From: Eubacteriales bacterium | GTDB lineage: Bacteria; Bacillota; Clostridia; Lachnospirales; Lachnospiraceae | DNA length: 64,000 nt | Assembly (NCBI GenBank): GCA_030524745.1 | Contig: JAUNGC010000003.1 | Span: forward strand, 93,860 to 157,859 | Reading direction: 5' to 3' | Shown here: positions 1-64,000 of the stretch, piece by piece | Layout of the letters: every line of letters starts with the position of its first letter | Position numbering within the stretch: the first letter of the stretch is position 1 | The notes under the pieces: model-generated | What the model was told of the DNA's origin: nothing | What the model saw: the letters and a program-made list of their open reading frames with translations, nothing else | Databases searched by the model: none | Translations under genes and position numbers: made by a program

Positions 1-166
1 TGTGCTGCGGCAGCACGTCATTCCACTCCCGCGAGGTAAAGCTTTTTCCCTGCTTGGGAGTAAGAAAGGGCGTGTAATACCGGTCCATTCCTCCAAAGCA
101 GGCATGATGCGCGTTGCGGAAAATATATCCGGTAATCCCTTCCATCGGTGCAAAGTAGTATTCCAT
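1..166 (-). CDS. dus: tRNA-dihydrouridine synthase, N-terminal part (runs off window)
   Basis: The first 55 codons of a minus-strand gene are present; the rest lies beyond base 1. The protein opens MEYYFAPMEGITGYIFRN, and APMEGIT is the FMN-binding signature at the start of the Dus TIM barrel. Dus enzymes reduce uridine to dihydrouridine in tRNA D-loops with FMN and NADPH. The start at 166 is preceded by a purine-rich GAGAGGAAAG. The gene follows hemW on the same strand after about 70 bases and is probably cotranscribed with it. The family call is firm; the Dus subfamily cannot be decided from this fragment. Confidence 0.85.
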   Translation of the reverse strand, partial: MEYYFAPMEGITGYIFRNAHHACFGGMDRYYTPFLTPKQGKSFTSREWNDVLPQH

Positions 167-235
167 CTTTCCTCTCATTCCGCCGCATCAGCGGCATTTT
201 CATCTTATGCCAAAGCCGTCTGAACCGGCGCTTTT
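167..235 (-). repeat. Intercistronic hairpin element, copy 1 (hemW-dus gap)
   Basis: On the minus strand the gap holds a GCCGC-TGAT-GCGGC hairpin just before the ribosome site of dus, preceded by a GACGGC-TTTGGC-AAGAT stretch. A closely similar stretch fills the gap at 61784-61842 in the same position relative to the next start codon. The similarity covers the hairpin, the upstream block and the GGAA-rich ribosome site. Function is unknown; an mRNA-stability or translation element, or a small repeat family, would fit. Confidence 0.45.
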
Positions 236-1441
236 TCATTCTTCCTCCAGCAAAAACTGCGCCAGCACATAGTTGCTCACATCGATTCCTCTGGGCGTCA
301 GTTTCAGCCGTTTTTCGTCGTCATAAAAAAGAATCAGTTCTTCCTCTTCCAGGCGGTCCAGAACGTTTCCGTATATCTCCCGGATTCCTGCGCCGAACTG
401 TTCCCGGAATGCGCCGGCAGAGACGCCCGCCGTCATTCGAAGTCCCAGAAACATAAATTCTTCCATCCGTTCCGGCACCGACAAGGGTTGTACTTCCCGC
501 TTTCCCGTTTCCGTCTCCGCCTCCGACGGGTCGAAGATGCGCAGGTATTCCGTCAGGCTGTCCGTGATTTTCCACCGCACATTGTTGACCATGGAGGCCG
601 CTCCCAGCCCGAAGCCCACATAATCCGTCCGGTCCCAGTAGCCGATATTGTGCAGGCATTCCTTTCCGGCTTTGGCATAGTTGGAAATTTCGTAGCGGTG
701 ATAGCCATATTGTTTTAACACGGCCTGGGTTTGCTCATACATCGTCCGTTCTTCCTCTTCGGAAGGGAGTTCCTCGGTTTTCTTTCCATAATATTCGAAA
801 AAGGGGGTTCCCTCTTCAATAATCAGGCTGTAGGCCGAAATATGCTCCGGAGACAGGGCCGCCGTTTTGCAAAGCGTATCCAGCCAGCCTTCCACCGTCT
901 GTCCCGGCAGGGCCGACATCAGATCCACATTGATATTGGTAAATCCGGCTTTTCGCGCCGCTTTGTAGTTTTTTAAAAACGTGTCATAATCATGGATTCG
1001 CCCCAGTGCCTTCAGTTCTTTCTCCTGCGCCGACTGCAGGCCGATGCTGAGCCGGTTGATTCCGGCCGCCCGGCAGCCTGCCAGTTTTTCTTCATCCAGC
1101 GTGCCCGGATTGCTCTCCATCGTCACTTCCGCATCTTTTCCCAATTCAAAATCCGTTTTGATCTGCGCCATGATTTTCCGAATCTGTCCGGCGGACAGCA
1201 AAGAAGGCGTACCGCCTCCGAAAAAGACAGTACGCACGTAGAAATCACGGTATTCTTTCGCTTCCCGCCCGATCTGGCAACACAGCGCGTCCACATAGCG
1301 CGCGATCACGCCGTCCGCCGCGGGCGCGGATAAAAAATCGCAGTACAGGCACTTCTGCCTGCAGAACGGAATATGCAAATAAATACCCAGCGGCCGCTTT
1401 TCGCCTGCCGCCGGGTCTGCTTTGTAGTCAAACATCATCAT
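236..1441 (-). CDS. hemW: Radical SAM heme chaperone HemW
   Basis: 401 aa, full length for HemW. Cysteines 27, 31 and 34 form CxxxCxYCDF, which binds the radical-SAM [4Fe-4S] cluster. The aromatic and D-F that follow, in place of the extra cysteine of HemN, favour the HemW heme chaperone over coproporphyrinogen dehydrogenase. GGGTPS lies at residues 75-80 and a winged-helix-like HemN C-terminal domain follows. The start ATG overlaps the lepA stop as ATGA, so the two genes are translationally coupled. lepA-hemW is a conserved Firmicute pair. HemW inserts heme into acceptor proteins; older annotations call it oxygen-independent coproporphyrinogen III oxidase. Confidence 0.93.
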
Positions 1442-3255
1442 TTCCCATCGTCGAGTTTCAAAACGCTCATGAAGGCCTTCTGCGGGATCTCCACATTGCC
1501 GATCTGGCGCATGCGCTTCTTGCCTTCCTTCTGCTTCTCCAAAAGCTTCTTCTTACGGGTGATATCGCCGCCGTAACATTTCGCCAGCACATCCTTGCGC
1601 ATCGCCTTCACCGTTTCCCGGGCAATAATCTTGCCGCCCACGGCCGCCTGAATCGGAATCTCAAACAGATGGCGCGGAATCTCGTCCTTTAACTTCTCGC
1701 ACATCTTCCGGCCCCGCTCATAAGCGTTATCCTTATGCACGATGAAGGAAAGCGCGTCCACCTCTTCCCGGTTGATCAAAATATCCAGCTTCACCAGTTC
1801 CGACCGCTCATATCCCTTCATTTCATAATCGAAGGACGCATATCCTCTGGATCTGGATTTCAGGGCGTCGAAAAAGTCATAAATAATTTCATTCAACGGC
1901 AGTTCATACCGCAAAAGCGCACGGGTTTCTTCCATATATTCCATGCCCAGATAGCGGCCGCGGCGTTCCTGGCACAGTTCCATGATGGAACCGATGAATT
2001 CCGTCGTCACCATGATTTCGGCGCTCACTATCGGCTCCTCCATGTATTCGATCACGGACGGGTCCGGCAGATTGGAAGGGTTGGTCAGTTCAATCATTTC
2101 ACCGTTCGTCTTATGCACCCGGTATACAACGCCGGGAGCCGTCGTCACCAGATCCAGATTGTACTCCCGCTCCAGTCTCTCCTGAATGATTTCCAGATGC
2201 AAAAGCCCCAAAAATCCGCAGCGGAATCCGAATCCCAATGCGACGGAAGTCTCCGGCTCGTAAAACAACGAAGCATCGTTAAGCTGCAGCTTCTCCAGCG
2301 CGTCCCGCAGATCCGGATATTTCGCGCCGTCCGCCGGATACATGCCGCAGTAAACCATGGGGTTTACCTTTTTGTAGCCCGGCAACGGCTTTTCGCAAGG
2401 CCTGTCCCCATCGGTGATCGTATCGCCCACCCGCGTATCCTTCACATTTTTGATGGAAGCGGTCAGATATCCCACCATTCCGGCGGAAAGTTCTTCACAG
2501 GGAATGAACTGTCCCGCGCCGAAATAGCCGACCTCCACCGTGTCAAAAGACGCGCCCGTCGCCATCATTCTCACCCGCGTTCCCTTGCGCACCTTTCCTT
2601 CCATCACGCGGAAGAAGACGATAACGCCTTTATAGGGATCATACAAAGAGTCAAAAATCAGCGCCTGCAGCGGGGCGTCGCTGCTGCCGCCCGGCGCAGG
2701 AATTTTCGTCACGATCTGTTCCAGCACTTCTTCTATATGAATACCGTTCTTTGCGGAAATGAGCGGCGCGTCGTGGGCTTCCAGACCGATCACATCCTCA
2801 ATCTCTTCTTTCACCCGTTCCGGCTCTGCGCTGGGCAGATCGATCTTATTGATGACCGGAAAAACCTCCAGATCATGATCCAACGCCAGATACACGTTCG
2901 CCAGCGTCTGCGCCTCAATCCCCTGCGCCGCGTCCACAACGAGCACCGCGCCGTCGCAGGCCGCCAGCGCGCGGCTGACTTCATAGTTAAAGTCCACATG
3001 TCCGGGCGTATCGATCAGATTGAAAATGTATTCCTCTCCGTTTTGCGCCTTATAAATCGTGCGCACCGCCTGGGATTTGATCGTGATGCCCCGTTCCCGT
3101 TCCAGGTCCATATTGTCAAGAACCTGTTCCTGCATTTCCCGGCTCGTCAAAAGCCCTGTTTTCTCTATGATTCTGTCCGCCAGCGTCGATTTTCCATGAT
3201 CGATGTGGGCGATAATACAAAAATTCCTGATGTTCTTCTGGTTAATGTCGGCCAT
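1438..3255 (-). CDS. lepA: Elongation factor 4 (LepA) GTPase
   Basis: 605 aa, the normal LepA length. The G1 motif AHIDHGKST is at residues 16-24, followed by DTPGH and NKID, then EF-G-like domains II, III and V. The LepA-specific C-terminal domain contains GGDITRKKK and ends in a basic KRMR stretch. EF4 is a ribosome-dependent translational GTPase linked to back-translocation, ribosome biogenesis and stress. The ribosome site AGGAGG lies just before ATG 3255 and a clean sigma-A promoter lies about 70 bases upstream. hemW follows with a 4-base overlap. A 595-aa plus-strand frame across this region is an antisense shadow. Confidence 0.97.
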
Positions 3256-3321
3256 TGTTTCCTCCTGCTTTGCACTGGTTTGCGCTATCGTTCATCATGT
3301 GCTTGCCATGCATACAGAATC

Positions 3322-3350
3322 AGTATAACAAAGCCAAACGCGCCGGTCAA
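3322..3350 (-). promoter_or_regulatory. Sigma-A promoter of lepA-hemW
   Basis: On the minus strand TTGACC (3345-3350), a 17-bp spacer and TATACT (3322-3327). The expected start lies about 60 bases before the lepA ATG. Confidence 0.75.
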
Positions 3351-3356
3351 TCCGTT

Positions 3357-3974
3357 TTATCGCGTAAAATTCGTCAGAACCTTTTCATTGTCCGGATGCA
3401 CCAGACCGTTTTCTTTTCCAAGGGCAATACATTTGAGCATCCACGCCATGTTTTTCCCGATGTTATACATCGTCATCAGCCCTTCCTTGTCCTCTTTCAC
3501 TTCCTCCGGCTGCGCGCCGTAAACATGATTCCAGTAAGTCGAGGATACCACCGGCATGGAGCAGATCGTAAAGTATTTATTGATCACATCGAAGGACGCC
3601 GTCGTTCCCGCACGTCTTGCGGACAGAACCGCCGCCGCGGGCTTAAAGGCAAACGCTGATCCGCCGGAATAAAAAGCCCGGTCCATGAAGGTTAAAAGCC
3701 TGCCGCTGGGATGGGCATAATAAACCGGGGATCCAAATACAAAACCGTCGGCCGCTCTCGCCTTTTCCACGAATTCATTTACGATATCAGGAAATACGCA
3801 TCGACCGGTTTCCCTGCATCTGCGGCAGGCAATACAATCCGGTAGCGCCTCATTTCCGATAAAAAACTGTTCCGTTTCAATTCCTTCTTCGTTCAGCGCG
3901 CGTTCCACTTCGCGCAGGGCCTCATTCGTGCATCCGTTTTTGCGGGAACTCCCATTCACAAGCAATACTTTCAT
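3357..3974 (-). CDS. Flavodoxin-fold NADPH-dependent FMN reductase family protein
   Basis: About 205 aa. It opens MKVLLVNGSSRKNGCTNEAL, the phosphate-binding loop of FMN reductases (GSSRKNGxT). The motif CIACRRCRETGRC (about residues 50-62) is the cysteine-rich segment of iron-sulfur flavoprotein relatives, and GSPVYYAHPSG contacts the flavin. It probably moves electrons from NAD(P)H through FMN; the acceptor is unknown. ATG 3974 is chosen over the two GTGs just upstream because AAGGAG then sits about 10 bases away. The gene is monocistronic with a strong promoter carrying a perfect dyad (4053-4083), which suggests redox or ligand control. Confidence 0.85.
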   Translation of the reverse strand: MKVLLVNGSSRKNGCTNEALREVERALNEEGIETEQFFIGNEALPDCIACRRCRETGRCVFPDIVNEFVEKARAADGFVFGSPVYYAHPSGRLLTFMDRAFYSGGSAFAFKPAAAVLSARRAGTTASFDVINKYFTICSMPVVSSTYWNHVYGAQPEEVKEDKEGLMTMYNIGKNMAWMLKCIALGKENGLVHPDNEKVLTNFTR

Positions 3975-4052
3975 TGAAATCACCACTCCTTACTTTTGTA
4001 ATCCGATTTTCTCATGTTGCAGCGCGTTCCTTTGAACCGCTTTCTATTATCC

Positions 4053-4083
4053 ATTATAATTTGCGGTAGTTACTACCTGTCAA
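4053..4083 (-). promoter_or_regulatory. Promoter with 19-bp spacer and central 13-bp palindromic operator
   Basis: On the minus strand TTGACA (4078-4083) and TATAAT (4053-4058) are both perfect but 19 bp apart. The spacer holds the perfect dyad GGTAGT-A-ACTACC (4065-4077). A long spacer with a dyad between the two boxes is typical of MerR-type activation; HxlR-type redox repressors also use GTA...TAC dyads. It drives the flavoprotein gene, leaving a leader of about 70 bases. Confidence 0.75.
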
Positions 4084-4107
4084 TAGGTTTGAAAAATTTT
4101 CCGCAGC

Positions 4108-5514
4108 TTAATCCCCCAAATCCGCTCCCGACAATTCCAGATCCAGTATCCGCGCCAGCGGAACACAGGCATTATAACATTCCTCATATGTATTGGTCTG
4201 CGCTCCCATCTCAATCAGAAGATATCTGGGTTTTAAATGCATATTATACCGGTATCCCTTCAGATAAATCCGCCGGGTCAGCCCCGGATAATATTCGTTG
4301 CACAACGCCTGCATCTGAAAGGAAAACGCCAGATTATCCGCGATATTCTCATTTGGCAGGTATTCGATGTCCCCGTGCTTTCTGGTGCGGGACAGGCCGT
4401 TAAAAAACATGAACATGGCCGTATCCTGGCCCTCGATCTGCGTCACCAGTTTCCGGTCCGCCGCCACCTCATCGCGGTGCAGATCAATCACCACTTCAAT
4501 GCTCGGATATTCCTCCAGCAACTGTTCCAGAGCGGGCAGAGAATTGTTATACGCATAATCCCTGTTTTCCACGTCATATTTTCCCAGATGATGCATGACA
4601 TTGTAACCGTACTGCTCCCGCAATATCTGTGTCAGCACCTCGCCCACTCCCATGATCGTCGTGCTGTCGTCCCCCGGCACCGAATCGATAAAATCTTCCT
4701 GTGAATGCGTGTGATAAACCAGAATCTGCGGCTGATCGTCCGTCCTTTTTTCAATGGAGAGATCCCGGCCCAGCAGCGCATCCAGATTCAACTGGCTGCT
4801 GTCAATCACCGTGGAAGCATCCACCGCATAAAATTCCTTCACCAGCGGGTCAAATTTCCGGTAATAATCCCACTGATATTCCTCCACCTTTTCAGAATTC
4901 AACGCGCCCGCCATACCGCTGCTGAAAAGCCAACTGCCGATCTCGCCCTGCGCATTGATCCCGCTCTTTGCAAGTTCCTCCTCAGTTTCCGACATATTCC
5001 CCGATGCAGCGCCATCCATCTGCGCCCCATCCCGGGAATCATCTCCACCATCTTCTTTGCCTTTAAGTGCCTGACTATTCTCCTCTTCCAAAAGCTTCGC
5101 CAATTCACCATCCACCTGTATTCTGCCGTCGGAAGTTTCCGGCGTTCTCATTTCTTCTTCCGTGAGCGCATCCGTATATTCGTCCTGCCCTTCCGCCCGG
5201 ATGATATCTTCATAGGTATCCCTGCTTTCCAACTGCAGATTGATGGTCTTTTCTCTTCCATATAAATGTAAAATCGGGAACTGGCTGGTAATGACCTGCC
5301 ATATTCCCGTCTCCTGTGTTCCGGCGGCAAAAGAAAGAGCCGGGCACCAGAGAGAAAGCGCCGCATTCTCTACCTGTCCCAGCGCAAGCTGTCCGATGCC
5401 CTCTTCCTTCTTGTCTTCCTCCTTTTTAGGGAGCGAAAGTTCAATCACGCAAACAGCCAGAAGCGCCGCCGTCACTCTATATAAAATTCGTCTGACCCTG
5501 TCTTTTTTCTCCAT
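4108..5514 (-). CDS. spoIIP: Stage II sporulation protein P (SpoIIP)
   Basis: 468 aa. A membrane segment at residues 9-28 is followed by a low-complexity acidic linker to about 260, then the SpoIIP catalytic domain. Likely zinc or catalytic residues are in HTHSQE (268-273), DLHRDE (344-349) and the E of LIEMG (about 435). SpoIIP is the peptidoglycan amidase/endopeptidase that drives forespore engulfment with SpoIID and SpoIIM in the mother cell. It lies between gpr and lepA, a common clostridial order. No ribosome site precedes ATG 5514, and a sigma-E-like promoter ends only 5 bases upstream, so the message may have little or no leader. Confidence 0.93.
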   Translation of the reverse strand: MEKKDRVRRILYRVTAALLAVCVIELSLPKKEEDKKEEGIGQLALGQVENAALSLWCPALSFAAGTQETGIWQVITSQFPILHLYGREKTINLQLESRDTYEDIIRAEGQDEYTDALTEEEMRTPETSDGRIQVDGELAKLLEEENSQALKGKEDGGDDSRDGAQMDGAASGNMSETEEELAKSGINAQGEIGSWLFSSGMAGALNSEKVEEYQWDYYRKFDPLVKEFYAVDASTVIDSSQLNLDALLGRDLSIEKRTDDQPQILVYHTHSQEDFIDSVPGDDSTTIMGVGEVLTQILREQYGYNVMHHLGKYDVENRDYAYNNSLPALEQLLEEYPSIEVVIDLHRDEVAADRKLVTQIEGQDTAMFMFFNGLSRTRKHGDIEYLPNENIADNLAFSFQMQALCNEYYPGLTRRIYLKGYRYNMHLKPRYLLIEMGAQTNTYEECYNACVPLARILDLELSGADLGD

Positions 5515-5519
5515 GAGAA

Positions 5520-5549
5520 AATATATGCGCCCGTGATCCCGGTTTATTC
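5520..5549 (-). promoter_or_regulatory. Possible sigma-E-type promoter of spoIIP
   Basis: Minus strand GAATAAA (5543-5549), a 15-bp spacer and CATATATT (5520-5527), close to the sporulation consensus GHATATT / CATACANT. It fits known mother-cell expression of spoIIP. Its closeness to the start codon is odd and lowers confidence. Confidence 0.4.
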
Positions 5550-5609
5550 ATAACCTTTCTTTCGCCGCCACCTATACGGTCTTCGCTATCCTTTCATTAT
5601 AGCTTGCAG

Positions 5610-5950
5610 TCTGTCTCTGCGTCAGCCGGGCCGCCTTCTTTCCGAACCGCTGCCTGCCGTTTCTTCCTCCCGCGGCGCGCAGACTTTTGAAGCCATGCCT
5701 TATATGCAAAACGGTGAAATCCCCCAAAGCGTCCTGCCGTTCCTGTCGCCCGGTCCGCACTGTCTGAGCAGGCGAATCTTTGATTCGCTGCGAGTTTGCG
5801 GACCGGACGGCAGTCCGGAACGGAAGGACGCTTTGGCGGCGATTTCCCGTTTTGCATATCGGAATGGCGAAAAAGCCTGCGCGCCGCGGGGGGGAAGAAA
5901 CGGCAGGCGGCGATCCGGAAAGAAGGCGGCCCGGCGTCCGCAAAAACAGA
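5610..5950. repeat. Large foldback element E1 (341-bp imperfect palindrome)
   Basis: The whole gpr-spoIIP gap is one near-perfect inverted repeat. Arms of about 168 bases run from 5610 and 5950 to the tip GCGAATC-TTT-GATTCGC, centred at 5780. Both arms carry a core of about 38 bases (5692-5729 and 5831-5869) with the pattern GCCAT..ATATGCAAAACGG, then GAAAT and CCAAAG. Near the tip TGTCTGAGC in the left arm faces GAGTTTGCG in the right, an unpaired asymmetry that is also present in E2 (57885-58235). Frames across it are byproducts of the repeat, not genes. It resembles a foldback MITE or a REP-like family. Confidence 0.85.
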
Positions 5951-5961
5951 CCGCGGATTCT

Positions 5962-6873
5962 TTATTCTTCCAGTTCCAGCGCGATATTGATCCCTTCCGA
6001 AATGGTAAAACTCAGCCTCTTAATCATTTCATCGATATCCTTGCTCGTCACATACATATTGTTCAGTTCCGACAGCGCCTGGGGATGCTCCCGCGTCATA
6101 ATCATCTGCACGCCGTTTTCCTTTTCCAGCCGTTCCATAGCGTCCCCCACAATGGTAGCTGCGTCCACCACGGTCGGCACGCCGATCGCCAGAACCGGAA
6201 CGCCCAGCGATTCTTTTGTCAGCGCATTTCTGTGATTTCCCACGCCGGAGCCCGGATAAATGCCGGAAGTAGTCACCTGAATCGTCCGATTCAGGCGGCG
6301 CGTGCTGCGCGCCGCCAGCGCATCCACCACAATCAGAAAATCCGGCTGCGTTTCGGTCACAACGCCGTGAATGATTTCCGCGCTTTCCATGCCGGTTTTC
6401 GCCATCACGCCCGGCACAATACAACTGATCAGATGCATTTTTTCCTTATTATAAGCGGCTTTTCCAAACTCCATCACCACATGCCGGTTTACAAAAAGAT
6501 TATCCGCCACATGGGGTCCCAGCGCGTCCGCCGTCACATCCCGGTTACCCAGCCCCACAATCAATATAGACTGTTCCTTTTCCCGGTCGGGCATCACGCT
6601 CCTTAACTGTCTCGCCAGTTCCTTTGACACTTCCCGGTGGTACCCTTCATCCTGTTCCGCCATCGCCGGAGCTTCCAGCGTAATATAGGTACCGATCGGC
6701 TTTCCCATGATCCTGGCCCCGTTTTTTGTTTCGATCTTCACCCGGGTGATGTGTATTCCCGTTTCCTCCTTCTCTTCTTCCTCAAAGATGACTCCGTGAA
6801 TTTCCCCTCCGGAGTCCCCGATTCTTTCCCGGTCCTCCAGCGCCAGGTCCGTCCTCACCGTAAAACTGCTCAT
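5962..6873 (-). CDS. gpr: Germination protease GPR
   Basis: 303 aa. RTDLALE at residues 7-13 matches the autoprocessing region of GPR zymogens. The body contains GLGNRDVTADALGP and GIGVPTVVDAAT, typical of the aspartic-type GPR fold. GPR degrades small acid-soluble spore proteins during germination; it is made as a zymogen in the forespore and self-activates. The ribosome site GGAGGGAG precedes ATG 6873. It is divergent from rpsT and followed by foldback element E1. No convincing forespore promoter could be picked out in the short upstream region. Confidence 0.96.
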   Translation of the reverse strand: MSSFTVRTDLALEDRERIGDSGGEIHGVIFEEEEKEETGIHITRVKIETKNGARIMGKPIGTYITLEAPAMAEQDEGYHREVSKELARQLRSVMPDREKEQSILIVGLGNRDVTADALGPHVADNLFVNRHVVMEFGKAAYNKEKMHLISCIVPGVMAKTGMESAEIIHGVVTETQPDFLIVVDALAARSTRRLNRTIQVTTSGIYPGSGVGNHRNALTKESLGVPVLAIGVPTVVDAATIVGDAMERLEKENGVQMIMTREHPQALSELNNMYVTSKDIDEMIKRLSFTISEGINIALELEE

Positions 6874-6963
6874 CTTTTTTCTCCCTCCGCCGGCTATTCT
6901 CTCTCATAGTATACTATGCTTTGCTTTAAGCCATAGTTTTTGCAAAAATACGCAAATTATGTA

Positions 6964-6992
6964 TTGACAGAACGGTTTTCATCCCCTAGAAT
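6964..6992 (+). promoter_or_regulatory. Sigma-A promoter of rpsT
   Basis: TTGACA (6964-6969), 17-bp spacer and TAGAAT (6987-6992), about 90 bases before the rpsT start. Confidence 0.8.
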
Positions 6993-7005
6993 ACATTTGT
7001 ATGTT

Positions 7006-7038
7006 TCCATTCAAACGTCCGTGTCCTGTTTGAATGGA
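7006..7038 (+). promoter_or_regulatory. rpsT leader hairpin
   Basis: A perfect 11-bp stem, TCCATTCAAAC (7006-7016) with GTTTGAATGGA (7028-7038), closes an 11-base loop at the very start of the rpsT message. S20 autoregulation is known in enterobacteria; whether this hairpin does the same is inference. Confidence 0.5.
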
Positions 7039-7085
7039 CATTTTGAAGAATACGCATCACAGGTTGATTCAATGGAGGTATCATC

Positions 7086-7349
7086 GTGGCAAATATTAAG
7101 TCCGCAAAGAAAAGAATTTTAGTAAACCAGACCAAGGCTGACAGAAACAAAGCGATCAAGTCTTCTGTTAAGACCGCTGTCAAGAAAGTCCGCGTAGCGA
7201 TTGACGCGCAGGACAAGGAAGCAGCTAAGGCAGCTTTAATTGCTGCAACAGCTACCATCGACAAGGCTGCTACCAAGGGTGTTTACCATAAAAACACAGC
7301 GTCCAGAAAGGTATCCCGTCTGGCAAAAGCCGTTAACGAAATGGCATAA
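7086..7349 (+). CDS. rpsT: 30S ribosomal protein S20
   Basis: 87 aa, basic and helical, opening MANIKSAKKRILVNQTKADRN, the S20 signature. S20 binds 16S rRNA early in 30S assembly. The start is GTG at 7086 with GGAGG eight bases upstream. A GTG or other weak start with a structured leader is common for S20 and may limit its translation. The gene is monocistronic, with its own promoter (6964-6992) and a strong terminator (7362-7398). It sits beside gpr, as in many Firmicutes. Confidence 0.98.
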   Translation: MANIKSAKKRILVNQTKADRNKAIKSSVKTAVKKVRVAIDAQDKEAAKAALIAATATIDKAATKGVYHKNTASRKVSRLAKAVNEMA

Positions 7350-7361
7350 GTAAAAAATAAG

Positions 7362-7398
7362 ACCTCAGTTCCTGCCGTCACGGGAACTGAGGTTTTTT
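7362..7398. terminator. Bidirectional terminator of rpsT
   Basis: Stem ACCTCAGTTCC / GGGAACTGAGGT with T6 after it on the plus strand, and an A-run before it that serves the convergent DUF1284 gene. The DUF1284 stop lies inside the hairpin. Confidence 0.85.
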
Positions 7399-7832
7399 AT
7401 TTCATATTCTTTCTCCCTGCAAATGGAAATCCATTTGCAGTCTCCGCAGATTTCTTCCAGCTTTCCGGGCGCCGTCACACGCTCCCGGATTTTTTGCGTC
7501 AATTCTGTCCAGGTCAGTTCCTGGCCGGCTGCCAATCCGCATGCACGCAGCACGCTGCCGTCGTATTTTTTTGCATTCGGACAGCCGCTGTCCCGATTCG
7601 GGCAATTGGCGCAAATATCGTCCAGCCCTTCCGCCAGCCGCACGACGGTATCCGCTTTCAAGCTGTTTAAAACCGCCGCCATATTCCGGCAAAATCCGTC
7701 GCTGTAGCCATATCCTTCAAAAAAGCCGAGGCACAGTCCATGATGCGGGCGCAGATATACGGTTTCCCGGAATCCGGATTTTTCGTCACAGTCCGGCCCG
7801 AAGCCGGACTGCATCCGCTTTTCATTTAACAT
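7365..7832 (-). CDS. DUF1284 domain protein (cysteine-rich)
   Basis: 155 aa. RPHHGLC at residues 28-34 is the hallmark of DUF1284, and the cysteine sets CANCPNRDSGCPN and CGDCKWISIC suggest a metal or Fe-S site. Function is not established. The start overlaps the end of bioY by 11 bases, so it is probably the second gene of a bioY operon. A second Met at 7814 is an alternative start. Confidence 0.8.
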   Translation of the reverse strand: MLNEKRMQSGFGPDCDEKSGFRETVYLRPHHGLCLGFFEGYGYSDGFCRNMAAVLNSLKADTVVRLAEGLDDICANCPNRDSGCPNAKKYDGSVLRACGLAAGQELTWTELTQKIRERVTAPGKLEEICGDCKWISICREKEYEIKNLSSRDGRN

Positions 7833-8388
7833 GAGGCTTTAATACCTTAGTCAGCGCCACTGCCAGCGCGATCTTGCATAAATCGGGAATAATAAAAGGA
7901 ATCACACACCATCCAAGCGCCGTGCCGATGCCAATCGCTCCGCTCATTTTTGCGTAAACCACCATGAACCACGCTGTTCCGAACGCATAGCACACGGCCA
8001 GTCCCAGCACCATGGAAAGGATCATCACCGGAAGCTTCTCACCCAGTGCTTTGGTAAGTCCCCAATAGAGCAGGCCCGTCAGTAAAAATCCCAGAATATA
8101 GCCGCCGGTGGTTCCGAATAAAATACTCACGCCGCCGGAAAATCCAGCAAATACCGGAATCCCGATGGCTCCCAGCAAAATGTAAACGAGCACCGCCAAA
8201 GTGCCGCGCCGTCCTCCCAAAACGCCTACTGCCGCAAATACGGCGAATGTCTGCAGCGTGAAAGGAACGACGGTCGGAATGGAAATCCAGGAACAAATTG
8301 CGATCAGCACCGCAAAGACCGCAATATATGCCATATCCAGCGTGCTCCATTTTGATTTGTTAACAGATGTTACAGTAGTCTCAGCCAT
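7822..8388 (-). CDS. bioY: Biotin transporter BioY (ECF S component)
   Basis: 188 aa with about six membrane helices and the BioY pattern: FTLQTFAVFAAVGVLGGRRG, GGVSILFGTTGGYILGF. BioY binds biotin in the membrane and works with the general ECF module or alone. The gene has its own promoter (8459-8487) and a leader of about 65 bases. No BirA-type dyad was recognised over the promoter. Confidence 0.93.
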   Translation of the reverse strand: MAETTVTSVNKSKWSTLDMAYIAVFAVLIAICSWISIPTVVPFTLQTFAVFAAVGVLGGRRGTLAVLVYILLGAIGIPVFAGFSGGVSILFGTTGGYILGFLLTGLLYWGLTKALGEKLPVMILSMVLGLAVCYAFGTAWFMVVYAKMSGAIGIGTALGWCVIPFIIPDLCKIALAVALTKVLKPHVK

Positions 8389-8458
8389 TTTCTCATACTC
8401 CTTCGTGTAATACCCGATGAAGGCCGCCTTCTCGCGGTCCTTTTTTCAGGCTATTGCG

Positions 8459-8487
8459 AGTATAGCATCTGTCATTTTGATTGTCAA
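8459..8487 (-). promoter_or_regulatory. Sigma-A promoter of bioY
   Basis: Minus strand TTGACA (8482-8487), 17-bp spacer and TATACT (8459-8464). Confidence 0.8.
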
Positions 8488-8569
8488 CCTTGCTCCGAAA
8501 ACAGTTTACAATTTTCCGCATTCTCTCATTTTACGGCCTTTTCTTCCGTTTTTTTGCCCGGCACATACG

Positions 8570-8608
8570 AAGCCCGGCTGAACTGGAAAACACAGTTCAG
8601 CCGGGCTT
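8570..8608 (-). terminator. Terminator-like hairpin after the uracil permease gene
   Basis: A perfect 15-bp stem (AAGCCCGGCTGAACT with its complement) closes a 9-base loop. The T-run is weak on the minus strand and better on the plus strand, but its place just after the permease stop fits 3' end formation. Confidence 0.6.
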
Positions 8609-8650
8609 TTCCTTCAACTCTTCCGTTGCGCCTGACGGCCCGGTTATTTT

Positions 8651-9922
8651 TTACTCTGTTATCACGTCTTCTTTTCCTACCGGGAGAACAAGCGCCATAA
8701 TAATGCCGACTACGGCCGCCAGCGCCAGGCCGGAGATCGTCACAGTGTCCGTAACGGGAATGCTGTCGCATCCGATACCGAGCACCAGAATGATCGCTGC
8801 GGTCAGAAGGTTTCTGCTGTCGCCGAAGTTCAGTCTCGCATTGATCAGAATGCGCACGCCGACTGCGGAAATCATACCGTAAAGTACAATGCTGATCGCG
8901 CCCGTCACAGGTGCGGGAATGCTGGTGATAAATCCGCCGAATTTTCCGATGATACCAAGAATCATGGCGAATACGGCAGCAATACGGATGACGGAAGGAT
9001 CGTAAACCTTCGTCACAGCCAGCACGCCGGTGTTCTCGCCGTACGTCGTATTGGCAGGACCGCCCAGCAGACCGGCAAGAGCGGTTGCAAGACCGTCTCC
9101 GAGCAATGTGCGGTGTACGCCGGGATCTTCAAAGAAGTTCTGACCAACCACCGCTCCGTTTGTGGTGATATCGCCCACATGCTCGATCATCGTAACCACC
9201 GCGATCGGCGCTACCGCCATGATCGCATCCAGTTTAAATGCGGGGGCGCATAAAAGCTGTTTATAAACATTGGGATCCATGAAAGAAATCCAATGCGCTT
9301 CCTTCACCGCTGTGAAATCACAGAACCCGATGGGCAGGCACACCAGATATCCTACGATGATCGCGAACAGAATCGGCATCAGATTGAAAATGCCTTTGGC
9401 CCAGATGGAGACAACGATTACCGTAGCCAGAATAATCACCGTCACCAGAATCGATTTCCAACTGAATGCGCCGTTATAATAGAATGCGCTGCTGATTGCC
9501 GACGCGGACAGACGCAGGCCGATGACGATAATAACCGGTCCCGTGACGATGGGCGGCAGCAGCTTGTTCACCTTTTCATATCCGAAAATCTTAATCAGCA
9601 GGGCGAATATCACGTATACCAGACCCGCCACGATCAACGCGCCCTTCAAAGCGGCAAGCCTGTCCAGATAATCCGGATCACCCATTCTGGAATCCCCGAT
9701 GACCGCCATGATGCCGGCCATGAACGCGAAGCTGGAACCTAAAAATACAGGCACCTTCTTCTTCGTCACCAGATGGAACAGAAGCGTACCGATCCCTGCG
9801 CAAAACAGGGTGATGGAAACGTTCAGTCCCGTCAGCGTGGGTACCAGCACCGTTGCGCCGAACATCGCCAGCACATGCTGAATGCCCAGAATGATTTTCT
9901 GACTCATTGTTTTCTCACTCAT
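8651..9922 (-). CDS. Uracil/xanthine permease (NCS2 family, UraA-like)
   Basis: 423 aa from ATG 9922, which follows GAGGAGG closely; a longer reading to 10000 would cover the promoter. It starts MSEKTMSQKIILGIQHVLAM, a typical UraA/PyrP opening. Further NCS2 signs are NTTYGENTGVLAVTKVYDPS in the middle and about 14 membrane helices. It is a proton-coupled nucleobase importer, most likely for uracil. It has its own promoter; no PyrR or purine riboswitch was seen in the short leader. Confidence 0.9.
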   Translation of the reverse strand: MSEKTMSQKIILGIQHVLAMFGATVLVPTLTGLNVSITLFCAGIGTLLFHLVTKKKVPVFLGSSFAFMAGIMAVIGDSRMGDPDYLDRLAALKGALIVAGLVYVIFALLIKIFGYEKVNKLLPPIVTGPVIIVIGLRLSASAISSAFYYNGAFSWKSILVTVIILATVIVVSIWAKGIFNLMPILFAIIVGYLVCLPIGFCDFTAVKEAHWISFMDPNVYKQLLCAPAFKLDAIMAVAPIAVVTMIEHVGDITTNGAVVGQNFFEDPGVHRTLLGDGLATALAGLLGGPANTTYGENTGVLAVTKVYDPSVIRIAAVFAMILGIIGKFGGFITSIPAPVTGAISIVLYGMISAVGVRILINARLNFGDSRNLLTAAIILVLGIGCDSIPVTDTVTISGLALAAVVGIIMALVLPVGKEDVITE

Positions 9923-9990
9923 GATCTCTTCCTCCTCAGTGTATTTGTGAATGCGGATAAAACTCTCCCTGAAAAATCCCCATTTGACCC

Positions 9991-10019
9991 AGAATAGCAC
10001 AAATCACTTCGGATTCCAA
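9991..10019 (-). promoter_or_regulatory. Likely promoter of the uracil permease gene
   Basis: Minus strand TTGGAA (10014-10019), 17-bp spacer and TATTCT (9991-9996), about 60 bases before ATG 9922. Confidence 0.5.
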
Positions 10020-10031
10020 CACAAATTTCAT

Positions 10032-10790
10032 TTATTTTTTCATTTTATACACCGGATCGGCAGGATAACCGCCGCGCAGCTTCTGCATGCCCCGCTGTAC
10101 CGCGTCTTTGGAGTTCTTCCAGTCCGCATCTTTATTGAGATAATCAAACTTCTCAATCAGCCAGTCCACATCCGCGGACATGCGTTCCATGTTCCGCTTC
10201 ATCACTTCAAAAATCATCGGATAAAATTCCGCTTTCTCCTTATCGGACAGGCGGCTGTCCGCCCCGCTGCACAATTCGCCGAAATGATGCAGGCAAAATC
10301 CTTTACCGTTTCTGATTTTTTCCACGAAAGCAGAATCATTCTTATATAAATAATAAAAAGTATCCAGATATCTCTCATATTCCTTTTTAAAGCGGTCGCA
10401 GATATAACAGGTGCTCTCCCGTCCGGCAACCCACTGGCCGATCGCATTGGCAGGAACGGTCTTTTTCAACCGGTCTGTCATGGACACTTTCCCCGGCTTA
10501 AACTGTTTAAACTGCCCTTCCATGTCCTTTAACAGCTTCTTATAATAAGTCTTCAGAATCCAGCCGTTTCCCAGCGTATTGCCATAATCGAACATCTTCT
10601 GCATATGCGCCCGGCAGAATCCTTCCCGGTCCGTATCCTCCCGGACGTCGCTCTCCATATAGGAAGCGCAGGAACCAAGCGCAAAATCCAGCAGATCCTG
10701 CTCCACATTTCGTTCAATGAAGCAGAACGGGCACTCATCATTCGCATTTACCGCATCATTCAGCGGTATCGTATACAATTTTTCTTTCAT
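10032..10790 (-). CDS. DUF6062 family protein
   Basis: 252 aa, soluble, rich in paired cysteines: CPFCFIE (about 20-26), a CRAH motif, CYICDRFKKE and a FCLHHF motif. The spacing suggests metal binding through CxxC and Cys-His pairs. I recognise it as the DUF6062 family found in Lachnospiraceae; function unknown. It follows the tetR gene by 16 bases on the same strand, so the two form an operon and the regulator may control it. Confidence 0.8.
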   Translation of the reverse strand: MKEKLYTIPLNDAVNANDECPFCFIERNVEQDLLDFALGSCASYMESDVREDTDREGFCRAHMQKMFDYGNTLGNGWILKTYYKKLLKDMEGQFKQFKPGKVSMTDRLKKTVPANAIGQWVAGRESTCYICDRFKKEYERYLDTFYYLYKNDSAFVEKIRNGKGFCLHHFGELCSGADSRLSDKEKAEFYPMIFEVMKRNMERMSADVDWLIEKFDYLNKDADWKNSKDAVQRGMQKLRGGYPADPVYKMKK

Positions 10791-10806
10791 TTGGACACCC
10801 TCCCTC

Positions 10807-11409
10807 TTACCGCCGCATCATGCGCTGCAGCATATCGATATATTCGCAAATCTCCTGATAAAGTTTCTCCGGCGTAAAATCATACCGCGCCGACATTTCC
10901 GCCGTAATTCCATCTATCGTATATTGCACCAGCCGGATCATTCTCTCCGAATCTCCGATTCCGGCAAACACGCTGTAATCCGCCTGCATGGTATAGGCCC
11001 GCATCCGTTCCCGGTAGTCGCTCCGCCGCTCTTCGATCTGCTCCGCCGCTTCCTGACATTCCTCCTTAAGCCCCACATTCAGAAACTGCTGCATATAAGG
11101 ATATAACTTCATCACCTGCATTCTGGCTTCTTCCATCTGCTTGGTCAGCGCAAAAAAATCCGTTTCCGACCGGTCTACCTCTCTGGACAATTCCAGCAAC
11201 ATGAAACGTACGCTATAATCGTACAGAAAAGCGTACAGACCTGTCTTACTTTCAAAATAATGAAAAAGCAGCCCTTTGCTGATGCCTGCCTCCTTCACGA
11301 TATCATCCGTGCTCGCATGCTTATAACTGCTTCTGGCAAACACCTTAAGAGCCGCATTCATGATCCGGTCCTGTTTTTCCTGCTTTAAATCAAAAAATTT
11401 ATCGTTCAT
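10807..11409 (-). CDS. TetR/AcrR family transcriptional regulator
   Basis: 200 aa. The N-terminal helix-turn-helix reads KQDRIMNAALKVFARSSYKHASTDDI followed in sequence by a GISKGLLFHYF recognition helix, about residues 12-55. The variable helical C-terminal domain would bind a ligand. The start is ATG 11409, preceded by GGAG. It leads a two-gene operon with the DUF6062 gene from its own promoter (11454-11482). The ligand is unknown. Confidence 0.9.
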   Translation of the reverse strand: MNDKFFDLKQEKQDRIMNAALKVFARSSYKHASTDDIVKEAGISKGLLFHYFESKTGLYAFLYDYSVRFMLLELSREVDRSETDFFALTKQMEEARMQVMKLYPYMQQFLNVGLKEECQEAAEQIEERRSDYRERMRAYTMQADYSVFAGIGDSERMIRLVQYTIDGITAEMSARYDFTPEKLYQEICEYIDMLQRMMRR

Positions 11410-11453
11410 CAAAAACTCCGCTTTTGTGCCTGTTATATTTCACCCTTTTTATC

Positions 11454-11482
11454 ATGATAGCATATCAAAAGTTTCTCTTCAA
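11454..11482 (-). promoter_or_regulatory. Sigma-A promoter of the tetR-DUF6062 operon
   Basis: Minus strand TTGAAG (11477-11482), 17-bp spacer and TATCAT (11454-11459). Confidence 0.65.
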
Positions 11483-11572
11483 CCGCTAAGTTTAGAGTTT
11501 TTTTATACATACTCCTCTTTTCATTTCGGCAAAATAGTATTAAAATATAAAGAAAACATGTGGAGGGATACT

Positions 11573-12268
11573 ATGTCAAAAAAAATCAGTAAATTACTGA
11601 CGTTTGCAGTTATTGCGGGAGCCGCGGCTGCCGGCACCTATTACTATCTTCAGAATAAAAAAGATTCCGCTAAGGATACGGAAGAAGACGACGATTTCCT
11701 GGACGATCTTCTTGACGAGGAAGAAACTTCCGTCTTTGATGATACCGATTTCGACGACAGCGAATTCGACGACGACGATTTCGAGGATGAAAGCGAAGAC
11801 GCTTCCGCAGAAAATGACTCCCCCATTTTCAAAAAAGGCACCAACGAGCAGGGCCACAAATATGTAACGCTGGATTTAAAAGCGGCTCAGGACAAAGCGG
11901 CCCTCATTCGTGACAATGTTGCCAGCAAATTCGGGGAAGCCGTTACCAGAATCAAATCCAGCAGCGAGTATGAGACTGTCAGCGAAAAGGTTTCCGAAAC
12001 CGTAGATAAGATCAGAAACAGCGAAGAATTCCAGAATGCGGACGAACATCTGGAAAACGCGTTCAACAAGGTGAAAGAAGCTACCGGAAAGGCGGCTGAG
12101 ACCGTCAGCGAAAAGTTCGACGCGCAAGGGACACAGGCTGCCACGGAAGCCGTCAACGATGCGGCGCAGGCTGCGGCAGAAGCCGTCAATACCATGACCC
12201 AGGCCGCACAGGATACCGTAAAGGCCGCGGTCGATTCCTTAAAAGGAACAGACGATACAGCCGAATAA
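11573..12268 (+). CDS. Membrane-anchored acidic protein with amphipathic helical repeats
   Basis: 231 aa from ATG 11573, chosen because GGAGGG precedes it. A membrane segment (about 7-26) is followed by an extremely acidic Asp/Glu stretch (about 35-85), a short basic-hydrophobic link, then about 120 residues of alanine-, glutamate- and lysine-rich amphipathic helix with recurring SEKVSETVDKI-like units. This resembles YtxH-like or apolipoprotein-like envelope proteins, but no family is firmly recognised. It is monocistronic, divergent from tetR, and ends at a hairpin. Confidence 0.75.
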   Translation: MSKKISKLLTFAVIAGAAAAGTYYYLQNKKDSAKDTEEDDDFLDDLLDEEETSVFDDTDFDDSEFDDDDFEDESEDASAENDSPIFKKGTNEQGHKYVTLDLKAAQDKAALIRDNVASKFGEAVTRIKSSSEYETVSEKVSETVDKIRNSEEFQNADEHLENAFNKVKEATGKAAETVSEKFDAQGTQAATEAVNDAAQAAAEAVNTMTQAAQDTVKAAVDSLKGTDDTAE

Positions 12269-12328
12269 ATTACCGTTATACTGCCGGAACGGATACCGGT
12301 TCCCTGAAAATGAATAAAAGCATTATGA

Positions 12329-12360
12329 AAGCCGCATAGATCACTGCATTTATGCGGCTT
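12329..12360. terminator. Terminator-like hairpin between convergent genes
   Basis: Stem AAGCCGCATA / TATGCGGCTT with a 12-base loop, followed by a T-rich but interrupted run. It lies between the acidic protein gene and the convergent mocR gene. Confidence 0.55.
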
Positions 12361-12378
12361 CTTCCTTCAAAATTTGTT

Positions 12379-13791
12379 TTATTTCTTCCAGGCCTCTTTC
12401 AAAAGCGCCATGCCGCTTTTGATCTGTTCGGCCGTCAATCCTCCGAAACCCAAAAGCACCGTGGCGGGGGCTTTGCCGCCATCCCAATCATCCTTCTTTT
12501 CCACCAGCGCCTCCGAGATTCCATACACCCGCACGCCGGTCCGTGCTGCGGCCGCCTTTAATTCCGCTTCACTCCTCCCCCTTTTATCGGTGAGAAGCAC
12601 ATGCAGTCCCGCATTTTCACCGGTCAGAGAAAAGTCCTTCAAAAAAGGCTTTAATTCCTCCAGCAGAAGTTCGTGTTTTTCCTTATAAACTTTGCGCATC
12701 CGGTTCAGGTGCCGCTCAAAAGTTCCCTCTTTGATGAATTCATTCAGCACAGTCTGATCGATTCGGGAAACGGTGGAAGAAAAGACCGCGTACTGCTCCT
12801 CATACCGCTGCAGCAGTCTGGGCGGCAGCACCATGAAGCTGACGCGGATTGCGGGCGCGATGGACTTGGAAAAGGTCCCGATATAGATCACCTTACCGGC
12901 CGTGTCGGAAGCCTGCAGAGAGGGGATCGGCTTTCCTCGGTAACGGAATTCACTGTCGTAATCGTCCTCGATCACATAGCGCTCTTCCGCCTGTGACGCC
13001 CACTTCAAAAGTTCCAGCCGCCGCCCGATCGGCATCACCACTCCTGTGGGATACTGATGGGAAGGCATCACGTATACCGCATCCGCCCCTTCTCTTTGCA
13101 GGGCATCCACACAGATTCCGCTTTCATCGGAAGGAACCGTGACCAGCCTGCCCGCAAACAGTTTAAAAATCTTATAGGCCCTGGGATAGGTCGGGTTCTC
13201 AAAAGCGATCGTCCGCCCCTCCCCCAGCACATACCGAAGAAGCATCAGCAGATAATCGTTTCCGGCTCCCACAATGATCTGAGACGCGTCCGCGTTCACT
13301 CCCCGGGAGGCATGCAGATAACGCGCTATCGTTTCCCGAAGCGCCGCGTCCCCTTTCGCCTCGCCTAACGCGAAGGTTTCCTTTTTATCCTGGCTCAGAA
13401 TATTTTTCGTAATGCGCCGCCAGACGCCGAAGGGGAAATACCGCATATCGATGGCGTTCGGCGAAAAGTCGACGACGAATTTTTCTTTCCGGAGACTGCC
13501 GTTTTGCTCCCTTTTTTCCGTCCCTTTTCCGATCCGGTACAATTCTTCCACCCGGGCCACAAAATAGCCTTTATAGGGAACGGATTCAATATACCCTTCC
13601 GATAAAAGCTGCTCATAAGCCAGTTCCACCGTACTTCTGGACACCTGCAGATAAGCGGCCAGAGAACGAGTTGAGGGAAGCTTCTCCTGATAGAGAAGCT
13701 TCCCTTTCCTGATTTCCTCTTTGATATGATGATAAATCTGTTCATACAGATGACTGCCGTCATCTTTAAAATTGATTACAAGATCCTGCAT
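12379..13791 (-). CDS. MocR/PdxR-type regulator (GntR HTH fused to aminotransferase)
   Basis: 470 aa. The N-terminal GntR winged helix (about residues 10-75) contains LPSTRSLAAYLQVSRST. It is followed by a fold-type I aminotransferase domain with the PLP-binding lysine in TFSKSIAPAIR. MocR proteins use PLP or a derivative as effector, often controlling vitamin B6 or GABA genes. No such target lies next to it. The start is 25 bases after the glnS stop on the same strand, so it may be read through from glnS. The target is unknown. Confidence 0.9.
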   Translation of the reverse strand: MQDLVINFKDDGSHLYEQIYHHIKEEIRKGKLLYQEKLPSTRSLAAYLQVSRSTVELAYEQLLSEGYIESVPYKGYFVARVEELYRIGKGTEKREQNGSLRKEKFVVDFSPNAIDMRYFPFGVWRRITKNILSQDKKETFALGEAKGDAALRETIARYLHASRGVNADASQIIVGAGNDYLLMLLRYVLGEGRTIAFENPTYPRAYKIFKLFAGRLVTVPSDESGICVDALQREGADAVYVMPSHQYPTGVVMPIGRRLELLKWASQAEERYVIEDDYDSEFRYRGKPIPSLQASDTAGKVIYIGTFSKSIAPAIRVSFMVLPPRLLQRYEEQYAVFSSTVSRIDQTVLNEFIKEGTFERHLNRMRKVYKEKHELLLEELKPFLKDFSLTGENAGLHVLLTDKRGRSEAELKAAAARTGVRVYGISEALVEKKDDWDGGKAPATVLLGFGGLTAEQIKSGMALLKEAWKK

Positions 13792-13816
13792 TGCTTTTCC
13801 TCATATCACTGCGTTC

Positions 13817-15517
13817 TCAATCCTTTTTCGGCAGTTTAAAAGAACTCTTCAACGATACAATGCGGTTAAAGACCGGTTCGCCGGGCTTGGAATCCTTATA
13901 ATCCACGCAGAAATATCCCTGTCTGACAAACTGAAAACTCTCATAAGGCTCCGCATCCTTTAAGGAAGGCTCCAGATACGCCTCCTTTACGGTCAGGGAA
14001 TTGGGATTTAAATTCAGAGAACCGTCTTCTTCATTGTAAACGCCCTTTTCCTCGTCGATGATATTCTCATACAGACGCACCTGTGCTTTCAGCGCCGTCT
14101 CACATGCCACCCAGTGAATCGTGCCCTTCACTTTACGTCCTTCAAAACCGCTGCCGGATTTCGTTTCCGGATCATAAGTGCAGTGAACCACGGTCACATT
14201 GCCGTTTTCATCCTTTTCAAATCCGGTACATTTTACAAAATAAGCGTTCATCAGCCGCACTTCATTGCCGGGGAACAGGCGGAAGTATTTCTTCGGAGGC
14301 TCTTCCATGAAGTCCTCTCTCTCAATGTAAAGTTCTCTCGCAAAGGGCACCTGTCTGGAACCCAAAGTCTCATTTTCCAGATTGTTGGGCGCATCCAGAT
14401 ATTCGACCTGCCCTTCGGGATAGTTGTCGATCACCAGCCTGATAGGATCGATGACCGCCATCACGCGGGCGCGTTTCAGCTTTAAATCTTCTCTAATACA
14501 GTATTCCAGCATCGCATAATCCGCCGAGGACTGGCTCTTGGAAACGCCGCACAGGTCCACGAACATCTTAATGGATTCCGGCGTAAAACCTCTCCTGCGC
14601 AGCGCGGCAATGGAAACCAGTCTGGGATCATCCCAGCCGTCCACAATACCGTTCTCCACCATCTTCTTGATGTAGCGCTTGCCGGTCACAACATTGGTCA
14701 GGTACATCTTCGCAAACTCAATCTGCTTGGGCGGATGAGGATATTCCAGTTCCCGTACCACCCAGTCATATAACGGCCTGTGGTCTTCAAACTCCAGCGT
14801 GCAGATCGAATGAGTGATCCCTTCGATCGCGTCCTCAATGGGATGGGCGAAGTCATACATCGGGTAAATGCACCAGGTATCCCCGGTATTGTGATGATGC
14901 ATATGCGCCACACGGTAAATGACGGGATCGCGCATGTTCATATTGGGACTTGCCATATCGATACGGGCGCGGAGCACTTTCTCGCCGTCTCCATAAACGC
15001 CGGCCTTCATCTCCTCAAACAGCTTCAAATTCTCTTCCACGCTTCTCTTGCTGTAAGGATCTTCCTTCCCGGCTTCCGTCAGCGTGCCGCGGTATTCCCG
15101 GATCTGCTCTGCGGTCAGATCGGAAACATAGGCTTTTCCCTTCCGGATCAGCTTCACCGCAGCCTCATACATCTGCCCGAAATAGTTGGAAGCGAAAAAC
15201 AGCCTGTCCTCCCAATCGGCGCCCAGCCACTTGATATCCGCCATGATGGACTCCACGAATTCGCTCTTTTCCTTCGTGGGATTCGTATCGTCAAACCGCA
15301 TATTGAATTTTCCGCCGTACTCCTGCGCCAGTCCGTAGTTTAACAGAATGCTCTTGGCATGACCGATATGAAGATATCCGTTTGGCTCGGGCGGAAATCT
15401 GGTGTGTACCGTATCATAAACACCCTCTGACAGGTCTTTCTCAATGATCTGTTCGATAAAATTTCTGGAAACAACTTCCTTATTATTTTCTTCCACTGTG
15501 AGATTCTCTTTGCACAT
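13817..15517 (-). CDS. glnS: Glutaminyl-tRNA synthetase
   Basis: 566 aa from ATG 15517, which has GGAG nine bases upstream; ATG 15547 is possible but poorly spaced. HIGH is present in [10 protein letters not shown]. The place of the second class I motif reads [10 protein letters not shown] instead of the usual VMSKRKL, a variant of KMSKS. WDDPRL and the RRRGFTPE segment identify GlnRS, followed by the anticodon-binding beta-barrels. Direct GlnRS is uncommon in Firmicutes, most of which use GatCAB, but it occurs in Clostridia. It has its own promoter. Confidence 0.95.
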
Positions 15518-15590
15518 GCGCTTTTTCTCCGGCCTTCTTCCTTTCATAACCGGCGGCCGGTTCCCTCCTCTCAGCCTTTTTTATTTTTCT

Positions 15591-15619
15591 ATATTAGCAA
15601 ACAAAATTGCAAAATACAA
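15591..15619 (-). promoter_or_regulatory. Promoter of glnS
   Basis: Minus strand TTGTAT (15614-15619), 17-bp spacer and TAATAT (15591-15596). No T-box leader fits in the remaining space. Confidence 0.5.
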
Positions 15620-15636
15620 TAATTATCTAAAAATCT

Positions 15637-15666
15637 GTGACAAATCCGTAAATGATGTGATATACT
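15637..15666 (+). promoter_or_regulatory. Promoter of the DUF975 gene
   Basis: GTGACA (15637-15642), 18-bp spacer and TATACT (15661-15666), 40 bases before the start codon. Confidence 0.5.
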
Positions 15667-15705
15667 ATAGCGAAGTTATTCACTTTTCAAAGGAGGTTTT
15701 TACAT

Positions 15706-16434
15706 ATGAATCGTGCATTATTGAAACAGGATGCGAAGAACGCCATGAGTGCGGCCAATCCCCATCCGGTTCTCACTACCCTTGTTTTCATGGTGGTTTC
15801 CATCGCCGTCACGCTTGTCGTCAACATCGTCTCCGGAATTTTCGGATTCACCGGCGCGCTTCTGGATTCCGAAGCCATCAGTGTGTTCGGCGGATTCATC
15901 TCGGTGATCGTCTCGCTCCTCATCACCCTGCTGCTGAGCGCAGTCCAATTCGGCTACGTGGTTTACAGTTTGAAGGTTTTCAAACATGAGGATACCGGCA
16001 TCAACGAACTGTTCGCCTACTTTCCGATGCTGCTCAAAATCATCGGACTCACGCTCTGGATGGAACTGTTCATCATGCTGTGGTCCTGTCTCTGCATCAT
16101 CCCCGGCATCATCGCCGGCCTGCGTTATTCTCAGGCGTTCTTCATTCTCGCCGAGAATCCTGACAAAGGCATTCGTGAGTGCGTCAATGAAAGTAAGGAA
16201 CTGATGTCCGGCAGACTCTGGGAATTTTTCGTGCTGCAGCTTTCTTTCATTCTCTGGCTCCTTCTGACCATGGTGACCTGCGGGCTTGCGGGACTGTATG
16301 TTCAGCCCTATATGCAGATTACTTACGCGGGCTATTACTTAAGCTTAAAGCCTTACGACGTCAACGACGGTTACAATTCCGGCTATCAGGACGGCTATGC
16401 CGACGGATTTAACGCCAATAACGGCTTATCATAA
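15706..16434 (+). CDS. DUF975 family membrane protein
   Basis: 242 aa with about six hydrophobic helices. The FAYFPMLLKIIGL and IIPGIIAGLRYSQAFFILAE segments, followed by a DNPxxG-like cytosolic turn (NPDKGIRECVNESKELM), are typical of DUF975. The C-terminus is tyrosine-, glycine- and aspartate-rich (GYNSGYQDGYADGF). AAAGGAGG precedes the start. Function unknown. It is monocistronic, divergent from glnS, and ends at a strong terminator. Confidence 0.85.
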   Translation: MNRALLKQDAKNAMSAANPHPVLTTLVFMVVSIAVTLVVNIVSGIFGFTGALLDSEAISVFGGFISVIVSLLITLLLSAVQFGYVVYSLKVFKHEDTGINELFAYFPMLLKIIGLTLWMELFIMLWSCLCIIPGIIAGLRYSQAFFILAENPDKGIRECVNESKELMSGRLWEFFVLQLSFILWLLLTMVTCGLAGLYVQPYMQITYAGYYLSLKPYDVNDGYNSGYQDGYADGFNANNGLS

Positions 16435-16446
16435 CGGACAATTCTG

Positions 16447-16484
16447 AAAACAGGAGCGCCGAACACGGCGCTCCTGTTTTTTTT
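16447..16484. terminator. Strong terminator between DUF975 and purH
   Basis: 14-bp perfect stem AAAACAGGAGCGCC with its complement, six-base loop, then T8. The purH stop codon touches the T-run, and the A-run on the other side makes it work for both convergent genes. Confidence 0.9.
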
Positions 16485-17661
16485 AATGATGGAACAGGCG
16501 GATTCCTGTAAACACCATCGCCATATCATATTTGTCGCAGCACTCGATCACCGCGTCGTCCCGCACAGACCCGCCGGGCTGCGCGATATATTTCACGCCG
16601 CTCTTGTGCGCTCTTTCAATGTTGTCCGAGAACGGAAAGAATGCGTCGGAGCCGAGGGTAACGCCGGTCATCTGATCCAGCCACGCCCTCTTTTCCTCTC
16701 TGGTAAAGACGGGCGGCTTCACCTTAAACCGGGTCTGCCATACGCCTTCCGCCAGCACGTCCTCGTACTCGTCTCCCATGTAAACGTCGATCGCATTGTC
16801 TCTGTCCGCACGTCCCAGACCGTCCACAAATTCAAGCCCCAATACCTGCGGGGACTGGCGCAGCCACCAGTTATCCGCCTTCTGTCCGGCCAGCCTCGTG
16901 CAGTGAATTCTGGACTGCTGTCCCGCGCCGATGCCGATCGCCTGTCCGTCCTTCACATAACATACGGAATTGGACTGGGTATATTTTAAGGTAATCAGCG
17001 CGATCTTCATATCGATCAGCGCTTCTTCGGGCACTTCCTGATTCTTCGTCACAAAATGGGAAAGCAGTTCCTGATCGATGTTCAGTTCATTGCGTCCCTG
17101 TTCGAAGGTGATGCCGAACACCTGCTTTCTCTCAATCTCTGCAGGCTGGTAAGCAGGATCAATCTGAATGACATTGTAGTTTCCTTTTTTCTTTTCCTTT
17201 AAAATTGCAAGCGCTTCGTCCGTATAGCCGGGCGCGATCACGCCGTCGGAAACTTCGCGCTTAATCAGCTTCGCCGTATCCGCATCGCAGATATCCGAAA
17301 GCGCGATAAAATCGCCGAAGGAGGACATGCGGTCCGCGCCTCTGGCTCTCGCATATGCGCATGCCAGAGGGGAAAGTTCTCCCAGATCGTCCACCCAGTA
17401 AATCTTCGCCAGCGTATCCGTCAGGGGAAGTCCTACCGCCGCGCCCGCGGGCGAAACATGCTTAAAAGAAGTCGCCGCCGGAAGCCCGGTCGCCTTCTTC
17501 AATTCGGAAACGAGCTGCCAGCCGTTAAAGGCGTCGAGGAAATTGATATAGCCGGGTTTGCCGTTTAATACAGTGACGGGAAGTTCGCTGCCGTCCTCCA
17601 TAAAAATGCGGGAAGGCTTCTGGTTCGGGTTGCATCCGTACTTTAACTGAATCTCATTCAT
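16483..17661 (-). CDS. purH: AICAR formyltransferase, stand-alone (PurH C-terminal activity)
   Basis: 392 aa from ATG 17661, which follows AAAGGA. It opens MNEIQLKYGCNPNQKPSRIF, typical of the stand-alone AICARFT type, and contains SFKHVSPAGAAVG, the K-H of the formyltransferase active site, and GAGQQSRIHCTRLAG. It transfers a formyl group from 10-formyl-THF to AICAR. The IMP-cyclohydrolase domain of ordinary PurH is missing; that step is encoded by the gene just upstream. Expression probably depends on the ZTP riboswitch, since ZMP (AICAR) is its substrate. Confidence 0.93.
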   Translation of the reverse strand: MNEIQLKYGCNPNQKPSRIFMEDGSELPVTVLNGKPGYINFLDAFNGWQLVSELKKATGLPAATSFKHVSPAGAAVGLPLTDTLAKIYWVDDLGELSPLACAYARARGADRMSSFGDFIALSDICDADTAKLIKREVSDGVIAPGYTDEALAILKEKKKGNYNVIQIDPAYQPAEIERKQVFGITFEQGRNELNIDQELLSHFVTKNQEVPEEALIDMKIALITLKYTQSNSVCYVKDGQAIGIGAGQQSRIHCTRLAGQKADNWWLRQSPQVLGLEFVDGLGRADRDNAIDVYMGDEYEDVLAEGVWQTRFKVKPPVFTREEKRAWLDQMTGVTLGSDAFFPFSDNIERAHKSGVKYIAQPGGSVRDDAVIECCDKYDMAMVFTGIRLFHH

Positions 17662-17702
17662 ATGGAATATCCTTTCTGCGGACTTTTGACCGCCATGCTT
17701 CA

Positions 17703-18416
17703 TTACTGATTCTTGTTTACAATGCGGGTCTCATACGCGCCGCTTTCAATATCGATAAAACGAACGAACAGGGATACTTTATTCTCTTCGTTCAGGTTCT
17801 CCCACAAAAGCTTCGTAAAGCTGTCGATATCCCCGTCGATTCCGACCAGCTTCGGCTCTCCTTCAAAACTGGGAAGGGGATTGCCGTCGTGCATATAGGT
17901 ATGGATAAAACGTCCCTCGCCCGCCGCCGGATTTTCATAAGCGAACGTATAACGGTTACAGGAAGCCGGATCCCCGTTGTTGCTCTTTAAAATGGACATC
18001 GCATAGTTGTAGGTTCCGTTTTCAATGTGCATGATGCCGGAAATGCGGGGCGTATAGTTAGGACCGTCCGGTTCAAACTCACGGCTCCTTAAACTCTGCT
18101 CAAAGGTGAGTTGCTTGTCCATACCTTCATAAATCGTATCCGTCTGATCCCCGTTTGTGACGATCGTCTTATTTCCCAGCACGCGCACGGGCGCATAAAT
18201 AATCAGGCTGGGATCTTCCAGCTTGGAAGGATCAAAGGCCTGGGTACGGATTCCCTGTCCTTCTTCCACAAATATCCGGTTTCTGGAATTGCCGCTTCTG
18301 CCCATGATGAAATAGGCGGTCACCGCTTTTTTGCCGTCGGGCGTTTTACCGATGACGATTCCCCGGCCGGGGTAAGCGTTGCCTGCAAGTTCTTCTGCAA
18401 GATTTCGTTTCTGCAT
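17703..18416 (-). CDS. IMP cyclohydrolase, PurO-like family
   Basis: 237 aa from ATG 18416, preceded by AGGAGAGG. The protein (NAYPGRGIVIGKTPDGK, AYFIMGRSGNSRNRIF, FVRFIDIESG) matches the PurO-type IMP cyclohydrolase family, unrelated to PurH. It closes FAICAR to IMP, the last step of purine synthesis. It is followed by AICARFT after 41 bases, so two proteins replace bifunctional PurH. The ZTP riboswitch lies just upstream. Confidence 0.88.
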   Translation of the reverse strand: MQKRNLAEELAGNAYPGRGIVIGKTPDGKKAVTAYFIMGRSGNSRNRIFVEEGQGIRTQAFDPSKLEDPSLIIYAPVRVLGNKTIVTNGDQTDTIYEGMDKQLTFEQSLRSREFEPDGPNYTPRISGIMHIENGTYNYAMSILKSNNGDPASCNRYTFAYENPAAGEGRFIHTYMHDGNPLPSFEGEPKLVGIDGDIDSFTKLLWENLNEENKVSLFVRFIDIESGAYETRIVNKNQ

Positions 18417-18522
18417 CTTTTTCCTCTCCTTTTTCCGCGCTCGCGCAAAGTTAGTTTCAGTTCCTCTCTCAAAGCCGGCCAGCCCACGCTTCCCGGTCAA
18501 AGCCTGTATCGCCCGGCAGAAC

Positions 18523-18573
18523 AAAAAAATCCGCCTGAATACTTCCTCATCCTCTCAGTCAGTACCCAGGCGG
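18523..18573 (-). terminator. Riboswitch expression platform: intrinsic terminator
   Basis: On the minus strand CCGCCTG...GTACT (18561-18573) pairs with AGTATTCAGGCGG (18531-18543), a 13-bp stem with two G-U pairs, then T7. The left strand is the CCGCCTGGG segment of the ZTP aptamer, so ligand binding and termination are mutually exclusive. Confidence 0.85.
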
Positions 18574-18634
18574 TCGATCTTTCCCGGACATGTTCCCCGT
18601 GGTGAACTCCACTGATCCGCCAGTCACACGTTCC
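18561..18634 (-). promoter_or_regulatory. ZTP riboswitch (pfl motif) aptamer
   Basis: The minus strand reads GTGACTGGCGG, then GTGG...CCAC, then a GGGGAAC segment and ACCGCCTGGGTAC. These are the conserved blocks of the pfl/ZTP aptamer in the right order. ZTP or ZMP accumulates when 10-formyl-THF is short. Binding should block the terminator at 18523-18573 and switch on IMP cyclohydrolase and AICARFT. The aptamer starts about 12 bases after the guaB stop, with no room for a promoter between them. Confidence 0.92.
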
Positions 18635-18645
18635 GTCCTATTCTT

Positions 18646-20207
<1,562 letters not shown>

Positions 20208-20219
20208 GTTGTTTATGAA

Positions 20220-20248
20220 AGTTTATCAGACTTAACGCTTCCTGTCAA
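20220..20248 (-). promoter_or_regulatory. Sigma-A promoter of guaB
   Basis: Minus strand TTGACA (20243-20248), 17-bp spacer and TAAACT (20220-20225). The -35 overlaps the stop of the upstream DUF6106 gene. Confidence 0.8.
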
Positions 20249-20739
20249 TCTAAAAATACTTTTCTTGGAGCGACAAATTGAACGGCTTTCACAAATTCAA
20301 TATTGGGTTCTAAAAGGATCTTTCTTCCGCCGTCATAGATCATCGCATAGCGCTTGTCGGGCTGGGATGCCACGCCGCTGGAATAATCGGTCACTTTAAA
20401 TTCACGGTTTTTAAAATTATCCAGGTGCCAGGAATTGACCGGAGCCAGAATTTCAATCCTGTTCACGTCGAACTTCTCCGCCTTTTTCCGTTTGGTTTTA
20501 TTCATGATCTTGTCCACGGAAATTTCCTTGTCCAGATACAGGTACTCGAATTCCATGCTCGCATACATGGACGCGAAATATGCTCCCACGCCCGCAGCCA
20601 GCGCTATGATCAGAAACGGGAAAAATACCATCCCCATAATCACCCCCAGCGCTGTAATCACAATCAGCACAACCTTCAGCGCCCCCATCCCACCGGACTT
20701 TTTGCGCGCGACGAGACATTCCACATAACTTTCATTCAT
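20245..20739 (-). CDS. DUF6106 family membrane protein
   Basis: 164 aa from ATG 20739. Two adjacent membrane helices (about 18-60) are followed by a soluble domain with EFEYLYLDKEISVDKI and VNRIEILAPVNS. This layout matches DUF6106, a clostridial family of unknown role that resembles a small PH-like domain tethered to the membrane. The gene stands alone upstream of guaB and its end carries the guaB -35 box. Confidence 0.75.
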   Translation of the reverse strand: MNESYVECLVARKKSGGMGALKVVLIVITALGVIMGMVFFPFLIIALAAGVGAYFASMYASMEFEYLYLDKEISVDKIMNKTKRKKAEKFDVNRIEILAPVNSWHLDNFKNREFKVTDYSSGVASQPDKRYAMIYDGGRKILLEPNIEFVKAVQFVAPRKVFLD

Positions 20740-20890
20740 GATGCCTACCACCTTTTCGTATTTGTATAAAAAAACAGTAAATCAAAACAACGTTCTGATC
20801 TTTTCTTATCATATTACATATCGGTTTCTTTTTCAAGGCAGGAAAACCCTATGTTCATAAAAATTTCACTTTTCACCAAAACCGCTTTGA

Positions 20891-20919
20891 TTGACTTTAT
20901 CGATCCATGCGTTTATCAT
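20891..20919 (+). promoter_or_regulatory. Promoter of the membrane protein gene at 20992
   Basis: TTGACT (20891-20896), 17-bp spacer and TATCAT (20914-20919), about 70 bases before ATG 20992. Confidence 0.55.
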
Positions 20920-20991
20920 AATAACAATGGAAGCCGCAATTATCCGGTTTTCCAGACTATAACGCAAAGCCGCAAAGGAGGATTACAGTTT

Positions 20992-21666
20992 ATGGCTGCA
21001 GGCAATTCCGTAAACGACGAAATACGCGAACAGCAAAGCAAATTAAAGGGCAAACCCCCGAAAGAAAAGTTAAAATACTTCTGGGATTATTACAAAATCC
21101 ACACGCTGGCGGCAATCGTGCTGGTCATTATCGCCGCCAATCTCATTTACACGATCGCCACGCAAAAAGATTCCGTTCTGGATGTGGCTTTGGTCAATAC
21201 CTTCCTGAAGGAAGAATATGATTCGGAAGAACTGGCCGCCGATTTTGCTCTTTACGCCGGGATAGATACCAATAAATACGAGATCACCATCGACCCGGAT
21301 CTGTTTGTGGATTATGAGGGCACAGACCAGTATTCCTATGCAAACCTGCAGAAACTCACCGCCATGGCGGCGGCCGGAACGCTGGACATCATGCTGGTCA
21401 ACGACGACTATATCGACCATAATCTGAACGCCGGAATTTTTACCGACCTTCATGATTTTTTCACGGATGAGGAACTGGCCCGGTACGAAGACCGGCTCAT
21501 CTACAGGGAAATCCAGGAATACGAAGAGGCGATTCCCATCGGCATCGACGTCAGAGATTCCAAATATCTGATCTCCGACCTGATCCCCGCCTGGTTTTGT
21601 CCCGCATCCACCTGCCAGAATCCGGAAAATGCCAAGCTGTTTTTGGAATACCTGCTGGAACCTTAA
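20992..21666 (+). CDS. Membrane-anchored extracytoplasmic protein resembling the end of a solute-binding protein
   Basis: 224 aa from ATG 20992 after AAAGGAGG. A cytosolic N-terminus of about 35 residues with a KEKLKYFWDYYKIH segment precedes one membrane helix (about 38-56). The outside part contains LDIMLVNDDYIDHNLNAGIFTDL and GIDVRDSKYL, which read like the hinge and closing lobe of family 1 solute-binding proteins. It is far too short for a full binding protein. Exact function is unknown. It converges on dapF, and the two stop codons share the bases TTAA. Confidence 0.75.
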   Translation: MAAGNSVNDEIREQQSKLKGKPPKEKLKYFWDYYKIHTLAAIVLVIIAANLIYTIATQKDSVLDVALVNTFLKEEYDSEELAADFALYAGIDTNKYEITIDPDLFVDYEGTDQYSYANLQKLTAMAAAGTLDIMLVNDDYIDHNLNAGIFTDLHDFFTDEELARYEDRLIYREIQEYEEAIPIGIDVRDSKYLISDLIPAWFCPASTCQNPENAKLFLEYLLEP

Positions 21667-22550
21667 TCCTTCAGGAACATACGGTTTGGTTCATATGCAA
21701 TTTCTCCCTCGAATACAAATTCGGCCGGACCGGTCATGAAGACGCGGTTGCTCTCTTCATCCCAGTCGATGACAAGCTTTCCGCCCAGCACCTCTACCGT
21801 CACATGCCGGTCCGTCAAACCGTTTAATACACAGGCAACCGCCGTCGCGCAGCAGCCGGTGCCGCAGGCCAGCGTTTCGCCGGTCCCCCGTTCCCAGACA
21901 CGCATGCGCACATGATTTTGGTCCAGCACCTGCACAAATTCCGTATTGGTACGTCTGGGAAAACGCTCATGGTTTTCAAAATGAGGTCCCAGCTTTTCGA
22001 TTTCCATATCTTTCACATCATTCATGAATATGACCGCATGGGGATTTCCCATGGAAACACAGGTCATCCGGTATTCTTTTCCCAAAACCGTAATCGGCTC
22101 ATCCACGGCGCATTCACCCGGCGCCACAACCGGAACGCGTTCTGCAACCAACTGGGGTTCTCCCATATCCACCCGCACAGCCTTTGTTTCGCCGTTTTCC
22201 AGCGTCAGATCCATATATTTGATCTGCCCTCCGCTGATAATGGAAAACTGCTTTTTCTGCGTCATCCCTTTGTCGTGCACATATTTCGCCACACAGCGGA
22301 TCCCGTTTCCGCACATTTCCGAACGGCTTCCGTCCGCATTGAACATTTCCATTTCAAAGTCGGCTTCGTGGGAAGGATTGATAAAAATCACGCCGTCGCT
22401 GCCGACCCCGAAGTGTCTGTCGCTGATTTGCCGCACGAACTTTGGCTTTTCTTCCTGCGTCAGTTTTTCCGTAAAACCGTTTATGTAAACATAGTCATTT
22501 CCGCAGCCATGCATCTTTGTAAATCTGATTTTCCTTGAATTTGTTGTCAT
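21663..22550 (-). CDS. dapF: Diaminopimelate epimerase
   Basis: 295 aa from ATG 22550, directly after GGAGG. MHGCGNDYVYI is the family opening. The two catalytic cysteines are in EMCGNGIRC and ACGTGCCA. The enzyme converts LL- to meso-diaminopimelate for lysine and peptidoglycan. An 'extended' reading to 22664 has no ribosome site. It is divergent from the small FMN-bind-like gene. Confidence 0.96.
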   Translation of the reverse strand: MTTNSRKIRFTKMHGCGNDYVYINGFTEKLTQEEKPKFVRQISDRHFGVGSDGVIFINPSHEADFEMEMFNADGSRSEMCGNGIRCVAKYVHDKGMTQKKQFSIISGGQIKYMDLTLENGETKAVRVDMGEPQLVAERVPVVAPGECAVDEPITVLGKEYRMTCVSMGNPHAVIFMNDVKDMEIEKLGPHFENHERFPRRTNTEFVQVLDQNHVRMRVWERGTGETLACGTGCCATAVACVLNGLTDRHVTVEVLGGKLVIDWDEESNRVFMTGPAEFVFEGEIAYEPNRMFLKD

Positions 22551-22648
22551 TTTTACCTCCCATACCGAAGCATTTTGGCAACTTCCTGTCATATTCCGCC
22601 CCCGCTTTGCGTACATTGGAATAACAAACGAATCGGGGGAAGATCGCA

Positions 22649-23113
22649 ATGAGTTCCAAAACAAAAATCTTCGTACTTCATTTAAAAGAGTTGATATATA
22701 CCGGCATTTTCGTGGTGCTTGCCATTCTGTTTCTCGTGCTGATGATCATCATGTTCCTGCCTGCGAAGGACGGCGGCAAGCCCTCGTCGTCAGGCGACAG
22801 CGCCCGCTACGTGCCGGGCAAATATACAACCTCTTTGCAGATCGGCTCCGGCAACGTGGACGTGGAAGTGGTGGTGGACGACGCCGCCATCAACAGCATC
22901 CGTCTCGTCAATTTAAACGAAGTCATCACTACGATGTACCCGCTGATGGAGCCGTGCATGGAAACCATCGCCCAACAGATCTGCGAGAAACAGTCTCTGG
23001 AAGAAATTACCTATCCCGAAGAAAACAAGTATACTTCCCAGATCTTACTCAACGCCATCGCATCGGCTCTTGAAAAAGCGGCTCTGCCCGGCACGGACGC
23101 AGCGGCGGAGTAA
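22649..23113 (+). CDS. Small membrane-anchored protein with FMN-binding-domain-like fold
   Basis: 154 aa. One membrane helix (about 15-37) is followed by an outside domain with YVPGKYTTSLQIGSGNVDVEV, a beta-hairpin pattern like FMN_bind (PF04205) domains that carry covalent FMN on a threonine. The usual S/T-G-A-T attachment motif is not visible, so flavin binding is doubtful. GGGGGAAG precedes ATG 22649. It is divergent from dapF and converges on nadE. Function unknown. Confidence 0.65.
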   Translation: MSSKTKIFVLHLKELIYTGIFVVLAILFLVLMIIMFLPAKDGGKPSSSGDSARYVPGKYTTSLQIGSGNVDVEVVVDDAAINSIRLVNLNEVITTMYPLMEPCMETIAQQICEKQSLEEITYPEENKYTSQILLNAIASALEKAALPGTDAAAE

Positions 23114-23120
23114 AAGCCGC

Positions 23121-25031
23121 TTACAGTTCATCCAGTTCCGCCTGCCATGCGGCCAGACTTGCATCGGAAGGCATCCGCAGATCCCCCCGGGGCGAAACCG
23201 CCACGCTGCCCACCTTCGGGCCGTCGGGCAGGCAGGAACGTTTGAACTGTTGGGCGAAAAATCTGCGGAAAAAGGTTTTGAGCCATTTTAAGATGACCGC
23301 GTCTTCATAGACGCCGTCAAAAGATTCCTTCGCAATCCGGTAAATCTTCGCCGGAGAAAAACCGCATCTGAGCATGTAGTACAAAAAGAAATCATGCAGT
23401 TCATAAGGCCCCACCAGGTCTTCCGTCTTCTGGCTGATATTGCCGTCCACAGGCGGAAGCAGTTCAGGGCTCACCGGCGTATCCAGCACATCCTCAAGTA
23501 CGGCTTCCAGTTCCGGATTGTTGCAGGTATCCGCATAATACCTCACCAGATGGCGCACCAGAGTCTTGGGTACGCCGGCATTCACGCCGTACATGGACAT
23601 GTGGTCGCCGTTATAGGTCGCCCAGCCCAGCGCCAGTTCGGACATGTCCCCGGTGCCGATCACCATTCCGCCGCTTTTGTTTGCCAGGTCCATCAACACC
23701 TGAGTGCGCTCTCTGGCCTGACAGTTTTCATAGGTCACGTCATGGTTTTCACTGTCCTGTCCGATATCCCGGAAATGAACATTCACCGCATCCTTAATAT
23801 TCACCTCCCGCAAGGTTGTTCCCAGCGTTTCCGCCAGCTTGCAGGCGTTTTCATAGGTTCTGTCCGTCGTTCCGAAGCAGGGCATCGTCACGGACAAAAT
23901 TCCCTTCCGGTCCAGCCCCAGCATATCATAAGCCCGCACCGTCACGAGCAGCGCCAGCGTGGAATCCAGCCCGCCGGATACGCCGATCACCGCCGATTTA
24001 GAGCCGGTGTGCTCACAACGCTTTTTCAGTCCATAGGCCTGAATGGAGAGAATTTCCTCACACCGTTCGCTTCTCTGTTTTTCATCGGCAGGCACAAAGG
24101 GGGTTGGCGCAAAACTCCTGGTCAGTTTTGTCTCCTCTTCCTTCAGGAAAAAGGGAACGCGCACATAGCCGTCTTCATTTTCCGCAGGACAGGTGCTCAT
24201 CCGCCTTCTCTCATGGCGCAGACGGTTCATATCCAGTTCCGTCACAATCGTTTCATTGGCAAAACGTTTTGCCTCCGCCAGAAGACTTCCGTTTTCAAAA
24301 ATCATATTATGGCCGGAAAAGACCAGATCCTGCGTGGACTCTCCCTCTCCGGCGCTGGCATAAATATATCCGGCAATCAGCCGGGCGCTTGTGACCGCCA
24401 GCAGACTTTTTCGGTACGCTTCCTTCCCCACCGTCTCATTGGAAGCGGAAAGGTTTACGATCACGGTCGCGCCCGCTTCCCGGTGCTTCGTGGAAGGGGG
24501 ATCGGCCGTCCAGACGTCCTCGCAGATTTCACAGGCCGCGACGAGTCCCTTCATATTTCCGCACTGCAGCAGGATACTTCCGCCGAAAGGAACGCTTTCC
24601 CCGTCAAATTCCACATAGGTTACTTCCCTTCGTCCCGCCGCGAAATGGCGCGCTTCATAAAATTCTGCATAATTGGGAATATTCTGTTTCGGAATCAGCG
24701 CGAGCAGCCTGCCGTCCTGTATGGCCGCCGCCACATTGTACAGCCGCCCGCCCTTTTCAAAGGGAAGCCCTACAAATACCAGAGAATCGTGTCCCTTCGT
24801 AAAGGCGATCACCGTTCGCAGCGCTTCCAGCGCGCTCTCCAGCAGTCTCTCCTGCAGGAAAAGATCGCCGCAGGTATAGCCGGTCAGACACAACTCCGGC
24901 AAAACAATCATTTTCGCTTTCTGTAAAAAACAGCCGTCCAGGCACTGACAGACAGCCTGTGCGTTAAAGGCCGGGTCCGCCGCCTTAATTTTGGGCGTCG
25001 CCGCCGCCACTTTGAGAAATCCCTGTTTCAT
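23121..25031 (-). CDS. nadE: Glutamine-dependent NAD+ synthetase
   Basis: 636 aa. The N-terminal nitrilase-type glutaminase domain (about 1-270) has its E-K-C triad in LPELCLTGY, PKQNIPNYAEFYE and CEICEDVW. The C-terminal NAD synthase domain carries the ATP pyrophosphatase loop GVSGGLDSTLAL. It amidates nicotinate adenine dinucleotide using ammonia from glutamine. It starts 9 bases after hslO on the same strand, so the two are cotranscribed. A 510-aa plus-strand frame inside it is a shadow. Confidence 0.96.
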   Translation of the reverse strand: MKQGFLKVAAATPKIKAADPAFNAQAVCQCLDGCFLQKAKMIVLPELCLTGYTCGDLFLQERLLESALEALRTVIAFTKGHDSLVFVGLPFEKGGRLYNVAAAIQDGRLLALIPKQNIPNYAEFYEARHFAAGRREVTYVEFDGESVPFGGSILLQCGNMKGLVAACEICEDVWTADPPSTKHREAGATVIVNLSASNETVGKEAYRKSLLAVTSARLIAGYIYASAGEGESTQDLVFSGHNMIFENGSLLAEAKRFANETIVTELDMNRLRHERRRMSTCPAENEDGYVRVPFFLKEEETKLTRSFAPTPFVPADEKQRSERCEEILSIQAYGLKKRCEHTGSKSAVIGVSGGLDSTLALLVTVRAYDMLGLDRKGILSVTMPCFGTTDRTYENACKLAETLGTTLREVNIKDAVNVHFRDIGQDSENHDVTYENCQARERTQVLMDLANKSGGMVIGTGDMSELALGWATYNGDHMSMYGVNAGVPKTLVRHLVRYYADTCNNPELEAVLEDVLDTPVSPELLPPVDGNISQKTEDLVGPYELHDFFLYYMLRCGFSPAKIYRIAKESFDGVYEDAVILKWLKTFFRRFFAQQFKRSCLPDGPKVGSVAVSPRGDLRMPSDASLAAWQAELDEL

Positions 25032-25040
25032 ATGCGCCTC

Positions 25041-25919
25041 TCATCTCGATCTCTTTGCTATCCTTTTGAGTTCCTCCACGTCAAAAACATAGTTTTTGTT
25101 GCAGAAATGACAATTTACCTCAATCGGCTTACCGTCCCGTATCATTCCGCCGATTTCCTCTTTTCCAATGGAAATCAGCGCCTTCTCCACGCGCTCCCTG
25201 CTGCAGTTGCAGGTAAAGCTGCAGGGCATTTTCTCCGTAAATTCCACCTCAAAGCCATCCAGCACGCGTCTGAGCATCTCTTCCGGCGTCATCCCCTGAT
25301 CCAGAAGCGACGTCACGGAAGTGAGATTGGACAGATTTCTTTCCAGCCCGGAGACGACTTCTTCCTCCGCGAAAGGCATGAACTGGATGATAAAACCGCC
25401 CGCGCAGCGCACCGTATTCGTCTTTTCCATCAGGACGCCCAGTCCCACCGAAGAAGGCACCTGTTCGGAAGTGGCAAAATAATACGTCAGATCGTCTCCG
25501 ATTTCACCTGTCTGTAAAACAGTCTGCCCCACGTAAGGATCTTTTAACCCCAGATCCTTGATGACGGAAAGCATGCCGTTGCCGACGCTTCCTCCCACAT
25601 CCAGTTTTCCCTTCGCATTGGCCGGAAGGATCACCTGAGGCACGTCCGCATATCCCTTCACATGCCCGCATCTGTCCGCCGTCACCGTCAGCCCCCGCAC
25701 CGGGCCGTCCCCTTTGATCTGCAAGGTCAGAAGGTCGGAATCCGATTTAAGCATTGTTCCCATCATAACGCCCGCCGTCAGAAGCCTTCCCAGCCCCGCC
25801 GTCACCACCGGGCTTGTGTCGTGCGCCGCCCTTGCGGCCTCTACCAGTTCCTTTGTCGTTGCCCCAAAGGCCCTTATCTGTGCGTTTGCGGCGGTTGCCC
25901 GCACCATATAATCCGTCAT
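25041..25919 (-). CDS. hslO: Redox-regulated chaperone Hsp33
   Basis: 292 aa from ATG 25919 after GGAGGAG. It opens MTDYMVRATAANAQIRAFG. The C-terminal zinc switch has CNC and CHFC (CxC, about 30 residues, CxxC). Hsp33 becomes an active holdase when these cysteines are oxidised and zinc is lost. A longer reading upstream runs through a degenerate repeat and is not a gene extension. It is followed closely by nadE. Confidence 0.95.
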   Translation of the reverse strand: MTDYMVRATAANAQIRAFGATTKELVEAARAAHDTSPVVTAGLGRLLTAGVMMGTMLKSDSDLLTLQIKGDGPVRGLTVTADRCGHVKGYADVPQVILPANAKGKLDVGGSVGNGMLSVIKDLGLKDPYVGQTVLQTGEIGDDLTYYFATSEQVPSSVGLGVLMEKTNTVRCAGGFIIQFMPFAEEEVVSGLERNLSNLTSVTSLLDQGMTPEEMLRRVLDGFEVEFTEKMPCSFTCNCSRERVEKALISIGKEEIGGMIRDGKPIEVNCHFCNKNYVFDVEELKRIAKRSR

Positions 25920-25949
25920 GTGTATCTCCTCCAATCTGTGCCGGGTGTA

Positions 25950-26030
25950 TGTTTTCTGCCGTGGGTTTTGATGCCTGCCCGGAAGGGACGCCCGCCCTCT
26001 TCGGACACGCTCCCGCTCGGATAACAGCAC
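25950..26030. repeat. Possible degenerate remnant of an E3-like palindromic element
   Basis: The sequence CGGACACGCTCCCGCTCGG (around 26000-26018) followed by ATAACAGCAC resembles the tip of element E3 at 51299-51335 (CGGACACGCTTTCGCTC, then TAACAGTAC). The long arms are not preserved. The similarity is short, so this is tentative. Confidence 0.25.
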
Positions 26031-26033
26031 AAT

Positions 26034-26786
26034 TTACTTTCCGTTTTCGGCGGCGAAAACGTAGATCCGTTCGCTTTTTGCAGTAACTTCGCCGTGGGTG
26101 TCGGCGTCGATTGCTCTTTGAAAGATCATGCCCGATTTTTCTACAAGATCTTTAATCACGGGGAGCGTGTAGCCGCGCTGCAGGTGGGTTTCCGTGAATT
26201 TGCGGAACAGATCGTTTTTTTCCCGTACAAAAATTGTCAGATCGTATTCATTGAGTTTCTCCGCCGCATCATAGTAGTTTTCCCATATAAAACTGCAGTC
26301 ATCCCTGTTTTCCGCAATGACCGTATCGCCGATCACCGTCTCATATTTATAGACAGTATTGAAATCGAACAGGAACAGGCCGCCGGGATCCAGATAATTA
26401 TTCACCAGCCGGAAGGTTTGCAGAAGGTCTTCTTCCTCCAGCAGGTAATTCAGGGAATCGCACAGGCAGATCACGGCTCCCACGGTGCCGTAAAGTTCAA
26501 ATTCCCGCATGTCCTGCTCAAGATACAAAATATCCTGTCCGGATTTCTCCCGTTTTCTCATTGCGATATTGAGCATTCGGTCAGATAGATCCACGCCGAT
26601 CATATCATATCCGGCTTTTGCCAGAAGTTCGGTCATGGTACCTGTTCCGCAGCCCAGATCCAGCACCAATCCGTCGGATATTCCTGCATTCTTTAACGCT
26701 GTCGTTACAAAGTCCGCCCACTCTTCATAGGGAGTTTCATCCATAAAGGTGTCGTATACTTCCGCAAAATCTTCATAAGCATCCAT
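26034..26786 (-). CDS. Class I SAM-dependent methyltransferase
   Basis: 250 aa. Motif I, VLDLGCGTGTM, lies at about residues 41-51, and the acidic end of strand 2 is in GVDLSDRML. The DFNTVYKYE-containing C-terminal half is seen in many Firmicute methyltransferases of unknown substrate. It stands upstream of hslO-nadE with a 115-base gap, so cotranscription is possible. The substrate cannot be predicted. Confidence 0.88.
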   Translation of the reverse strand: MDAYEDFAEVYDTFMDETPYEEWADFVTTALKNAGISDGLVLDLGCGTGTMTELLAKAGYDMIGVDLSDRMLNIAMRKREKSGQDILYLEQDMREFELYGTVGAVICLCDSLNYLLEEEDLLQTFRLVNNYLDPGGLFLFDFNTVYKYETVIGDTVIAENRDDCSFIWENYYDAAEKLNEYDLTIFVREKNDLFRKFTETHLQRGYTLPVIKDLVEKSGMIFQRAIDADTHGEVTAKSERIYVFAAENGK

Positions 26787-26868
26787 CGTCCGTTTCCTCC
26801 CTGTCCCATGTGTTTTCCCATAGCTGCCCGCCGTGTGTTTTCACATAATTGTCCGCCGTTTTTTTCGT

Positions 26869-27999
26869 TCATTCCGGCCGCGTCCCAGCCAGGCGAAGGC
26901 TTCCGGCTCTGCCGCGCACCGCGTCCAGCCCTTTCTGCAAAAGCAGAGGCAGGCAGATTCCCGCAATCACATACAGCATTTTAAATTGTGTCAGGCCGCC
27001 CGGCAGATACATGTAATATACATCCGTCAAATACGCGTTTATATCAAAGTCTGTAAAACAGCCCGCCGCCGTATGAAGCAGGAAAAAGACGCTTTTCACG
27101 GCCAGAAAAGCCATCACCTGATGCATCATCACCGCAAAGGTATGGGCTCCGAAGTCATTCCAGAACCTGCTTTTGGAAAGAGCGGGCGTCAGAATCCGGG
27201 AAACGCGAAGCCAGAATGCGATTCCCGTCACCGCCGTCACATAGGGAATCAGTGGTCCGTTTAAAAAGCCGTTACACCAGGCGGCGCTGACCGCCAGTCC
27301 GTTGCAGAAGGATACCAGAATCAACTGTATAATGAACAGTATACCGAAATAAAGCCAGTTCGGCAGCACGTCGCGCTTCTCCAGCCTCTGCCGGTAAAGC
27401 TGTCCCATCTGATAGCAGGGAAGCATATACATCAGCCTGCCCGGAATCCGGTACCAGTCGTATACATAACCATGGGCGGAAAGCCATACCACCAGAAAGC
27501 CAAGGCAAAGATACAGCCCCATCAAAAACCAGTCGTTTTGCATATGTATAAAGCGCAGCAGCCTGCGGATCACCGCATTGGCCGCTTCCGTCAAAAACAG
27601 GGCCGGCACAAACCAGGCGGGCGCATTATATAAAAACTGGTGGCCCGACAAGAACGGCTCCGCAAAAAGCGTCCAAAGCGACGGTTCATTGCCGATATAA
27701 AATCCCGCTCTGCGCAGCGCCAAAACAAGCAGACCGTAAACAAGATTCCAGACAAAATAAGGAAGGAGCAGGCTCCGCGCTTTTCCCACAAGATACGCAC
27801 CGATCCGCTCCTCTTTCTCCGGCTGATAAAAATACCCCGATATAAACAGAAACAGTGCGATGTGAAAGGAATAATAGGGAAAAAGTCCCCCGATCGTGAG
27901 CATTCCTTCGTCCACGTGTCCCATGACCACCAGAATCATGACCAGCGCGGAAAGAATGCGGAATTGCATATTCACCTGCCGCTGTACTGTTTTTTTCAT
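26869..27999 (-). CDS. Acyltransferase 3 family membrane protein
   Basis: 376 aa from ATG 27999, preceded by GAGAGGAG. It has ten or so membrane helices with the motif series of acyltransferase 3 proteins: R-ILSALVMILVVMGHVD (catalytic H), FHIALFLFISGYFY and PAWFVPALF. These proteins O-acetylate sugars of exopolysaccharide or peptidoglycan at the membrane. The substrate is unknown. It lies after the hisC / small-multidrug-export pair on the same strand. Confidence 0.88.
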   Translation of the reverse strand: MKKTVQRQVNMQFRILSALVMILVVMGHVDEGMLTIGGLFPYYSFHIALFLFISGYFYQPEKEERIGAYLVGKARSLLLPYFVWNLVYGLLVLALRRAGFYIGNEPSLWTLFAEPFLSGHQFLYNAPAWFVPALFLTEAANAVIRRLLRFIHMQNDWFLMGLYLCLGFLVVWLSAHGYVYDWYRIPGRLMYMLPCYQMGQLYRQRLEKRDVLPNWLYFGILFIIQLILVSFCNGLAVSAAWCNGFLNGPLIPYVTAVTGIAFWLRVSRILTPALSKSRFWNDFGAHTFAVMMHQVMAFLAVKSVFFLLHTAAGCFTDFDINAYLTDVYYMYLPGGLTQFKMLYVIAGICLPLLLQKGLDAVRGRAGSLRLAGTRPE

Positions 28000-28069
28000 A
28001 GAATGCGCGCTCCTCTCCAAAAAACCCGAACCGGCAAAAGCATTCCGCCCCGCCGGTCATACGGCTTCC

Positions 28070-28567
28070 TTAAAAAAGAAGTCCCAGAAGTCCATAGCTG
28101 ACGATGGACATGATGACAGTCGCCAACGCTATGCCCACCAGTTCCGCAATGATCGCCTTTTTGAAATCAATATCCAAAAGCGCCGCAATCAAAGATCCGG
28201 TCCATGCCCCCGTGCCCGGAAGCGGAATGCCCACAAACAACGCTAGACCCCAGAATTCATAGCGTTTGATGGAATCGCTCTTTCCCATGGCGCGGTTTTC
28301 CAGCTTCACAATGATTTTCTCAAAGAACGGCACCTTTTTGAGCCACTTGAAAATCTGTTTGATGAATAAAAGAATGAACGGGATCGGAATGATATTTCCC
28401 ACAATGCACAGCGGAATCGCCGTCAGGAGCGGTACGCCGATCACCTTGGCAACTAAAAGCCCTCCCCGCAGTTCCAGAATCGGAATCATCGAAATCACAA
28501 AAACAACCGCTTCTTTAGAGATATACTGCCCCAGCGTAGAGGCAAACCATACTGCAATCTGATCCAT
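28070..28567 (-). CDS. Small multidrug export family protein (COG2426)
   Basis: 165 aa, four or so membrane helices. MIPILELRGG and GIPLPGTGAWTGSLIAALL are signatures of the COG2426 / Sm_multidrug_ex family. Despite the name, its role is not established. The start codon overlaps the hisC stop (TAATG), so it is translationally coupled to hisC. Confidence 0.88.
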   Translation of the reverse strand: MDQIAVWFASTLGQYISKEAVVFVISMIPILELRGGLLVAKVIGVPLLTAIPLCIVGNIIPIPFILLFIKQIFKWLKKVPFFEKIIVKLENRAMGKSDSIKRYEFWGLALFVGIPLPGTGAWTGSLIAALLDIDFKKAIIAELVGIALATVIMSIVSYGLLGLLF

Positions 28568-29652
28568 TATGCTCTCCTGCTCTCCATATAATTTTCCAAC
28601 CAGGCAATCAGCCGGTCCATTTCTTCATCCGTTCCTATTGTAATGCGCAGATATTCGCTGATCCTGGGCTTGTTCCAGTGACGGACAAAAATACCGTCCG
28701 CCTTGAGCGCTTCAAACAATTCTGCCGCGCTTATGGTTTCGTGCCGGGCAAAAATGAAATTCGCCCTGGAATCCTGAAACAAAAATCCCAGCCGTTTCAG
28801 TTCCGGCTTGATCCGTTCCCTGGTTGCGATGATTTTCTGCGTGATCTCCCGAAAATAATCCTCGTCTTCCACACACGCCCTGCCGCACGCCAGAGTCAGA
28901 CGGTTCATCGTATAGGAATTGAAGGAAAACTTCACATCATTCAGATAACCGATCAGCTTCGGGGAACCGATCGCATAGCCGATCCGCATGCCCGCCATCG
29001 CCCTTGACTTGGAAAAAGTCTGCACTACCAGCAGATTTTCATACTTTTCCACAAGAGGAATGACGCTCGTGCACCCGAAATCCACATAAGCCTCATCCAC
29101 AATCACAACCGAATCGGGATTCGCCGCAATAATCTCTTCCACAACCTCGATATCTTCCATCAGGCCGGTAGGAGCGTTGGGATTCGGAAAAATGATCCCG
29201 CCGTTTTCCACCATATAGTCTTCCTTTTTCAGACGGAAATTATCATCCAGAGGCTGACATTGATAAGGAATGCGGTACAAATCCGCCCACACATCGTAAA
29301 AAGAATAGGTGATATCCGGGAAAAGCACCGGTTTATCGCTGTTGAAAAAGGTAAGGAAGGATAATGCCAGCACATCGTCCGAGCCGACGCCTACAAACAC
29401 CTGGTCCTTTCCTACATGATAGTAGTCCGCAAGCGCTTCCACCAGATCCAGCGACTGCGGGTCCGGATACAGGCGCAAAGATTCTTCGCCAAAATGCTCC
29501 AACGCCTGCTTCACCTTCGGCGAAGGCGGATAGGGACATTCGTTTGTATTCAATTTGATTACATCTTTTCGCTTCGGCTGCTCGCCCGGCGTGTAGGGCA
29601 CCACTCTTCTGACCTTGTTCTCCCAGCCGGCTGTCTTCATTTCCGTCTTCAT
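28567..29652 (-). CDS. hisC: Histidinol-phosphate aminotransferase
   Basis: 361 aa fold-type I aminotransferase. KLNTNECPYPPSP near the N-terminus is the HisC signature, and the PLP lysine is in TFSKSRAMAGMRIGYA. It converts imidazole-acetol phosphate to histidinol phosphate. It stands outside a his operon, so a role in another aminotransfer or a broad-specificity use is possible. It follows the D,D-carboxypeptidase gene by 24 bases. Confidence 0.9.
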   Translation of the reverse strand: MKTEMKTAGWENKVRRVVPYTPGEQPKRKDVIKLNTNECPYPPSPKVKQALEHFGEESLRLYPDPQSLDLVEALADYYHVGKDQVFVGVGSDDVLALSFLTFFNSDKPVLFPDITYSFYDVWADLYRIPYQCQPLDDNFRLKKEDYMVENGGIIFPNPNAPTGLMEDIEVVEEIIAANPDSVVIVDEAYVDFGCTSVIPLVEKYENLLVVQTFSKSRAMAGMRIGYAIGSPKLIGYLNDVKFSFNSYTMNRLTLACGRACVEDEDYFREITQKIIATRERIKPELKRLGFLFQDSRANFIFARHETISAAELFEALKADGIFVRHWNKPRISEYLRITIGTDEEMDRLIAWLENYMESRRA

Positions 29653-29676
29653 TCCGCTTTCCCTGCCCCGCTTCCG

Positions 29677-30606
29677 CTACTCTGCCCTTGCCTGCTGGTC
29701 TTCTTCGCTGCGTTCCTGCTGCTTCTGCGCCAGTTCCACGAATTCCTCCAGGCAAAGATTGTTCTCTTTCATAAATGCCGCCGCTTTTTCTCCCACGTAA
29801 CGATAATGCCAGGACTCAAAGGAAATCATCGTCAGTTCTTCCTTATCCGCAGGATAGCGCAAAATAAAACCGTATTCGTGCGCATGCTCGCTGAGCCACT
29901 TCGCTTCCTCCGTATCGGCCTGCGCTCTGTCAAGGCTCTGATGGCTTCTTCCCACAATGTCCACCGCCAGCCCGGTATGATGCTCGCTTGCGCCGGTCAG
30001 CGCGATCTGCTCCTTCGTTTTAAAAAAGGCCTCCGTATAGGTCATACCGCTCCGCACATATTTCGCAATGGATTTATCCATCAGAGAATCCTGCTTTTTA
30101 TAATCCCGGTAAGAGGAACATACCATCAACTGCAATCCCTCTTCTTTTGCATCCGCAATCATCGTTTCCAGCGCCGTCTTAATTCTTTTATCGACATTCT
30201 GTCCGTCCACAGTCGCCACGATCTGCGGTTCAAAATCCTTAGAAAGCGGATGCAGTTCGTTCACCAGAAGATACTTCCAGTCATCCAGATCTACCGTGAA
30301 AGGAATCTCCGGCATTTCCGCCTCTTCCTGCTCAATCTGCGCCATAACTGCCGCAAGTTCTTCCTCTTCTTCCCGCAATTCTTCATTCTCTGTTTCCATC
30401 TCGTCAAGCTGCGCCATGACTGCATCCAGGTTTGCCTGCAGCGACGCCTTTTTGCTCTCCGCATCCTGATAATAGAAAAAGAAACAACTGCCCAACATCC
30501 CAAACAGCACAACGAAACAGCCAAGCATGACCGCGGTGCGCCTTCTGTAATTATGTACCTGTACTTCTGTATTTTCCACTTTTTTCACTGCTTTCTCTTC
30601 TGTCAT
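29677..30606 (-). CDS. D-alanyl-D-alanine carboxypeptidase, VanY/M15 family
   Basis: About 309 aa from ATG 30606. A membrane helix (about 25-45) and a glutamate-rich coiled coil precede the M15 zinc peptidase domain with SEHHTGLAVD and SWHYRYVG, which hold the zinc ligands H, D and H. It trims the terminal D-Ala from peptidoglycan stem peptides. Translation could also start as far upstream as 30720, adding repeated TERSEVIR segments. However, the likely promoter -10 box is at 30710-30715, so those bases are probably leader RNA. Confidence 0.9.
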   Translation of the reverse strand: MTEEKAVKKVENTEVQVHNYRRRTAVMLGCFVVLFGMLGSCFFFYYQDAESKKASLQANLDAVMAQLDEMETENEELREEEEELAAVMAQIEQEEAEMPEIPFTVDLDDWKYLLVNELHPLSKDFEPQIVATVDGQNVDKRIKTALETMIADAKEEGLQLMVCSSYRDYKKQDSLMDKSIAKYVRSGMTYTEAFFKTKEQIALTGASEHHTGLAVDIVGRSHQSLDRAQADTEEAKWLSEHAHEYGFILRYPADKEELTMISFESWHYRYVGEKAAAFMKENNLCLEEFVELAQKQQERSEEDQQARAE

Positions 30607-30709
30607 GAAGCGTATGACCTCACTTCGTTCGGTCTTGGGGAACCTTCTCAACCGCTTCGCTTGTTGAGAAGTAGCGCGTATGACCTCACTTCGTTCGGTC
30701 ATACGCTTC
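30607..30709. repeat. Nested palindromic repeat cluster (GAACGAAGTGA type)
   Basis: Two copies of GACCGAACGAAGTGAGGTC (minus strand) lie 60-odd bases apart, each followed by ATACGC. Between them is a second hairpin, CTTCTCAAC / GTTGAGAAG with loop AAGCGAAGCG. The outer ends GAAGCGTATGACC and GGTCATACGCTTC are themselves inverted, so the cluster folds as hairpins within a hairpin. If translated, it gives two TERSEVIR peptides. Confidence 0.8.
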
Positions 30710-30738
30710 ATTATATCCACAAAGAGGCCCGGTTACAA
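30710..30738 (-). promoter_or_regulatory. Promoter of the D,D-carboxypeptidase gene
   Basis: Minus strand TTGTAA (30733-30738), 17-bp spacer and a perfect TATAAT (30710-30715). Transcription would begin at the edge of the palindrome cluster. Confidence 0.65.
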
Positions 30739-30792
30739 GAGTTAAATATTTTTTTCATAATAATCATTTGAGTTGTTTTAAAATCTCACGGT

Positions 30793-32631
30793 TCATTTTC
30801 TTTCCCGGAAGTATAACAGGATACTTGTCGTAATAAATATCATGAGCGCTGCCAGTAAGAGAAGCAACGGCATAAAGTGTATCAGCATTTTTCTGCGGCT
30901 GATGGAATGATCCCAGCCAGAGTATAGATAAATATCCTGCGTGACCGGTTCGGACAGATTTTTTACCAAAACCGTACATTCCGGATCCATATACCAGCCG
31001 GTGAAACTCTCGTCATCTCTTTCAAGCATCTCAGTATCCGCATAACTTCCTTCCCGGTAATAATGAACCGCATACTCTTCCTCACCGTCCATCAAATGTA
31101 TTTCATACCACGGCGTCTCTTCCTCTGTCGGAATTCCCAGCCATTCCTGATTCAGCCAGTCCAGGCGGTCCGAAATAAAATTTTTCAGATTATCCAGCTT
31201 GCGTCCAAATCTCTCCTGCGCTTTTCCCCATCGTACCGCATCCATTTTCATGGAAAGCGCGATCTGCTCCGCCTGCTCATCCAGTGCGCTTTCCGCCTGT
31301 TTTCTCAGATACGGTTCAAAAAACTCCCGATATTGCGTCTTGACATCATCCAGAAATTCTTCTTCCTGATATAAAGCCTTATACCATTTGGTTTCATTGG
31401 CATGGTAAAATCCCCGCGGGCGCTGAAGCCCCGAAAACCATGGTAACTGGTTGCCAAAGGCAAATTCATAATCCCATGGCGGGCCAAAGTAAAGTTTTCC
31501 TTCCCGGAAAAAGCAGTAATTACTTCCGTTCCAGCCATCGGGACACATGGCAAGTTCATCTAAAACCACCTTCTTTACCAGACTGTCCTCGTCCGCCAGA
31601 TCTCTCCAGGAAAGTTCCATTTGCCCGTCCGTTTGCCCGTCCGTTTCACCGCCCAGAATCGCATTTTCCACACTTTGAACGAAATCTGCAATCTCCTTGT
31701 ATTTTTCCTCCGACGCGCCTTCGTTCGCATTTTCCGGATATCTGATGGCAATCGCCTCTCCCGCTTCGGTGTAAAAACCGGGCTTCCCTTCTTCTGCCCA
31801 ATAACCGTCAAATTCTATCATCCAGCCGCCATTCAGGTCCTTTTCCTGCGGCCCTATCTTTTGAGACAGCAAATAGTTTCCTGCGTATTCCCCGTTCAGG
31901 TACAGATCGATCCATGTGCTGTTTGGCACATCCTCTATTCCGGCTTCCCGCATCATTTCAGACACCATGCGGTTAATCAAATGGGTCTCTTCCGAAGCGG
32001 ACGCCATCAGCACCCACTGGGAATCTTCGGCCAGCGAAAGCAGTTCCACCGGCTGATTAAAATTCAGAGAGTAGGACTTTTTATCCAACAGCCAGGTATA
32101 ATTTCCCCGTCCTTTTATCTCTTCAAAGCTTCCGGAATAATCCACAGCGCCGTCCGCAGTGATAAAAACCGCGCTTCCGCTCTCCCTGTTTCCCTTTTCC
32201 TCCAGAATATATTCCATTTTTCCGCTGGCCGTGGTAAGAAACACGCTGCCCAGTCCTTCAGACTGCATAATAATCATCCGGCGGCTTTTCTCTCTTCCGA
32301 AAATTCCGCTTTCTTCTGTAAGCGTATAGCTTTTCCCGTTTTCAAAAGAACATTCCCCGCCGTCTTCCAGTTTTACGCCGTCCAGCAGGAAATTTCCTGT
32401 TCCGCTAATCTTCCAGGTAACACGCTCCGCTCCCGACGGTAAAAAGAAGTAAAGAATCCCGTCATTATTTTCACTCCATCCGCAAATATCCAGATTCTCT
32501 CCCGCATATTCTATCCGCAAAAAGAGTTGGTCCGTCACGTTCTTCAGTTTCAGTTTCCATACGATTCCAAATACTGTCAGAAGCACCAACGCTCCGATAA
32601 TCAGCAGCCATCTGCAATGTTTCGTTTTCAC
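30793..32631 (-). CDS. CotH-family kinase, membrane-anchored
   Basis: 612 aa with GTG start 32631. It has an N-terminal membrane helix (about 8-26), a middle CotH kinase domain with GRGNYTWLLDKKSYSLNF and GPPWDYEFAFGNQ (the metal-binding D), then a YREGSYADTEML repeat-like InlB/Flg_new segment and a C-terminal membrane helix (about 583-605). CotH proteins phosphorylate spore-coat or cell-surface proteins. Two membrane anchors and an InlB-like module suggest a surface role rather than a coat role here. Confidence 0.9.
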   Translation of the reverse strand: MKTKHCRWLLIIGALVLLTVFGIVWKLKLKNVTDQLFLRIEYAGENLDICGWSENNDGILYFFLPSGAERVTWKISGTGNFLLDGVKLEDGGECSFENGKSYTLTEESGIFGREKSRRMIIMQSEGLGSVFLTTASGKMEYILEEKGNRESGSAVFITADGAVDYSGSFEEIKGRGNYTWLLDKKSYSLNFNQPVELLSLAEDSQWVLMASASEETHLINRMVSEMMREAGIEDVPNSTWIDLYLNGEYAGNYLLSQKIGPQEKDLNGGWMIEFDGYWAEEGKPGFYTEAGEAIAIRYPENANEGASEEKYKEIADFVQSVENAILGGETDGQTDGQMELSWRDLADEDSLVKKVVLDELAMCPDGWNGSNYCFFREGKLYFGPPWDYEFAFGNQLPWFSGLQRPRGFYHANETKWYKALYQEEEFLDDVKTQYREFFEPYLRKQAESALDEQAEQIALSMKMDAVRWGKAQERFGRKLDNLKNFISDRLDWLNQEWLGIPTEEETPWYEIHLMDGEEEYAVHYYREGSYADTEMLERDDESFTGWYMDPECTVLVKNLSEPVTQDIYLYSGWDHSISRRKMLIHFMPLLLLLAALMIFITTSILLYFRERK

Positions 32632-32736
32632 CTGTCAAAATCACCTGTCATGTGTAATTTGCTATCTGTTCTGATCCGCCCTTTACATTCCCAGTATTCC
32701 ATGAGTTCGTAAAACAAATACAGTTTAACACAGAAA

Positions 32737-32773
32737 AGCCAGCGTGCAAAGCCCAATCACATGCACGCTGACT
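32737..32773 (-). terminator. Terminator after the polysaccharide deacetylase gene
   Basis: 12-bp stem with one mismatch (AGCCAGCGTGCA / TGCACGCTGACT), 13-base loop, followed on the minus strand by CTTTTCTG. An A-run on the other side makes it partly bidirectional. Confidence 0.65.
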
Positions 32774-32832
32774 TTTTTCTGTCCAACCGTTTTCTGCCCG
32801 ATGCTTCCGGCAGGAGACCGTATGCCGCAGGC

Positions 32833-33672
32833 TCAGTTCGGAATCTGACGTCCTTCCGCATCCATATGGTAATTATCCCGGATAATGAGTTCGGAAACGG
32901 GAACGATCTGATACCCCTTATCCTGCAGGCCCAAGATCAGACTGTCGAGGGCCTCGGCCGTATATTTGGCCCCATTATGGCACAGAATGATGGAGCCGCT
33001 GCCGAGATGCTTGTGGTTGACTACCTTGTCGATGATGGAATCCGCGCCGTAATCTTTCCAGTCAAGACTGTCCACATCCCATTGAATCGTATAATATCCG
33101 CATTTTTTTGCCGTAAGGACGACGCTGTTATCGTAGTCGCCATAGGGCGGGCGGAACAGAAACATATCATACCCTGTCAGCGCTTTGACCTTCTCATGAA
33201 CGCTCATCAGTTCCTGCTCCTGCTCCGCAACGGAAAGCTGGCTCATGTTCTTGTGGTTTTCACTGTGATTTCCCAGATCATGTCCCGCAGCCAGAATGGC
33301 CTTGACGTCGTCCGGATAGCTTTCCACCCAGCCGCCCGTCATGAAAAAGGTGACGTGGACGTTCCTGTTTTTTAAAATCTCCAGAATCTTCTGCGTATCT
33401 TCATTTCCCCAGGCCGCATCAAAACTTAAGGCCACCTTCTTCTGCTCTGTCTGCACGCAGTAAATCGGAAGTTCCCTGCCGTTTACGGAACTGGAACTGG
33501 AAACCGTCAGGGATTCCGGCGCCAGCAGAATACACGCTCTTGCAAAAGCGAGCACGCCCAGCAGAAAAAGGCAGTTTTTAAATCCTTCCGTATGTATCAG
33601 GTCCTTCAGGGTGGGGGCGATGGCATAAACCTGGAATTTGTTCCGAATCAGATGAATGAAATCTTTTAGCAT
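32833..33672 (-). CDS. Polysaccharide deacetylase (NodB domain), PdaB-like
   Basis: 279 aa from ATG 33672. One membrane helix (about 30-50) precedes a NodB domain with SFDAAWGNEDT (catalytic D and metal D), HSENHKNM (metal histidines) and RPPYGDYD. The FDAAWG version is typical of PdaB/YlxY-type clostridial enzymes involved in cortex or peptidoglycan modification. A likely spore role is inferred only. The ribosome site is weak. It is followed by a terminator and preceded by the MATE gene. Confidence 0.9.
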   Translation of the reverse strand: MLKDFIHLIRNKFQVYAIAPTLKDLIHTEGFKNCLFLLGVLAFARACILLAPESLTVSSSSSVNGRELPIYCVQTEQKKVALSFDAAWGNEDTQKILEILKNRNVHVTFFMTGGWVESYPDDVKAILAAGHDLGNHSENHKNMSQLSVAEQEQELMSVHEKVKALTGYDMFLFRPPYGDYDNSVVLTAKKCGYYTIQWDVDSLDWKDYGADSIIDKVVNHKHLGSGSIILCHNGAKYTAEALDSLILGLQDKGYQIVPVSELIIRDNYHMDAEGRQIPN

Positions 33673-33746
33673 AGAGATACCCGGCAATGTTATTGCTACA
33701 CTCTATGCGCCAGGCGGCTCTAAATATGCCGGAAAGCCGCGCAAAT

Positions 33747-35117
33747 TTATTCAAACAGATCATCCCTGGTGATGTTGTTGAGCCATTTTTTGCTCCTGTA
33801 ATGCCTGATTACCCAGGGCCACTTCACAAACTCATCCGTGCACAACAGGAAATAGACCCACAGCACGGGCAATTTCAGTACGAAAGCGGCGAAAAATCCC
33901 AGCGGCACCGCATAACACCACATATCGATGGTATCGCAAATACAGCCAAACCTGCTGTCTCCCCCTGCGCGGAACACCCCTGCAATCAGGGTGGTGTTGA
34001 CCGCCGCTCCCATCACATAATAAGTATTGATCAAAAGCATATATTTCAGATAATGCATCGCCTGTTCAGACAGATCCGCATATTTGAGCACAAAGGGCGT
34101 TGCGGCGAGAATAATCAATCCGCCGATTGCGCCGCTTATGACGGTCAGCATCATCAGTTTCTTCGCATCCGCTTCCGCTTCTTTGATTTTATTTTCTCCG
34201 ATCACCTTTCCCAAAAGGATTCCTCCCGCGCTGGAAAGGCCGAAGCACAAAATTGTGCCGAAATTGCGCACCACTCCGACAAAGGAATTGGCCGCCACGG
34301 CGTCGGTGCCAAGATGTCCGATGATGACGCTATACATGGAAAACGCCACGCCCCAACTCACGTCGTTTAAAAGCGCCGGCAGAGACAGCCGTACAAAATC
34401 CCGGAACAGCAGTCTGCTGCGGATGAACATATAGCGAAAATCCAGCTTCACATCCCTGCTGAAAAAGGAAACGATAAAACAGGCCAGAAGTTCCACCAGC
34501 CGGGATACCGATGTGGCGATAGCCACTCCCATCGCTCCCAGCTTAGGCGCGCCGAACAGCCCGAAGATAAATACCGCATTCAGCACAACGTTCAGCGCAA
34601 AAGCCAGCACGTTCATCGCCGTGCTGACCGCCACGCGCCCGACGCTTCGAAGGACGGCCAGATAAACCTCCGTAACGCCCCAGCATAAATAGGCGACGCT
34701 CATGCACCGCAGATAAGAAGCGCCGATCACAATCAGTTCCGGATCGTTTGTAAACAGCCGCATCATCACATCCGGCGCCGTCAGCGCCACGCCCGCAAAA
34801 ACAGCGGAAATAACCATGGAAAACCGCAGGGCAATGCCTTCCACCGCCTGTATCGCCCGCATATCCCCTTTTCCGAAATACTGGGCGCACAGCATGGTCG
34901 CTCCGGTTCCCAGTCCGTAATAAACCATAAACAGAACGCTGGCATACTGGGATGCGAGGGATACTGCTGAAATTGAGGATTGCCCCACATAATTGAGCAT
35001 GACAACGTCGGCGGAACTGACCGCCGCGCTTAAAAGATTCTGCACCACAATCGGCAGAACCAGTTTCAGGATCTGGTTGAAAAAGGACGAATTTTCTTTT
35101 GTAATTGTCTTCTGCAT
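33747..35117 (-). CDS. MATE family efflux transporter
   Basis: 456 aa, 12 membrane helices. VLPIVVQNLLSAAVSSADVVML and the repeated VNTTLIAGVFRAGGDSR segment mark MATE proteins of the NorM/DinF type. It exports cationic drugs or metabolites in exchange for Na+ or H+. The start at 35117 follows GGTGG. Only 19 bases upstream is the end of an intrinsic terminator that overlaps a 19-codon reading frame, so expression probably relies on attenuation. Confidence 0.93.
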   Translation of the reverse strand: MQKTITKENSSFFNQILKLVLPIVVQNLLSAAVSSADVVMLNYVGQSSISAVSLASQYASVLFMVYYGLGTGATMLCAQYFGKGDMRAIQAVEGIALRFSMVISAVFAGVALTAPDVMMRLFTNDPELIVIGASYLRCMSVAYLCWGVTEVYLAVLRSVGRVAVSTAMNVLAFALNVVLNAVFIFGLFGAPKLGAMGVAIATSVSRLVELLACFIVSFFSRDVKLDFRYMFIRSRLLFRDFVRLSLPALLNDVSWGVAFSMYSVIIGHLGTDAVAANSFVGVVRNFGTILCFGLSSAGGILLGKVIGENKIKEAEADAKKLMMLTVISGAIGGLIILAATPFVLKYADLSEQAMHYLKYMLLINTYYVMGAAVNTTLIAGVFRAGGDSRFGCICDTIDMWCYAVPLGFFAAFVLKLPVLWVYFLLCTDEFVKWPWVIRHYRSKKWLNNITRDDLFE

Positions 35118-35129
35118 GATACCACCTGA

Positions 35130-35189
35130 TTACAGAAAAAATCCCCTCAGCGCACCGGCCGCAATCACTCCGTGCGCTGAGGCGATCAT
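35130..35189 (-). CDS. Candidate leader peptide upstream of the MATE gene
   Basis: 19-codon frame MIASAHGVIAAGALRGFFL ending in TAA, preceded by a GAAAG site. It runs through both arms and the T-run of the terminator at 35136-35182. A ribosome translating or stalling on it would open the terminator. Coding status is inferred from position only. Confidence 0.5.
   Translation of the reverse strand: MIASAHGVIAAGALRGFFL
35136..35182 (-). terminator. Attenuator/terminator in the MATE leader
   Basis: 11-bp perfect stem CCTCAGCGCAC / GTGCGCTGAGG followed on the minus strand by GGATTTTTT. It ends 19 bases before the MATE start codon. It may also end transcripts of the lipoprotein gene (stop at 35256). 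Confidence 0.85.
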
Positions 35190-35208
35190 CTTTCGTTACA
35201 ACAGCCCT

Positions 35209-35237
35209 ATCATACTATAACAATCTCTTTTCGTCTA
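35209..35237 (-). promoter_or_regulatory. Likely promoter of the MATE leader
   Basis: Minus strand TAGACG (35232-35237), 17-bp spacer and TATGAT (35209-35214), placing the start about 10 bases before the leader peptide. Confidence 0.5.
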
Positions 35238-35255
35238 TCTCTTTTATCCAATTTT

Positions 35256-37541
35256 TTATCCAATTTCGGACAGATAAATGGATACTGTGCGTTTGATTTC
35301 CTGTACGCCCTCTTCTACGCTTATCGTGCCCGTCAGCACCTGTGGTCCGTATTGCAGCACGGCCTCTTCCAGAATCGCGTTTCCTTCCAGACTCTGATCC
35401 GCCTGCTCCACCAGTTCTTTCATTCGTTTTATCGTTTCCTCATTCGGCCAGCCGTTTCCATACTCGCGGTTCCCATCCGAAAGCTTCCATGTGCCGCCCA
35501 CCCATTGATCCTTCCATTCGCACATTTTCTCGAAGGAAGCCCGATTGACGGGGAAGCAGTCTCCCATGGACACATCCTGGACCTGTTCGGAAAGCATCAG
35601 CCGTACAAAGGCTTCCGCCTCTTCTCTACGCTTTGTCTGCGCGGATATGGCCAGTTTATTGACCGGTATGAATCCGGCTTCGCACTGACCGGCAAGCAGA
35701 CCGAAGGAATATCCTCCTTCCTCCAGAAAATAACCGATTCCTCCCATATCAATCAGCATGGTTTCTGCCGGTCCGTAAGCAATCTGTCCCAATCCTATCA
35801 TCATTGCCGCCGTCTGAGAGCCAACCGTCTTCGGTCCGGGATAGTCGCCGAATATTTCCGAAATACCGGAATCAACGACAGCCTGATCCGCTTCATACAT
35901 GCGCTTCGCCTGCGTCAAAAATTCTGTCAGCGCTTCTTCATCAAGCTGTCCGTCCTCAAGCCATGCGGGGCTGCACACGGAAAACAACTGCGTCAATTCC
36001 TGCTGCGCCGTCATCGCTCCCGTCACGGTTCCTTCCGTCAGGCCTTCTCCCAATCTGACCGTCAGATCCGCCAGCGTTTCCAGATCGTTCACGGAATCGA
36101 TATCCCCGGTTTTAGTCAAAATTAAGGGAAGGGAGAACCCCGCCGGTATCACAAAGGTTCCTTCCTCTCTTCCAAAAGCCCCGGCAATATTTTCAAAAAC
36201 CGCATCGTTAGCTGCAATATCTTCCAGAATACCGTTCAGATCCTGCAACATCCCTTTCTTTTCATAGGGCGAAGCATCTATACCGTCCAGCACAATCACG
36301 TCCGGTCCGTTTCCGCCCATCAGTTCCAGGTTCAGATTTTTCAGCGCGTCCACCTGCGTGACCGCGCTTCCTTCCGTCATCCCTGTTTCATAGCTGACAT
36401 AAACATCCGGATATTCCTTTTGATAAACGCTGATCGCCTGCCGCAGTCTGCTGTTTTCCTCCAGGCTGTATACCTTAAGCTGCTTTTCCGGTACGGTCGG
36501 TTCATTGGGGTCGTAGGTAAGACGGATCATCTGCGTCCCCGTAGTCAGCAAGAGGAACTCGCCGCTCTCAAGCATCGCCACGCTGCAGATGCCAAGCGTC
36601 GGATCCCCAAAGCTGGAAAAACTTCCCTCTATGATCTGCTCCATGGCATTGCCGCCCAACACATGCCTGTATACCCCCTGACTGCAGGCGATATATAAAA
36701 CGCCCTCTTCTTTCGTAAACAGGTAAGCGCCGACACAGTCCGAGTTATTTCCCAGACTGCCATATAAATTTTCCTGACAAAATTCATCCAGCACGGCGTC
36801 CGCATCCTGCAGCGCTTTCGTTTCCAAATGATAAATTTCAACTCTGTCGTTTTCCAGCGCCAGCAAAAGCTTACCGGAAAAAGCCAATACCTCCGGCCCT
36901 TCTGCCGCCTGGAAGAGTTGTTTTAATTCGCCCGTCTTTTGGTCTATGGAACACACTTTTCCCTGAAGGCTCGACGCATACAGGCCGCCGTCCGGAGAAA
37001 ATGCAAGCCTTGTGATCCAATCCATATCCGTCCATCTTCCGTCCGTCTCCATCCTTTCCCCTGCCGGATTCAGGCTGGTTACGGTCGCTTCCGACACGCT
37101 GTCATCTCCAAAATAAAGCTGGCACAAAGCAAGGCTTCCGTCCGGGGCAAGGGCTGAACAATTGATATATCCTTCGATCTGAAGTTCCTCCGCGCTGCTT
37201 AGACGCTTCCAGCTTTTTCCTTCATCTTCCGACGCGTAAAGCCCGATTTCTCCATCAAAATACCGCCATGTTCCGTCGTTTAAAATCCTCATGGTCCTGG
37301 CGTAAACGGCCGCGCCCTCTGGCAGCGCAACTTCGCTTTCCATATATCTTCCCATAGCCGCAGTGCTGCTGCCTTCTCCCTGCGTTTCTTCATTCCCTTT
37401 TTCTTCCGCTTCCGGCCCTGCCGCCGTCGCCTGCGCTTCCGCGCTTTCTCCTCCGGCATCGGCATCTTTTCCGCATCCCGCCGCCGAAACTGCCAGGGCG
37501 GCGCACAAAAGGGCAGCCAGCAATTTTTTTCCTGTCTTCAT
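35256..37541 (-). CDS. Lipoprotein: beta-propeller fused to family 1 solute-binding protein
   Basis: 761 aa. The signal peptide ends in a lipobox, VSAAGCGKD (Cys 23). After a Glu/Gly/Ala linker, residues about 65-345 form a beta-propeller with DGSLALC, SPDGGLYAS and EEGVLYIACSQGVYR blade motifs. Residues about 350-750 form an extracellular solute-binding domain (SRLRQAISVYQKEYPDVYV, GPDVIVLDGID, FVRLMLSEQVQ). Such propeller-binding fusions occur in Lachnospiraceae beside two-component systems and sugar-type permeases. The cognate two-component genes are divergent. Permeases with the same promoter design lie at 52.9-54.6 kb. The ligand is unknown. Confidence 0.88.
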   Translation of the reverse strand: MKTGKKLLAALLCAALAVSAAGCGKDADAGGESAEAQATAAGPEAEEKGNEETQGEGSSTAAMGRYMESEVALPEGAAVYARTMRILNDGTWRYFDGEIGLYASEDEGKSWKRLSSAEELQIEGYINCSALAPDGSLALCQLYFGDDSVSEATVTSLNPAGERMETDGRWTDMDWITRLAFSPDGGLYASSLQGKVCSIDQKTGELKQLFQAAEGPEVLAFSGKLLLALENDRVEIYHLETKALQDADAVLDEFCQENLYGSLGNNSDCVGAYLFTKEEGVLYIACSQGVYRHVLGGNAMEQIIEGSFSSFGDPTLGICSVAMLESGEFLLLTTGTQMIRLTYDPNEPTVPEKQLKVYSLEENSRLRQAISVYQKEYPDVYVSYETGMTEGSAVTQVDALKNLNLELMGGNGPDVIVLDGIDASPYEKKGMLQDLNGILEDIAANDAVFENIAGAFGREEGTFVIPAGFSLPLILTKTGDIDSVNDLETLADLTVRLGEGLTEGTVTGAMTAQQELTQLFSVCSPAWLEDGQLDEEALTEFLTQAKRMYEADQAVVDSGISEIFGDYPGPKTVGSQTAAMMIGLGQIAYGPAETMLIDMGGIGYFLEEGGYSFGLLAGQCEAGFIPVNKLAISAQTKRREEAEAFVRLMLSEQVQDVSMGDCFPVNRASFEKMCEWKDQWVGGTWKLSDGNREYGNGWPNEETIKRMKELVEQADQSLEGNAILEEAVLQYGPQVLTGTISVEEGVQEIKRTVSIYLSEIG

Positions 37542-37579
37542 ATAACAACCTCCTTATTTTTCATGATCGATCTGCCTTT

Positions 37580-37612
37580 ATCCTATCAGCCCTGTCTCTA
37601 AATTACCTCTAG
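37580..37612 (-). promoter_or_regulatory. Promoter and tandem operator of the lipoprotein gene
   Basis: On the minus strand CTAGAG and TTAGAGA start 11 bp apart, and the second starts 16 bp before an extended -10 (TGA-TAGGAT, 37580-37588). The same spacing is seen at 37671-37703 and 54613-54645. There is no proper -35, as in activator-dependent promoters. Confidence 0.7.
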
Positions 37613-37670
37613 GCCTATCATTCATTTGGAAAATTTTTCTGCTGTAATTTCATCCGACGCATCCTGATTT

Positions 37671-37703
37671 TTAGATGTAAATTCGAGATTTCCGTGCTAT
37701 ACT
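37671..37703 (+). promoter_or_regulatory. Promoter and tandem operator of the response regulator gene
   Basis: TTAGA (37671) and TTCGAGA (37682) start 11 bp apart; the second is 16 bp before TGC-TATACT (37695-37703). The geometry matches the lipoprotein and permease promoters, implying autoregulation. Confidence 0.65.
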
Positions 37704-37778
37704 GTGTAAGTCCCCGGCGTCGTACCGGCGCCCATAGCGTCAGTCTCACAGAAAACCATGATTCACAGGAAATCAAAT

Positions 37779-38465
37779 ATGCGTATTTTATTGGTAGAAG
37801 ATGATAAAAAACTGAATCTCTCCCTGAAATTTCAATTAGAACAGGAAAAATTTATGGTGGATGCCTGCTATGACGGAGAAGAGGCGCTTTATTATATGAA
37901 CGAAACGATTTATGATTTGATCCTTCTGGACCGGATGCTTCCTGTCCGAAACGGTCTATCGGTCCTTCGGGAAATGCGCGGCCGCGGCATACAGACTCCC
38001 GTCATTTTACTCACCGCGCTGGGCGAAGTACAGGATAAAATTGCCGGTCTGGACTGCGGCGCCGATGATTATCTGGTGAAGCCCTTTGACTTTGAAGAAC
38101 TGTGCGCCCGCATCCGAAGCATCCTGCGGCGTCCAAGGCAATTGACCGCGTCCGAAACGCTTACCTTTGCAGATCTCGCCTATATGCCCGCCTCCCTTAC
38201 CTTAAAGGGGCCCGACGGTTCCTGTCTGCTGTCCCGCCGGGAAGGCGCTCTGCTGGAAACGTTTCTGCGCAATTTTTCTCAATCGCTTTCCCGCTCCTCC
38301 CTGTTAATTCACGTCTGGGGACCGGACAGCGATGTGGAAGAAGGCAATCTGGACAACTACATTTACTTTTTGCGCAGACGCCTGAAAGCTGTCGGTTCCG
38401 CCGCAGGCATCGTCACTGTCCGCGGCATCGGATACCGTCTGGAGGAAAATACGCAGTCTTCCTAG
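37779..38465 (+). CDS. OmpR/PhoB-type response regulator
   Basis: 228 aa from ATG 37779 after AGGAA. The receiver domain has D8/D9 and phospho-acceptor D51 in LLDRMLP, and the conserved lysine in LVKPFDFEEL. The C-terminal winged helix ends NLDNYIYFLRRRLK and RGIGYRLEE. It is followed by the kinase gene after 44 bases. It probably binds the 11-bp tandem repeats in front of itself, the lipoprotein and the remote permease operon. Confidence 0.93.
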   Translation: MRILLVEDDKKLNLSLKFQLEQEKFMVDACYDGEEALYYMNETIYDLILLDRMLPVRNGLSVLREMRGRGIQTPVILLTALGEVQDKIAGLDCGADDYLVKPFDFEELCARIRSILRRPRQLTASETLTFADLAYMPASLTLKGPDGSCLLSRREGALLETFLRNFSQSLSRSSLLIHVWGPDSDVEEGNLDNYIYFLRRRLKAVGSAAGIVTVRGIGYRLEENTQSS

Positions 38466-38509
38466 CCCAAAGAAAAACGCAAAAAAATCTCCCGCCGAAA
38501 GGAGTTTTT

Positions 38510-39791
38510 ATGTTTCATAAAGTTCACCTGCAACTCACCTTTTTATGTCTGGGCATCACCGCGCTCATTCTGGGAATTATGTCCGTAAGCTATCTTTATA
38601 TTTCTGAAAAGAATCTGAAGGAAACCTATTTTTCCTCCTTCCAAAGCGACATGAATACGCTGCTTTCCAATCTGGAACACCGAACCGTCATCTCCCACAG
38701 ATGGCTTTCGCAGATGGAAGGAAACGGTAAATATATCATTGATATTCAGGACAACGGCGTGCATTTTCTCTGGGGGACCCAAAACGGGAATCCCTCTGAA
38801 AACCGAAACGCCGTAATTGAAAGCGGATGGAAATTTTATGAAAGCCGCTTCCAAACAGAGTCCCCCTCCGACGCGTTTTCCATCTATCATCAGGAATTTG
38901 CATTTGCTTCCGCCGGCGCCGGAACGCCTGATTATTACGGCTGCGCTGCTTTTTCCCTGCGCGAAACAGGTCTGCTTTCCATACTCGTTTTAGAACCGCT
39001 CGCCCCCTTAAACCGGCAAATCCGTTCTCAGCGCGTCACGTTTGCGGCACTCATTTTCATCTGCTGTATCGTCTTAGGCATTTTCTCCTGGTATTTCACC
39101 GGCAGGCTTCTTGCTCCCATTGAGCAGAGCCGCCAAAGCCAGAGCCGGTTTATTGCCGCGGCTTCTCACGAGCTGCGCACCCCGCTTTCCGTCATTCTTT
39201 CCGCCGCATCCGCCTGCAAAAAAGCCAATTCTTCGGAGCAGGACAAATTTTTCGACATCATACAGGAAGAAGGCGAAAGCATGTCCCGTCTGATCAGCGA
39301 CCTTCTCATGCTGGCGGGCGCAGACAGCCGGACCGCTCTGATCCGGAAGGAAGACTGCGAAGCGGACACACTGCTTTTAAACTTCTATGAAGCCTTTGAA
39401 CCGCTCGCCAGAGAAAGGGGCTACCTTCTGACCATATTTCTGCCGGATAAAAAAATAGCGCCCGTACGGTGCGACAGTGACCGCATCCGTCAGGTGCTTT
39501 CCATTCTGATTCATAACGCTTTCAGTTATACGCCGCCCGGCAGCCGCATCCGGCTCTCTTTGGCTGAAACGGCGGAGAACCTCCTCCTACAATGGTCCCG
39601 GCATTCCGGATGACGCAAAGCCGCATATCTTTGAGCGCTTCTACCGGGCCGACGCCGCCCACAGCAGCGACACGCACTTCGGCCTGGGGCTTTCCATCGC
39701 CGACGAAATCGTGCGCGCCCATAACGGTCAAATCACCGTAGCCGATACGCCGGGCGGCGGCGCTACCTTCACGGTCATGCTGCCGTGCTGA
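38510..39791 (+). pseudogene. Sensor histidine kinase, frameshifted in the ATPase domain
   Basis: ATG 38510 follows GGAG. There are two membrane helices (about 8-30 and 180-200) around an outside sensor, then the phospho-histidine motif SHELRTPLS and the N box HNAFSYTPPGSR. Translation then stops at 39613. The missing end, NGPGIPDD...HIFERFYRAD...GLGLSIADEIV, continues in another frame from 39591 to a TGA at 39789. The residues before NGPG, including the conserved D of the G1 box, are absent, as expected for a small out-of-frame deletion of about 11 bases. A sequencing error is an alternative. Confidence 0.85.
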
Positions 39792-39834
39792 GCCGCGCGC
39801 GCCCGTCTTCCTGACTTCTCTGCCTGTTTTGAAT

Positions 39835-39859
39835 GGCATATGCGCCCTGCGCATATGCC
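39835..39859. repeat. GC-rich hairpin after the kinase gene
   Basis: GGCATATGCGC-CCT-GCGCATATGCC, an 11-bp perfect stem in a very GC-rich spacer (39792-39912). There is no T-run, so simple termination is uncertain. Confidence 0.6.
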
Positions 39860-39912
39860 CGCGCCGCGCGCTGGCCGCGCAGCGGCCTTCCGCCTGCGCG
39901 CATGCGCATCCC

Positions 39913-39947
39913 TACATCCGAACTCAACTCAGTTGAGTTCGGATGTA
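39913..39947. repeat. 35-bp perfect palindrome across the mscL stop codon
   Basis: Arms of 17 bases (TACATCCGAACTCAACT and its complement) around a single C at 39930. The inner arm encodes the last residues of MscL and the stop codon lies at the axis, so the gene end is mirrored downstream. No T-run follows. Confidence 0.8.
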
Positions 39948-40342
39948 CAGTGAGGACACCGTGTTGCATCAATCGCGATCTCGCTCTTGCAGTAAGGGCA
40001 TGTCTTCGTTGTCGGCGCAGCAGGCGCTTCCTCTTCCTTCTTTTTTCCAATGCTCGCCAGCGCATTCATTCCCTTCACCAGCAGGAAAATGATGACCGCC
40101 ATGATGATGAAATTGATGACCGCTGTTATAAATGCGCCATAGCGGATTTCCACATCGCCTACCGTAGCCACCATATAGTTCAAATCCGTATTGGCAACCA
40201 GTCCGATTAACGGGGAAATCACATCATTGACCAGAGAATTGATGATCGCCTGAAATGCAGCGCCGATAATAACACCGACTGCCAGATCCATCACATTGCC
40301 GCGCAATGCAAATTCCTTAAATTCGTTGAAAAATTTTTTCAT
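39929..40342 (-). CDS. mscL: Large-conductance mechanosensitive channel MscL with C-terminal zinc ribbon
   Basis: 137 aa from ATG 40342 after AAAGGAG. FALRGNVMDLAVGVIIGAAF is the MscL TM1 signature, and TM2 (IMAVIIFLLVKGMN) follows. Instead of the usual charged C-terminal helix the protein ends in a zinc ribbon, CPYCKSEI...CPHC. MscL opens under membrane tension to release solutes in osmotic downshock. It starts 4 bases inside the end of the serine hydrolase gene, so the two are coupled. Confidence 0.95.
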   Translation of the reverse strand: MKKFFNEFKEFALRGNVMDLAVGVIIGAAFQAIINSLVNDVISPLIGLVANTDLNYMVATVGDVEIRYGAFITAVINFIIMAVIIFLLVKGMNALASIGKKKEEEAPAAPTTKTCPYCKSEIAIDATRCPHCTSELN

Positions 40343-41778
40343 TTTTTTCCGCTCCTTTGTATTCTGATATGATTTTTGATATGTGTTCCGGCATACCCTG
40401 ACAGGCATATAAATGCTCCCCAAATTGCGATGCGCAAACAGGGCGAATACCATACTGCCAATGTCAGATAATTATAATGTAAAATGTAAGGGAATGCAAC
40501 AACAATCATCGCCAGCAGCAATGCTCCGGCCGCCTTCATGAGTGCATGCTTTCCCGCGTTCTCCCTTTTTTTCAGGATACATATTCCCGCATAAAGTTCA
40601 ATAAGACACAGGATGAATCCAATAAAATCCAACATCGAAACCATGTCCAGATAAAGTCCAATTTTCACGCTTTCACCATGTATCATCCGATATACACCAT
40701 CCGCAGTTGCAGTAACAGCCGCACCGCAGACATTTGCCACTGCGAAAACTGCTTTTGATTCGTCTGTATCAATGATTACCTGCGAAGAAAAATTTGGATT
40801 ATTACCGCTATGACAAATATATCCGTCATAGATATTCCATCCTGCCCAATAATTCTGTTTCGTCTCAATGGGATAAGAATGAGATTCTGCAATTGCCGTT
40901 TTCAGCTTTTCCAGTGGCTCTGTCATATCCGCTTCAAACATTCCCATCTGTGCCTTAAGCCATATGCGCAGATCTTTTGTATTTGACACCAGATATCCTG
41001 CCGCGGTATTTCCGTAAAATGCGGGCGCATCATATTTCGCCGCTCTCATCAGCACATAACGATACCCCTGCGCCAACTGCGCCGTTTTTGAATTATCAAC
41101 TCTGAAATAGCTGTTTGTCATCCCCAATGGTTCCAGCACATTCTGCTTTATGTATTCTTCATATGCAATGCCTGTGATCTGTTCCATAATAAGCGCCAGA
41201 ATATCATAGTTAATGGTTGCATAACTGTGTACCGTCCCAGGCAGATGATCCAGTTCAACGTTCCGGACAGCCCTGACTGTTTTCTCCAACAGTCCTCCAT
41301 CATTTTCTGTCCCGACCGGCAGAACGGAAATCGTCCATGCAGGAATGCCGCTGGTATGACACAATAACTGCTCTATAGTCACGTCCGCCTTCTTTCCTTT
41401 ATAGACAAGCGCAAACCATGGTAAATACCGGTTGACAGGATCCTCTCTGTCAAGTGCGTCATTCTGCTCCAATAATAAAATGCCCAATGCCGTAAATGCT
41501 TTCGTGGCAGAGGCTAATTCATATTGTGTATCGCCGCTTGCTTCTGTTTTTGTGCTTTTATCCGCATACCCGACATTAAGATAGCTTTCCTGATTATCGT
41601 TGAAAATCACCATGGACATTCCGGGCACATCTGCAATTTCGCACATTTTTTCAACATACAAATCCATCTGCTCCGGCCCATATTCTTTTGTGTCATAATG
41701 CTTCAAAAAATAGTCCGCAAAGCATAGAAATATCAAAATAATAATTGCCAGCTTCGCTGCTTTTCCAACTTTTTTCAT
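40339..41778 (-). CDS. Membrane serine hydrolase of the beta-lactamase/PBP4* family
   Basis: 479 aa from ATG 41778 after AGGA. An N-terminal membrane helix (about 8-25) precedes a class C-like serine hydrolase domain with S90-A-T-K93 (SxxK), YATINY as the tyrosine motif and HSG in the third motif. Four membrane helices form the last 110 residues. Such proteins act as esterases or D-amino-acid peptidases; true beta-lactamase activity is unlikely to be the main role. It is coupled to mscL. Confidence 0.88.
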   Translation of the reverse strand: MKKVGKAAKLAIIILIFLCFADYFLKHYDTKEYGPEQMDLYVEKMCEIADVPGMSMVIFNDNQESYLNVGYADKSTKTEASGDTQYELASATKAFTALGILLLEQNDALDREDPVNRYLPWFALVYKGKKADVTIEQLLCHTSGIPAWTISVLPVGTENDGGLLEKTVRAVRNVELDHLPGTVHSYATINYDILALIMEQITGIAYEEYIKQNVLEPLGMTNSYFRVDNSKTAQLAQGYRYVLMRAAKYDAPAFYGNTAAGYLVSNTKDLRIWLKAQMGMFEADMTEPLEKLKTAIAESHSYPIETKQNYWAGWNIYDGYICHSGNNPNFSSQVIIDTDESKAVFAVANVCGAAVTATADGVYRMIHGESVKIGLYLDMVSMLDFIGFILCLIELYAGICILKKRENAGKHALMKAAGALLLAMIVVAFPYILHYNYLTLAVWYSPCLRIAIWGAFICLSGYAGTHIKNHIRIQRSGKK

Positions 41779-41850
41779 CTGTATCATCCTAAACTGTCAT
41801 TCGCCGCTTCCTGACGCACCACTGCCAATAAAAGCCGATTGCTTCCCGCC

Positions 41851-41879
41851 TTGCGCTCCGGCAAAGGCAATGCTATAAT
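41851..41879 (+). promoter_or_regulatory. Promoter just before the propeller-like gene
   Basis: TTGCGC (41851-41856), 17-bp spacer and a perfect TATAAT (41874-41879). The ATG at 41887 is only 7 bases after the -10 box. Confidence 0.7.
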
Positions 41880-41886
41880 GGGAAAC

Positions 41887-42924
41887 ATGAAAAAGCACAC
41901 TTTACTTCACCAAACCGAACATCAGAAACGCCGGATTGCGGCAGTATCCGCCGCAATTTTTTTTGTGATCCTTCTTGCCGTGACCGCTTTTATCCTCTGT
42001 CACAGGCTGCGCCGGCCTTCCGTGATCTGTCTGGCCTCCCCTGCCGAAGAACCTCTTGCAGGAGGAATCACTTACAACACCTGGCAGGCGCTTTCGGTTC
42101 CCACTCAGATCACCAGAATCGGCGGGGACTATTTTATCGTGGACTGTTATCACAATCAGATCCTGACCAGTGCTTCGCTGGACAGGCCCCTTACGGAATG
42201 GTTTGTTCTGACGGATCAGATCAACCGGGGACATACCATCGCCGGAGACGGCGTCGTTTATCTGGCCGATGATACGGAAAACAACCGGATTCTGATTTTT
42301 GAAAAGAAGGACAGCCTGTTTTATCTGACACAATCCTTTGAGAATATCGGCATCCGCCCGCATTATGTGGTATATGATGAGAACAGCGAACGCTTTTATG
42401 CCTTAAGCTCCATGACCGGCGAATTGTATGTATTTTTCCGTCCACAGAAAGATTCTTCCGCAGTCGCTCTGGAAAAAATTATGTCCATTCCGGAACTGAA
42501 CAATATTTATGTCCGCTCCTTCACAATTGACGGCGACGATATCTATTTTGTATCCGGCAACAGTTCCATCATCCGGGCTGATAAAAAGGATCTGGACATT
42601 CTGGAAACCTGGCCCGTTCCCGTCGAGATCGCAGGTATGGTGCAGTTGACGAAAATCCAGAACTATTTTTATATCACGGTATCCACAGATCTCTATGGCA
42701 GTCAGGATTATGCCACCCTTCTCCGGGTAAAGGATCTTACCGATCTGGAAAACGGCAGTTGGGAAGATATCTATGCTTCCTTTATCGGCGGCGGCACTCC
42801 TTACTATATTTCTTCCTTTGACGGACATTTCTATCTCACGGAACACAGGATTCCCGGACACGGCATTTGGCAGTTTGATGTGGAAGACGACCGGCTCACA
42901 CAAATCCAGACGCTGTTTCCCTGA
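41887..42924 (+). CDS. Membrane-anchored beta-propeller-like protein
   Basis: 345 aa from ATG 41887. One membrane helix (about 18-38) is followed by an outside domain of recurring strands (TQITRIGGDYFIVDCYHNQI, HTIAGDGVVYLADDTENNRI, YVVYDENSERFYALSS), like an NHL or six-bladed propeller. No catalytic signature is seen and the function is unknown. The promoter is so close that the transcript would start at or within a few bases of the ATG. A start at 41878 would lie inside the -10 box. It ends at a bidirectional terminator. Confidence 0.75.
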   Translation: MKKHTLLHQTEHQKRRIAAVSAAIFFVILLAVTAFILCHRLRRPSVICLASPAEEPLAGGITYNTWQALSVPTQITRIGGDYFIVDCYHNQILTSASLDRPLTEWFVLTDQINRGHTIAGDGVVYLADDTENNRILIFEKKDSLFYLTQSFENIGIRPHYVVYDENSERFYALSSMTGELYVFFRPQKDSSAVALEKIMSIPELNNIYVRSFTIDGDDIYFVSGNSSIIRADKKDLDILETWPVPVEIAGMVQLTKIQNYFYITVSTDLYGSQDYATLLRVKDLTDLENGSWEDIYASFIGGGTPYYISSFDGHFYLTEHRIPGHGIWQFDVEDDRLTQIQTLFP

Positions 42925-42971
42925 CAGACTCCTTTCTTTCCGAGCCTGCCGGCAGGCCCTATCCGATGAAA

Positions 42972-43025
42972 AAAGGAGACATAGGAATGCAAACATCTTT
43001 TCTTTGCGCCTCGTATGTCTCCTTT
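42972..43025. terminator. Bidirectional terminator
   Basis: 12-bp stem AAAGGAGACATA / TATGTCTCCTTT with a 30-base loop, preceded by A6 and followed by TTTCTC, between convergent genes. Confidence 0.65.
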
Positions 43026-43056
43026 CTCATTGCCGCATTCCGTCCGGTCCTTTAGG

Positions 43057-44238
43057 CTACATCTTCACAAACCAGCATACAGCCCCCAGTACCAGCGCAA
43101 TTGCCAGTGTAATGATGCAATAAGCCGCATAATCGCTGCAGAACAGGAATATCGTAATCAAAAGCAAAACTGCAATCACCACCCGCATCCAGGACACCGG
43201 AGTCTCCCCACCGGCCTTTCCCGTCTGTCCGTTTACCATGAAGTGATAGGTTTTTCCTTTAAACTGATAAGCCGAAAGCCAGATCGGAAGCAAAAGGTAT
43301 TTGTATGTAATCCTGCTGTACTGCACATTCAGTTTTTCCACCTTTGCGCGGTCCGCCCTGTGTTCTGCGATAATTTTCTGTTCAATGTTGTTTTCCAGTT
43401 TTCTGCGGATGAAATTCTTTGCCTTCTCCCAGGCCGCCTTAAGCCCCAGAGAATAGCGTTCCGCCACAAATCCGGCCACGTATTCCGGCTTATATTTCTT
43501 ATTGTCCGCCGTGTTGAAGGGTTCCACGTCCTTCATCAGACTTTCCTCGTAGCGGGTGGATGCCAGCACCAGTTCGTCATCAAAATCTTCCCGGTAATGT
43601 CCCTGAATCGGATGCCAGTCCGTTACGGTTCTCACCTTATCCCCGTTCTTTATCTTACGGTCGATGCCAAATTGCCCTCTATAGCTACATTCCGCATGGG
43701 CATCAAACGTCCAGTAAGGCAGATAAACGCCCTTAAACGCGCCTGGCTTCGTACTTTCCTTTGCCGCTCTGGGGCAAAACAGCTTTCTTTTGATCCAGGA
43801 GGCAAACTTTCCCGCCGCTTCCTTCGCCGTCAGTTGAAAGGGAACCACGCCGCCGGGCGCCATCGTTTCCTCGCCCTTTTCCTCCATTACCTGATTGGAA
43901 CCGCAGTATGGACATTCGTTTGCAATTTGCAGATCATCATAAACCGACTCCGCACCGCAGGCTTTACAGATGATAACTTTCTTTTTTACGCCCCAGTCAC
44001 AGTTGGCCGTCTGCTCTGCACTGGCAAAATCCAGTTCCTCTGCTGCCGTATCGCCATCGTCTTCGTTGTGCGCTGCAGGAATCTCCTCCATATAATCACA
44101 ATAAGGGCATTTCAGCATTCCGGTGGAAGGGTCAAAATCCATGACCCCTCCGCACTGCGGACACTTCCGGTCCGTCTCTTCCTTCGTATGCTCAAGCTGC
44201 AATTCTTCCCCTGTTGAGGTCATCGACATATCTGCCAT
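43057..44238 (-). CDS. Zinc-ribbon membrane protein (YdjG-like)
   Basis: 393 aa. Two zinc ribbons (CPQCGG...CPYCDY at about 25-48 and CKACGA...CPYCGS at about 90-115) precede a large soluble domain and two C-terminal membrane helices (about 345-390). The layout matches B. subtilis YdjG, which works with YdjH and the SPFH protein YdjI. It is the third gene of a minus-strand operon after the YdjH-like and SPFH genes, 22 bases from the latter. Older records call such proteins 'TFIIB-type zinc ribbon' or PriA-like, which is misleading. Confidence 0.8.
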   Translation of the reverse strand: MADMSMTSTGEELQLEHTKEETDRKCPQCGGVMDFDPSTGMLKCPYCDYMEEIPAAHNEDDGDTAAEELDFASAEQTANCDWGVKKKVIICKACGAESVYDDLQIANECPYCGSNQVMEEKGEETMAPGGVVPFQLTAKEAAGKFASWIKRKLFCPRAAKESTKPGAFKGVYLPYWTFDAHAECSYRGQFGIDRKIKNGDKVRTVTDWHPIQGHYREDFDDELVLASTRYEESLMKDVEPFNTADNKKYKPEYVAGFVAERYSLGLKAAWEKAKNFIRRKLENNIEQKIIAEHRADRAKVEKLNVQYSRITYKYLLLPIWLSAYQFKGKTYHFMVNGQTGKAGGETPVSWMRVVIAVLLLITIFLFCSDYAAYCIITLAIALVLGAVCWFVKM

Positions 44239-44260
44239 TGTTAATCCCCCTCATTTCTCA

Positions 44261-45607
44261 TCATTTGATATCGTTTTCGTCAAAGGGGTCTCCGCACTCC
44301 GGACAGAATTTCGGCGGATTTGCCGGATCTTCCGGCTCCCAGCCGCACTTATCGCATTTATAAAGAGGAATCCCGGCAGGCTTTTTCTTCCCGCATTCCG
44401 AACAGAACTTGCCCTTATTCTGCGCGCCGCAGGAGCAGGTCCAGAAATTATTTTCTGCCGGCTTCGGGCTGCCGCACTCCGCACAGAATTTTCCTGTATT
44501 CCCGGATGCGCCGCAGGAACAAGTCCATCCTGCGGTCTGAGCCTTTGGCTGCATCTGCGGCTGTGCCTGCTGATACTGCGCCTGAGCCTGTGCCTGCTGC
44601 TGTCCCATGGCAAACAGATCCTGCGCGTTCATGCCGCCCGCATTTGTCGCCATATTCATGCCGGCAAACGCCATCATCGGTCCTGCATTCTGATTGGAAG
44701 CCGCCGCCTGCATTGCGGAGGCCTGCGCGCCTACCAGATGTGCCGCCGCCATATTCGGATTGCGGAAAGCCGCATTTCTCTGCAGTTCCTTAATCATCTT
44801 CTCGTCTTCTTCCGGAGCCTTCACAGAATTTACGCCGAAAGTGCTGATCTCAATCCCGTATTTTGCGCCCCAACTCTCCGACAGAACTTCGTTTAATGCA
44901 TTGGATAATTCTGTCGTATGTCCGGGCAGGGAACTATAACGGATTCCCATATCGGAAATTTTTGAAAATGCGGGCTGCAGCGCCGTCAAAAGTTCGCTCT
45001 TTAACTGGGAATCAATCAGGTCCCTGGTAAATTCGTCCGTCACATTGCCGCACACATTTTTATAGAAAAGAATCGGATCCACGATCCTGTAGGCATACTC
45101 GCCATGACATCGTATTGCAATATCGATATCCAGGCCGATATTGTTGTCCACCACGCGGAACGGAACCGGATTCGCCGTTCCATACCGGTTTCCCATGATC
45201 TCTTTCGTATTGAAGAAATACACCCGCTGATCCTTGCCGGTATCGCCGCCCATGGAAACGCGCCTGCCAAACTGTTTGAAACTCTCTTTCATCCCTGTAG
45301 AAAGATTTCCGTAGAAAATGCTCGGTTCCGTGGAAGTATCGTAGACGAATTCTCCCGCTTCCGCGCAGACCTCCACAATCGCTCCCTGGTCCACAATGAT
45401 CATGCACTGCCCTTCGTTGACCGCAATAATGGAGCCGTTCGTAATCAAATTATCGCTGCCTTTTGTGTTAAAACCTCTTTTGGATTTCCGGGTCTCTCCC
45501 TTTTTGACCAGAACATCCGCCTCCAGAGACGGGCAGTAAAAATACTCTCTCCACTGATCCGCCAGCACGCTTTTGGCCGCGCCGATACCTACCTGCAAAA
45601 TTCCCAT
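44261..45607 (-). CDS. SPFH domain protein with C-terminal zinc ribbons (YdjI-like)
   Basis: 448 aa. An N-terminal SPFH/band-7 domain (about 30-260, with ADQWREYFYCPSLEADVLVK) and an alanine/glutamine-rich linker (QQQAQAQAQYQQ) precede three zinc ribbons (CSCGA...CAECGS, CSCGA...CSECGK, CDKCGW...CPECGD). There is no membrane segment. It resembles B. subtilis YdjI, which is held at the membrane by YdjG and YdjH and works with PspA. It forms an operon with its two neighbours. Confidence 0.88.
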   Translation of the reverse strand: MGILQVGIGAAKSVLADQWREYFYCPSLEADVLVKKGETRKSKRGFNTKGSDNLITNGSIIAVNEGQCMIIVDQGAIVEVCAEAGEFVYDTSTEPSIFYGNLSTGMKESFKQFGRRVSMGGDTGKDQRVYFFNTKEIMGNRYGTANPVPFRVVDNNIGLDIDIAIRCHGEYAYRIVDPILFYKNVCGNVTDEFTRDLIDSQLKSELLTALQPAFSKISDMGIRYSSLPGHTTELSNALNEVLSESWGAKYGIEISTFGVNSVKAPEEDEKMIKELQRNAAFRNPNMAAAHLVGAQASAMQAAASNQNAGPMMAFAGMNMATNAGGMNAQDLFAMGQQQAQAQAQYQQAQPQMQPKAQTAGWTCSCGASGNTGKFCAECGSPKPAENNFWTCSCGAQNKGKFCSECGKKKPAGIPLYKCDKCGWEPEDPANPPKFCPECGDPFDENDIK

Positions 45608-45642
45608 AGCCGTTCCCTCCTGTAAGATGATTTGATTGACAA

Positions 45643-46398
45643 CTATAATTCCTTAAAACTATGTATACGCCATGCCTTACGGCTGATTTCCTCAATCCCG
45701 GCACCGCAGTATTCGCAAAACTTGTTTCCCAGCGTGCGGACAGGCGCGCCGCAGTTGGGACAACTCACCGCATATCCCGCCCCGCTGTATTTTGACAGGG
45801 CCTTTTCATAATCCTGAATATAGACCAGCTCCATATTATAACGGCTCTGCTTCATCGAGTTCTTGCTTCCGCTCTCCACATTGCCTTCATCGTCCGTCAC
45901 ATAAAAAATATACCCCACCGCGCTCTGTAAAACGACCTTACAGACGCCGTCCCGTTTCTCATAGCTGTTGATTCCGGTTTTGTGGATCTGAATTTTCTCA
46001 TAGTGGCGGCGCTTTCCATGGAGCGCATCCTCCTCGATCATGAGCCGCACCTGCTCCCGCAACACATCGTCAGCTTCACCCAGTCCGGTCAGAGAACCTG
46101 CCGAAATGGATAACAGGATGGATCGCAAAAGGTTCTCCGCCAGTTGCCGGAATTCAGCGAAAGAAAATTCCGGAAAATCCTTTGAAATTCTCGGCAGACA
46201 CAGATCCGTCATCGCCGCAACCGTTTTGGGGGCATTGGAATATTCCTCTTCCTGCTGTTTAAATCCCTCCGCAATATTCTCCGTGCCGAATACTTCTTTC
46301 GAAAAACTGCGCACCTTACTCCGCACTACAAAATACCCGACACATCCCGCACCCACAAGCAGCGCAGCAGCGATCACGATCCCCCATCCTGTCGACAT
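45643..46398 (-). CDS. Membrane protein with zinc ribbon (YdjH-like)
   Basis: 251 aa. An N-terminal membrane helix (about 5-25) and a Tim44-like soluble middle (about 60-190) precede a C-terminal zinc ribbon, CPNCGAP...CEYCGA. It resembles B. subtilis YdjH. It is the first gene of the three-gene operon and has its own promoter at 46449-46477. Confidence 0.8.
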   Translation of the reverse strand: MSTGWGIVIAAALLVGAGCVGYFVVRSKVRSFSKEVFGTENIAEGFKQQEEEYSNAPKTVAAMTDLCLPRISKDFPEFSFAEFRQLAENLLRSILLSISAGSLTGLGEADDVLREQVRLMIEEDALHGKRRHYEKIQIHKTGINSYEKRDGVCKVVLQSAVGYIFYVTDDEGNVESGSKNSMKQSRYNMELVYIQDYEKALSKYSGAGYAVSCPNCGAPVRTLGNKFCEYCGAGIEEISRKAWRIHSFKEL

Positions 46399-46448
46399 AT
46401 TTCCTTCCTCCGCCTCAAAATCCGGCCGGAAATCGCCCGGTCTTTTTC

Positions 46449-46477
46449 AGTATACCTGCTTTCTGTGGGAAACTCAA
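46449..46477 (-). promoter_or_regulatory. Promoter of the YdjH/YdjI/YdjG-like operon
   Basis: Minus strand TTGAGT (46472-46477), 17-bp spacer and TATACT (46449-46454). The consensus form suggests sigma-A. Confidence 0.7.
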
Positions 46478-46556
46478 TTTATTTTTGTAAAAATGCCGTA
46501 TTGTTCTTCATTCAGCATCCATAGGCCCTAACTTTTCCTGTATTTGCGGTTTTCAC

Positions 46557-46592
46557 AAAAAAAGCGCCCAAATGGTTATAACCACCGGACGC
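46557..46592 (-). terminator. Terminator after the repeat-domain protein gene
   Basis: Minus-strand hairpin GCGTCC...GGTTATAACC...GGGCGC followed by T7. It separates the secreted-protein pair from the YdjH-like operon. Confidence 0.8.
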
Positions 46593-46623
46593 CATTCCGA
46601 GATTTCCCTCGATCACTCACAAT

Positions 46624-47829
46624 TTATTTTCCATAAATTCGATCCCATACAAATTTTCTCAACCCATCCGTCACATTCTTATCTTGCTGAAGGATTCCAC
46701 TTTCCGCAATACTCTCTTTCAACATCCGTAATCCCGGCGAATCCATCCAACTATAGATGATCCGGGGTTTCCCGTCAACATTTGAAATATCAATCAGGCA
46801 GGTGTATCCCGTATAACTATACCCTTCTTCTTCTCCCTGAACGGTCCTTTTCTGCTGCCTGATTTCACAAACAACTTCTCTCGCATTTTCCTCTGTCTCC
46901 CTTATGTCATGAATTAAAATCTCACTATAACATTCTGTCACCATTGCTTCAAAGGCAATCGCTTCCTGATAGGCAAAGGCTTCCATCAATAATCTGCTTT
47001 CTATCCCCACTTCATTTTCTGAATCAAAAACGTCCGACAGATCCGGATATTCTTTTGCAATGAGTGTCTGTGCAAATCCATCTGCGAACTCTGCCAGCAA
47101 CTTTCTTTCCTCTTCAGACAGGCCAGACACCATGTTACTTTCCTGAATTTCAGTTCTCACGATACCAAAAGCAGGATCTGTAATCCAGCAGCAAATCATC
47201 CGGGGGCCGCCATCAGTCTCCATAATGTCTGCCAGGCACCTATATTCCCGTTCCTGTACCACTTCGACCATATTGTATGTTCTGCGCTCTTCCCTGATTA
47301 TTTTAAATATAATTTCGGTAATATTATTTTCCAGTTCTTCCGTTTTCTTCACCTCAATCCGGCTGATACATTCTGAAAGTTCCCCTTCCTCCTTCAAGCT
47401 TTCTTTATATCCCCAGCCAGCTATCAGCAGCATATTCTCTTTGCGCATCCTATTATCCAGATTATATAATTCAGAAAAGTCAGGAAACTTTCTTTCTCTG
47501 TAACTATCTCCCAGAACATCAGCAAAATTTATCAGTAATATCCGATTTGCTTCCGATACTTCAGCCTCTGCTTCTGCACAGTCTTCGAATGCTCTTTCAA
47601 CCTTTTCCGCTATCTTCTGACACTTTTCTGCAAATAGTTCATCTGAAACCGAGATTTCAAATTCATACATTGTTCCACCAACATGTTCTGCATACACAAT
47701 ATCGTCAACAGCAGTTTCTTTTATCCTGTCTTTCGCACTGCCTTTTGGATTTCCGATTCTAATGATTCCCCAAATGGCAACAGGCACTAACAGAATTATA
47801 AGCGATAATAAAAGTAAACCTTTTTTCAT
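46624..47829 (-). CDS. Membrane-anchored protein with two copies of an unnamed domain
   Basis: 401 aa from ATG 47829; the ribosome site is weak. A membrane helix (about 4-23) is followed by two homologous units of about 165 residues. The first holds FPDFSELYNL and ENMLLIAGWGY; the second holds YPDLSDVFDSE and ESRLLMEAFAY. Each ends with a beta-rich segment (CLADIMETDGGPRMICCW and CLIDISNVDGKPRIIYSW). The upstream gene carries a third copy before an amidase domain. No known family is recognised. It follows that gene by 89 bases and is probably cotranscribed. Confidence 0.75.
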   Translation of the reverse strand: MKKGLLLLSLIILLVPVAIWGIIRIGNPKGSAKDRIKETAVDDIVYAEHVGGTMYEFEISVSDELFAEKCQKIAEKVERAFEDCAEAEAEVSEANRILLINFADVLGDSYRERKFPDFSELYNLDNRMRKENMLLIAGWGYKESLKEEGELSECISRIEVKKTEELENNITEIIFKIIREERRTYNMVEVVQEREYRCLADIMETDGGPRMICCWITDPAFGIVRTEIQESNMVSGLSEEERKLLAEFADGFAQTLIAKEYPDLSDVFDSENEVGIESRLLMEAFAYQEAIAFEAMVTECYSEILIHDIRETEENAREVVCEIRQQKRTVQGEEEGYSYTGYTCLIDISNVDGKPRIIYSWMDSPGLRMLKESIAESGILQQDKNVTDGLRKFVWDRIYGK

Positions 47830-47918
47830 TGCAATCACATATCTCTTACTTATCAGCCACATGCTACTAAACACAATCTACCTGGATTGAAAGCTAACAC
47901 AAATAGATTAAGTATTCA

Positions 47919-49391
47919 TTAATAAGAAGTAATGAAATTATTAATATGTATTATTCTATAATTGGTAAATCCATCATTTAAATACTGCTGAATAGATTTA
48001 TTAATTTGAGAATCCGAATGTGCTGCGCAGTAAATTTTTCCTGTAGTTCTTGTCCCTGATCCGATAGCTGAAACTATAACAGAATGATGCCAATTACTTC
48101 CTTCAGCAAATTGTACAACATCCCCAACCTGTATATCTGCTATCGTATAGCTTTGGGTATTGGCACTAATTCCATAAACTGTTCCCGCCAATGATAAATT
48201 ATCATTACTCTTAAAATACTCATACAATGCTGCAACACCGCTCCAAGAGGCTGTCGCAGCAACATATTTACCCGCATTTGCTCCTGTACTCTGTTTTGTG
48301 CAGTACCATTTCACAGCATCACTATTGCCAATATCATCAAATGGCCAGCCAGGGCTCTGCCAAATACTTTGCGAGACAAAGTTTGTACAGTCCTTTTCGC
48401 GGCCATCATCGTATGCAATATAAAACCGGGGATTATAATTCACTGCATACATAACCGCTAATTCGGCAACTGTATCTCTATCATACGCTATTGTCGTTCT
48501 CACTTTAGGTTCAACTGCAAAAACTTCTTCTGTATTTTCTTTAGTGCTATCAATCCAAGGAGTTGCATATAAATTTCCATCATTATGTTTTTCATATTCA
48601 CTTAAGATCGCTGTCTGCATGATATTATCTGCATTCTTACTATTTTGCAACTGTGGCATGTTCTGAATTTTGGCGCACATCATCCCTAATGAAGGAGCAT
48701 CAAGCCACACATTAACAAGTTTCGGTCCTTCAACTGTATCTACAATACTCGCCAAAAATAAAGTTCCGCTCTGTCGTGAATCAATATCTTCTGTATCCAC
48801 ATCTAAAGTTTCAACAAGCTGAAACAAAATCTCTCTAACTCCATTTCCATTACTTTCCACGCTTCTAATCTTTATTTCACAATTGCGAGAAAGCACATTA
48901 TTTATTTCATTAATTCCTCTTAAATATCCCCAAGATTCAATCAACAACATATTCTCTCTACAAGCATCATATTCCAAATTATAAATTTCTGAAAAATCAG
49001 GAAACTGCTTTGTAAAATAAACATTTCCCAATATTTCTGAAAAACGAGTTAATAATTCAAAATCATTATCATAAATCATTACAGTTCTTTCTGCGTTATC
49101 ATTAAAGTTTTCCGCCAGTTTTGAAGAAAATATCTGATCCACTTCATCTATATTTATGTCATAAATAGATTGTGTAAAATCATTTAGATCCATGATTTCT
49201 GCTTCATCAATCAAGTTTAATTCCTGCGGCACGATTTTAACACTGATCGGATCTTGATATCCTATATTCCCTTTATCTGTTTCTTTAAAACCACTATTAA
49301 TTTCTTCTGCAAAAGCTTCACTAGATATCATTCCCAAGCATATCACGCTAAGTATTAGTATAAACATTTTATTGATAATTCTTTTTTTCAT
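47919..49391 (-). CDS. Secreted protein with C-terminal putative amidase domain (amidase_6 type)
   Basis: 490 aa. The signal peptide (about 1-28, ending SSEAFAEE) precedes one copy of the domain shared with the next gene (FPDFSEIYNL, ENMLLIESWGY; about 95-240). From about 320 there is an amidase_6-like cysteine-peptidase fold: YAVNYNPRFYIAYDDGREKD, DCTNFVSQSIW with the catalytic Cys, and HHSVIV with the His. It may cut peptidoglycan or a peptide bond outside the cell. The gene is clearly more AT-rich than its neighbours, hinting at recent transfer. Its promoter is at 49462-49490. Confidence 0.85.
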   Translation of the reverse strand: MKKRIINKMFILILSVICLGMISSEAFAEEINSGFKETDKGNIGYQDPISVKIVPQELNLIDEAEIMDLNDFTQSIYDINIDEVDQIFSSKLAENFNDNAERTVMIYDNDFELLTRFSEILGNVYFTKQFPDFSEIYNLEYDACRENMLLIESWGYLRGINEINNVLSRNCEIKIRSVESNGNGVREILFQLVETLDVDTEDIDSRQSGTLFLASIVDTVEGPKLVNVWLDAPSLGMMCAKIQNMPQLQNSKNADNIMQTAILSEYEKHNDGNLYATPWIDSTKENTEEVFAVEPKVRTTIAYDRDTVAELAVMYAVNYNPRFYIAYDDGREKDCTNFVSQSIWQSPGWPFDDIGNSDAVKWYCTKQSTGANAGKYVAATASWSGVAALYEYFKSNDNLSLAGTVYGISANTQSYTIADIQVGDVVQFAEGSNWHHSVIVSAIGSGTRTTGKIYCAAHSDSQINKSIQQYLNDGFTNYRIIHINNFITSY

Positions 49392-49461
49392 CATCTCTCC
49401 CGTCTTTTCTCCAAAAACAAATATCCTTCCTATTGTTGTCCATTAAATTTCACCTTATCTT

Positions 49462-49490
49462 ACCATACTATAAATAAGATGTATAAGCAA
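49462..49490 (-). promoter_or_regulatory. Promoter of the amidase gene
   Basis: Minus strand TTGCTT (49485-49490), 17-bp spacer and TATGGT (49462-49467). Confidence 0.5.
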
Positions 49491-50107
49491 TTTGCCAAAA
49501 TCTGAAAAATATCAAAACTGCCGACCACTTTACAACCGGAATTCATGACTGCTGAATATTACCGTCTATCATTATAAAGAAAAGGTCAAGCATGTCTATC
49601 CTTCCATTCAAGCACCTGCTATTTTTTACAATATTGTACTTTTACCCGCGCATGTTATTACCTCTCCTTTCTGCCTTTATTTCAACTACATATGTAATTA
49701 TAGTATGAACACATAAAAAAACAAGAAAAAAACATCTGATTTTATAAACAAAAGTCCATATCTTCATCTTCTATCTATCCATTCATTAATATGTCCCCAA
49801 CCTTTTATTTTCCTAAAAGAGCAACACTGCATAAATTGCCATACTGGCAATCACATTAATCTGAAAGTCCTCCCTTAAATACACGTCAAGTTCTCATTTC
49901 TCCTGATGCCATAACTCTGCCTCAAAAACGTCTGATTTCCTTCTGACCTCTAAACGGATACTGCTAACAAATTTTTTTCAGAAATACATACTCTGAGAAT
50001 ATATTTCATCCGATAACCCACGTCATCTTCAGAAAAAAATAAGGATTCCATACATAAAACTTCATATCCTCCGAATAAAATATAAGAACAGGGAGGAAGT
50101 ATGTCCA
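49491..50107. other. AT-rich intergenic stretch without a recognisable gene
   Basis: About 600 bases of AT-rich DNA between divergent genes. I see no coding frame, RNA gene, repeat or insertion-sequence end. The composition matches the neighbouring amidase gene and supports an acquired segment. A GGGAGGAAG ribosome site lies at the right edge. Confidence 0.6.
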
Positions 50108-51226
50108 ATGCTCGTATTTTATATTTTGCTGCTCTTTATACTGTTTTTTGGAGCGCAGCGCTCTCCCAGGGGCGGATTCTGGCCCGACGCCTTTTCCTAT
50201 CAGTCCGATCTGCCGCTGCGGGGATTTTTCATGCTGCTGATCGTATTCCATCACATTTCCCAGCAATTGACCCACCCGGGCAGCTTAAAGCTGCTCCAGG
50301 ACAGCGGTCTTTTATTCGTGTCCTTTTTTTTCTTTTTATCCGGATACGGCCTGATGAAAAGTCACTTGCGGAATACCGACTATTTTCACGTTTTTTTCAA
50401 ACGCCGCTATAGCAAACTTCTCGTTCCCTTTTTTCTTTGCAACCTGATTTATCTGGGCGTCGATCTGCTGTTCGGCGCTTCCTATACGCCTGCGTTTTTT
50501 ATCAAATGCCTGCTCGGTCTTTATCTGATCAATACCCACGCCTGGTTTATTCTGACCCTCGCCCTGTTTTATCTGTTCTTTTTCCTGATCTTCCGCTTTG
50601 TCAAAAAGAGTTCTCTGCAATATGCCCTGCTGTTTCTTTTCCAGATTTCCTATGCCGCATTTTGCATGCAGCGCGGAACCGGCTGGGCGCTTTTTGAAGG
50701 TCCGTGGTGGTTTAATTCCAGCATCCTTTTCCTGATCGGCGTACTCTTTGCAGGTTTTGAGGCTGATATTGTTCCCGTTCTCAAAAAGAATTACGGAATA
50801 TTTCTTTCACTTTCCAGCCTCTCCTTTTTCCTGTTTTTTTTCATCTCCGTCTACGTGACCGACGAATTTCCTTATCGGATTCAGGATACTTCCCTGCTCT
50901 CTCCGCTGATTCTGAACAGTTGGTTCAATTTGTGCTGGCAGTCCCTGGCCGTGATCTTTTTCTGCCTTACCATATTGCTTTTCACCCTGAAAATCAAATG
51001 TTCCAATTCCTGCCTCGTGCTTCTTGGAAAAATATCGATGGAACTCTATCTGATCCACGGTCTGTTCATTCAGTTATTGAAAGGGCAACTATGCACCGTT
51101 CAAAATGATTACCTTTTCATTTTCGCCGTGCTGCTATGCTCTGTCGCCGCCGCCTGCCTGCTCCATTCGCCCCTTCATTTTCTCACCGCCAAAACCTTCG
51201 ACGAACTGAAAAAACTACCCTTTTAA
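50108..51226 (+). CDS. Acyltransferase 3 family membrane protein
   Basis: 372 aa, about ten membrane helices. LPLRGFFMLLIVFHHISQQ carries the catalytic histidine, with SFFFFLSGYGLMKS and THAWFILTLALFY as further family motifs. It probably O-acetylates a surface sugar. GGAGG lies 11 bases before ATG 50108. An out-of-frame ATG at 50101 is nearer to the ribosome site, which might lower expression. It is the second acyltransferase of this type in the window and is not closely similar to the one at 26.9 kb. Confidence 0.85.
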   Translation: MLVFYILLLFILFFGAQRSPRGGFWPDAFSYQSDLPLRGFFMLLIVFHHISQQLTHPGSLKLLQDSGLLFVSFFFFLSGYGLMKSHLRNTDYFHVFFKRRYSKLLVPFFLCNLIYLGVDLLFGASYTPAFFIKCLLGLYLINTHAWFILTLALFYLFFFLIFRFVKKSSLQYALLFLFQISYAAFCMQRGTGWALFEGPWWFNSSILFLIGVLFAGFEADIVPVLKKNYGIFLSLSSLSFFLFFFISVYVTDEFPYRIQDTSLLSPLILNSWFNLCWQSLAVIFFCLTILLFTLKIKCSNSCLVLLGKISMELYLIHGLFIQLLKGQLCTVQNDYLFIFAVLLCSVAAACLLHSPLHFLTAKTFDELKKLPF

Positions 51227-51238
51227 AACCGGGGGGCG

Positions 51239-51449
51239 CACCTCCGGGGGGCGCCTGCGTTTGACCGCAGCCACGGACAGCGCCGGTATCCCTTGTTTCC
51301 GGACACGCTTTCGCTCAGAGAAATGCGTAACAGTACATAACGTCGCAAAGAACGCGACGTAAGAACTGACGCATTTCTGACGGTCCGTGCAACAAGGGAT
51401 ACCGGCGCTGTCCGTGGCTGCGGCCAAACGCAGGCGGCCGCCGGAGGTG
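51239..51449. repeat. Large foldback element E3 (about 211 bp)
   Basis: Arms of about 58 bases pair from CACCTCCGG (51239) to CCGGAGGTG (51449). They include long exact parts such as GCCACGGACAGCGCCGGTAT. The tip region holds two more nested stems: AGAAATGCGT with ACGCATTTCT, and ACGTCGC-AAAGAA-CGCGACGT. It has no core in common with E1/E2 but the same architecture and the same kind of place, between two convergent genes. The 70-aa frame across it is not a gene. Confidence 0.8.
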
Positions 51450-51469
51450 AAACACCGGAAAGATAATTC

Positions 51470-52849
51470 TTAGTCTTTCATGCGCACCACGTCGCCGTCT
51501 GAAAATTCTTCCGTGGCGCTTTCAATGATTTTATCGTTTTCATCGATTGCTCCCGCTTCCAGCGCCGCATACCGGTCATTTTGCTCCAGCACATTCACCA
51601 TTCTTTTGCGCGCCACAAGTTCCTTCCCCAGAATCGTATCCGTCTCTTCCAGCACATAGACAAAGCTTCTCTGGTTTTCATCCTGATGCAGGGCGTCCAG
51701 CGGCACGCAGCAGGAATAAATTTCAGACGAAACGCTTAGAACAAAGGTCCCGTTCTGGCCGATGCTTCCCGTATTTTCAGGCAGCAAAATCCCTGCCGCA
51801 TAGCTTCCCGGCATACTTGCGATTTCCGTCAGATAGTCCACTGTGACCGGAATCTTTCTGCCGCCTGCCGCCTGATAGCTTCCCAGAGACAGTTCCCCTT
51901 CCGCCTTCGGTTCCACATATTTTTTCTGCTCCGGATCCAGAATCGCTTCAAACTGCAGGGGAACGCTTCCGTCTGCAAAGGTCACAACGGGCAGTTCCGT
52001 CGTAATCTGTCCTGCCGCCACGCCGACCTGGGTGACCGTTCCCGTGATTCCGGAATAAATTTCCCCGTCGTCCTGTAAATAGGCCCGGAGTTCCTCCATT
52101 TCTTCCTTCATATGATTGAACTCCATCCAGTCCACCCCCAGCGTCGCGTCCGAATATTGCTGTGTCATGCTGTCCTCAATATTTCGATACGCCTGTGTAT
52201 AAGCGGCTTCCAGCGCATCCTGGGCGTCCCTCGTTACGCGCGCAGTTTCCCGCACCTTATTTTCACAGGCCTGCCGCCCTTCCTCCCATACTTTCCACGC
52301 TTCCTCGCTGTCGTCCTCGGGCGTATCCTCCACATACTGATCCAGTTCATACCGGGCGATCGCTTCGTCCTCCTGCGCCCGCTCCAGATTTTTTCGTGCT
52401 TCCGCAAAAGCCGTAATCGCATCCTCTCCCGCCCGTTCCATCTCTCTGTCCTTTTCCAGTCCTGCAATTTTCTGATTGCTTTCCAAAGTGGCGATCTGCA
52501 GTTCCAGCTTTTTTGCCTCCAGTTCCTTTTGCGCGATCAGTTCTTCAATATATTCCGTATCCAGCGTAAAAAGAAGCTGTCCCTCTTCCACCTCGTCTCC
52601 GACGCTCACAAATACTTCCTTCACCCGCAGCCCGGCTTCCATATTGGCCGCCAGTTCCTTCGACGGCTTCACGCTTCCCGCCGCATTCACTTCATGCGTA
52701 ATCGACATCCGCTTCGGGCTTCCTGTTGTCACCTGCGGAAGCCGCGTCGCATATATGCCTTTGGAAACCAGCGTGCCAAGAAACATCAGCGCAAAAAATA
52801 TCCCCAGCCCTAGCACAATTTTTCCGTTTTTTCCCTTCATTTTTCCCAT
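51470..52849 (-). CDS. HlyD-like membrane fusion / adaptor protein
   Basis: 459 aa. An N-terminal membrane helix (about 9-29) is followed by a lipoyl-type half (VNAAGSVKPSKELAANMEAG), a long alpha-hairpin coiled coil (about 100-250), the second lipoyl half (GEIYSGITGTVTQVGVAAGQ) and beta-barrel domains. Such proteins bridge ABC exporters to the envelope. Here it is the third gene after two importer-type permeases, an unusual partner. It lies 37 bases after the second permease gene and is the last gene of the operon. Confidence 0.88.
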   Translation of the reverse strand: MGKMKGKNGKIVLGLGIFFALMFLGTLVSKGIYATRLPQVTTGSPKRMSITHEVNAAGSVKPSKELAANMEAGLRVKEVFVSVGDEVEEGQLLFTLDTEYIEELIAQKELEAKKLELQIATLESNQKIAGLEKDREMERAGEDAITAFAEARKNLERAQEDEAIARYELDQYVEDTPEDDSEEAWKVWEEGRQACENKVRETARVTRDAQDALEAAYTQAYRNIEDSMTQQYSDATLGVDWMEFNHMKEEMEELRAYLQDDGEIYSGITGTVTQVGVAAGQITTELPVVTFADGSVPLQFEAILDPEQKKYVEPKAEGELSLGSYQAAGGRKIPVTVDYLTEIASMPGSYAAGILLPENTGSIGQNGTFVLSVSSEIYSCCVPLDALHQDENQRSFVYVLEETDTILGKELVARKRMVNVLEQNDRYAALEAGAIDENDKIIESATEEFSDGDVVRMKD

Positions 52850-52886
52850 CCAGTCCTTTCCCTGTTCCTGTGTCCTCTGCTCTTCT

Positions 52887-53753
52887 TCACGCTTTCAGCC
52901 CCGACGCCACTATTCCCTGTTCCAGATAATCCTTTCCCAGCAAAAAGGCGAAAACCGCCGGAATCAATGTGATCACGGATACCGCAAACGCCTCTCCTGC
53001 CTTCTCCGGACCGATCTGGGGCAGATACAGGGACAGAGGCCATAACGTTTTGTCCTTTAAAAAAGCCAGCGGCTGCTCAATCAGATTCCAATATTCCAGA
53101 AATCCCAGCACCATTGCGGCCAGCACGCTGCCGGACGACAGCGGCAGCCCGATTTTGAAAAACAGCATAAGTTCCCCCGCCCCATCGATTCTCCCGGCGT
53201 CCAGAAGTTCTCTCGGAATGGCCGCAAAGCCCCGATAGCACAAAAACACCGGGAAGGTGGAAAAGACAGCCGGCACGATGATTGCAAGATGGGTATCCAT
53301 CATGTTCAGCCGGTCCAGCACCAGATATTGAGAAAGCATGGTCACCTGAAACGGCATCAGCATCAGCACAATATAGATCCGGAATAAAATCCGGCTTCCC
53401 TTAAAGCGATACACGGCGAAGGCCCAGGCAGAGGGCACCGCCACAAGCAACTGTCCGGCCAGTATGCTCCCCGTCATCTTTACCGAATTCCAGAACACCA
53501 CAAAAAACTGGGGCGTCAAAAGGAGCAGCTTTTTGTAATGCTCCGGCGTCGGATAATCGGGAATGAGCCGCCAGCTTATGTATCCGTCTTTTCCATCGAG
53601 CGCCGGCCCTAAAAAAACGCCCAACTCCTGACGGCTCATGACGGAGCCGGACCAGACAAAGACGACAGGCGCCAGCATCAGGACGGCAGGAACGGCGAGC
53701 ACCAACAGCCGAAGCAGAGCCGCCGCTTTCTTTTTGATCCATCTAAAATTCAT
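52887..53753 (-). CDS. ABC transporter permease, MalG-type (sugar family)
   Basis: 288 aa from ATG 53753, overlapping the stop of the partner permease (ATGA). Six membrane helices with the EAA-type loop ELLDAGRIDGAGELMLFFKI, where the ATPase docks. It resembles carbohydrate permeases of the MalG/UgpE group. No ATP-binding protein is encoded nearby, so a shared MsmK-like ATPase is presumed. Substrate unknown. Confidence 0.9.
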   Translation of the reverse strand: MNFRWIKKKAAALLRLLVLAVPAVLMLAPVVFVWSGSVMSRQELGVFLGPALDGKDGYISWRLIPDYPTPEHYKKLLLLTPQFFVVFWNSVKMTGSILAGQLLVAVPSAWAFAVYRFKGSRILFRIYIVLMLMPFQVTMLSQYLVLDRLNMMDTHLAIIVPAVFSTFPVFLCYRGFAAIPRELLDAGRIDGAGELMLFFKIGLPLSSGSVLAAMVLGFLEYWNLIEQPLAFLKDKTLWPLSLYLPQIGPEKAGEAFAVSVITLIPAVFAFLLGKDYLEQGIVASGLKA

Positions 53754-54577
53754 CCCGCCGCCTCTCCTTCCTCCCACAACCTTGTGAGCAGTAAAATCAG
53801 AATAAGCAGCGCCGCGGCCAGACAGACGGCGGCTGCGGCCATCTTATCCAGTTCCAGCCAGACAAACCAGTTGTTAAAAAGATGCTGCAGCAAATACATG
53901 CTCTCCTGCGGATAAGCGCCTGCCACCAGATATGCCTCCCGAAAAACCTTAAAAGAATTCAAAACCGACAAAACCGCAATCGTATAAAAAACGCCTTTTA
54001 ACTGCGGCATCAGAACAGACAGAAAGATGCGGATCTTTCCGGCCCCGTCCGCTTTCGCGGCCTCTATGATATCCGAAGGGACTCCAAGAATTCCCGCCAG
54101 CCACAGCACTACCGTATAGCCGAGGTTTTTCCAGACATAGGAAAAAACCAAAACCCAGAAGGAAAGATCCGTTCCCATAAAATCGATCTGCCGCCCCATA
54201 AGAGCATTCAGAAACCCTCCCTTCGAGAACACCATTTTCCACACCAGCACAATCGTGGCGGCCGGCATCGCCATAGGAAATAAAAAAATTGCCTTTAAAG
54301 TCTGCGCCTGCTTCAGCCCCGCCAGCAAAAGCGCTGTCAAAAGCCCCAGAAAAATCAGAAGCGGCAGACAGACGGCGGTAAAGCGCGCCGTATTTTTCAC
54401 CGCCAGACGAAAGGCTTCATTTTCAAAAACTCTTCTGTAATTATAAATCCCCACAAATTCTCCCGTCACCGCGGTCATAAAAGAACACCGGAGCACATCT
54501 GCAAAAGGCAAAAGCACAAAGCAGAATACTCCGGCGAATCCTGGTAAAATAAAAGCTGCAAACCAGCGTTTTTTCAT
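53750..54577 (-). CDS. ABC transporter permease, MalF/UgpA-type (sugar family)
   Basis: 275 aa, six membrane helices, with the EAA loop DIIEAAKADGAGKIRIFLSV. GGAG-rich sequence precedes ATG 54577. It leads an operon with the MalG-type permease and the HlyD-like adaptor. Its promoter (54613-54645) has the same tandem repeats as the lipoprotein and response regulator promoters 17 kb away, so the binding lipoprotein at 35.3 kb is the likely partner. Confidence 0.9.
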   Translation of the reverse strand: MKKRWFAAFILPGFAGVFCFVLLPFADVLRCSFMTAVTGEFVGIYNYRRVFENEAFRLAVKNTARFTAVCLPLLIFLGLLTALLLAGLKQAQTLKAIFLFPMAMPAATIVLVWKMVFSKGGFLNALMGRQIDFMGTDLSFWVLVFSYVWKNLGYTVVLWLAGILGVPSDIIEAAKADGAGKIRIFLSVLMPQLKGVFYTIAVLSVLNSFKVFREAYLVAGAYPQESMYLLQHLFNNWFVWLELDKMAAAAVCLAAALLILILLLTRLWEEGEAAG

Positions 54578-54612
54578 ATGTTCCTCTGCTCCTCAAAACT
54601 CCTTTTTCTCTG

Positions 54613-54645
54613 AGTGTAGCAGAACCTTCTCTAATATTTCTCTAA
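54613..54645 (-). promoter_or_regulatory. Promoter and tandem operator of the permease-HlyD operon
   Basis: On the minus strand two TTAGAGAA repeats start 11 bp apart; the second starts 16 bp before TGC-TACACT (extended -10, 54613-54621). The design equals that at 37580-37612 and 37671-37703. Confidence 0.75.
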
Positions 54646-54653
54646 TTCCTCCG

Positions 54654-57365
54654 TCAGGGGACGATTTTTTCCGTAAACAGAACCTTCTGATCCTCCAGCC
54701 TGATAAAATCCACCGTTTTATCCTCTCTGACCGGTGAAAAACAGACCGGTCCATTGACATAACGGGCCGTCGTCCCCTTCAGTTCTTCCCTGTCAAAAGA
54801 ATTGCTGTACTTTTCTTCGGGCCTTATGGCGTAATGGCCGTCAGCGTCAATAATTCCCCAGCAGCCTCCCACATTGTCAAACATCTTCACCGTCCGGTCT
54901 TCATAATAAACCTCCTGCGCCGCTCCTGTAAGAACCGCGGCATAGCCGTTATGAAATCCCTTTGCCACACAATATTGAAACGCGATTGCCGTTTCCCCTG
55001 CGCCGTCTAAGTATCCATACAGTCCGGTATCCAGATCCAGCACGCAGTAAAGCCCTTCCGAAAATTCTTCCAGCCTCACATTTCGGTATTCTTTTACCGC
55101 CTCAAACCCGTCATCGTAAAATGTGAGCGTTTCTTCCCCATTGTTGGCAGCGCACAGCGCGTCTCCCGCCGCATACAGACTGACGGAACCGCTCCCCTCC
55201 GGTATGGAAAACACAATCTCTCCTTTTACATCATCAACCGCATAAACGACGCGGTCATAACGGTAAAAAAGAAGCCCCTTTTCTTCCCAGGAACAAAGCA
55301 GTTCATCAAACCGTCTCGCCCCGATCCGCCGGCTTTGATCCATTGTTTCAAACCAGGAAGGACATTCATATGGATTCTCAATTTTCCAGCCAGCTTCATC
55401 CACATAACAGACCACCTGCCGCCACCTCTCATCCGCGCCGCCCAGGTTCTCCACCGGTTCCGGTTCATATAAAAAGCTTCCGTTCCAGCCCTCATCCACG
55501 ATCCTCCCGGTTTCTCCGCCGTCATACCGCGCTTTCAGATTCTTCATATAAGCGGCCGTTTTCTCCGTCCAGACAAATAAATCTTCCTCGCTCCCCAAAA
55601 CCTGCCGGCTTATCATAAGGTTTCCGATATCCAGTTCCTTCTGATAAGAAAAAGCCCGCTGCCCGTCCGAAAGCCTTTCTCCTATCCCCTGATATAGTTC
55701 CTCCTCAGGCGGACACATGGAAGCATTTCCCCGATACAGCCGCTTTTCCGGGATATCATAGCGATAAAAATCCTCCGAGTCAAACGCATGCAGATAAACG
55801 GCAGTTCCGTCAGCAGACACCCGCACTTCCGTATAGGAATCTCCCTGGGTGGCGCTGCAGCCAATCGATCTTAAATCCAGCGTGTCCACAATTCCCGATT
55901 CCGCTTCTTTCTCCCCATACCGATATACCACCAGCCCGAAATAATCGTGAAAAATTACAACTTCCTCACCCACGTAATCCAATTGCGGCCCGTCCGATCC
56001 AACGGAAGTGGCCGCAGAAAAAAGCGCCTCTTTCTTTTCCAGCAGAACTTCTTCGATTCCGTTTTCGCTTCCTGTCTCTGTCTCCTGCTCCCGGACATTT
56101 TCCTTGCCGCCCAAAAGGGCCGGATCCAGTACGGCGGCTTCCTCAGAAGCAGCTTTTGTTTCGATTCCCGTTTCCGTTCCCATTCCGGCTTCCGTTTCTG
56201 TTCCCGTCTCCGGTTTCGTACAGCCGACGGCCCCTGTCAAAATCAGCAGGAATAAAGCGGCGGCTAAAACGCTCTTTTTCATCCTTCGCCTCTCTGCAAT
56301 TGCCCGAATGCGTTCCCCTATTTCCTTCTTTCCGCCCGCCATGCCCGTGGTGATAAGAAAGGCCTTCATTCCGTTTCCGTCCAGAAGTTTTAGAAGTGCA
56401 AATCCATACGCTTTCCGCTCTTCTTTCCCCATCCTGCTCACCACGCTCTCGTCGCAGGCCAATTCCGCATCACGCGCGCTGGCTATTGCGCCCAGCCACA
56501 CAAGCGGATGAAACCAGTAAGCTACGCACAGCAAATTTCTGCAGAAATTCCAGATATGATCCTTCCGGCGAAAATGGGCCTGCTCATGCAAAAGCGCCAT
56601 TTTCAGAACTTCCCGATTCTGAACCGCCTTCTCATTCACATAAATGACCGGACGGAATACCCCTGCCAGACAGGGAGACGCCAGCCCCTTCCGATAGTAT
56701 ACCTGCGGCATTTTTTGATTGGCTGCAAGTTCTGCCGCAAGTTTTTCGGGCAATTCCATTTTCACGGCGCCCTTCTTTACCGTTCGGAAAAACCGGACGT
56801 TTTTCTCCAACAGAACAGTTCCCGTCAGCATACAGCCTGCCAGCCACAGAAGAATGCTCCAGTCAGGCGCAAACGCTGTCTCTGTCCCGCCCCGGACCAC
56901 AGCCCCTTCTCCGGCGCTTTCTGCCGCTGTCAGCAAGTCCTGTCCGCTTCTTTCATCCGCTGTCCGGACCTCATTCTCACCTTCCCTTATCCAGATCCGG
57001 CTTTCATCCGCTCCGTCTCCAACGTTTTCTGCATTTTCCCCTCTGTCCCCGGCAGTCTCTTCTGCCAAAGAGCCTTCTCCTGCCCTCTGCGCGGGTCCTT
57101 GCGCTATATCATCACCGGTTTTCGTCTCTTCTTCCCACGCCCGCTGCCGTATTTCCTGCACCAGCGTATAGGGATGCAAGCCGCTCCATACCGGTGCCGG
57201 GGAAAGCGGAATCAGCCAAAACGGAAACAACAGCCTGACCGCCGGAATCAGCCAGAGAAAGTATATGCTCCGGGCCGATAAAGCCTTTCGTCCAACCTTC
57301 CCGATCAGGAGAACCAGCGCAACAAGCAGACTGCTCTGCAGCATGAAATAGAAAAAATCCCCCAT
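54654..57365 (-). CDS. M56 (BlaR1-type) metallopeptidase sensor with WG-repeat-like C-terminus
   Basis: 903 aa. N-terminal membrane helices flank an acidic insert (about 75-165), and the zinc site H260-E-Q-A-H264 lies in a BlaR1/MecR1-type peptidase domain. After a membrane helix ending in GAVGC (about 385-400) comes an outside region of about 490 residues. It has propeller-like strands and near its end WG-type repeats (LYGYLDGAGETAIAFQY, CWGIIDADGHYAIRPE). In place of the penicillin-binding domain of BlaR1 this part probably senses another cue. It is one base after blaI. Confidence 0.88.
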   Translation of the reverse strand: MGDFFYFMLQSSLLVALVLLIGKVGRKALSARSIYFLWLIPAVRLLFPFWLIPLSPAPVWSGLHPYTLVQEIRQRAWEEETKTGDDIAQGPAQRAGEGSLAEETAGDRGENAENVGDGADESRIWIREGENEVRTADERSGQDLLTAAESAGEGAVVRGGTETAFAPDWSILLWLAGCMLTGTVLLEKNVRFFRTVKKGAVKMELPEKLAAELAANQKMPQVYYRKGLASPCLAGVFRPVIYVNEKAVQNREVLKMALLHEQAHFRRKDHIWNFCRNLLCVAYWFHPLVWLGAIASARDAELACDESVVSRMGKEERKAYGFALLKLLDGNGMKAFLITTGMAGGKKEIGERIRAIAERRRMKKSVLAAALFLLILTGAVGCTKPETGTETEAGMGTETGIETKAASEEAAVLDPALLGGKENVREQETETGSENGIEEVLLEKKEALFSAATSVGSDGPQLDYVGEEVVIFHDYFGLVVYRYGEKEAESGIVDTLDLRSIGCSATQGDSYTEVRVSADGTAVYLHAFDSEDFYRYDIPEKRLYRGNASMCPPEEELYQGIGERLSDGQRAFSYQKELDIGNLMISRQVLGSEEDLFVWTEKTAAYMKNLKARYDGGETGRIVDEGWNGSFLYEPEPVENLGGADERWRQVVCYVDEAGWKIENPYECPSWFETMDQSRRIGARRFDELLCSWEEKGLLFYRYDRVVYAVDDVKGEIVFSIPEGSGSVSLYAAGDALCAANNGEETLTFYDDGFEAVKEYRNVRLEEFSEGLYCVLDLDTGLYGYLDGAGETAIAFQYCVAKGFHNGYAAVLTGAAQEVYYEDRTVKMFDNVGGCWGIIDADGHYAIRPEEKYSNSFDREELKGTTARYVNGPVCFSPVREDKTVDFIRLEDQKVLFTEKIVP

Positions 57366-57366
57366 T

Positions 57367-57744
57367 CTAATCCTCCATTTCTTCCAGAAGCTGTCTTAAC
57401 TGATTCCGCTCACCTTCCGTCAATTCCTGCCCTTTCACCGCATTTGACACCATCAGCATCAAATTTCCGCCGTAAACCCGCTGCAACAAAGAATCCGTCT
57501 CCTCCCGCACTGTTTTCTCCTGATCCCAGAGCGCCCGATATTCCTTCACCTTTCCGGATTCGTCCACGCCCACAGCGCCTTTTACTTCCATTCTTTTTAA
57601 AAAGGAAATCACCGCGTGCCGCGTCCAGCCCTTTACAGGCTTTAACGCCTCGCAAATCTCCCGAAGACTCCGCGGCGACTTCTTCCAAAGCACCTGCATG
57701 ATATACCATTCATTCTCCGACAATCCCGTATGCCTTTCTTCCAT
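57367..57744 (-). CDS. BlaI/MecI family repressor
   Basis: 125 aa. The winged helix contains LSENEWYIMQVLWKKSP and TRHAVISFLKRM. The C-terminal dimerisation helices carry the region where the M56 peptidase normally cuts. It should repress its own operon with the M56 gene until the sensor is triggered. Two matching dyads flank the promoter at 57773-57857. The next start is one base after its stop. Confidence 0.93.
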   Translation of the reverse strand: MEERHTGLSENEWYIMQVLWKKSPRSLREICEALKPVKGWTRHAVISFLKRMEVKGAVGVDESGKVKEYRALWDQEKTVREETDSLLQRVYGGNLMLMVSNAVKGQELTEGERNQLRQLLEEMED

Positions 57745-57772
57745 CTTATTTCCCGTCCCGTTCCTTTATTTT

Positions 57773-57857
57773 GTAATCATTTGGTTACCGTTTGTTCATA
57801 GTATATCAAGCATGATATCAGATGTCAAGAAAATAGTAATCATATGATTACTATTTT
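57773..57857 (-). promoter_or_regulatory. blaI-M56 promoter flanked by two dyad operators
   Basis: Minus strand TTGACA (57823-57828), 17-bp spacer and TATACT (57800-57805). Upstream is a perfect 28-bp palindrome (57830-57857) centred on CATATG with half-site AAAATAGTAATCAT. Downstream is a second, imperfect copy, GTAATCATTTGGTTAC (57773-57788). Operators on both sides fit BlaI autorepression. Confidence 0.8.
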
Positions 57858-57884
57858 TCAATTTTTAGAGTATAAAATTTTAAA

Positions 57885-58235
57885 GCCCGCCGATGGATTC
57901 TCACCGCCTGCCGCCGCTGTCTCTCCTGCCGCGACCTCTGACGGCCCTGCACAGGTATTTGCAGCCATGACTGATATCCAGGACGGAGAAATTCTCCAAA
58001 GTCCGGACAAGTTTCTGCCGCACAACACGCATTGTCTGAGCCACGGCACTCTGGTTCGCTCAGAATCAGAGTGCCGCGGTGAGTTTGCGTGTTGTGCAGC
58101 AGCCTGGAACTTGTCCGGACTTTGGTTAGAATTTCCCGTTTTGGATATTGGAATGGCAAAAATACCTGTGCAGGACCGTCAGAGGTCGCGGCAGGAGAGA
58201 CAGCGGCGGCAGGCGGTGAGAATCCACCGGCGGGC
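57885..58235. repeat. Large foldback element E2 (351-bp imperfect palindrome)
   Basis: The arms pair almost base for base from GCCCGCCG (57885) and CGGGC (58235) to the tip stem CGGCACTCTG / CAGAGTGCCG. Each arm carries the same core of about 38 bases as E1 (57964-58001 and 58120-58157), with GCCAT, ATATCCA, GAAAT and CCAAAG. TGTCTGAGC in the left arm again faces GAGTTTGCG in the right. The outer arms differ in sequence from E1, yet each is self-complementary, so pairing is conserved while sequence is not. Confidence 0.85.
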
Positions 58236-58251
58236 AGCCATCGGCCCCTGT

Positions 58252-58722
58252 TCAATCGTTGCTGCAGTTTGCCGCATCGATTGCAATAACCAGCAACAGG
58301 CAAAGCAATTCATCCTGCGGATTCTGAAAATCAATCACATATGTATCTCCCCAACGGAAAAGCTGTTTGCTGATATGCGCCGTCACACAGCAGCCGTCGT
58401 ACACGTCATAGTCCCAGCCCAGAAAATCCCCTTCCACTCTCCATCCGCAGTAATCAATTTCATATTTCGGCGTAAAAAGCGCGAATTTCTTTTGGATCTC
58501 GCCCACCGTGCGGTCGCCCATCTTTACCTCAAATGCAGGCAGAAATGTCAGAAGTCTCTGATAAATACCTCCCACTTCATTTTTATTTCTGTCATAAACA
58601 TGGATCTGATGGCCCAATGTAAAAAACTCCGCCTTCACAAAATATTTCGCATTTTCATTTTCATCGTACACATCATAGGTATCCGTCCAGGAAAATACCC
58701 TCTGTTTAATCAATAATCTCAT
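58252..58722 (-). CDS. LURP-one-related / YxjI-like protein
   Basis: 156 aa, soluble, beta-rich. MRLLIKQRVFSWTDTYDVYDE, FFTLGHQIHVYDR and CGWRVEGDFLGWDYDVYD match the LURP-one/tubby-like (YxjI) family. Molecular function is unknown; a membrane-lipid or scaffold role is suspected from the fold. The start overlaps the end of the TRIC-like gene by 4 bases, so the two are coupled. Foldback element E2 follows its stop. Confidence 0.85.
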   Translation of the reverse strand: MRLLIKQRVFSWTDTYDVYDENENAKYFVKAEFFTLGHQIHVYDRNKNEVGGIYQRLLTFLPAFEVKMGDRTVGEIQKKFALFTPKYEIDYCGWRVEGDFLGWDYDVYDGCCVTAHISKQLFRWGDTYVIDFQNPQDELLCLLLVIAIDAANCSND

Positions 58723-59375
58723 TTCCCGTCCCTCCTTTTTTCATGCTGCGGCTTTGGCAGATCCCAGCAGTATTTCGTCGCCAGCAGCCGGATAATCATG
58801 ACGACAGCCGCCCCGAATATCATCGCCGGATAAAGATACCGCTCCAACAGCAGCACGCATACTACCGCGCCTGCCAACGCCGCCACCGCATAAACATGCT
58901 TATGCAGTACAAAAGGCATGGTATTGGCCAGCACATCCCGGATCATGCCGCCTCCGATTCCGGTCAGCATCCCCAAAAAAATCAAAAAAAATTTGCCCCG
59001 GTATCCAATATCGTACGCTTTATAAACGCCCAGCACAGTGAAGATCCCAAGTCCCACCGCGTCACAATAATTCATGATCCGTTCATATATAATAAGATAT
59101 TGGCTGTTCAATATTTCCTGTTTCGCATAAACGGCAGCGAATAAAAGCGCCGAAGTGCCGATCGCTACCAGCGCGTACCTGGAGTCCTGAAACGCGCCGG
59201 GCGGCGTCAGCCCCAGAATGATATCCCGCAGAATTCCCCCGCCGACGGCCACGCAAAAGCCCAGTACGATCACACCGAATAAGTCCAGATTTTTCCGGAT
59301 TCCCAGCATTGCGCCGGACGATGCAAAAGCGACCGTTCCTATCATTTCTGCCAAAAATATGATCGGATTATTCAT
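58719..59375 (-). CDS. TRIC-family / UPF0126 (YicG-like) cation channel protein
   Basis: 218 aa from ATG 59375 after AAGGAGG. Seven membrane helices, with the repeated glycine-rich GGGILRDIILG and GGGMIRDVLA motifs of the UPF0126/TRIC family. Structural work on bacterial homologues shows trimeric cation channels; a transport role for small molecules is also proposed. It is the first gene of the pair with the LURP-like protein. Confidence 0.9.
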   Translation of the reverse strand: MNNPIIFLAEMIGTVAFASSGAMLGIRKNLDLFGVIVLGFCVAVGGGILRDIILGLTPPGAFQDSRYALVAIGTSALLFAAVYAKQEILNSQYLIIYERIMNYCDAVGLGIFTVLGVYKAYDIGYRGKFFLIFLGMLTGIGGGMIRDVLANTMPFVLHKHVYAVAALAGAVVCVLLLERYLYPAMIFGAAVVMIIRLLATKYCWDLPKPQHEKRRDGK

Positions 59376-59485
59376 CAGATCTTCCTCCTTCACACCATCT
59401 GTGAATTTCATTCTATCATATCAATATTGCTCTCTCCACAGTTTTTCCAAAAAATCTTCCATTTACAAAATTCTTCCATTTGCAG

Positions 59486-59534
59486 TTGACAGATTCTTCC
59501 CCGCGTGCTAGTATACCTTGTGAACTGTTTACAA
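59486..59534 (+). promoter_or_regulatory. marR promoter with MarR-type operator
   Basis: TTGACA (59486-59491), 17-bp spacer and TAGTAT (59509-59514), then the dyad TTGTGAA-CTG-TTTACAA (59518-59534), one mismatch from perfect, over the start site. It fits autorepression by the MarR protein. The leader of about 100 bases shows no further structure that I recognise. Confidence 0.7.
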
Positions 59535-59635
59535 AGTGAACTTTTTTCAACCTGATATCTTCCACTTGATTTTCTGCATTCGCAGAGGAGCGTATCATCA
59601 GGGACGGAAACCTGTCCGTCAGAAAGGAGGCCTTC

Positions 59636-60076
59636 ATGACCGCATTAAATGAAGAACTGCTGGGCGCCTGGCTTCAACTCTCCACCACAATCATCAATAA
59701 CAAGGTCGTATCGGATATGCCCTACAACGAATCTCTCATCTGCAATATTCTGTATCGCAACCAGCTTCAGAATCCGCAGCAGAAGCTGACCGCAACAGAC
59801 CTGTGCAACGAAACGAAGATGCTCAAGTCCCAGATGAACCGGACTTTAAACCAGATGGAAGAAAAAAAGCTGATCATCCGGGAACGTTCCGATCGTGACA
59901 AACGTCAGGTTTTTGTTACCCTCGATATGGATAACGCCGCATCCTATCAGCAACAGCACGAGAAAATCCTTCAGTTGGCGGACGCCATCATTGAAAAAAC
60001 AGGACAGGAAAAAGCGCTGGAAATCATTTCACTATTCAAGTCGATATCAAGTATCGCAGAAGGGATTATCAAATAA
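59636..60076 (+). CDS. MarR family transcriptional regulator
   Basis: 146 aa. The winged helix has LTATDLCNETKMLKSQMNRTLNQMEEKKLIIRE in three consecutive helices and the wing RSDRDKRQVFVTL. AGAAAGGAGG precedes ATG 59636. The ligand is unknown. degV follows after one base, and both probably share the autoregulated promoter. Confidence 0.92.
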   Translation: MTALNEELLGAWLQLSTTIINNKVVSDMPYNESLICNILYRNQLQNPQQKLTATDLCNETKMLKSQMNRTLNQMEEKKLIIRERSDRDKRQVFVTLDMDNAASYQQQHEKILQLADAIIEKTGQEKALEIISLFKSISSIAEGIIK

Positions 60077-60077
60077 C

Positions 60078-60917
60078 ATGGTAAGAATACTTGTAGATTC
60101 TTCTTCCGATTATCAGATAGAAGAACTGATTCAGAAAAATATTGCATTTGTTCCAATCAGCATCACCATTGGAGGCAATAGCTACGCCGACGGAATCGAA
60201 CTGGACCGCAATGATCTTTACCGCATCCTGGAGGACACAGGGGAATTTCCCAAAACCTCCCAGCCCTCCCCCCAGGATTTTCTCAGCATCTTTCAGGATG
60301 TGAAGGACAGAGGGGATGAGATCGTCTGTCTTCTTTTATCTTCGGAGCTTTCCGGCACCTATCAAAGCGCCGTCCTGGCAAAAGATATGGCCGACTATGA
60401 TAAAATTTACCTGATCGATACTCTGTCAGCTACATACAATATCAAGATTATGGCAGATTATGCCTGCAGGCTGCGCAGCGAAGGCGTATGTGCGGCAGAG
60501 ATTGCGGAGAAAATCGAAGCGCTTAAGTCCCGCGTCAAAGTAGTCGCCGCTCTGGATACTCTGGAATATCTTTCCAGAGGCGGACGTATCAGCAAAACAG
60601 TCGCCGCCATCGGCGATATGGCAAACCTCAAGCCGATTATCACCCTCACGCCGGACGGCAAAGTAGGTATGATTGGAAAATGCCTGGGCAAAAACAAAGC
60701 GATCTGTTACATCAAAAAGCATTTGCAGGAACTGACCCTTGACGAAAATTTTCCGGTTTACGCCATTTATTCCTATGGTACCGATAACTGTGAAATATTT
60801 GAAGACAAAATGATACAGGAAGGTTTTACAATTGACGACAGACTCCAAATCGGCGCTACCATCGGCGCGCATATCGGTCCGGAAGCCTTCGGCATCATTT
60901 TCGTGACCAAAGACTGA
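60078..60917 (+). CDS. DegV family fatty-acid-binding protein
   Basis: 279 aa from ATG 60078, one base after the marR stop. MVRILVDSSSDY, SSELSGTYQSA and LEYLSRGGRISK are DegV/FakB signatures. FakB proteins hold a fatty acid for phosphorylation by FakA and feed it to phospholipid synthesis. Linkage to a MarR regulator is reminiscent of FabT-type lipid control, but that is inference. It ends at a strong terminator. Confidence 0.93.
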   Translation: MVRILVDSSSDYQIEELIQKNIAFVPISITIGGNSYADGIELDRNDLYRILEDTGEFPKTSQPSPQDFLSIFQDVKDRGDEIVCLLLSSELSGTYQSAVLAKDMADYDKIYLIDTLSATYNIKIMADYACRLRSEGVCAAEIAEKIEALKSRVKVVAALDTLEYLSRGGRISKTVAAIGDMANLKPIITLTPDGKVGMIGKCLGKNKAICYIKKHLQELTLDENFPVYAIYSYGTDNCEIFEDKMIQEGFTIDDRLQIGATIGAHIGPEAFGIIFVTKD

Positions 60918-60946
60918 AATAATCTGTCTTATATAGTGGGATTGCA

Positions 60947-60985
60947 AGAGACATCATATCATGATTGACTGATGTCTCTTTTTTT
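60947..60985 (+). terminator. Terminator of marR-degV
   Basis: 10-bp stem AGAGACATCA / TGATGTCTCT, 13-base loop, then T7. Confidence 0.85.
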
Positions 60986-60994
60986 CACCGTTCC

Positions 60995-61783
60995 TCAGGA
61001 ACCCGCCGATTGATAATGGCGCATGCCCAGCCGCCACAGCCCGTAGCATGGAATCAGAAACAGACACGCCGCCAGCGGCAGAAATATATAAAAAATATTT
61101 TTTACTCTTCCCAGAAGGTATAGCAGCGGATAATACTGCACCAACGCGTAAGGGATGATGAAGGTGCAAAACTGCAGCATTCGTTTCCCATACACATTCA
61201 CCGGATATTTGCCGTATTCTCTGGCCCCGTCGGTCAGAACATTCATAAACTCCAGCCCTTCCAGCGTAAAAAAGCACAGCGACGCATAGATCAGAAACAA
61301 CCCGGAAAACAGGGCCGTTCCTCCCACAATCATACAGACCAGCGTCGCAATCCGTCCCAAAGTCCATTCCACCCCGCTGACTGCAACTCCATATCCAAAC
61401 ATCACAGCAGCCTGCAGCATTCTGCCGATTCTGGTCAGTTCAAATCTGCTTCCCAGCACCTGTAAAACCGGACTTCGCGGGCGCACCATAATCCGGTCGA
61501 ACTCTCCGCTTTTCACCAGCCCTCCAAACGCATCAAAACCTCTGGCAAACATCTCCGCCAGTGAAAATTCCATCAGCATCACGGAAAAACACAAAAGCAC
61601 CTCTTCATAAGTAAAGCCCTTTACACCGGAAAAACGCTGAAACAAAAAGAAGATTCCCAGAAACACGTTAAAGGAAACAAGAAATTGTCCGACTACGCTC
61701 AGGAGAAATGAAAGCCTGTATTCCATCACGCTCCTGACAACAATAGAAATATAATGTCCATACAATTTCAGCGCACTTTTCAT
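60995..61783 (-). CDS. ABC-2 type exporter permease (PF06182-like), subunit 2
   Basis: 262 aa, six membrane helices. YRLSFLLSVVGQFLVSFNVF, GFDAFGGLVKSGEFDRIMVRP and the closing GMRHYQSAGS match the DUF990/ABC2_membrane_6 permeases. It pairs with the permease at 61843 and the ATPase at 62666 as an exporter of unknown substrate. It is the last gene of the operon and is preceded by intercistronic hairpin element copy 2. Confidence 0.88.
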   Translation of the reverse strand: MKSALKLYGHYISIVVRSVMEYRLSFLLSVVGQFLVSFNVFLGIFFLFQRFSGVKGFTYEEVLLCFSVMLMEFSLAEMFARGFDAFGGLVKSGEFDRIMVRPRSPVLQVLGSRFELTRIGRMLQAAVMFGYGVAVSGVEWTLGRIATLVCMIVGGTALFSGLFLIYASLCFFTLEGLEFMNVLTDGAREYGKYPVNVYGKRMLQFCTFIIPYALVQYYPLLYLLGRVKNIFYIFLPLAACLFLIPCYGLWRLGMRHYQSAGS

Positions 61784-61842
61784 CCTTCCCCTCCTTCCGC
61801 CGCATCAAGCGGCATTCTAATCTTCGGCCAAACGGCCGTCCC
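61784..61842 (-). repeat. Intercistronic hairpin element, copy 2
   Basis: The gap between the two permeases on the minus strand holds GACGGC..TTTGGCC, AAGAT, then a GCCGC-TTGAT-GCGGC hairpin and the ribosome site GGAGGGGAAGG. It closely resembles the hemW-dus gap at 167-235, in order, spacing and position before the next ATG. Confidence 0.45.
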
Positions 61843-62655
61843 TCAGCCGCCTTGCAGCACAATCCGCTTTACCGCCTTCCATTCCAGCATCTTTCCCAGA
61901 AGAATCAGCACAAACAGCCAGAATACCTGCAAAATCACCGCACGCCGTAATTCCTCACCATACAGATTTCCCCCATAAATGCGCAGCGGCACATTCTGCA
62001 TGGCCGCAAAAGGCAACAATTCCATAACATCTCTGATTCCTTCCGGAAAAAAAGGCAATGGGATCACCGCGCCTGAAAAAAATTCCACACAGGAAACGAA
62101 CAAAATCCGCAGGCCCTGGGCGGACACTGTAAAAAAAGCAAGCATATAAATAAGCATACAAAATGCCACCATCACAAGCAATCCCAACGCCACAGTAACC
62201 AAAAACCAGAAAAGATCCTCCAGACAGACAGGTCCCATCATCCTGTATGGCGCAGGCAAAAACGCCGCCACAATCAGAATCGGAAAACATCGAAGCGTCG
62301 CTCTGGAAAACCGGTTCGCCACGCTTCTGGAAAACCACATCCAGTACATATCCACCGGACGGCACATTTCATAAGCCACGTTCCCATTCAAAATTGCATC
62401 AAAAATTTCATTTTCAACCATCCATGGTACAAAAAATGCAAGAAATGCCTGCTGCAGCCAGATGTAGGCTGTCGTGGCCTCAAAAGTCATCGGAAAATTC
62501 TGCGGCTCCGCCTCATAAAACGCCCAATATACCATAATCTCCAAAAAGCCCCAGGCAAACTGCGTCACAATTCCCGCCAGCGCCGCAGCGCGGTACTGCA
62601 GTCCCATCGCAAACCGCAGGCGAAAGAAGGATCCGTATTTTTTTACTGCTTCCAT
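61843..62655 (-). CDS. ABC-2 type exporter permease (PF06182-like), subunit 1
   Basis: 270 aa from ATG 62655 after AGGAGG. Six membrane helices; MEAVKKYGSFFRLRFAMGLQY and the EIFDAILNGNVAYEMCRPVD segment mark the same family as the next gene. The two permeases are distant paralogues that should form a heterodimer. It follows the ATPase gene by 10 bases. Confidence 0.88.
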   Translation of the reverse strand: MEAVKKYGSFFRLRFAMGLQYRAAALAGIVTQFAWGFLEIMVYWAFYEAEPQNFPMTFEATTAYIWLQQAFLAFFVPWMVENEIFDAILNGNVAYEMCRPVDMYWMWFSRSVANRFSRATLRCFPILIVAAFLPAPYRMMGPVCLEDLFWFLVTVALGLLVMVAFCMLIYMLAFFTVSAQGLRILFVSCVEFFSGAVIPLPFFPEGIRDVMELLPFAAMQNVPLRIYGGNLYGEELRRAVILQVFWLFVLILLGKMLEWKAVKRIVLQGG

Positions 62656-62665
62656 CCTGCGCCTC

Positions 62666-63454
62666 CTATATCTGCCACGAGCGGTACAGTTCCGCCACCG
62701 TCTCATCAATATTTTTATTTCCTTTTTGAATATCTTTCAGCATACCGTCCATCAGGATTTTCCCCTTCCCGATCAGAAGAATGCGTCTGGTAAGTGCCTC
62801 GATATCCTGCATATCATGAGTGGTCAGAATCACCGTTGTTCTGTGCAGTTCGTTCTGCTCCAAAATGAAGTCCCTCACCGCCAGCTTGGAAACGGCGTCC
62901 AGGCCGATCGTCGGCTCATCCAGAAACAGCACCTTCGGACTATGCAGGAGTGACGCCGCAATCTCGCATCGCATCCGCTGGCCTAAAGATAACTGTCTGG
63001 CAGGCGTGCGGATAATTTCAGACAGCGAAAGCCGCCTGGTCAGTTCTTCTTTATTTGCCTGATAAATTTCTTCGGGAATTGAATAGATATCCTTCAGCAG
63101 TTCAAAGGAATCGATGACCGGAACATCCCACCATAGCTGGGAACGCTGTCCGAACACGACGCCGATCTCCTTTACGTGCCGTATCCGGTTTTTCCAGGGA
63201 ACTCTGCCGTTTACAAGACATGTCCCGCTGTCTGGTGTCAATATTCCGCTGAGAATTTTGATTGTAGAACTTTTCCCCGCTCCGTTTGGTCCTATGTAGC
63301 CGACCATCTCTCCGTCACCGATGGTAAAACTCACATCGGACAGCGCCTGAATCGTCTCATATTCCCTTCGAAACAGGGATTTGCAGGCTTGCTGAAAGCC
63401 CGCGTCACGTTTTGCTACTTTGTACGATTTGCTCACATGCTCCATCGTGATCAT
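62666..63454 (-). CDS. ABC exporter ATP-binding protein
   Basis: 262 aa from ATG 63454 after AGGAGG. Walker A GPNGAGKSS (about 55-63), the signature LSLGQRMRCE, Walker B VLFLDEPTIGLD and the H-loop TTHDM are all intact. The FGQRSQLWWDVP segment is typical of ATPases that partner PF06182 permeases. It leads the three-gene exporter operon. No promoter could be chosen with confidence in the region before it. Confidence 0.93.
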   Translation of the reverse strand: MITMEHVSKSYKVAKRDAGFQQACKSLFRREYETIQALSDVSFTIGDGEMVGYIGPNGAGKSSTIKILSGILTPDSGTCLVNGRVPWKNRIRHVKEIGVVFGQRSQLWWDVPVIDSFELLKDIYSIPEEIYQANKEELTRRLSLSEIIRTPARQLSLGQRMRCEIAASLLHSPKVLFLDEPTIGLDAVSKLAVRDFILEQNELHRTTVILTTHDMQDIEALTRRILLIGKGKILMDGMLKDIQKGNKNIDETVAELYRSWQI

Positions 63455-63741
63455 AAGTGCTTCCTCCTGGTAGTTATTTTTCATTCAGCAACAGCCAGAA
63501 ACGATAAACTCCGTTCCGTCCCTGACTGCCGCCGCGTTTCTATTCCCGAATCCGGGATCAAACCTTCAATCTTGCCAAGTAGTTTACTTCTATTCACTTT
63601 TTTGCTTCAGTATCGTATTGCCGGATCTCGGATACCACGCTGCAATGCGGATGAAATTTATAATAGCACAATTCAATTATCATGTCCAGCGCTGACAAAT
63701 CATGATATCCTGTCCATAATAAGCCATTATATCCTGTCCGT
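63455..63741. other. Intergenic stretch before the exporter operon
   Basis: About 290 bases between the stop of the Rpn-like remnant and the ATPase start, both minus strand. It contains only short inverted repeats, for example CCCGAATCCGGG near 63546. No convincing gene, RNA or promoter is visible. Confidence 0.5.
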
Positions 63742-64000
63742 TCACTTCCAATACAGCCTCACTTTCTCTTCCGCCGTTGTCCGGCTCATTCCGTATTTTT
63801 CTGCCAGTACGGCCTCCATTTCCTCTCTCTCCATTCCAAACTGCCGGCATATTTCAATCAGATTCCCGATTCCCTTCTCCACTTGAATTTCAGCGCTCTC
63901 TAATTGTTCTTTCAGGCTTTCCGCTCGCTGATGCTCTGCCTCCGCCTTCTGTCGTTCCGCCTCCGCCCTCTGTTGTTAGGCTTCCGCTTTCTGACGATCC
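63742..64000 (-). pseudogene. C-terminal tail of an Rpn/PD-(D/E)XK transposase-like nuclease, with in-frame stop
   Basis: The minus strand encodes a heptad coiled coil of (R/Q/H)Q(K/R)AEAE units, about 21 bases each, followed by EKGIGNLIEICRQFGMERE and EKYGMSRTTAEEKVRLYW, then TGA (63742-63744). This tail is typical of Rpn-family recombination-promoting nucleases, which are abundant in Lachnospiraceae. A TAA at 63976-63978 interrupts the coiled coil where GAA would be expected, so the gene is probably broken. The catalytic part would lie beyond the window. Confidence 0.65.

Follow-up and report, generated by a model that had tools for sequence, protein, structure and literature searches.

Dispersed foldback elements with a conserved tip and locus-specific arms in Lachnospiraceae: probable arm maintenance by replication template switching

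The two long foldback elements present in the 64,000-nucleotide stretch of Lachnospiraceae DNA analysed here (the window) are best read as members of a dispersed, non-coding and non-autonomous foldback (hairpin) family, the arms of which were probably maintained and extended by template switching during replication, with dispersal as a separate step; we place the probability of this mechanism at approximately 0.6. Comparison of close relatives disclosed the footprint of such a process, namely both-sided changes at paired positions above the level expected under independence, together with loop inversions. The family also behaves as a mobile element in combining a high copy number, at least 30 in the genome from which the window was taken (the home genome), with element-free sites in relatives, findings that support the first-pass annotation in its suggestion of a foldback, MITE-like element shaped by a copying mechanism and extend it beyond the two copies from which it was drawn.

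Architecture and distribution of the elements

The first element (E1), placed by self-alignment at 5606..5954 of the window (349 bp, motif on the plus strand), lies between spoIIP and gpr, directly 3′ of the gpr stop codon and ahead of spoIIP. It comprises a core common to other copies (5691..5869, plus strand, its row in core alignment A1) and a tip of the form ACTGTCTGAGC - hairpin - GCGAGTTTGCG, located by tip-pattern matching at 5759..5800 on the same strand. The second (E2), likewise placed by self-alignment at 57885..58235 (351 bp, motif on the plus strand), lies past the end of a LOR-domain gene and ahead of one of penicillinase-repressor type, with its core row in A1 at 57963..58158 (plus strand) and a tip at 58033..58089 (plus strand) in which TGTCTGAGC faces GAGTTTGCG. 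Genes were called by ORF length, except for eight proteins with domain matches. RNA folding z-scores of −21 for E1 and −29 for E2, with none of 100 shuffles equally good, confirmed both as real long near-perfect foldbacks, and their intergenic position, each after a gene end, was as initially described. When 141 overlapping 900-nt segments were scored for self-complementarity, the highest values were those of E2 (195), E1 (158.5) and a third hairpin, E3 (97.5); the next-best segment (45.5) held part of E1, and the median was 12.5. The only Rfam match in the window, which did not involve E1 or E2, was a ZMP-ZTP riboswitch at 18557-18637 on the minus strand, and a separate inverted repeat, in which the word GACCTCACTTCGTTCGGTC recurs, was observed at 30605-30711.

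With E2 as the blastn query, 50 match rows were obtained from the home genome. Core alignment A1 was assembled from 26 of the 30 home copies (L017, C22:13375, C40:84562 and the weak C21:202493 being omitted), and the covariance model built from these 26 cores, R1, located 30 motif-strand matches there, of which 29 scored 156 bits or above and one 91 bits. Matches to R1 were present in 8 of 13 genomes of the genus, the home genome included, with 13 places in G211, 12 in G201 (16 rows), eight in G209, five in G204, three in G207, one in G202 and a weak one in G205; across the family, 5 of the 200 genomes drawn gave matches, one being the home genome and one (G060) a partial match. All such copy counts are lower bounds, since the candidates scored per genome were limited to 150 in the genus search and to only 12 in the family draw. 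Outside the genus, three genomes of the family, each from a different genus (G015, G098 and G130), carried full-length matches in which the tip was kept and the arms looked unrelated yet folded. Parts of E1 and E2 used as blastn queries disclosed no plasmid or phage relatives, and searches by sequence or by topic brought up no account of the family among the open-licence publications listed.

The copies measured ranged from 207 to 530 bp and shared a common layout: the tip ends in a hairpin that varies in length, below which lie an unpaired, asymmetric tip loop in which TGTYTGA faces GAGTTT, then stems of changing sequence, the conserved core and finally the outer arms. The pair formed by TGTCTGAGC facing GAGTTTGCG, originally described as common to E1 and E2 along with the core, recurred with the core throughout the 26 copies of the alignment, at times in variant form (TGTTTGAGC and GAGTTTACG, for example); the tip loop remained unpaired in these copies, and most also kept an internal GAC/GGA mismatch in the core. 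The claim that E1 and E2 are unlike outside the core, with pairing kept in each, proved correct and applied more generally: the inner ~180 bp was common to the copies, while the outer arms differed from copy to copy, though some shared part of their sequence. Across 26 copies (L009 being dropped), 1940 of 2155 outer-arm positions (90%) formed Watson-Crick pairs, and the outer 5′ arms of the home copies were strongly A-poor (A 162, T 481, C 835, G 678). Mismatch in successive 15-nt bins outward from the core was 6, 4, 5, 10, 18, 16 and 23% over the first seven bins, the later and sparser bins giving 10% of 58 positions, then about 25%, and finally 0 of 2.

The tip itself was far more widely distributed. 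In the genus search the tip pattern matched the home genome 12 times, whereas the reversed pattern, used as a control, gave no match. When the form CACTGTYTGAGC-hairpin-GCGAGTTTGC was searched as GCACTGTYTGAGCN{3,30}GCGAGTTTGC against a set holding one genome per species, at least 118 stretches were recovered from the genomes of other species in several phyla, as compared with a chance expectation, estimated arithmetically, of well under one. Among the matches listed were Lachnospiraceae, Anaerococcus, Peptoniphilus, Diplocloster and Gastranaerophilales, with further titles from Deltaproteobacteria, Nitrospirota, Rheinheimera and Burkholderiales; many of the genomes listed were MAGs and some were isolates. 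Self-complementarity reached at least 25 nt past the tip on both sides at 86 of 120 tip sites, one of the 120 being on a viral contig. Viral contigs gave only this one tip match (L209:11122-11153), situated at the contig end after an ORF that by eye resembles a tyrosine integrase. Rfam searches of 19 distant loci gave no match above the gathering score for the elements, only two riboswitches and a T-box.

Tip loops of three bases were of the form GNA in 46 of 50 cases, and mini-hairpin loops of the d(GCGNAGC) type are unusually stable in DNA; the bare 26-mer tip was not predicted to fold stably as DNA by the energy model. The tip might conceivably form a kink-turn, and the core loop a tandem G-A arrangement. 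Where two relaxed tip matches occurred in a single distant locus, they were arranged minus-then-plus in 8 of 9 loci (L112, L133, L137, L139, L141, L182, L188 and L195), in the manner of head-to-head paired repeats. For L112, in which two opposite tips surround a small gene, an integron attC interpretation was considered and dropped on inspection by eye.

The third hairpin, E3 (51228..51450, no strand assigned; z-score −16), has the same architecture and is a member of a second family, termed family B, whose conserved motif lies at 51296-51323. Its matches, many of them short and to this motif, amounted to 18 rows in the home genome, 37 in G209, 34 in G211 and 16 in G207. By eye, the motif when reverse-complemented resembles the tip of the first family.

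Changes in arms, orientation and site occupancy

The arm covariation sought in consequence of the first-pass annotation proved to be strong. In the core alignment 97.4% of cells were paired and 43 of 69 pairs had changed on both sides (26 of the 30 copies); the covariation score was 0.388 as against 0.160 for shuffled data, none of 500 shuffles reached any of five measures, and shifting the partner by one column reduced pairing to 45.5% or less. Such covariation above controls is also the pattern expected from templated arm repair. A more recent view was provided by eight sites at which two or more of G207, G209 and G211 have the element in common. When each site contributed a single comparison, 91 one-sided and 23 both-sided changes were counted over 1030 paired positions, the both-sided ones against 4.6 expected under independence, a comparison in which both elements had been picked as palindromes, which favours pair-keeping changes. 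Eighteen of the 23 both-sided changes were from one Watson-Crick pair to another, or 21 of 26 if all 11 comparisons, which are not independent, are counted. Among the recent one-sided changes, interconversions between Watson-Crick and GT pairs (41) were not significantly in excess of those between Watson-Crick and AC (32; p 0.35), so that the fast compensation did not visibly proceed via wobble intermediates.

Among the diverged home copies GT exceeded AC in the self-alignments of 27 elements (205 vs 107), in the outer arms alone (96 vs 63) and in A1 (66 vs 13 cells), an excess suggesting a role for the motif strand in its folded form and qualified by the relatedness of the copies, some GT cells being common by descent. 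We read the arms as the outcome of templated repair combined with a degree of selection on, or recognition of, the core's folded motif strand. Arm copying without restraint would be expected to erase both the tip loop and the GAC/GGA mismatch, and selection or recognition must therefore also act.

The same eight shared sites disclosed inversion in place. At three of them (C74/C11a, C64/C86 and C22a/C11b) the element's middle lay inverted with respect to the genes on either side, and at the other five it did not. The central 20 bases at the inverted sites matched at 1.00 when inverted and at 0.50-0.60 when read directly; the corresponding values at two control sites drawn from the five uninverted ones were 0.45 inverted and 0.95-1.00 direct. 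The flanks matched directly, with two exceptions: the last bin of C74/C11a, and the left-hand side of C22a, at which an extra hairpin is present in G209.

At certain loci the arms also extended into host sequence. Two home copies ran into coding ends, the palindrome of L029 overlapping smpB (Pfam SmpB, E 1.7e-62) by 12 nt and that of L017 overlapping a GH20 gene (E 6.1e-23) by 19 nt. In each case the opposite arm carries an inverted copy of the gene end; both captured ends are short and imperfect. In G211 an extra element (L242), absent from the same place in G209 (L253), had an outermost left arm that continued the host flank as found in G209, with an inverted copy of it on the right. Alternatively, the arrangement in G209 could be a scar.

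Element-free sites bore on gain and loss. Throughout the relatives spoIIP and gpr were adjacent, and in all 11 of those read (G203 being left out of the inspection) a short spacer without an element lay at the E1 site, which makes it most likely that E1 was gained in the home-genome lineage; an empty site in relatives, of the type that the first-pass annotation had proposed looking for, was thus found. With at least 30 copies and strong covariation besides, all three of the grounds on which that annotation would have given up a mobile or RNA family (two copies only, no covariation, no empty sites) fell away. E1 and L069 were ruled out as one site, the former lying 3′ and the latter 5′ of gpr. 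Only the right-hand gene of the E2 site was recovered from relatives, with no palindrome beside it in L292-L294 and, in L293, a bare relaxed word of the tip; L295 matched only the middle of the E2-site query and is uninformative about that site. Where G211 (L052) and G207 (L050) share an element, G209 has a plain hairpin instead, CCGGGAAAAATAAACCCG facing CGGGTTTATTTTTCCCGG; the element in the other two genomes sits inside this host hairpin, so that its outermost arms equal that hairpin. The G211 element at the L238 site was absent from G207 and G201, and at this site G209 has ~37 nt matching one outer arm with few mismatches, either a deletion scar or captured flank. Some element-free sites, including this one in G209 and that of L242/L253, could therefore be deletion scars. 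Reading by eye disclosed no target duplication at the G209 and G207 sites, which were among the few that could be read. T runs, of the type that follows the hairpin of an intrinsic terminator, were present in the flanks at some element ends only. At L249:2229-2459 in G209, a 232-bp family B hairpin stands beside a shared element and is absent there from G211 and G207, and at L301:2700-2900 G207 has another hairpin with a different tip where G211 has the element L239.

Alternative explanations

A structured RNA family, of which the motif strand would be transcribed and the fold selected, with ordinary RNA covariation and with spread effected within a retro- or DNA element, is unlikely to account for these elements. 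It would accommodate the strong covariation, the conserved internal loops and tip, and the preponderance of GT over AC in the diverged copies, as well as a positional regularity: in 12 of the 27 home copies measured, E1 and E2 included, an ORF ends no more than 20 nt from the 3′ side of the motif strand and is always antisense to it. Other home copies were between divergent ORFs (as called by length), and at distant sites with ORFs on both sides the 3′-side ORF pointed to the element in 53 of 82; orientation is therefore biased, not fixed. However, inversion in place at three of the eight shared sites would reverse any transcript, recent one-sided changes lacked a significant GT preference, and neither the elements of the window nor those of the 19 distant loci matched an Rfam family. 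Movement in single-stranded form by a trans-acting HUH Y1 tyrosine transposase, in the manner of REP/RAYT or TIRYT hairpins, we consider decidedly unlikely. Dispersed hairpins with conserved unpaired bases and the minus-then-plus arrangement of paired relaxed tips would be consistent with it, families with self-complementary terminal inverted repeats tied to Y1-type transposases are described in PMC3733652, and G209 has both elements and Y1_Tnp. The home genome, however, holds only a 42-position Y1_Tnp fragment (PF01797) with stops, and six element-bearing relatives (G201, 58% complete; G202; G204; G205; G207, 68% complete; and G211) gave no Y1_Tnp match, while G206 and G208 have Y1_Tnp and no R1 match, and none of six Y1_Tnp loci inspected carried the tip or the family B motif. 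The suggestion in the first-pass annotation of a HUH (REP-type) mobiliser was accordingly set aside, PF01797 not being linked to the elements in the home genome or the genus, the case of G209 notwithstanding.

A partner enzyme beside the distant copies was also sought, by comparing all ORFs of 100 aa or longer from loci L091-L209 with one another, and none was found in the best 40 clusters: the largest cluster comprised ABC transporters (13 loci), and the next two came from 10 and 7 deltaproteobacterial loci. The 10-locus cluster was checked and rejected as a partner gene because its ORFs mostly overrun the element, and the remainder were judged by eye to be housekeeping genes or neighbourhoods common to related genomes. 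Ordinary MITEs, or decayed transposons in which long terminal inverted repeats enclose a short centre, would share the 207-530 bp non-coding character, dispersal and presence/absence variation of these elements, but are a very improbable explanation given that the middle and not the ends is conserved between copies, that the outermost arms are locus-specific and in part host-derived, and that the few sites read by eye were without target duplication.

Proposed mechanism and comparison with known systems

Template switching during replication would proceed from a region that becomes single-stranded, whereupon the hairpin may form. The conserved tip might start this fold, be recognised by a putative factor, or both. 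A nascent 3′ end could then switch template inside the hairpin and copy the opposite arm (template-switch or quasipalindrome mutation), and a single switch would re-make arm pairing in one step. A switch made and then reversed on the other strand would leave the middle inverted, and copying past the arm would place an inverted copy of the flank on the other side, such that the arms would grow from host sequence. The repair of the arms, their growth into flanks, the inversions and the rise in mismatch away from the core would all follow from template switching in the hairpin. Dispersal to 30 sites, the conserved tip and the compositional bias of the arms are outside what it explains.

A broader and distinctly speculative possibility is that of a self-templating foldback class in which the tip is the sole inherited core and its surroundings, host flank included, are remade at each locus, the cross-phylum tip provoking or guiding template switching and perhaps dispersal into other hairpins without a dedicated transposase. 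The family also draws attention to a tip sequence common to several phyla and to its putative recognising factor. Covariation is widely read as evidence of functional RNA, and replicated natural loci of the present type could separate selection on RNA structure from templated DNA arm repair as its causes. They also suggest a route by which bacterial genomes may gain inverted copies of gene ends.

Bacterial MITEs are small, non-coding elements that form long stem-loops and vary in presence or absence, all four traits being held in common with the elements described here; in contrast to MITEs, the present termini are not conserved and the arms differ at each locus. In chloroplast DNA, small hairpin-loop inversions flip the sequence between inverted repeats from one related species to another, and the middles of the present elements likewise flip between relatives; the chloroplast inversions are not, however, a dispersed repeat family with a conserved tip. 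According to PMC8794818, template switches are able to create and maintain hairpins, repair stems and, rarely, invert loops, and the hairpins described there resemble the present elements in having perfect stems made or repaired off the opposite strand and in their loop inversions; that work deals with RNA genes, whereas the footprint described here recurs at many sites of a dispersed family with a conserved tip. REP, REPIN and BIME sequences associated with RAYT or TIRYT enzymes (PMC3733652) are likewise dispersed hairpins with conserved asymmetric bases and some pairs in opposite orientation, but are 20-40 bp in length with a conserved foot, REP/RAYT hairpins having a GTAG or CGTC tag alongside, as against 207-530 bp and a conserved tip here, and the REP/RAYT transposase link contrasts with the lack of a Y1 transposase in most element-bearing relatives. 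Dispersed bacterial hairpins as such are therefore already known; what is new is the combination of a conserved tip with locus-made arms, inversion in place and captured gene ends.
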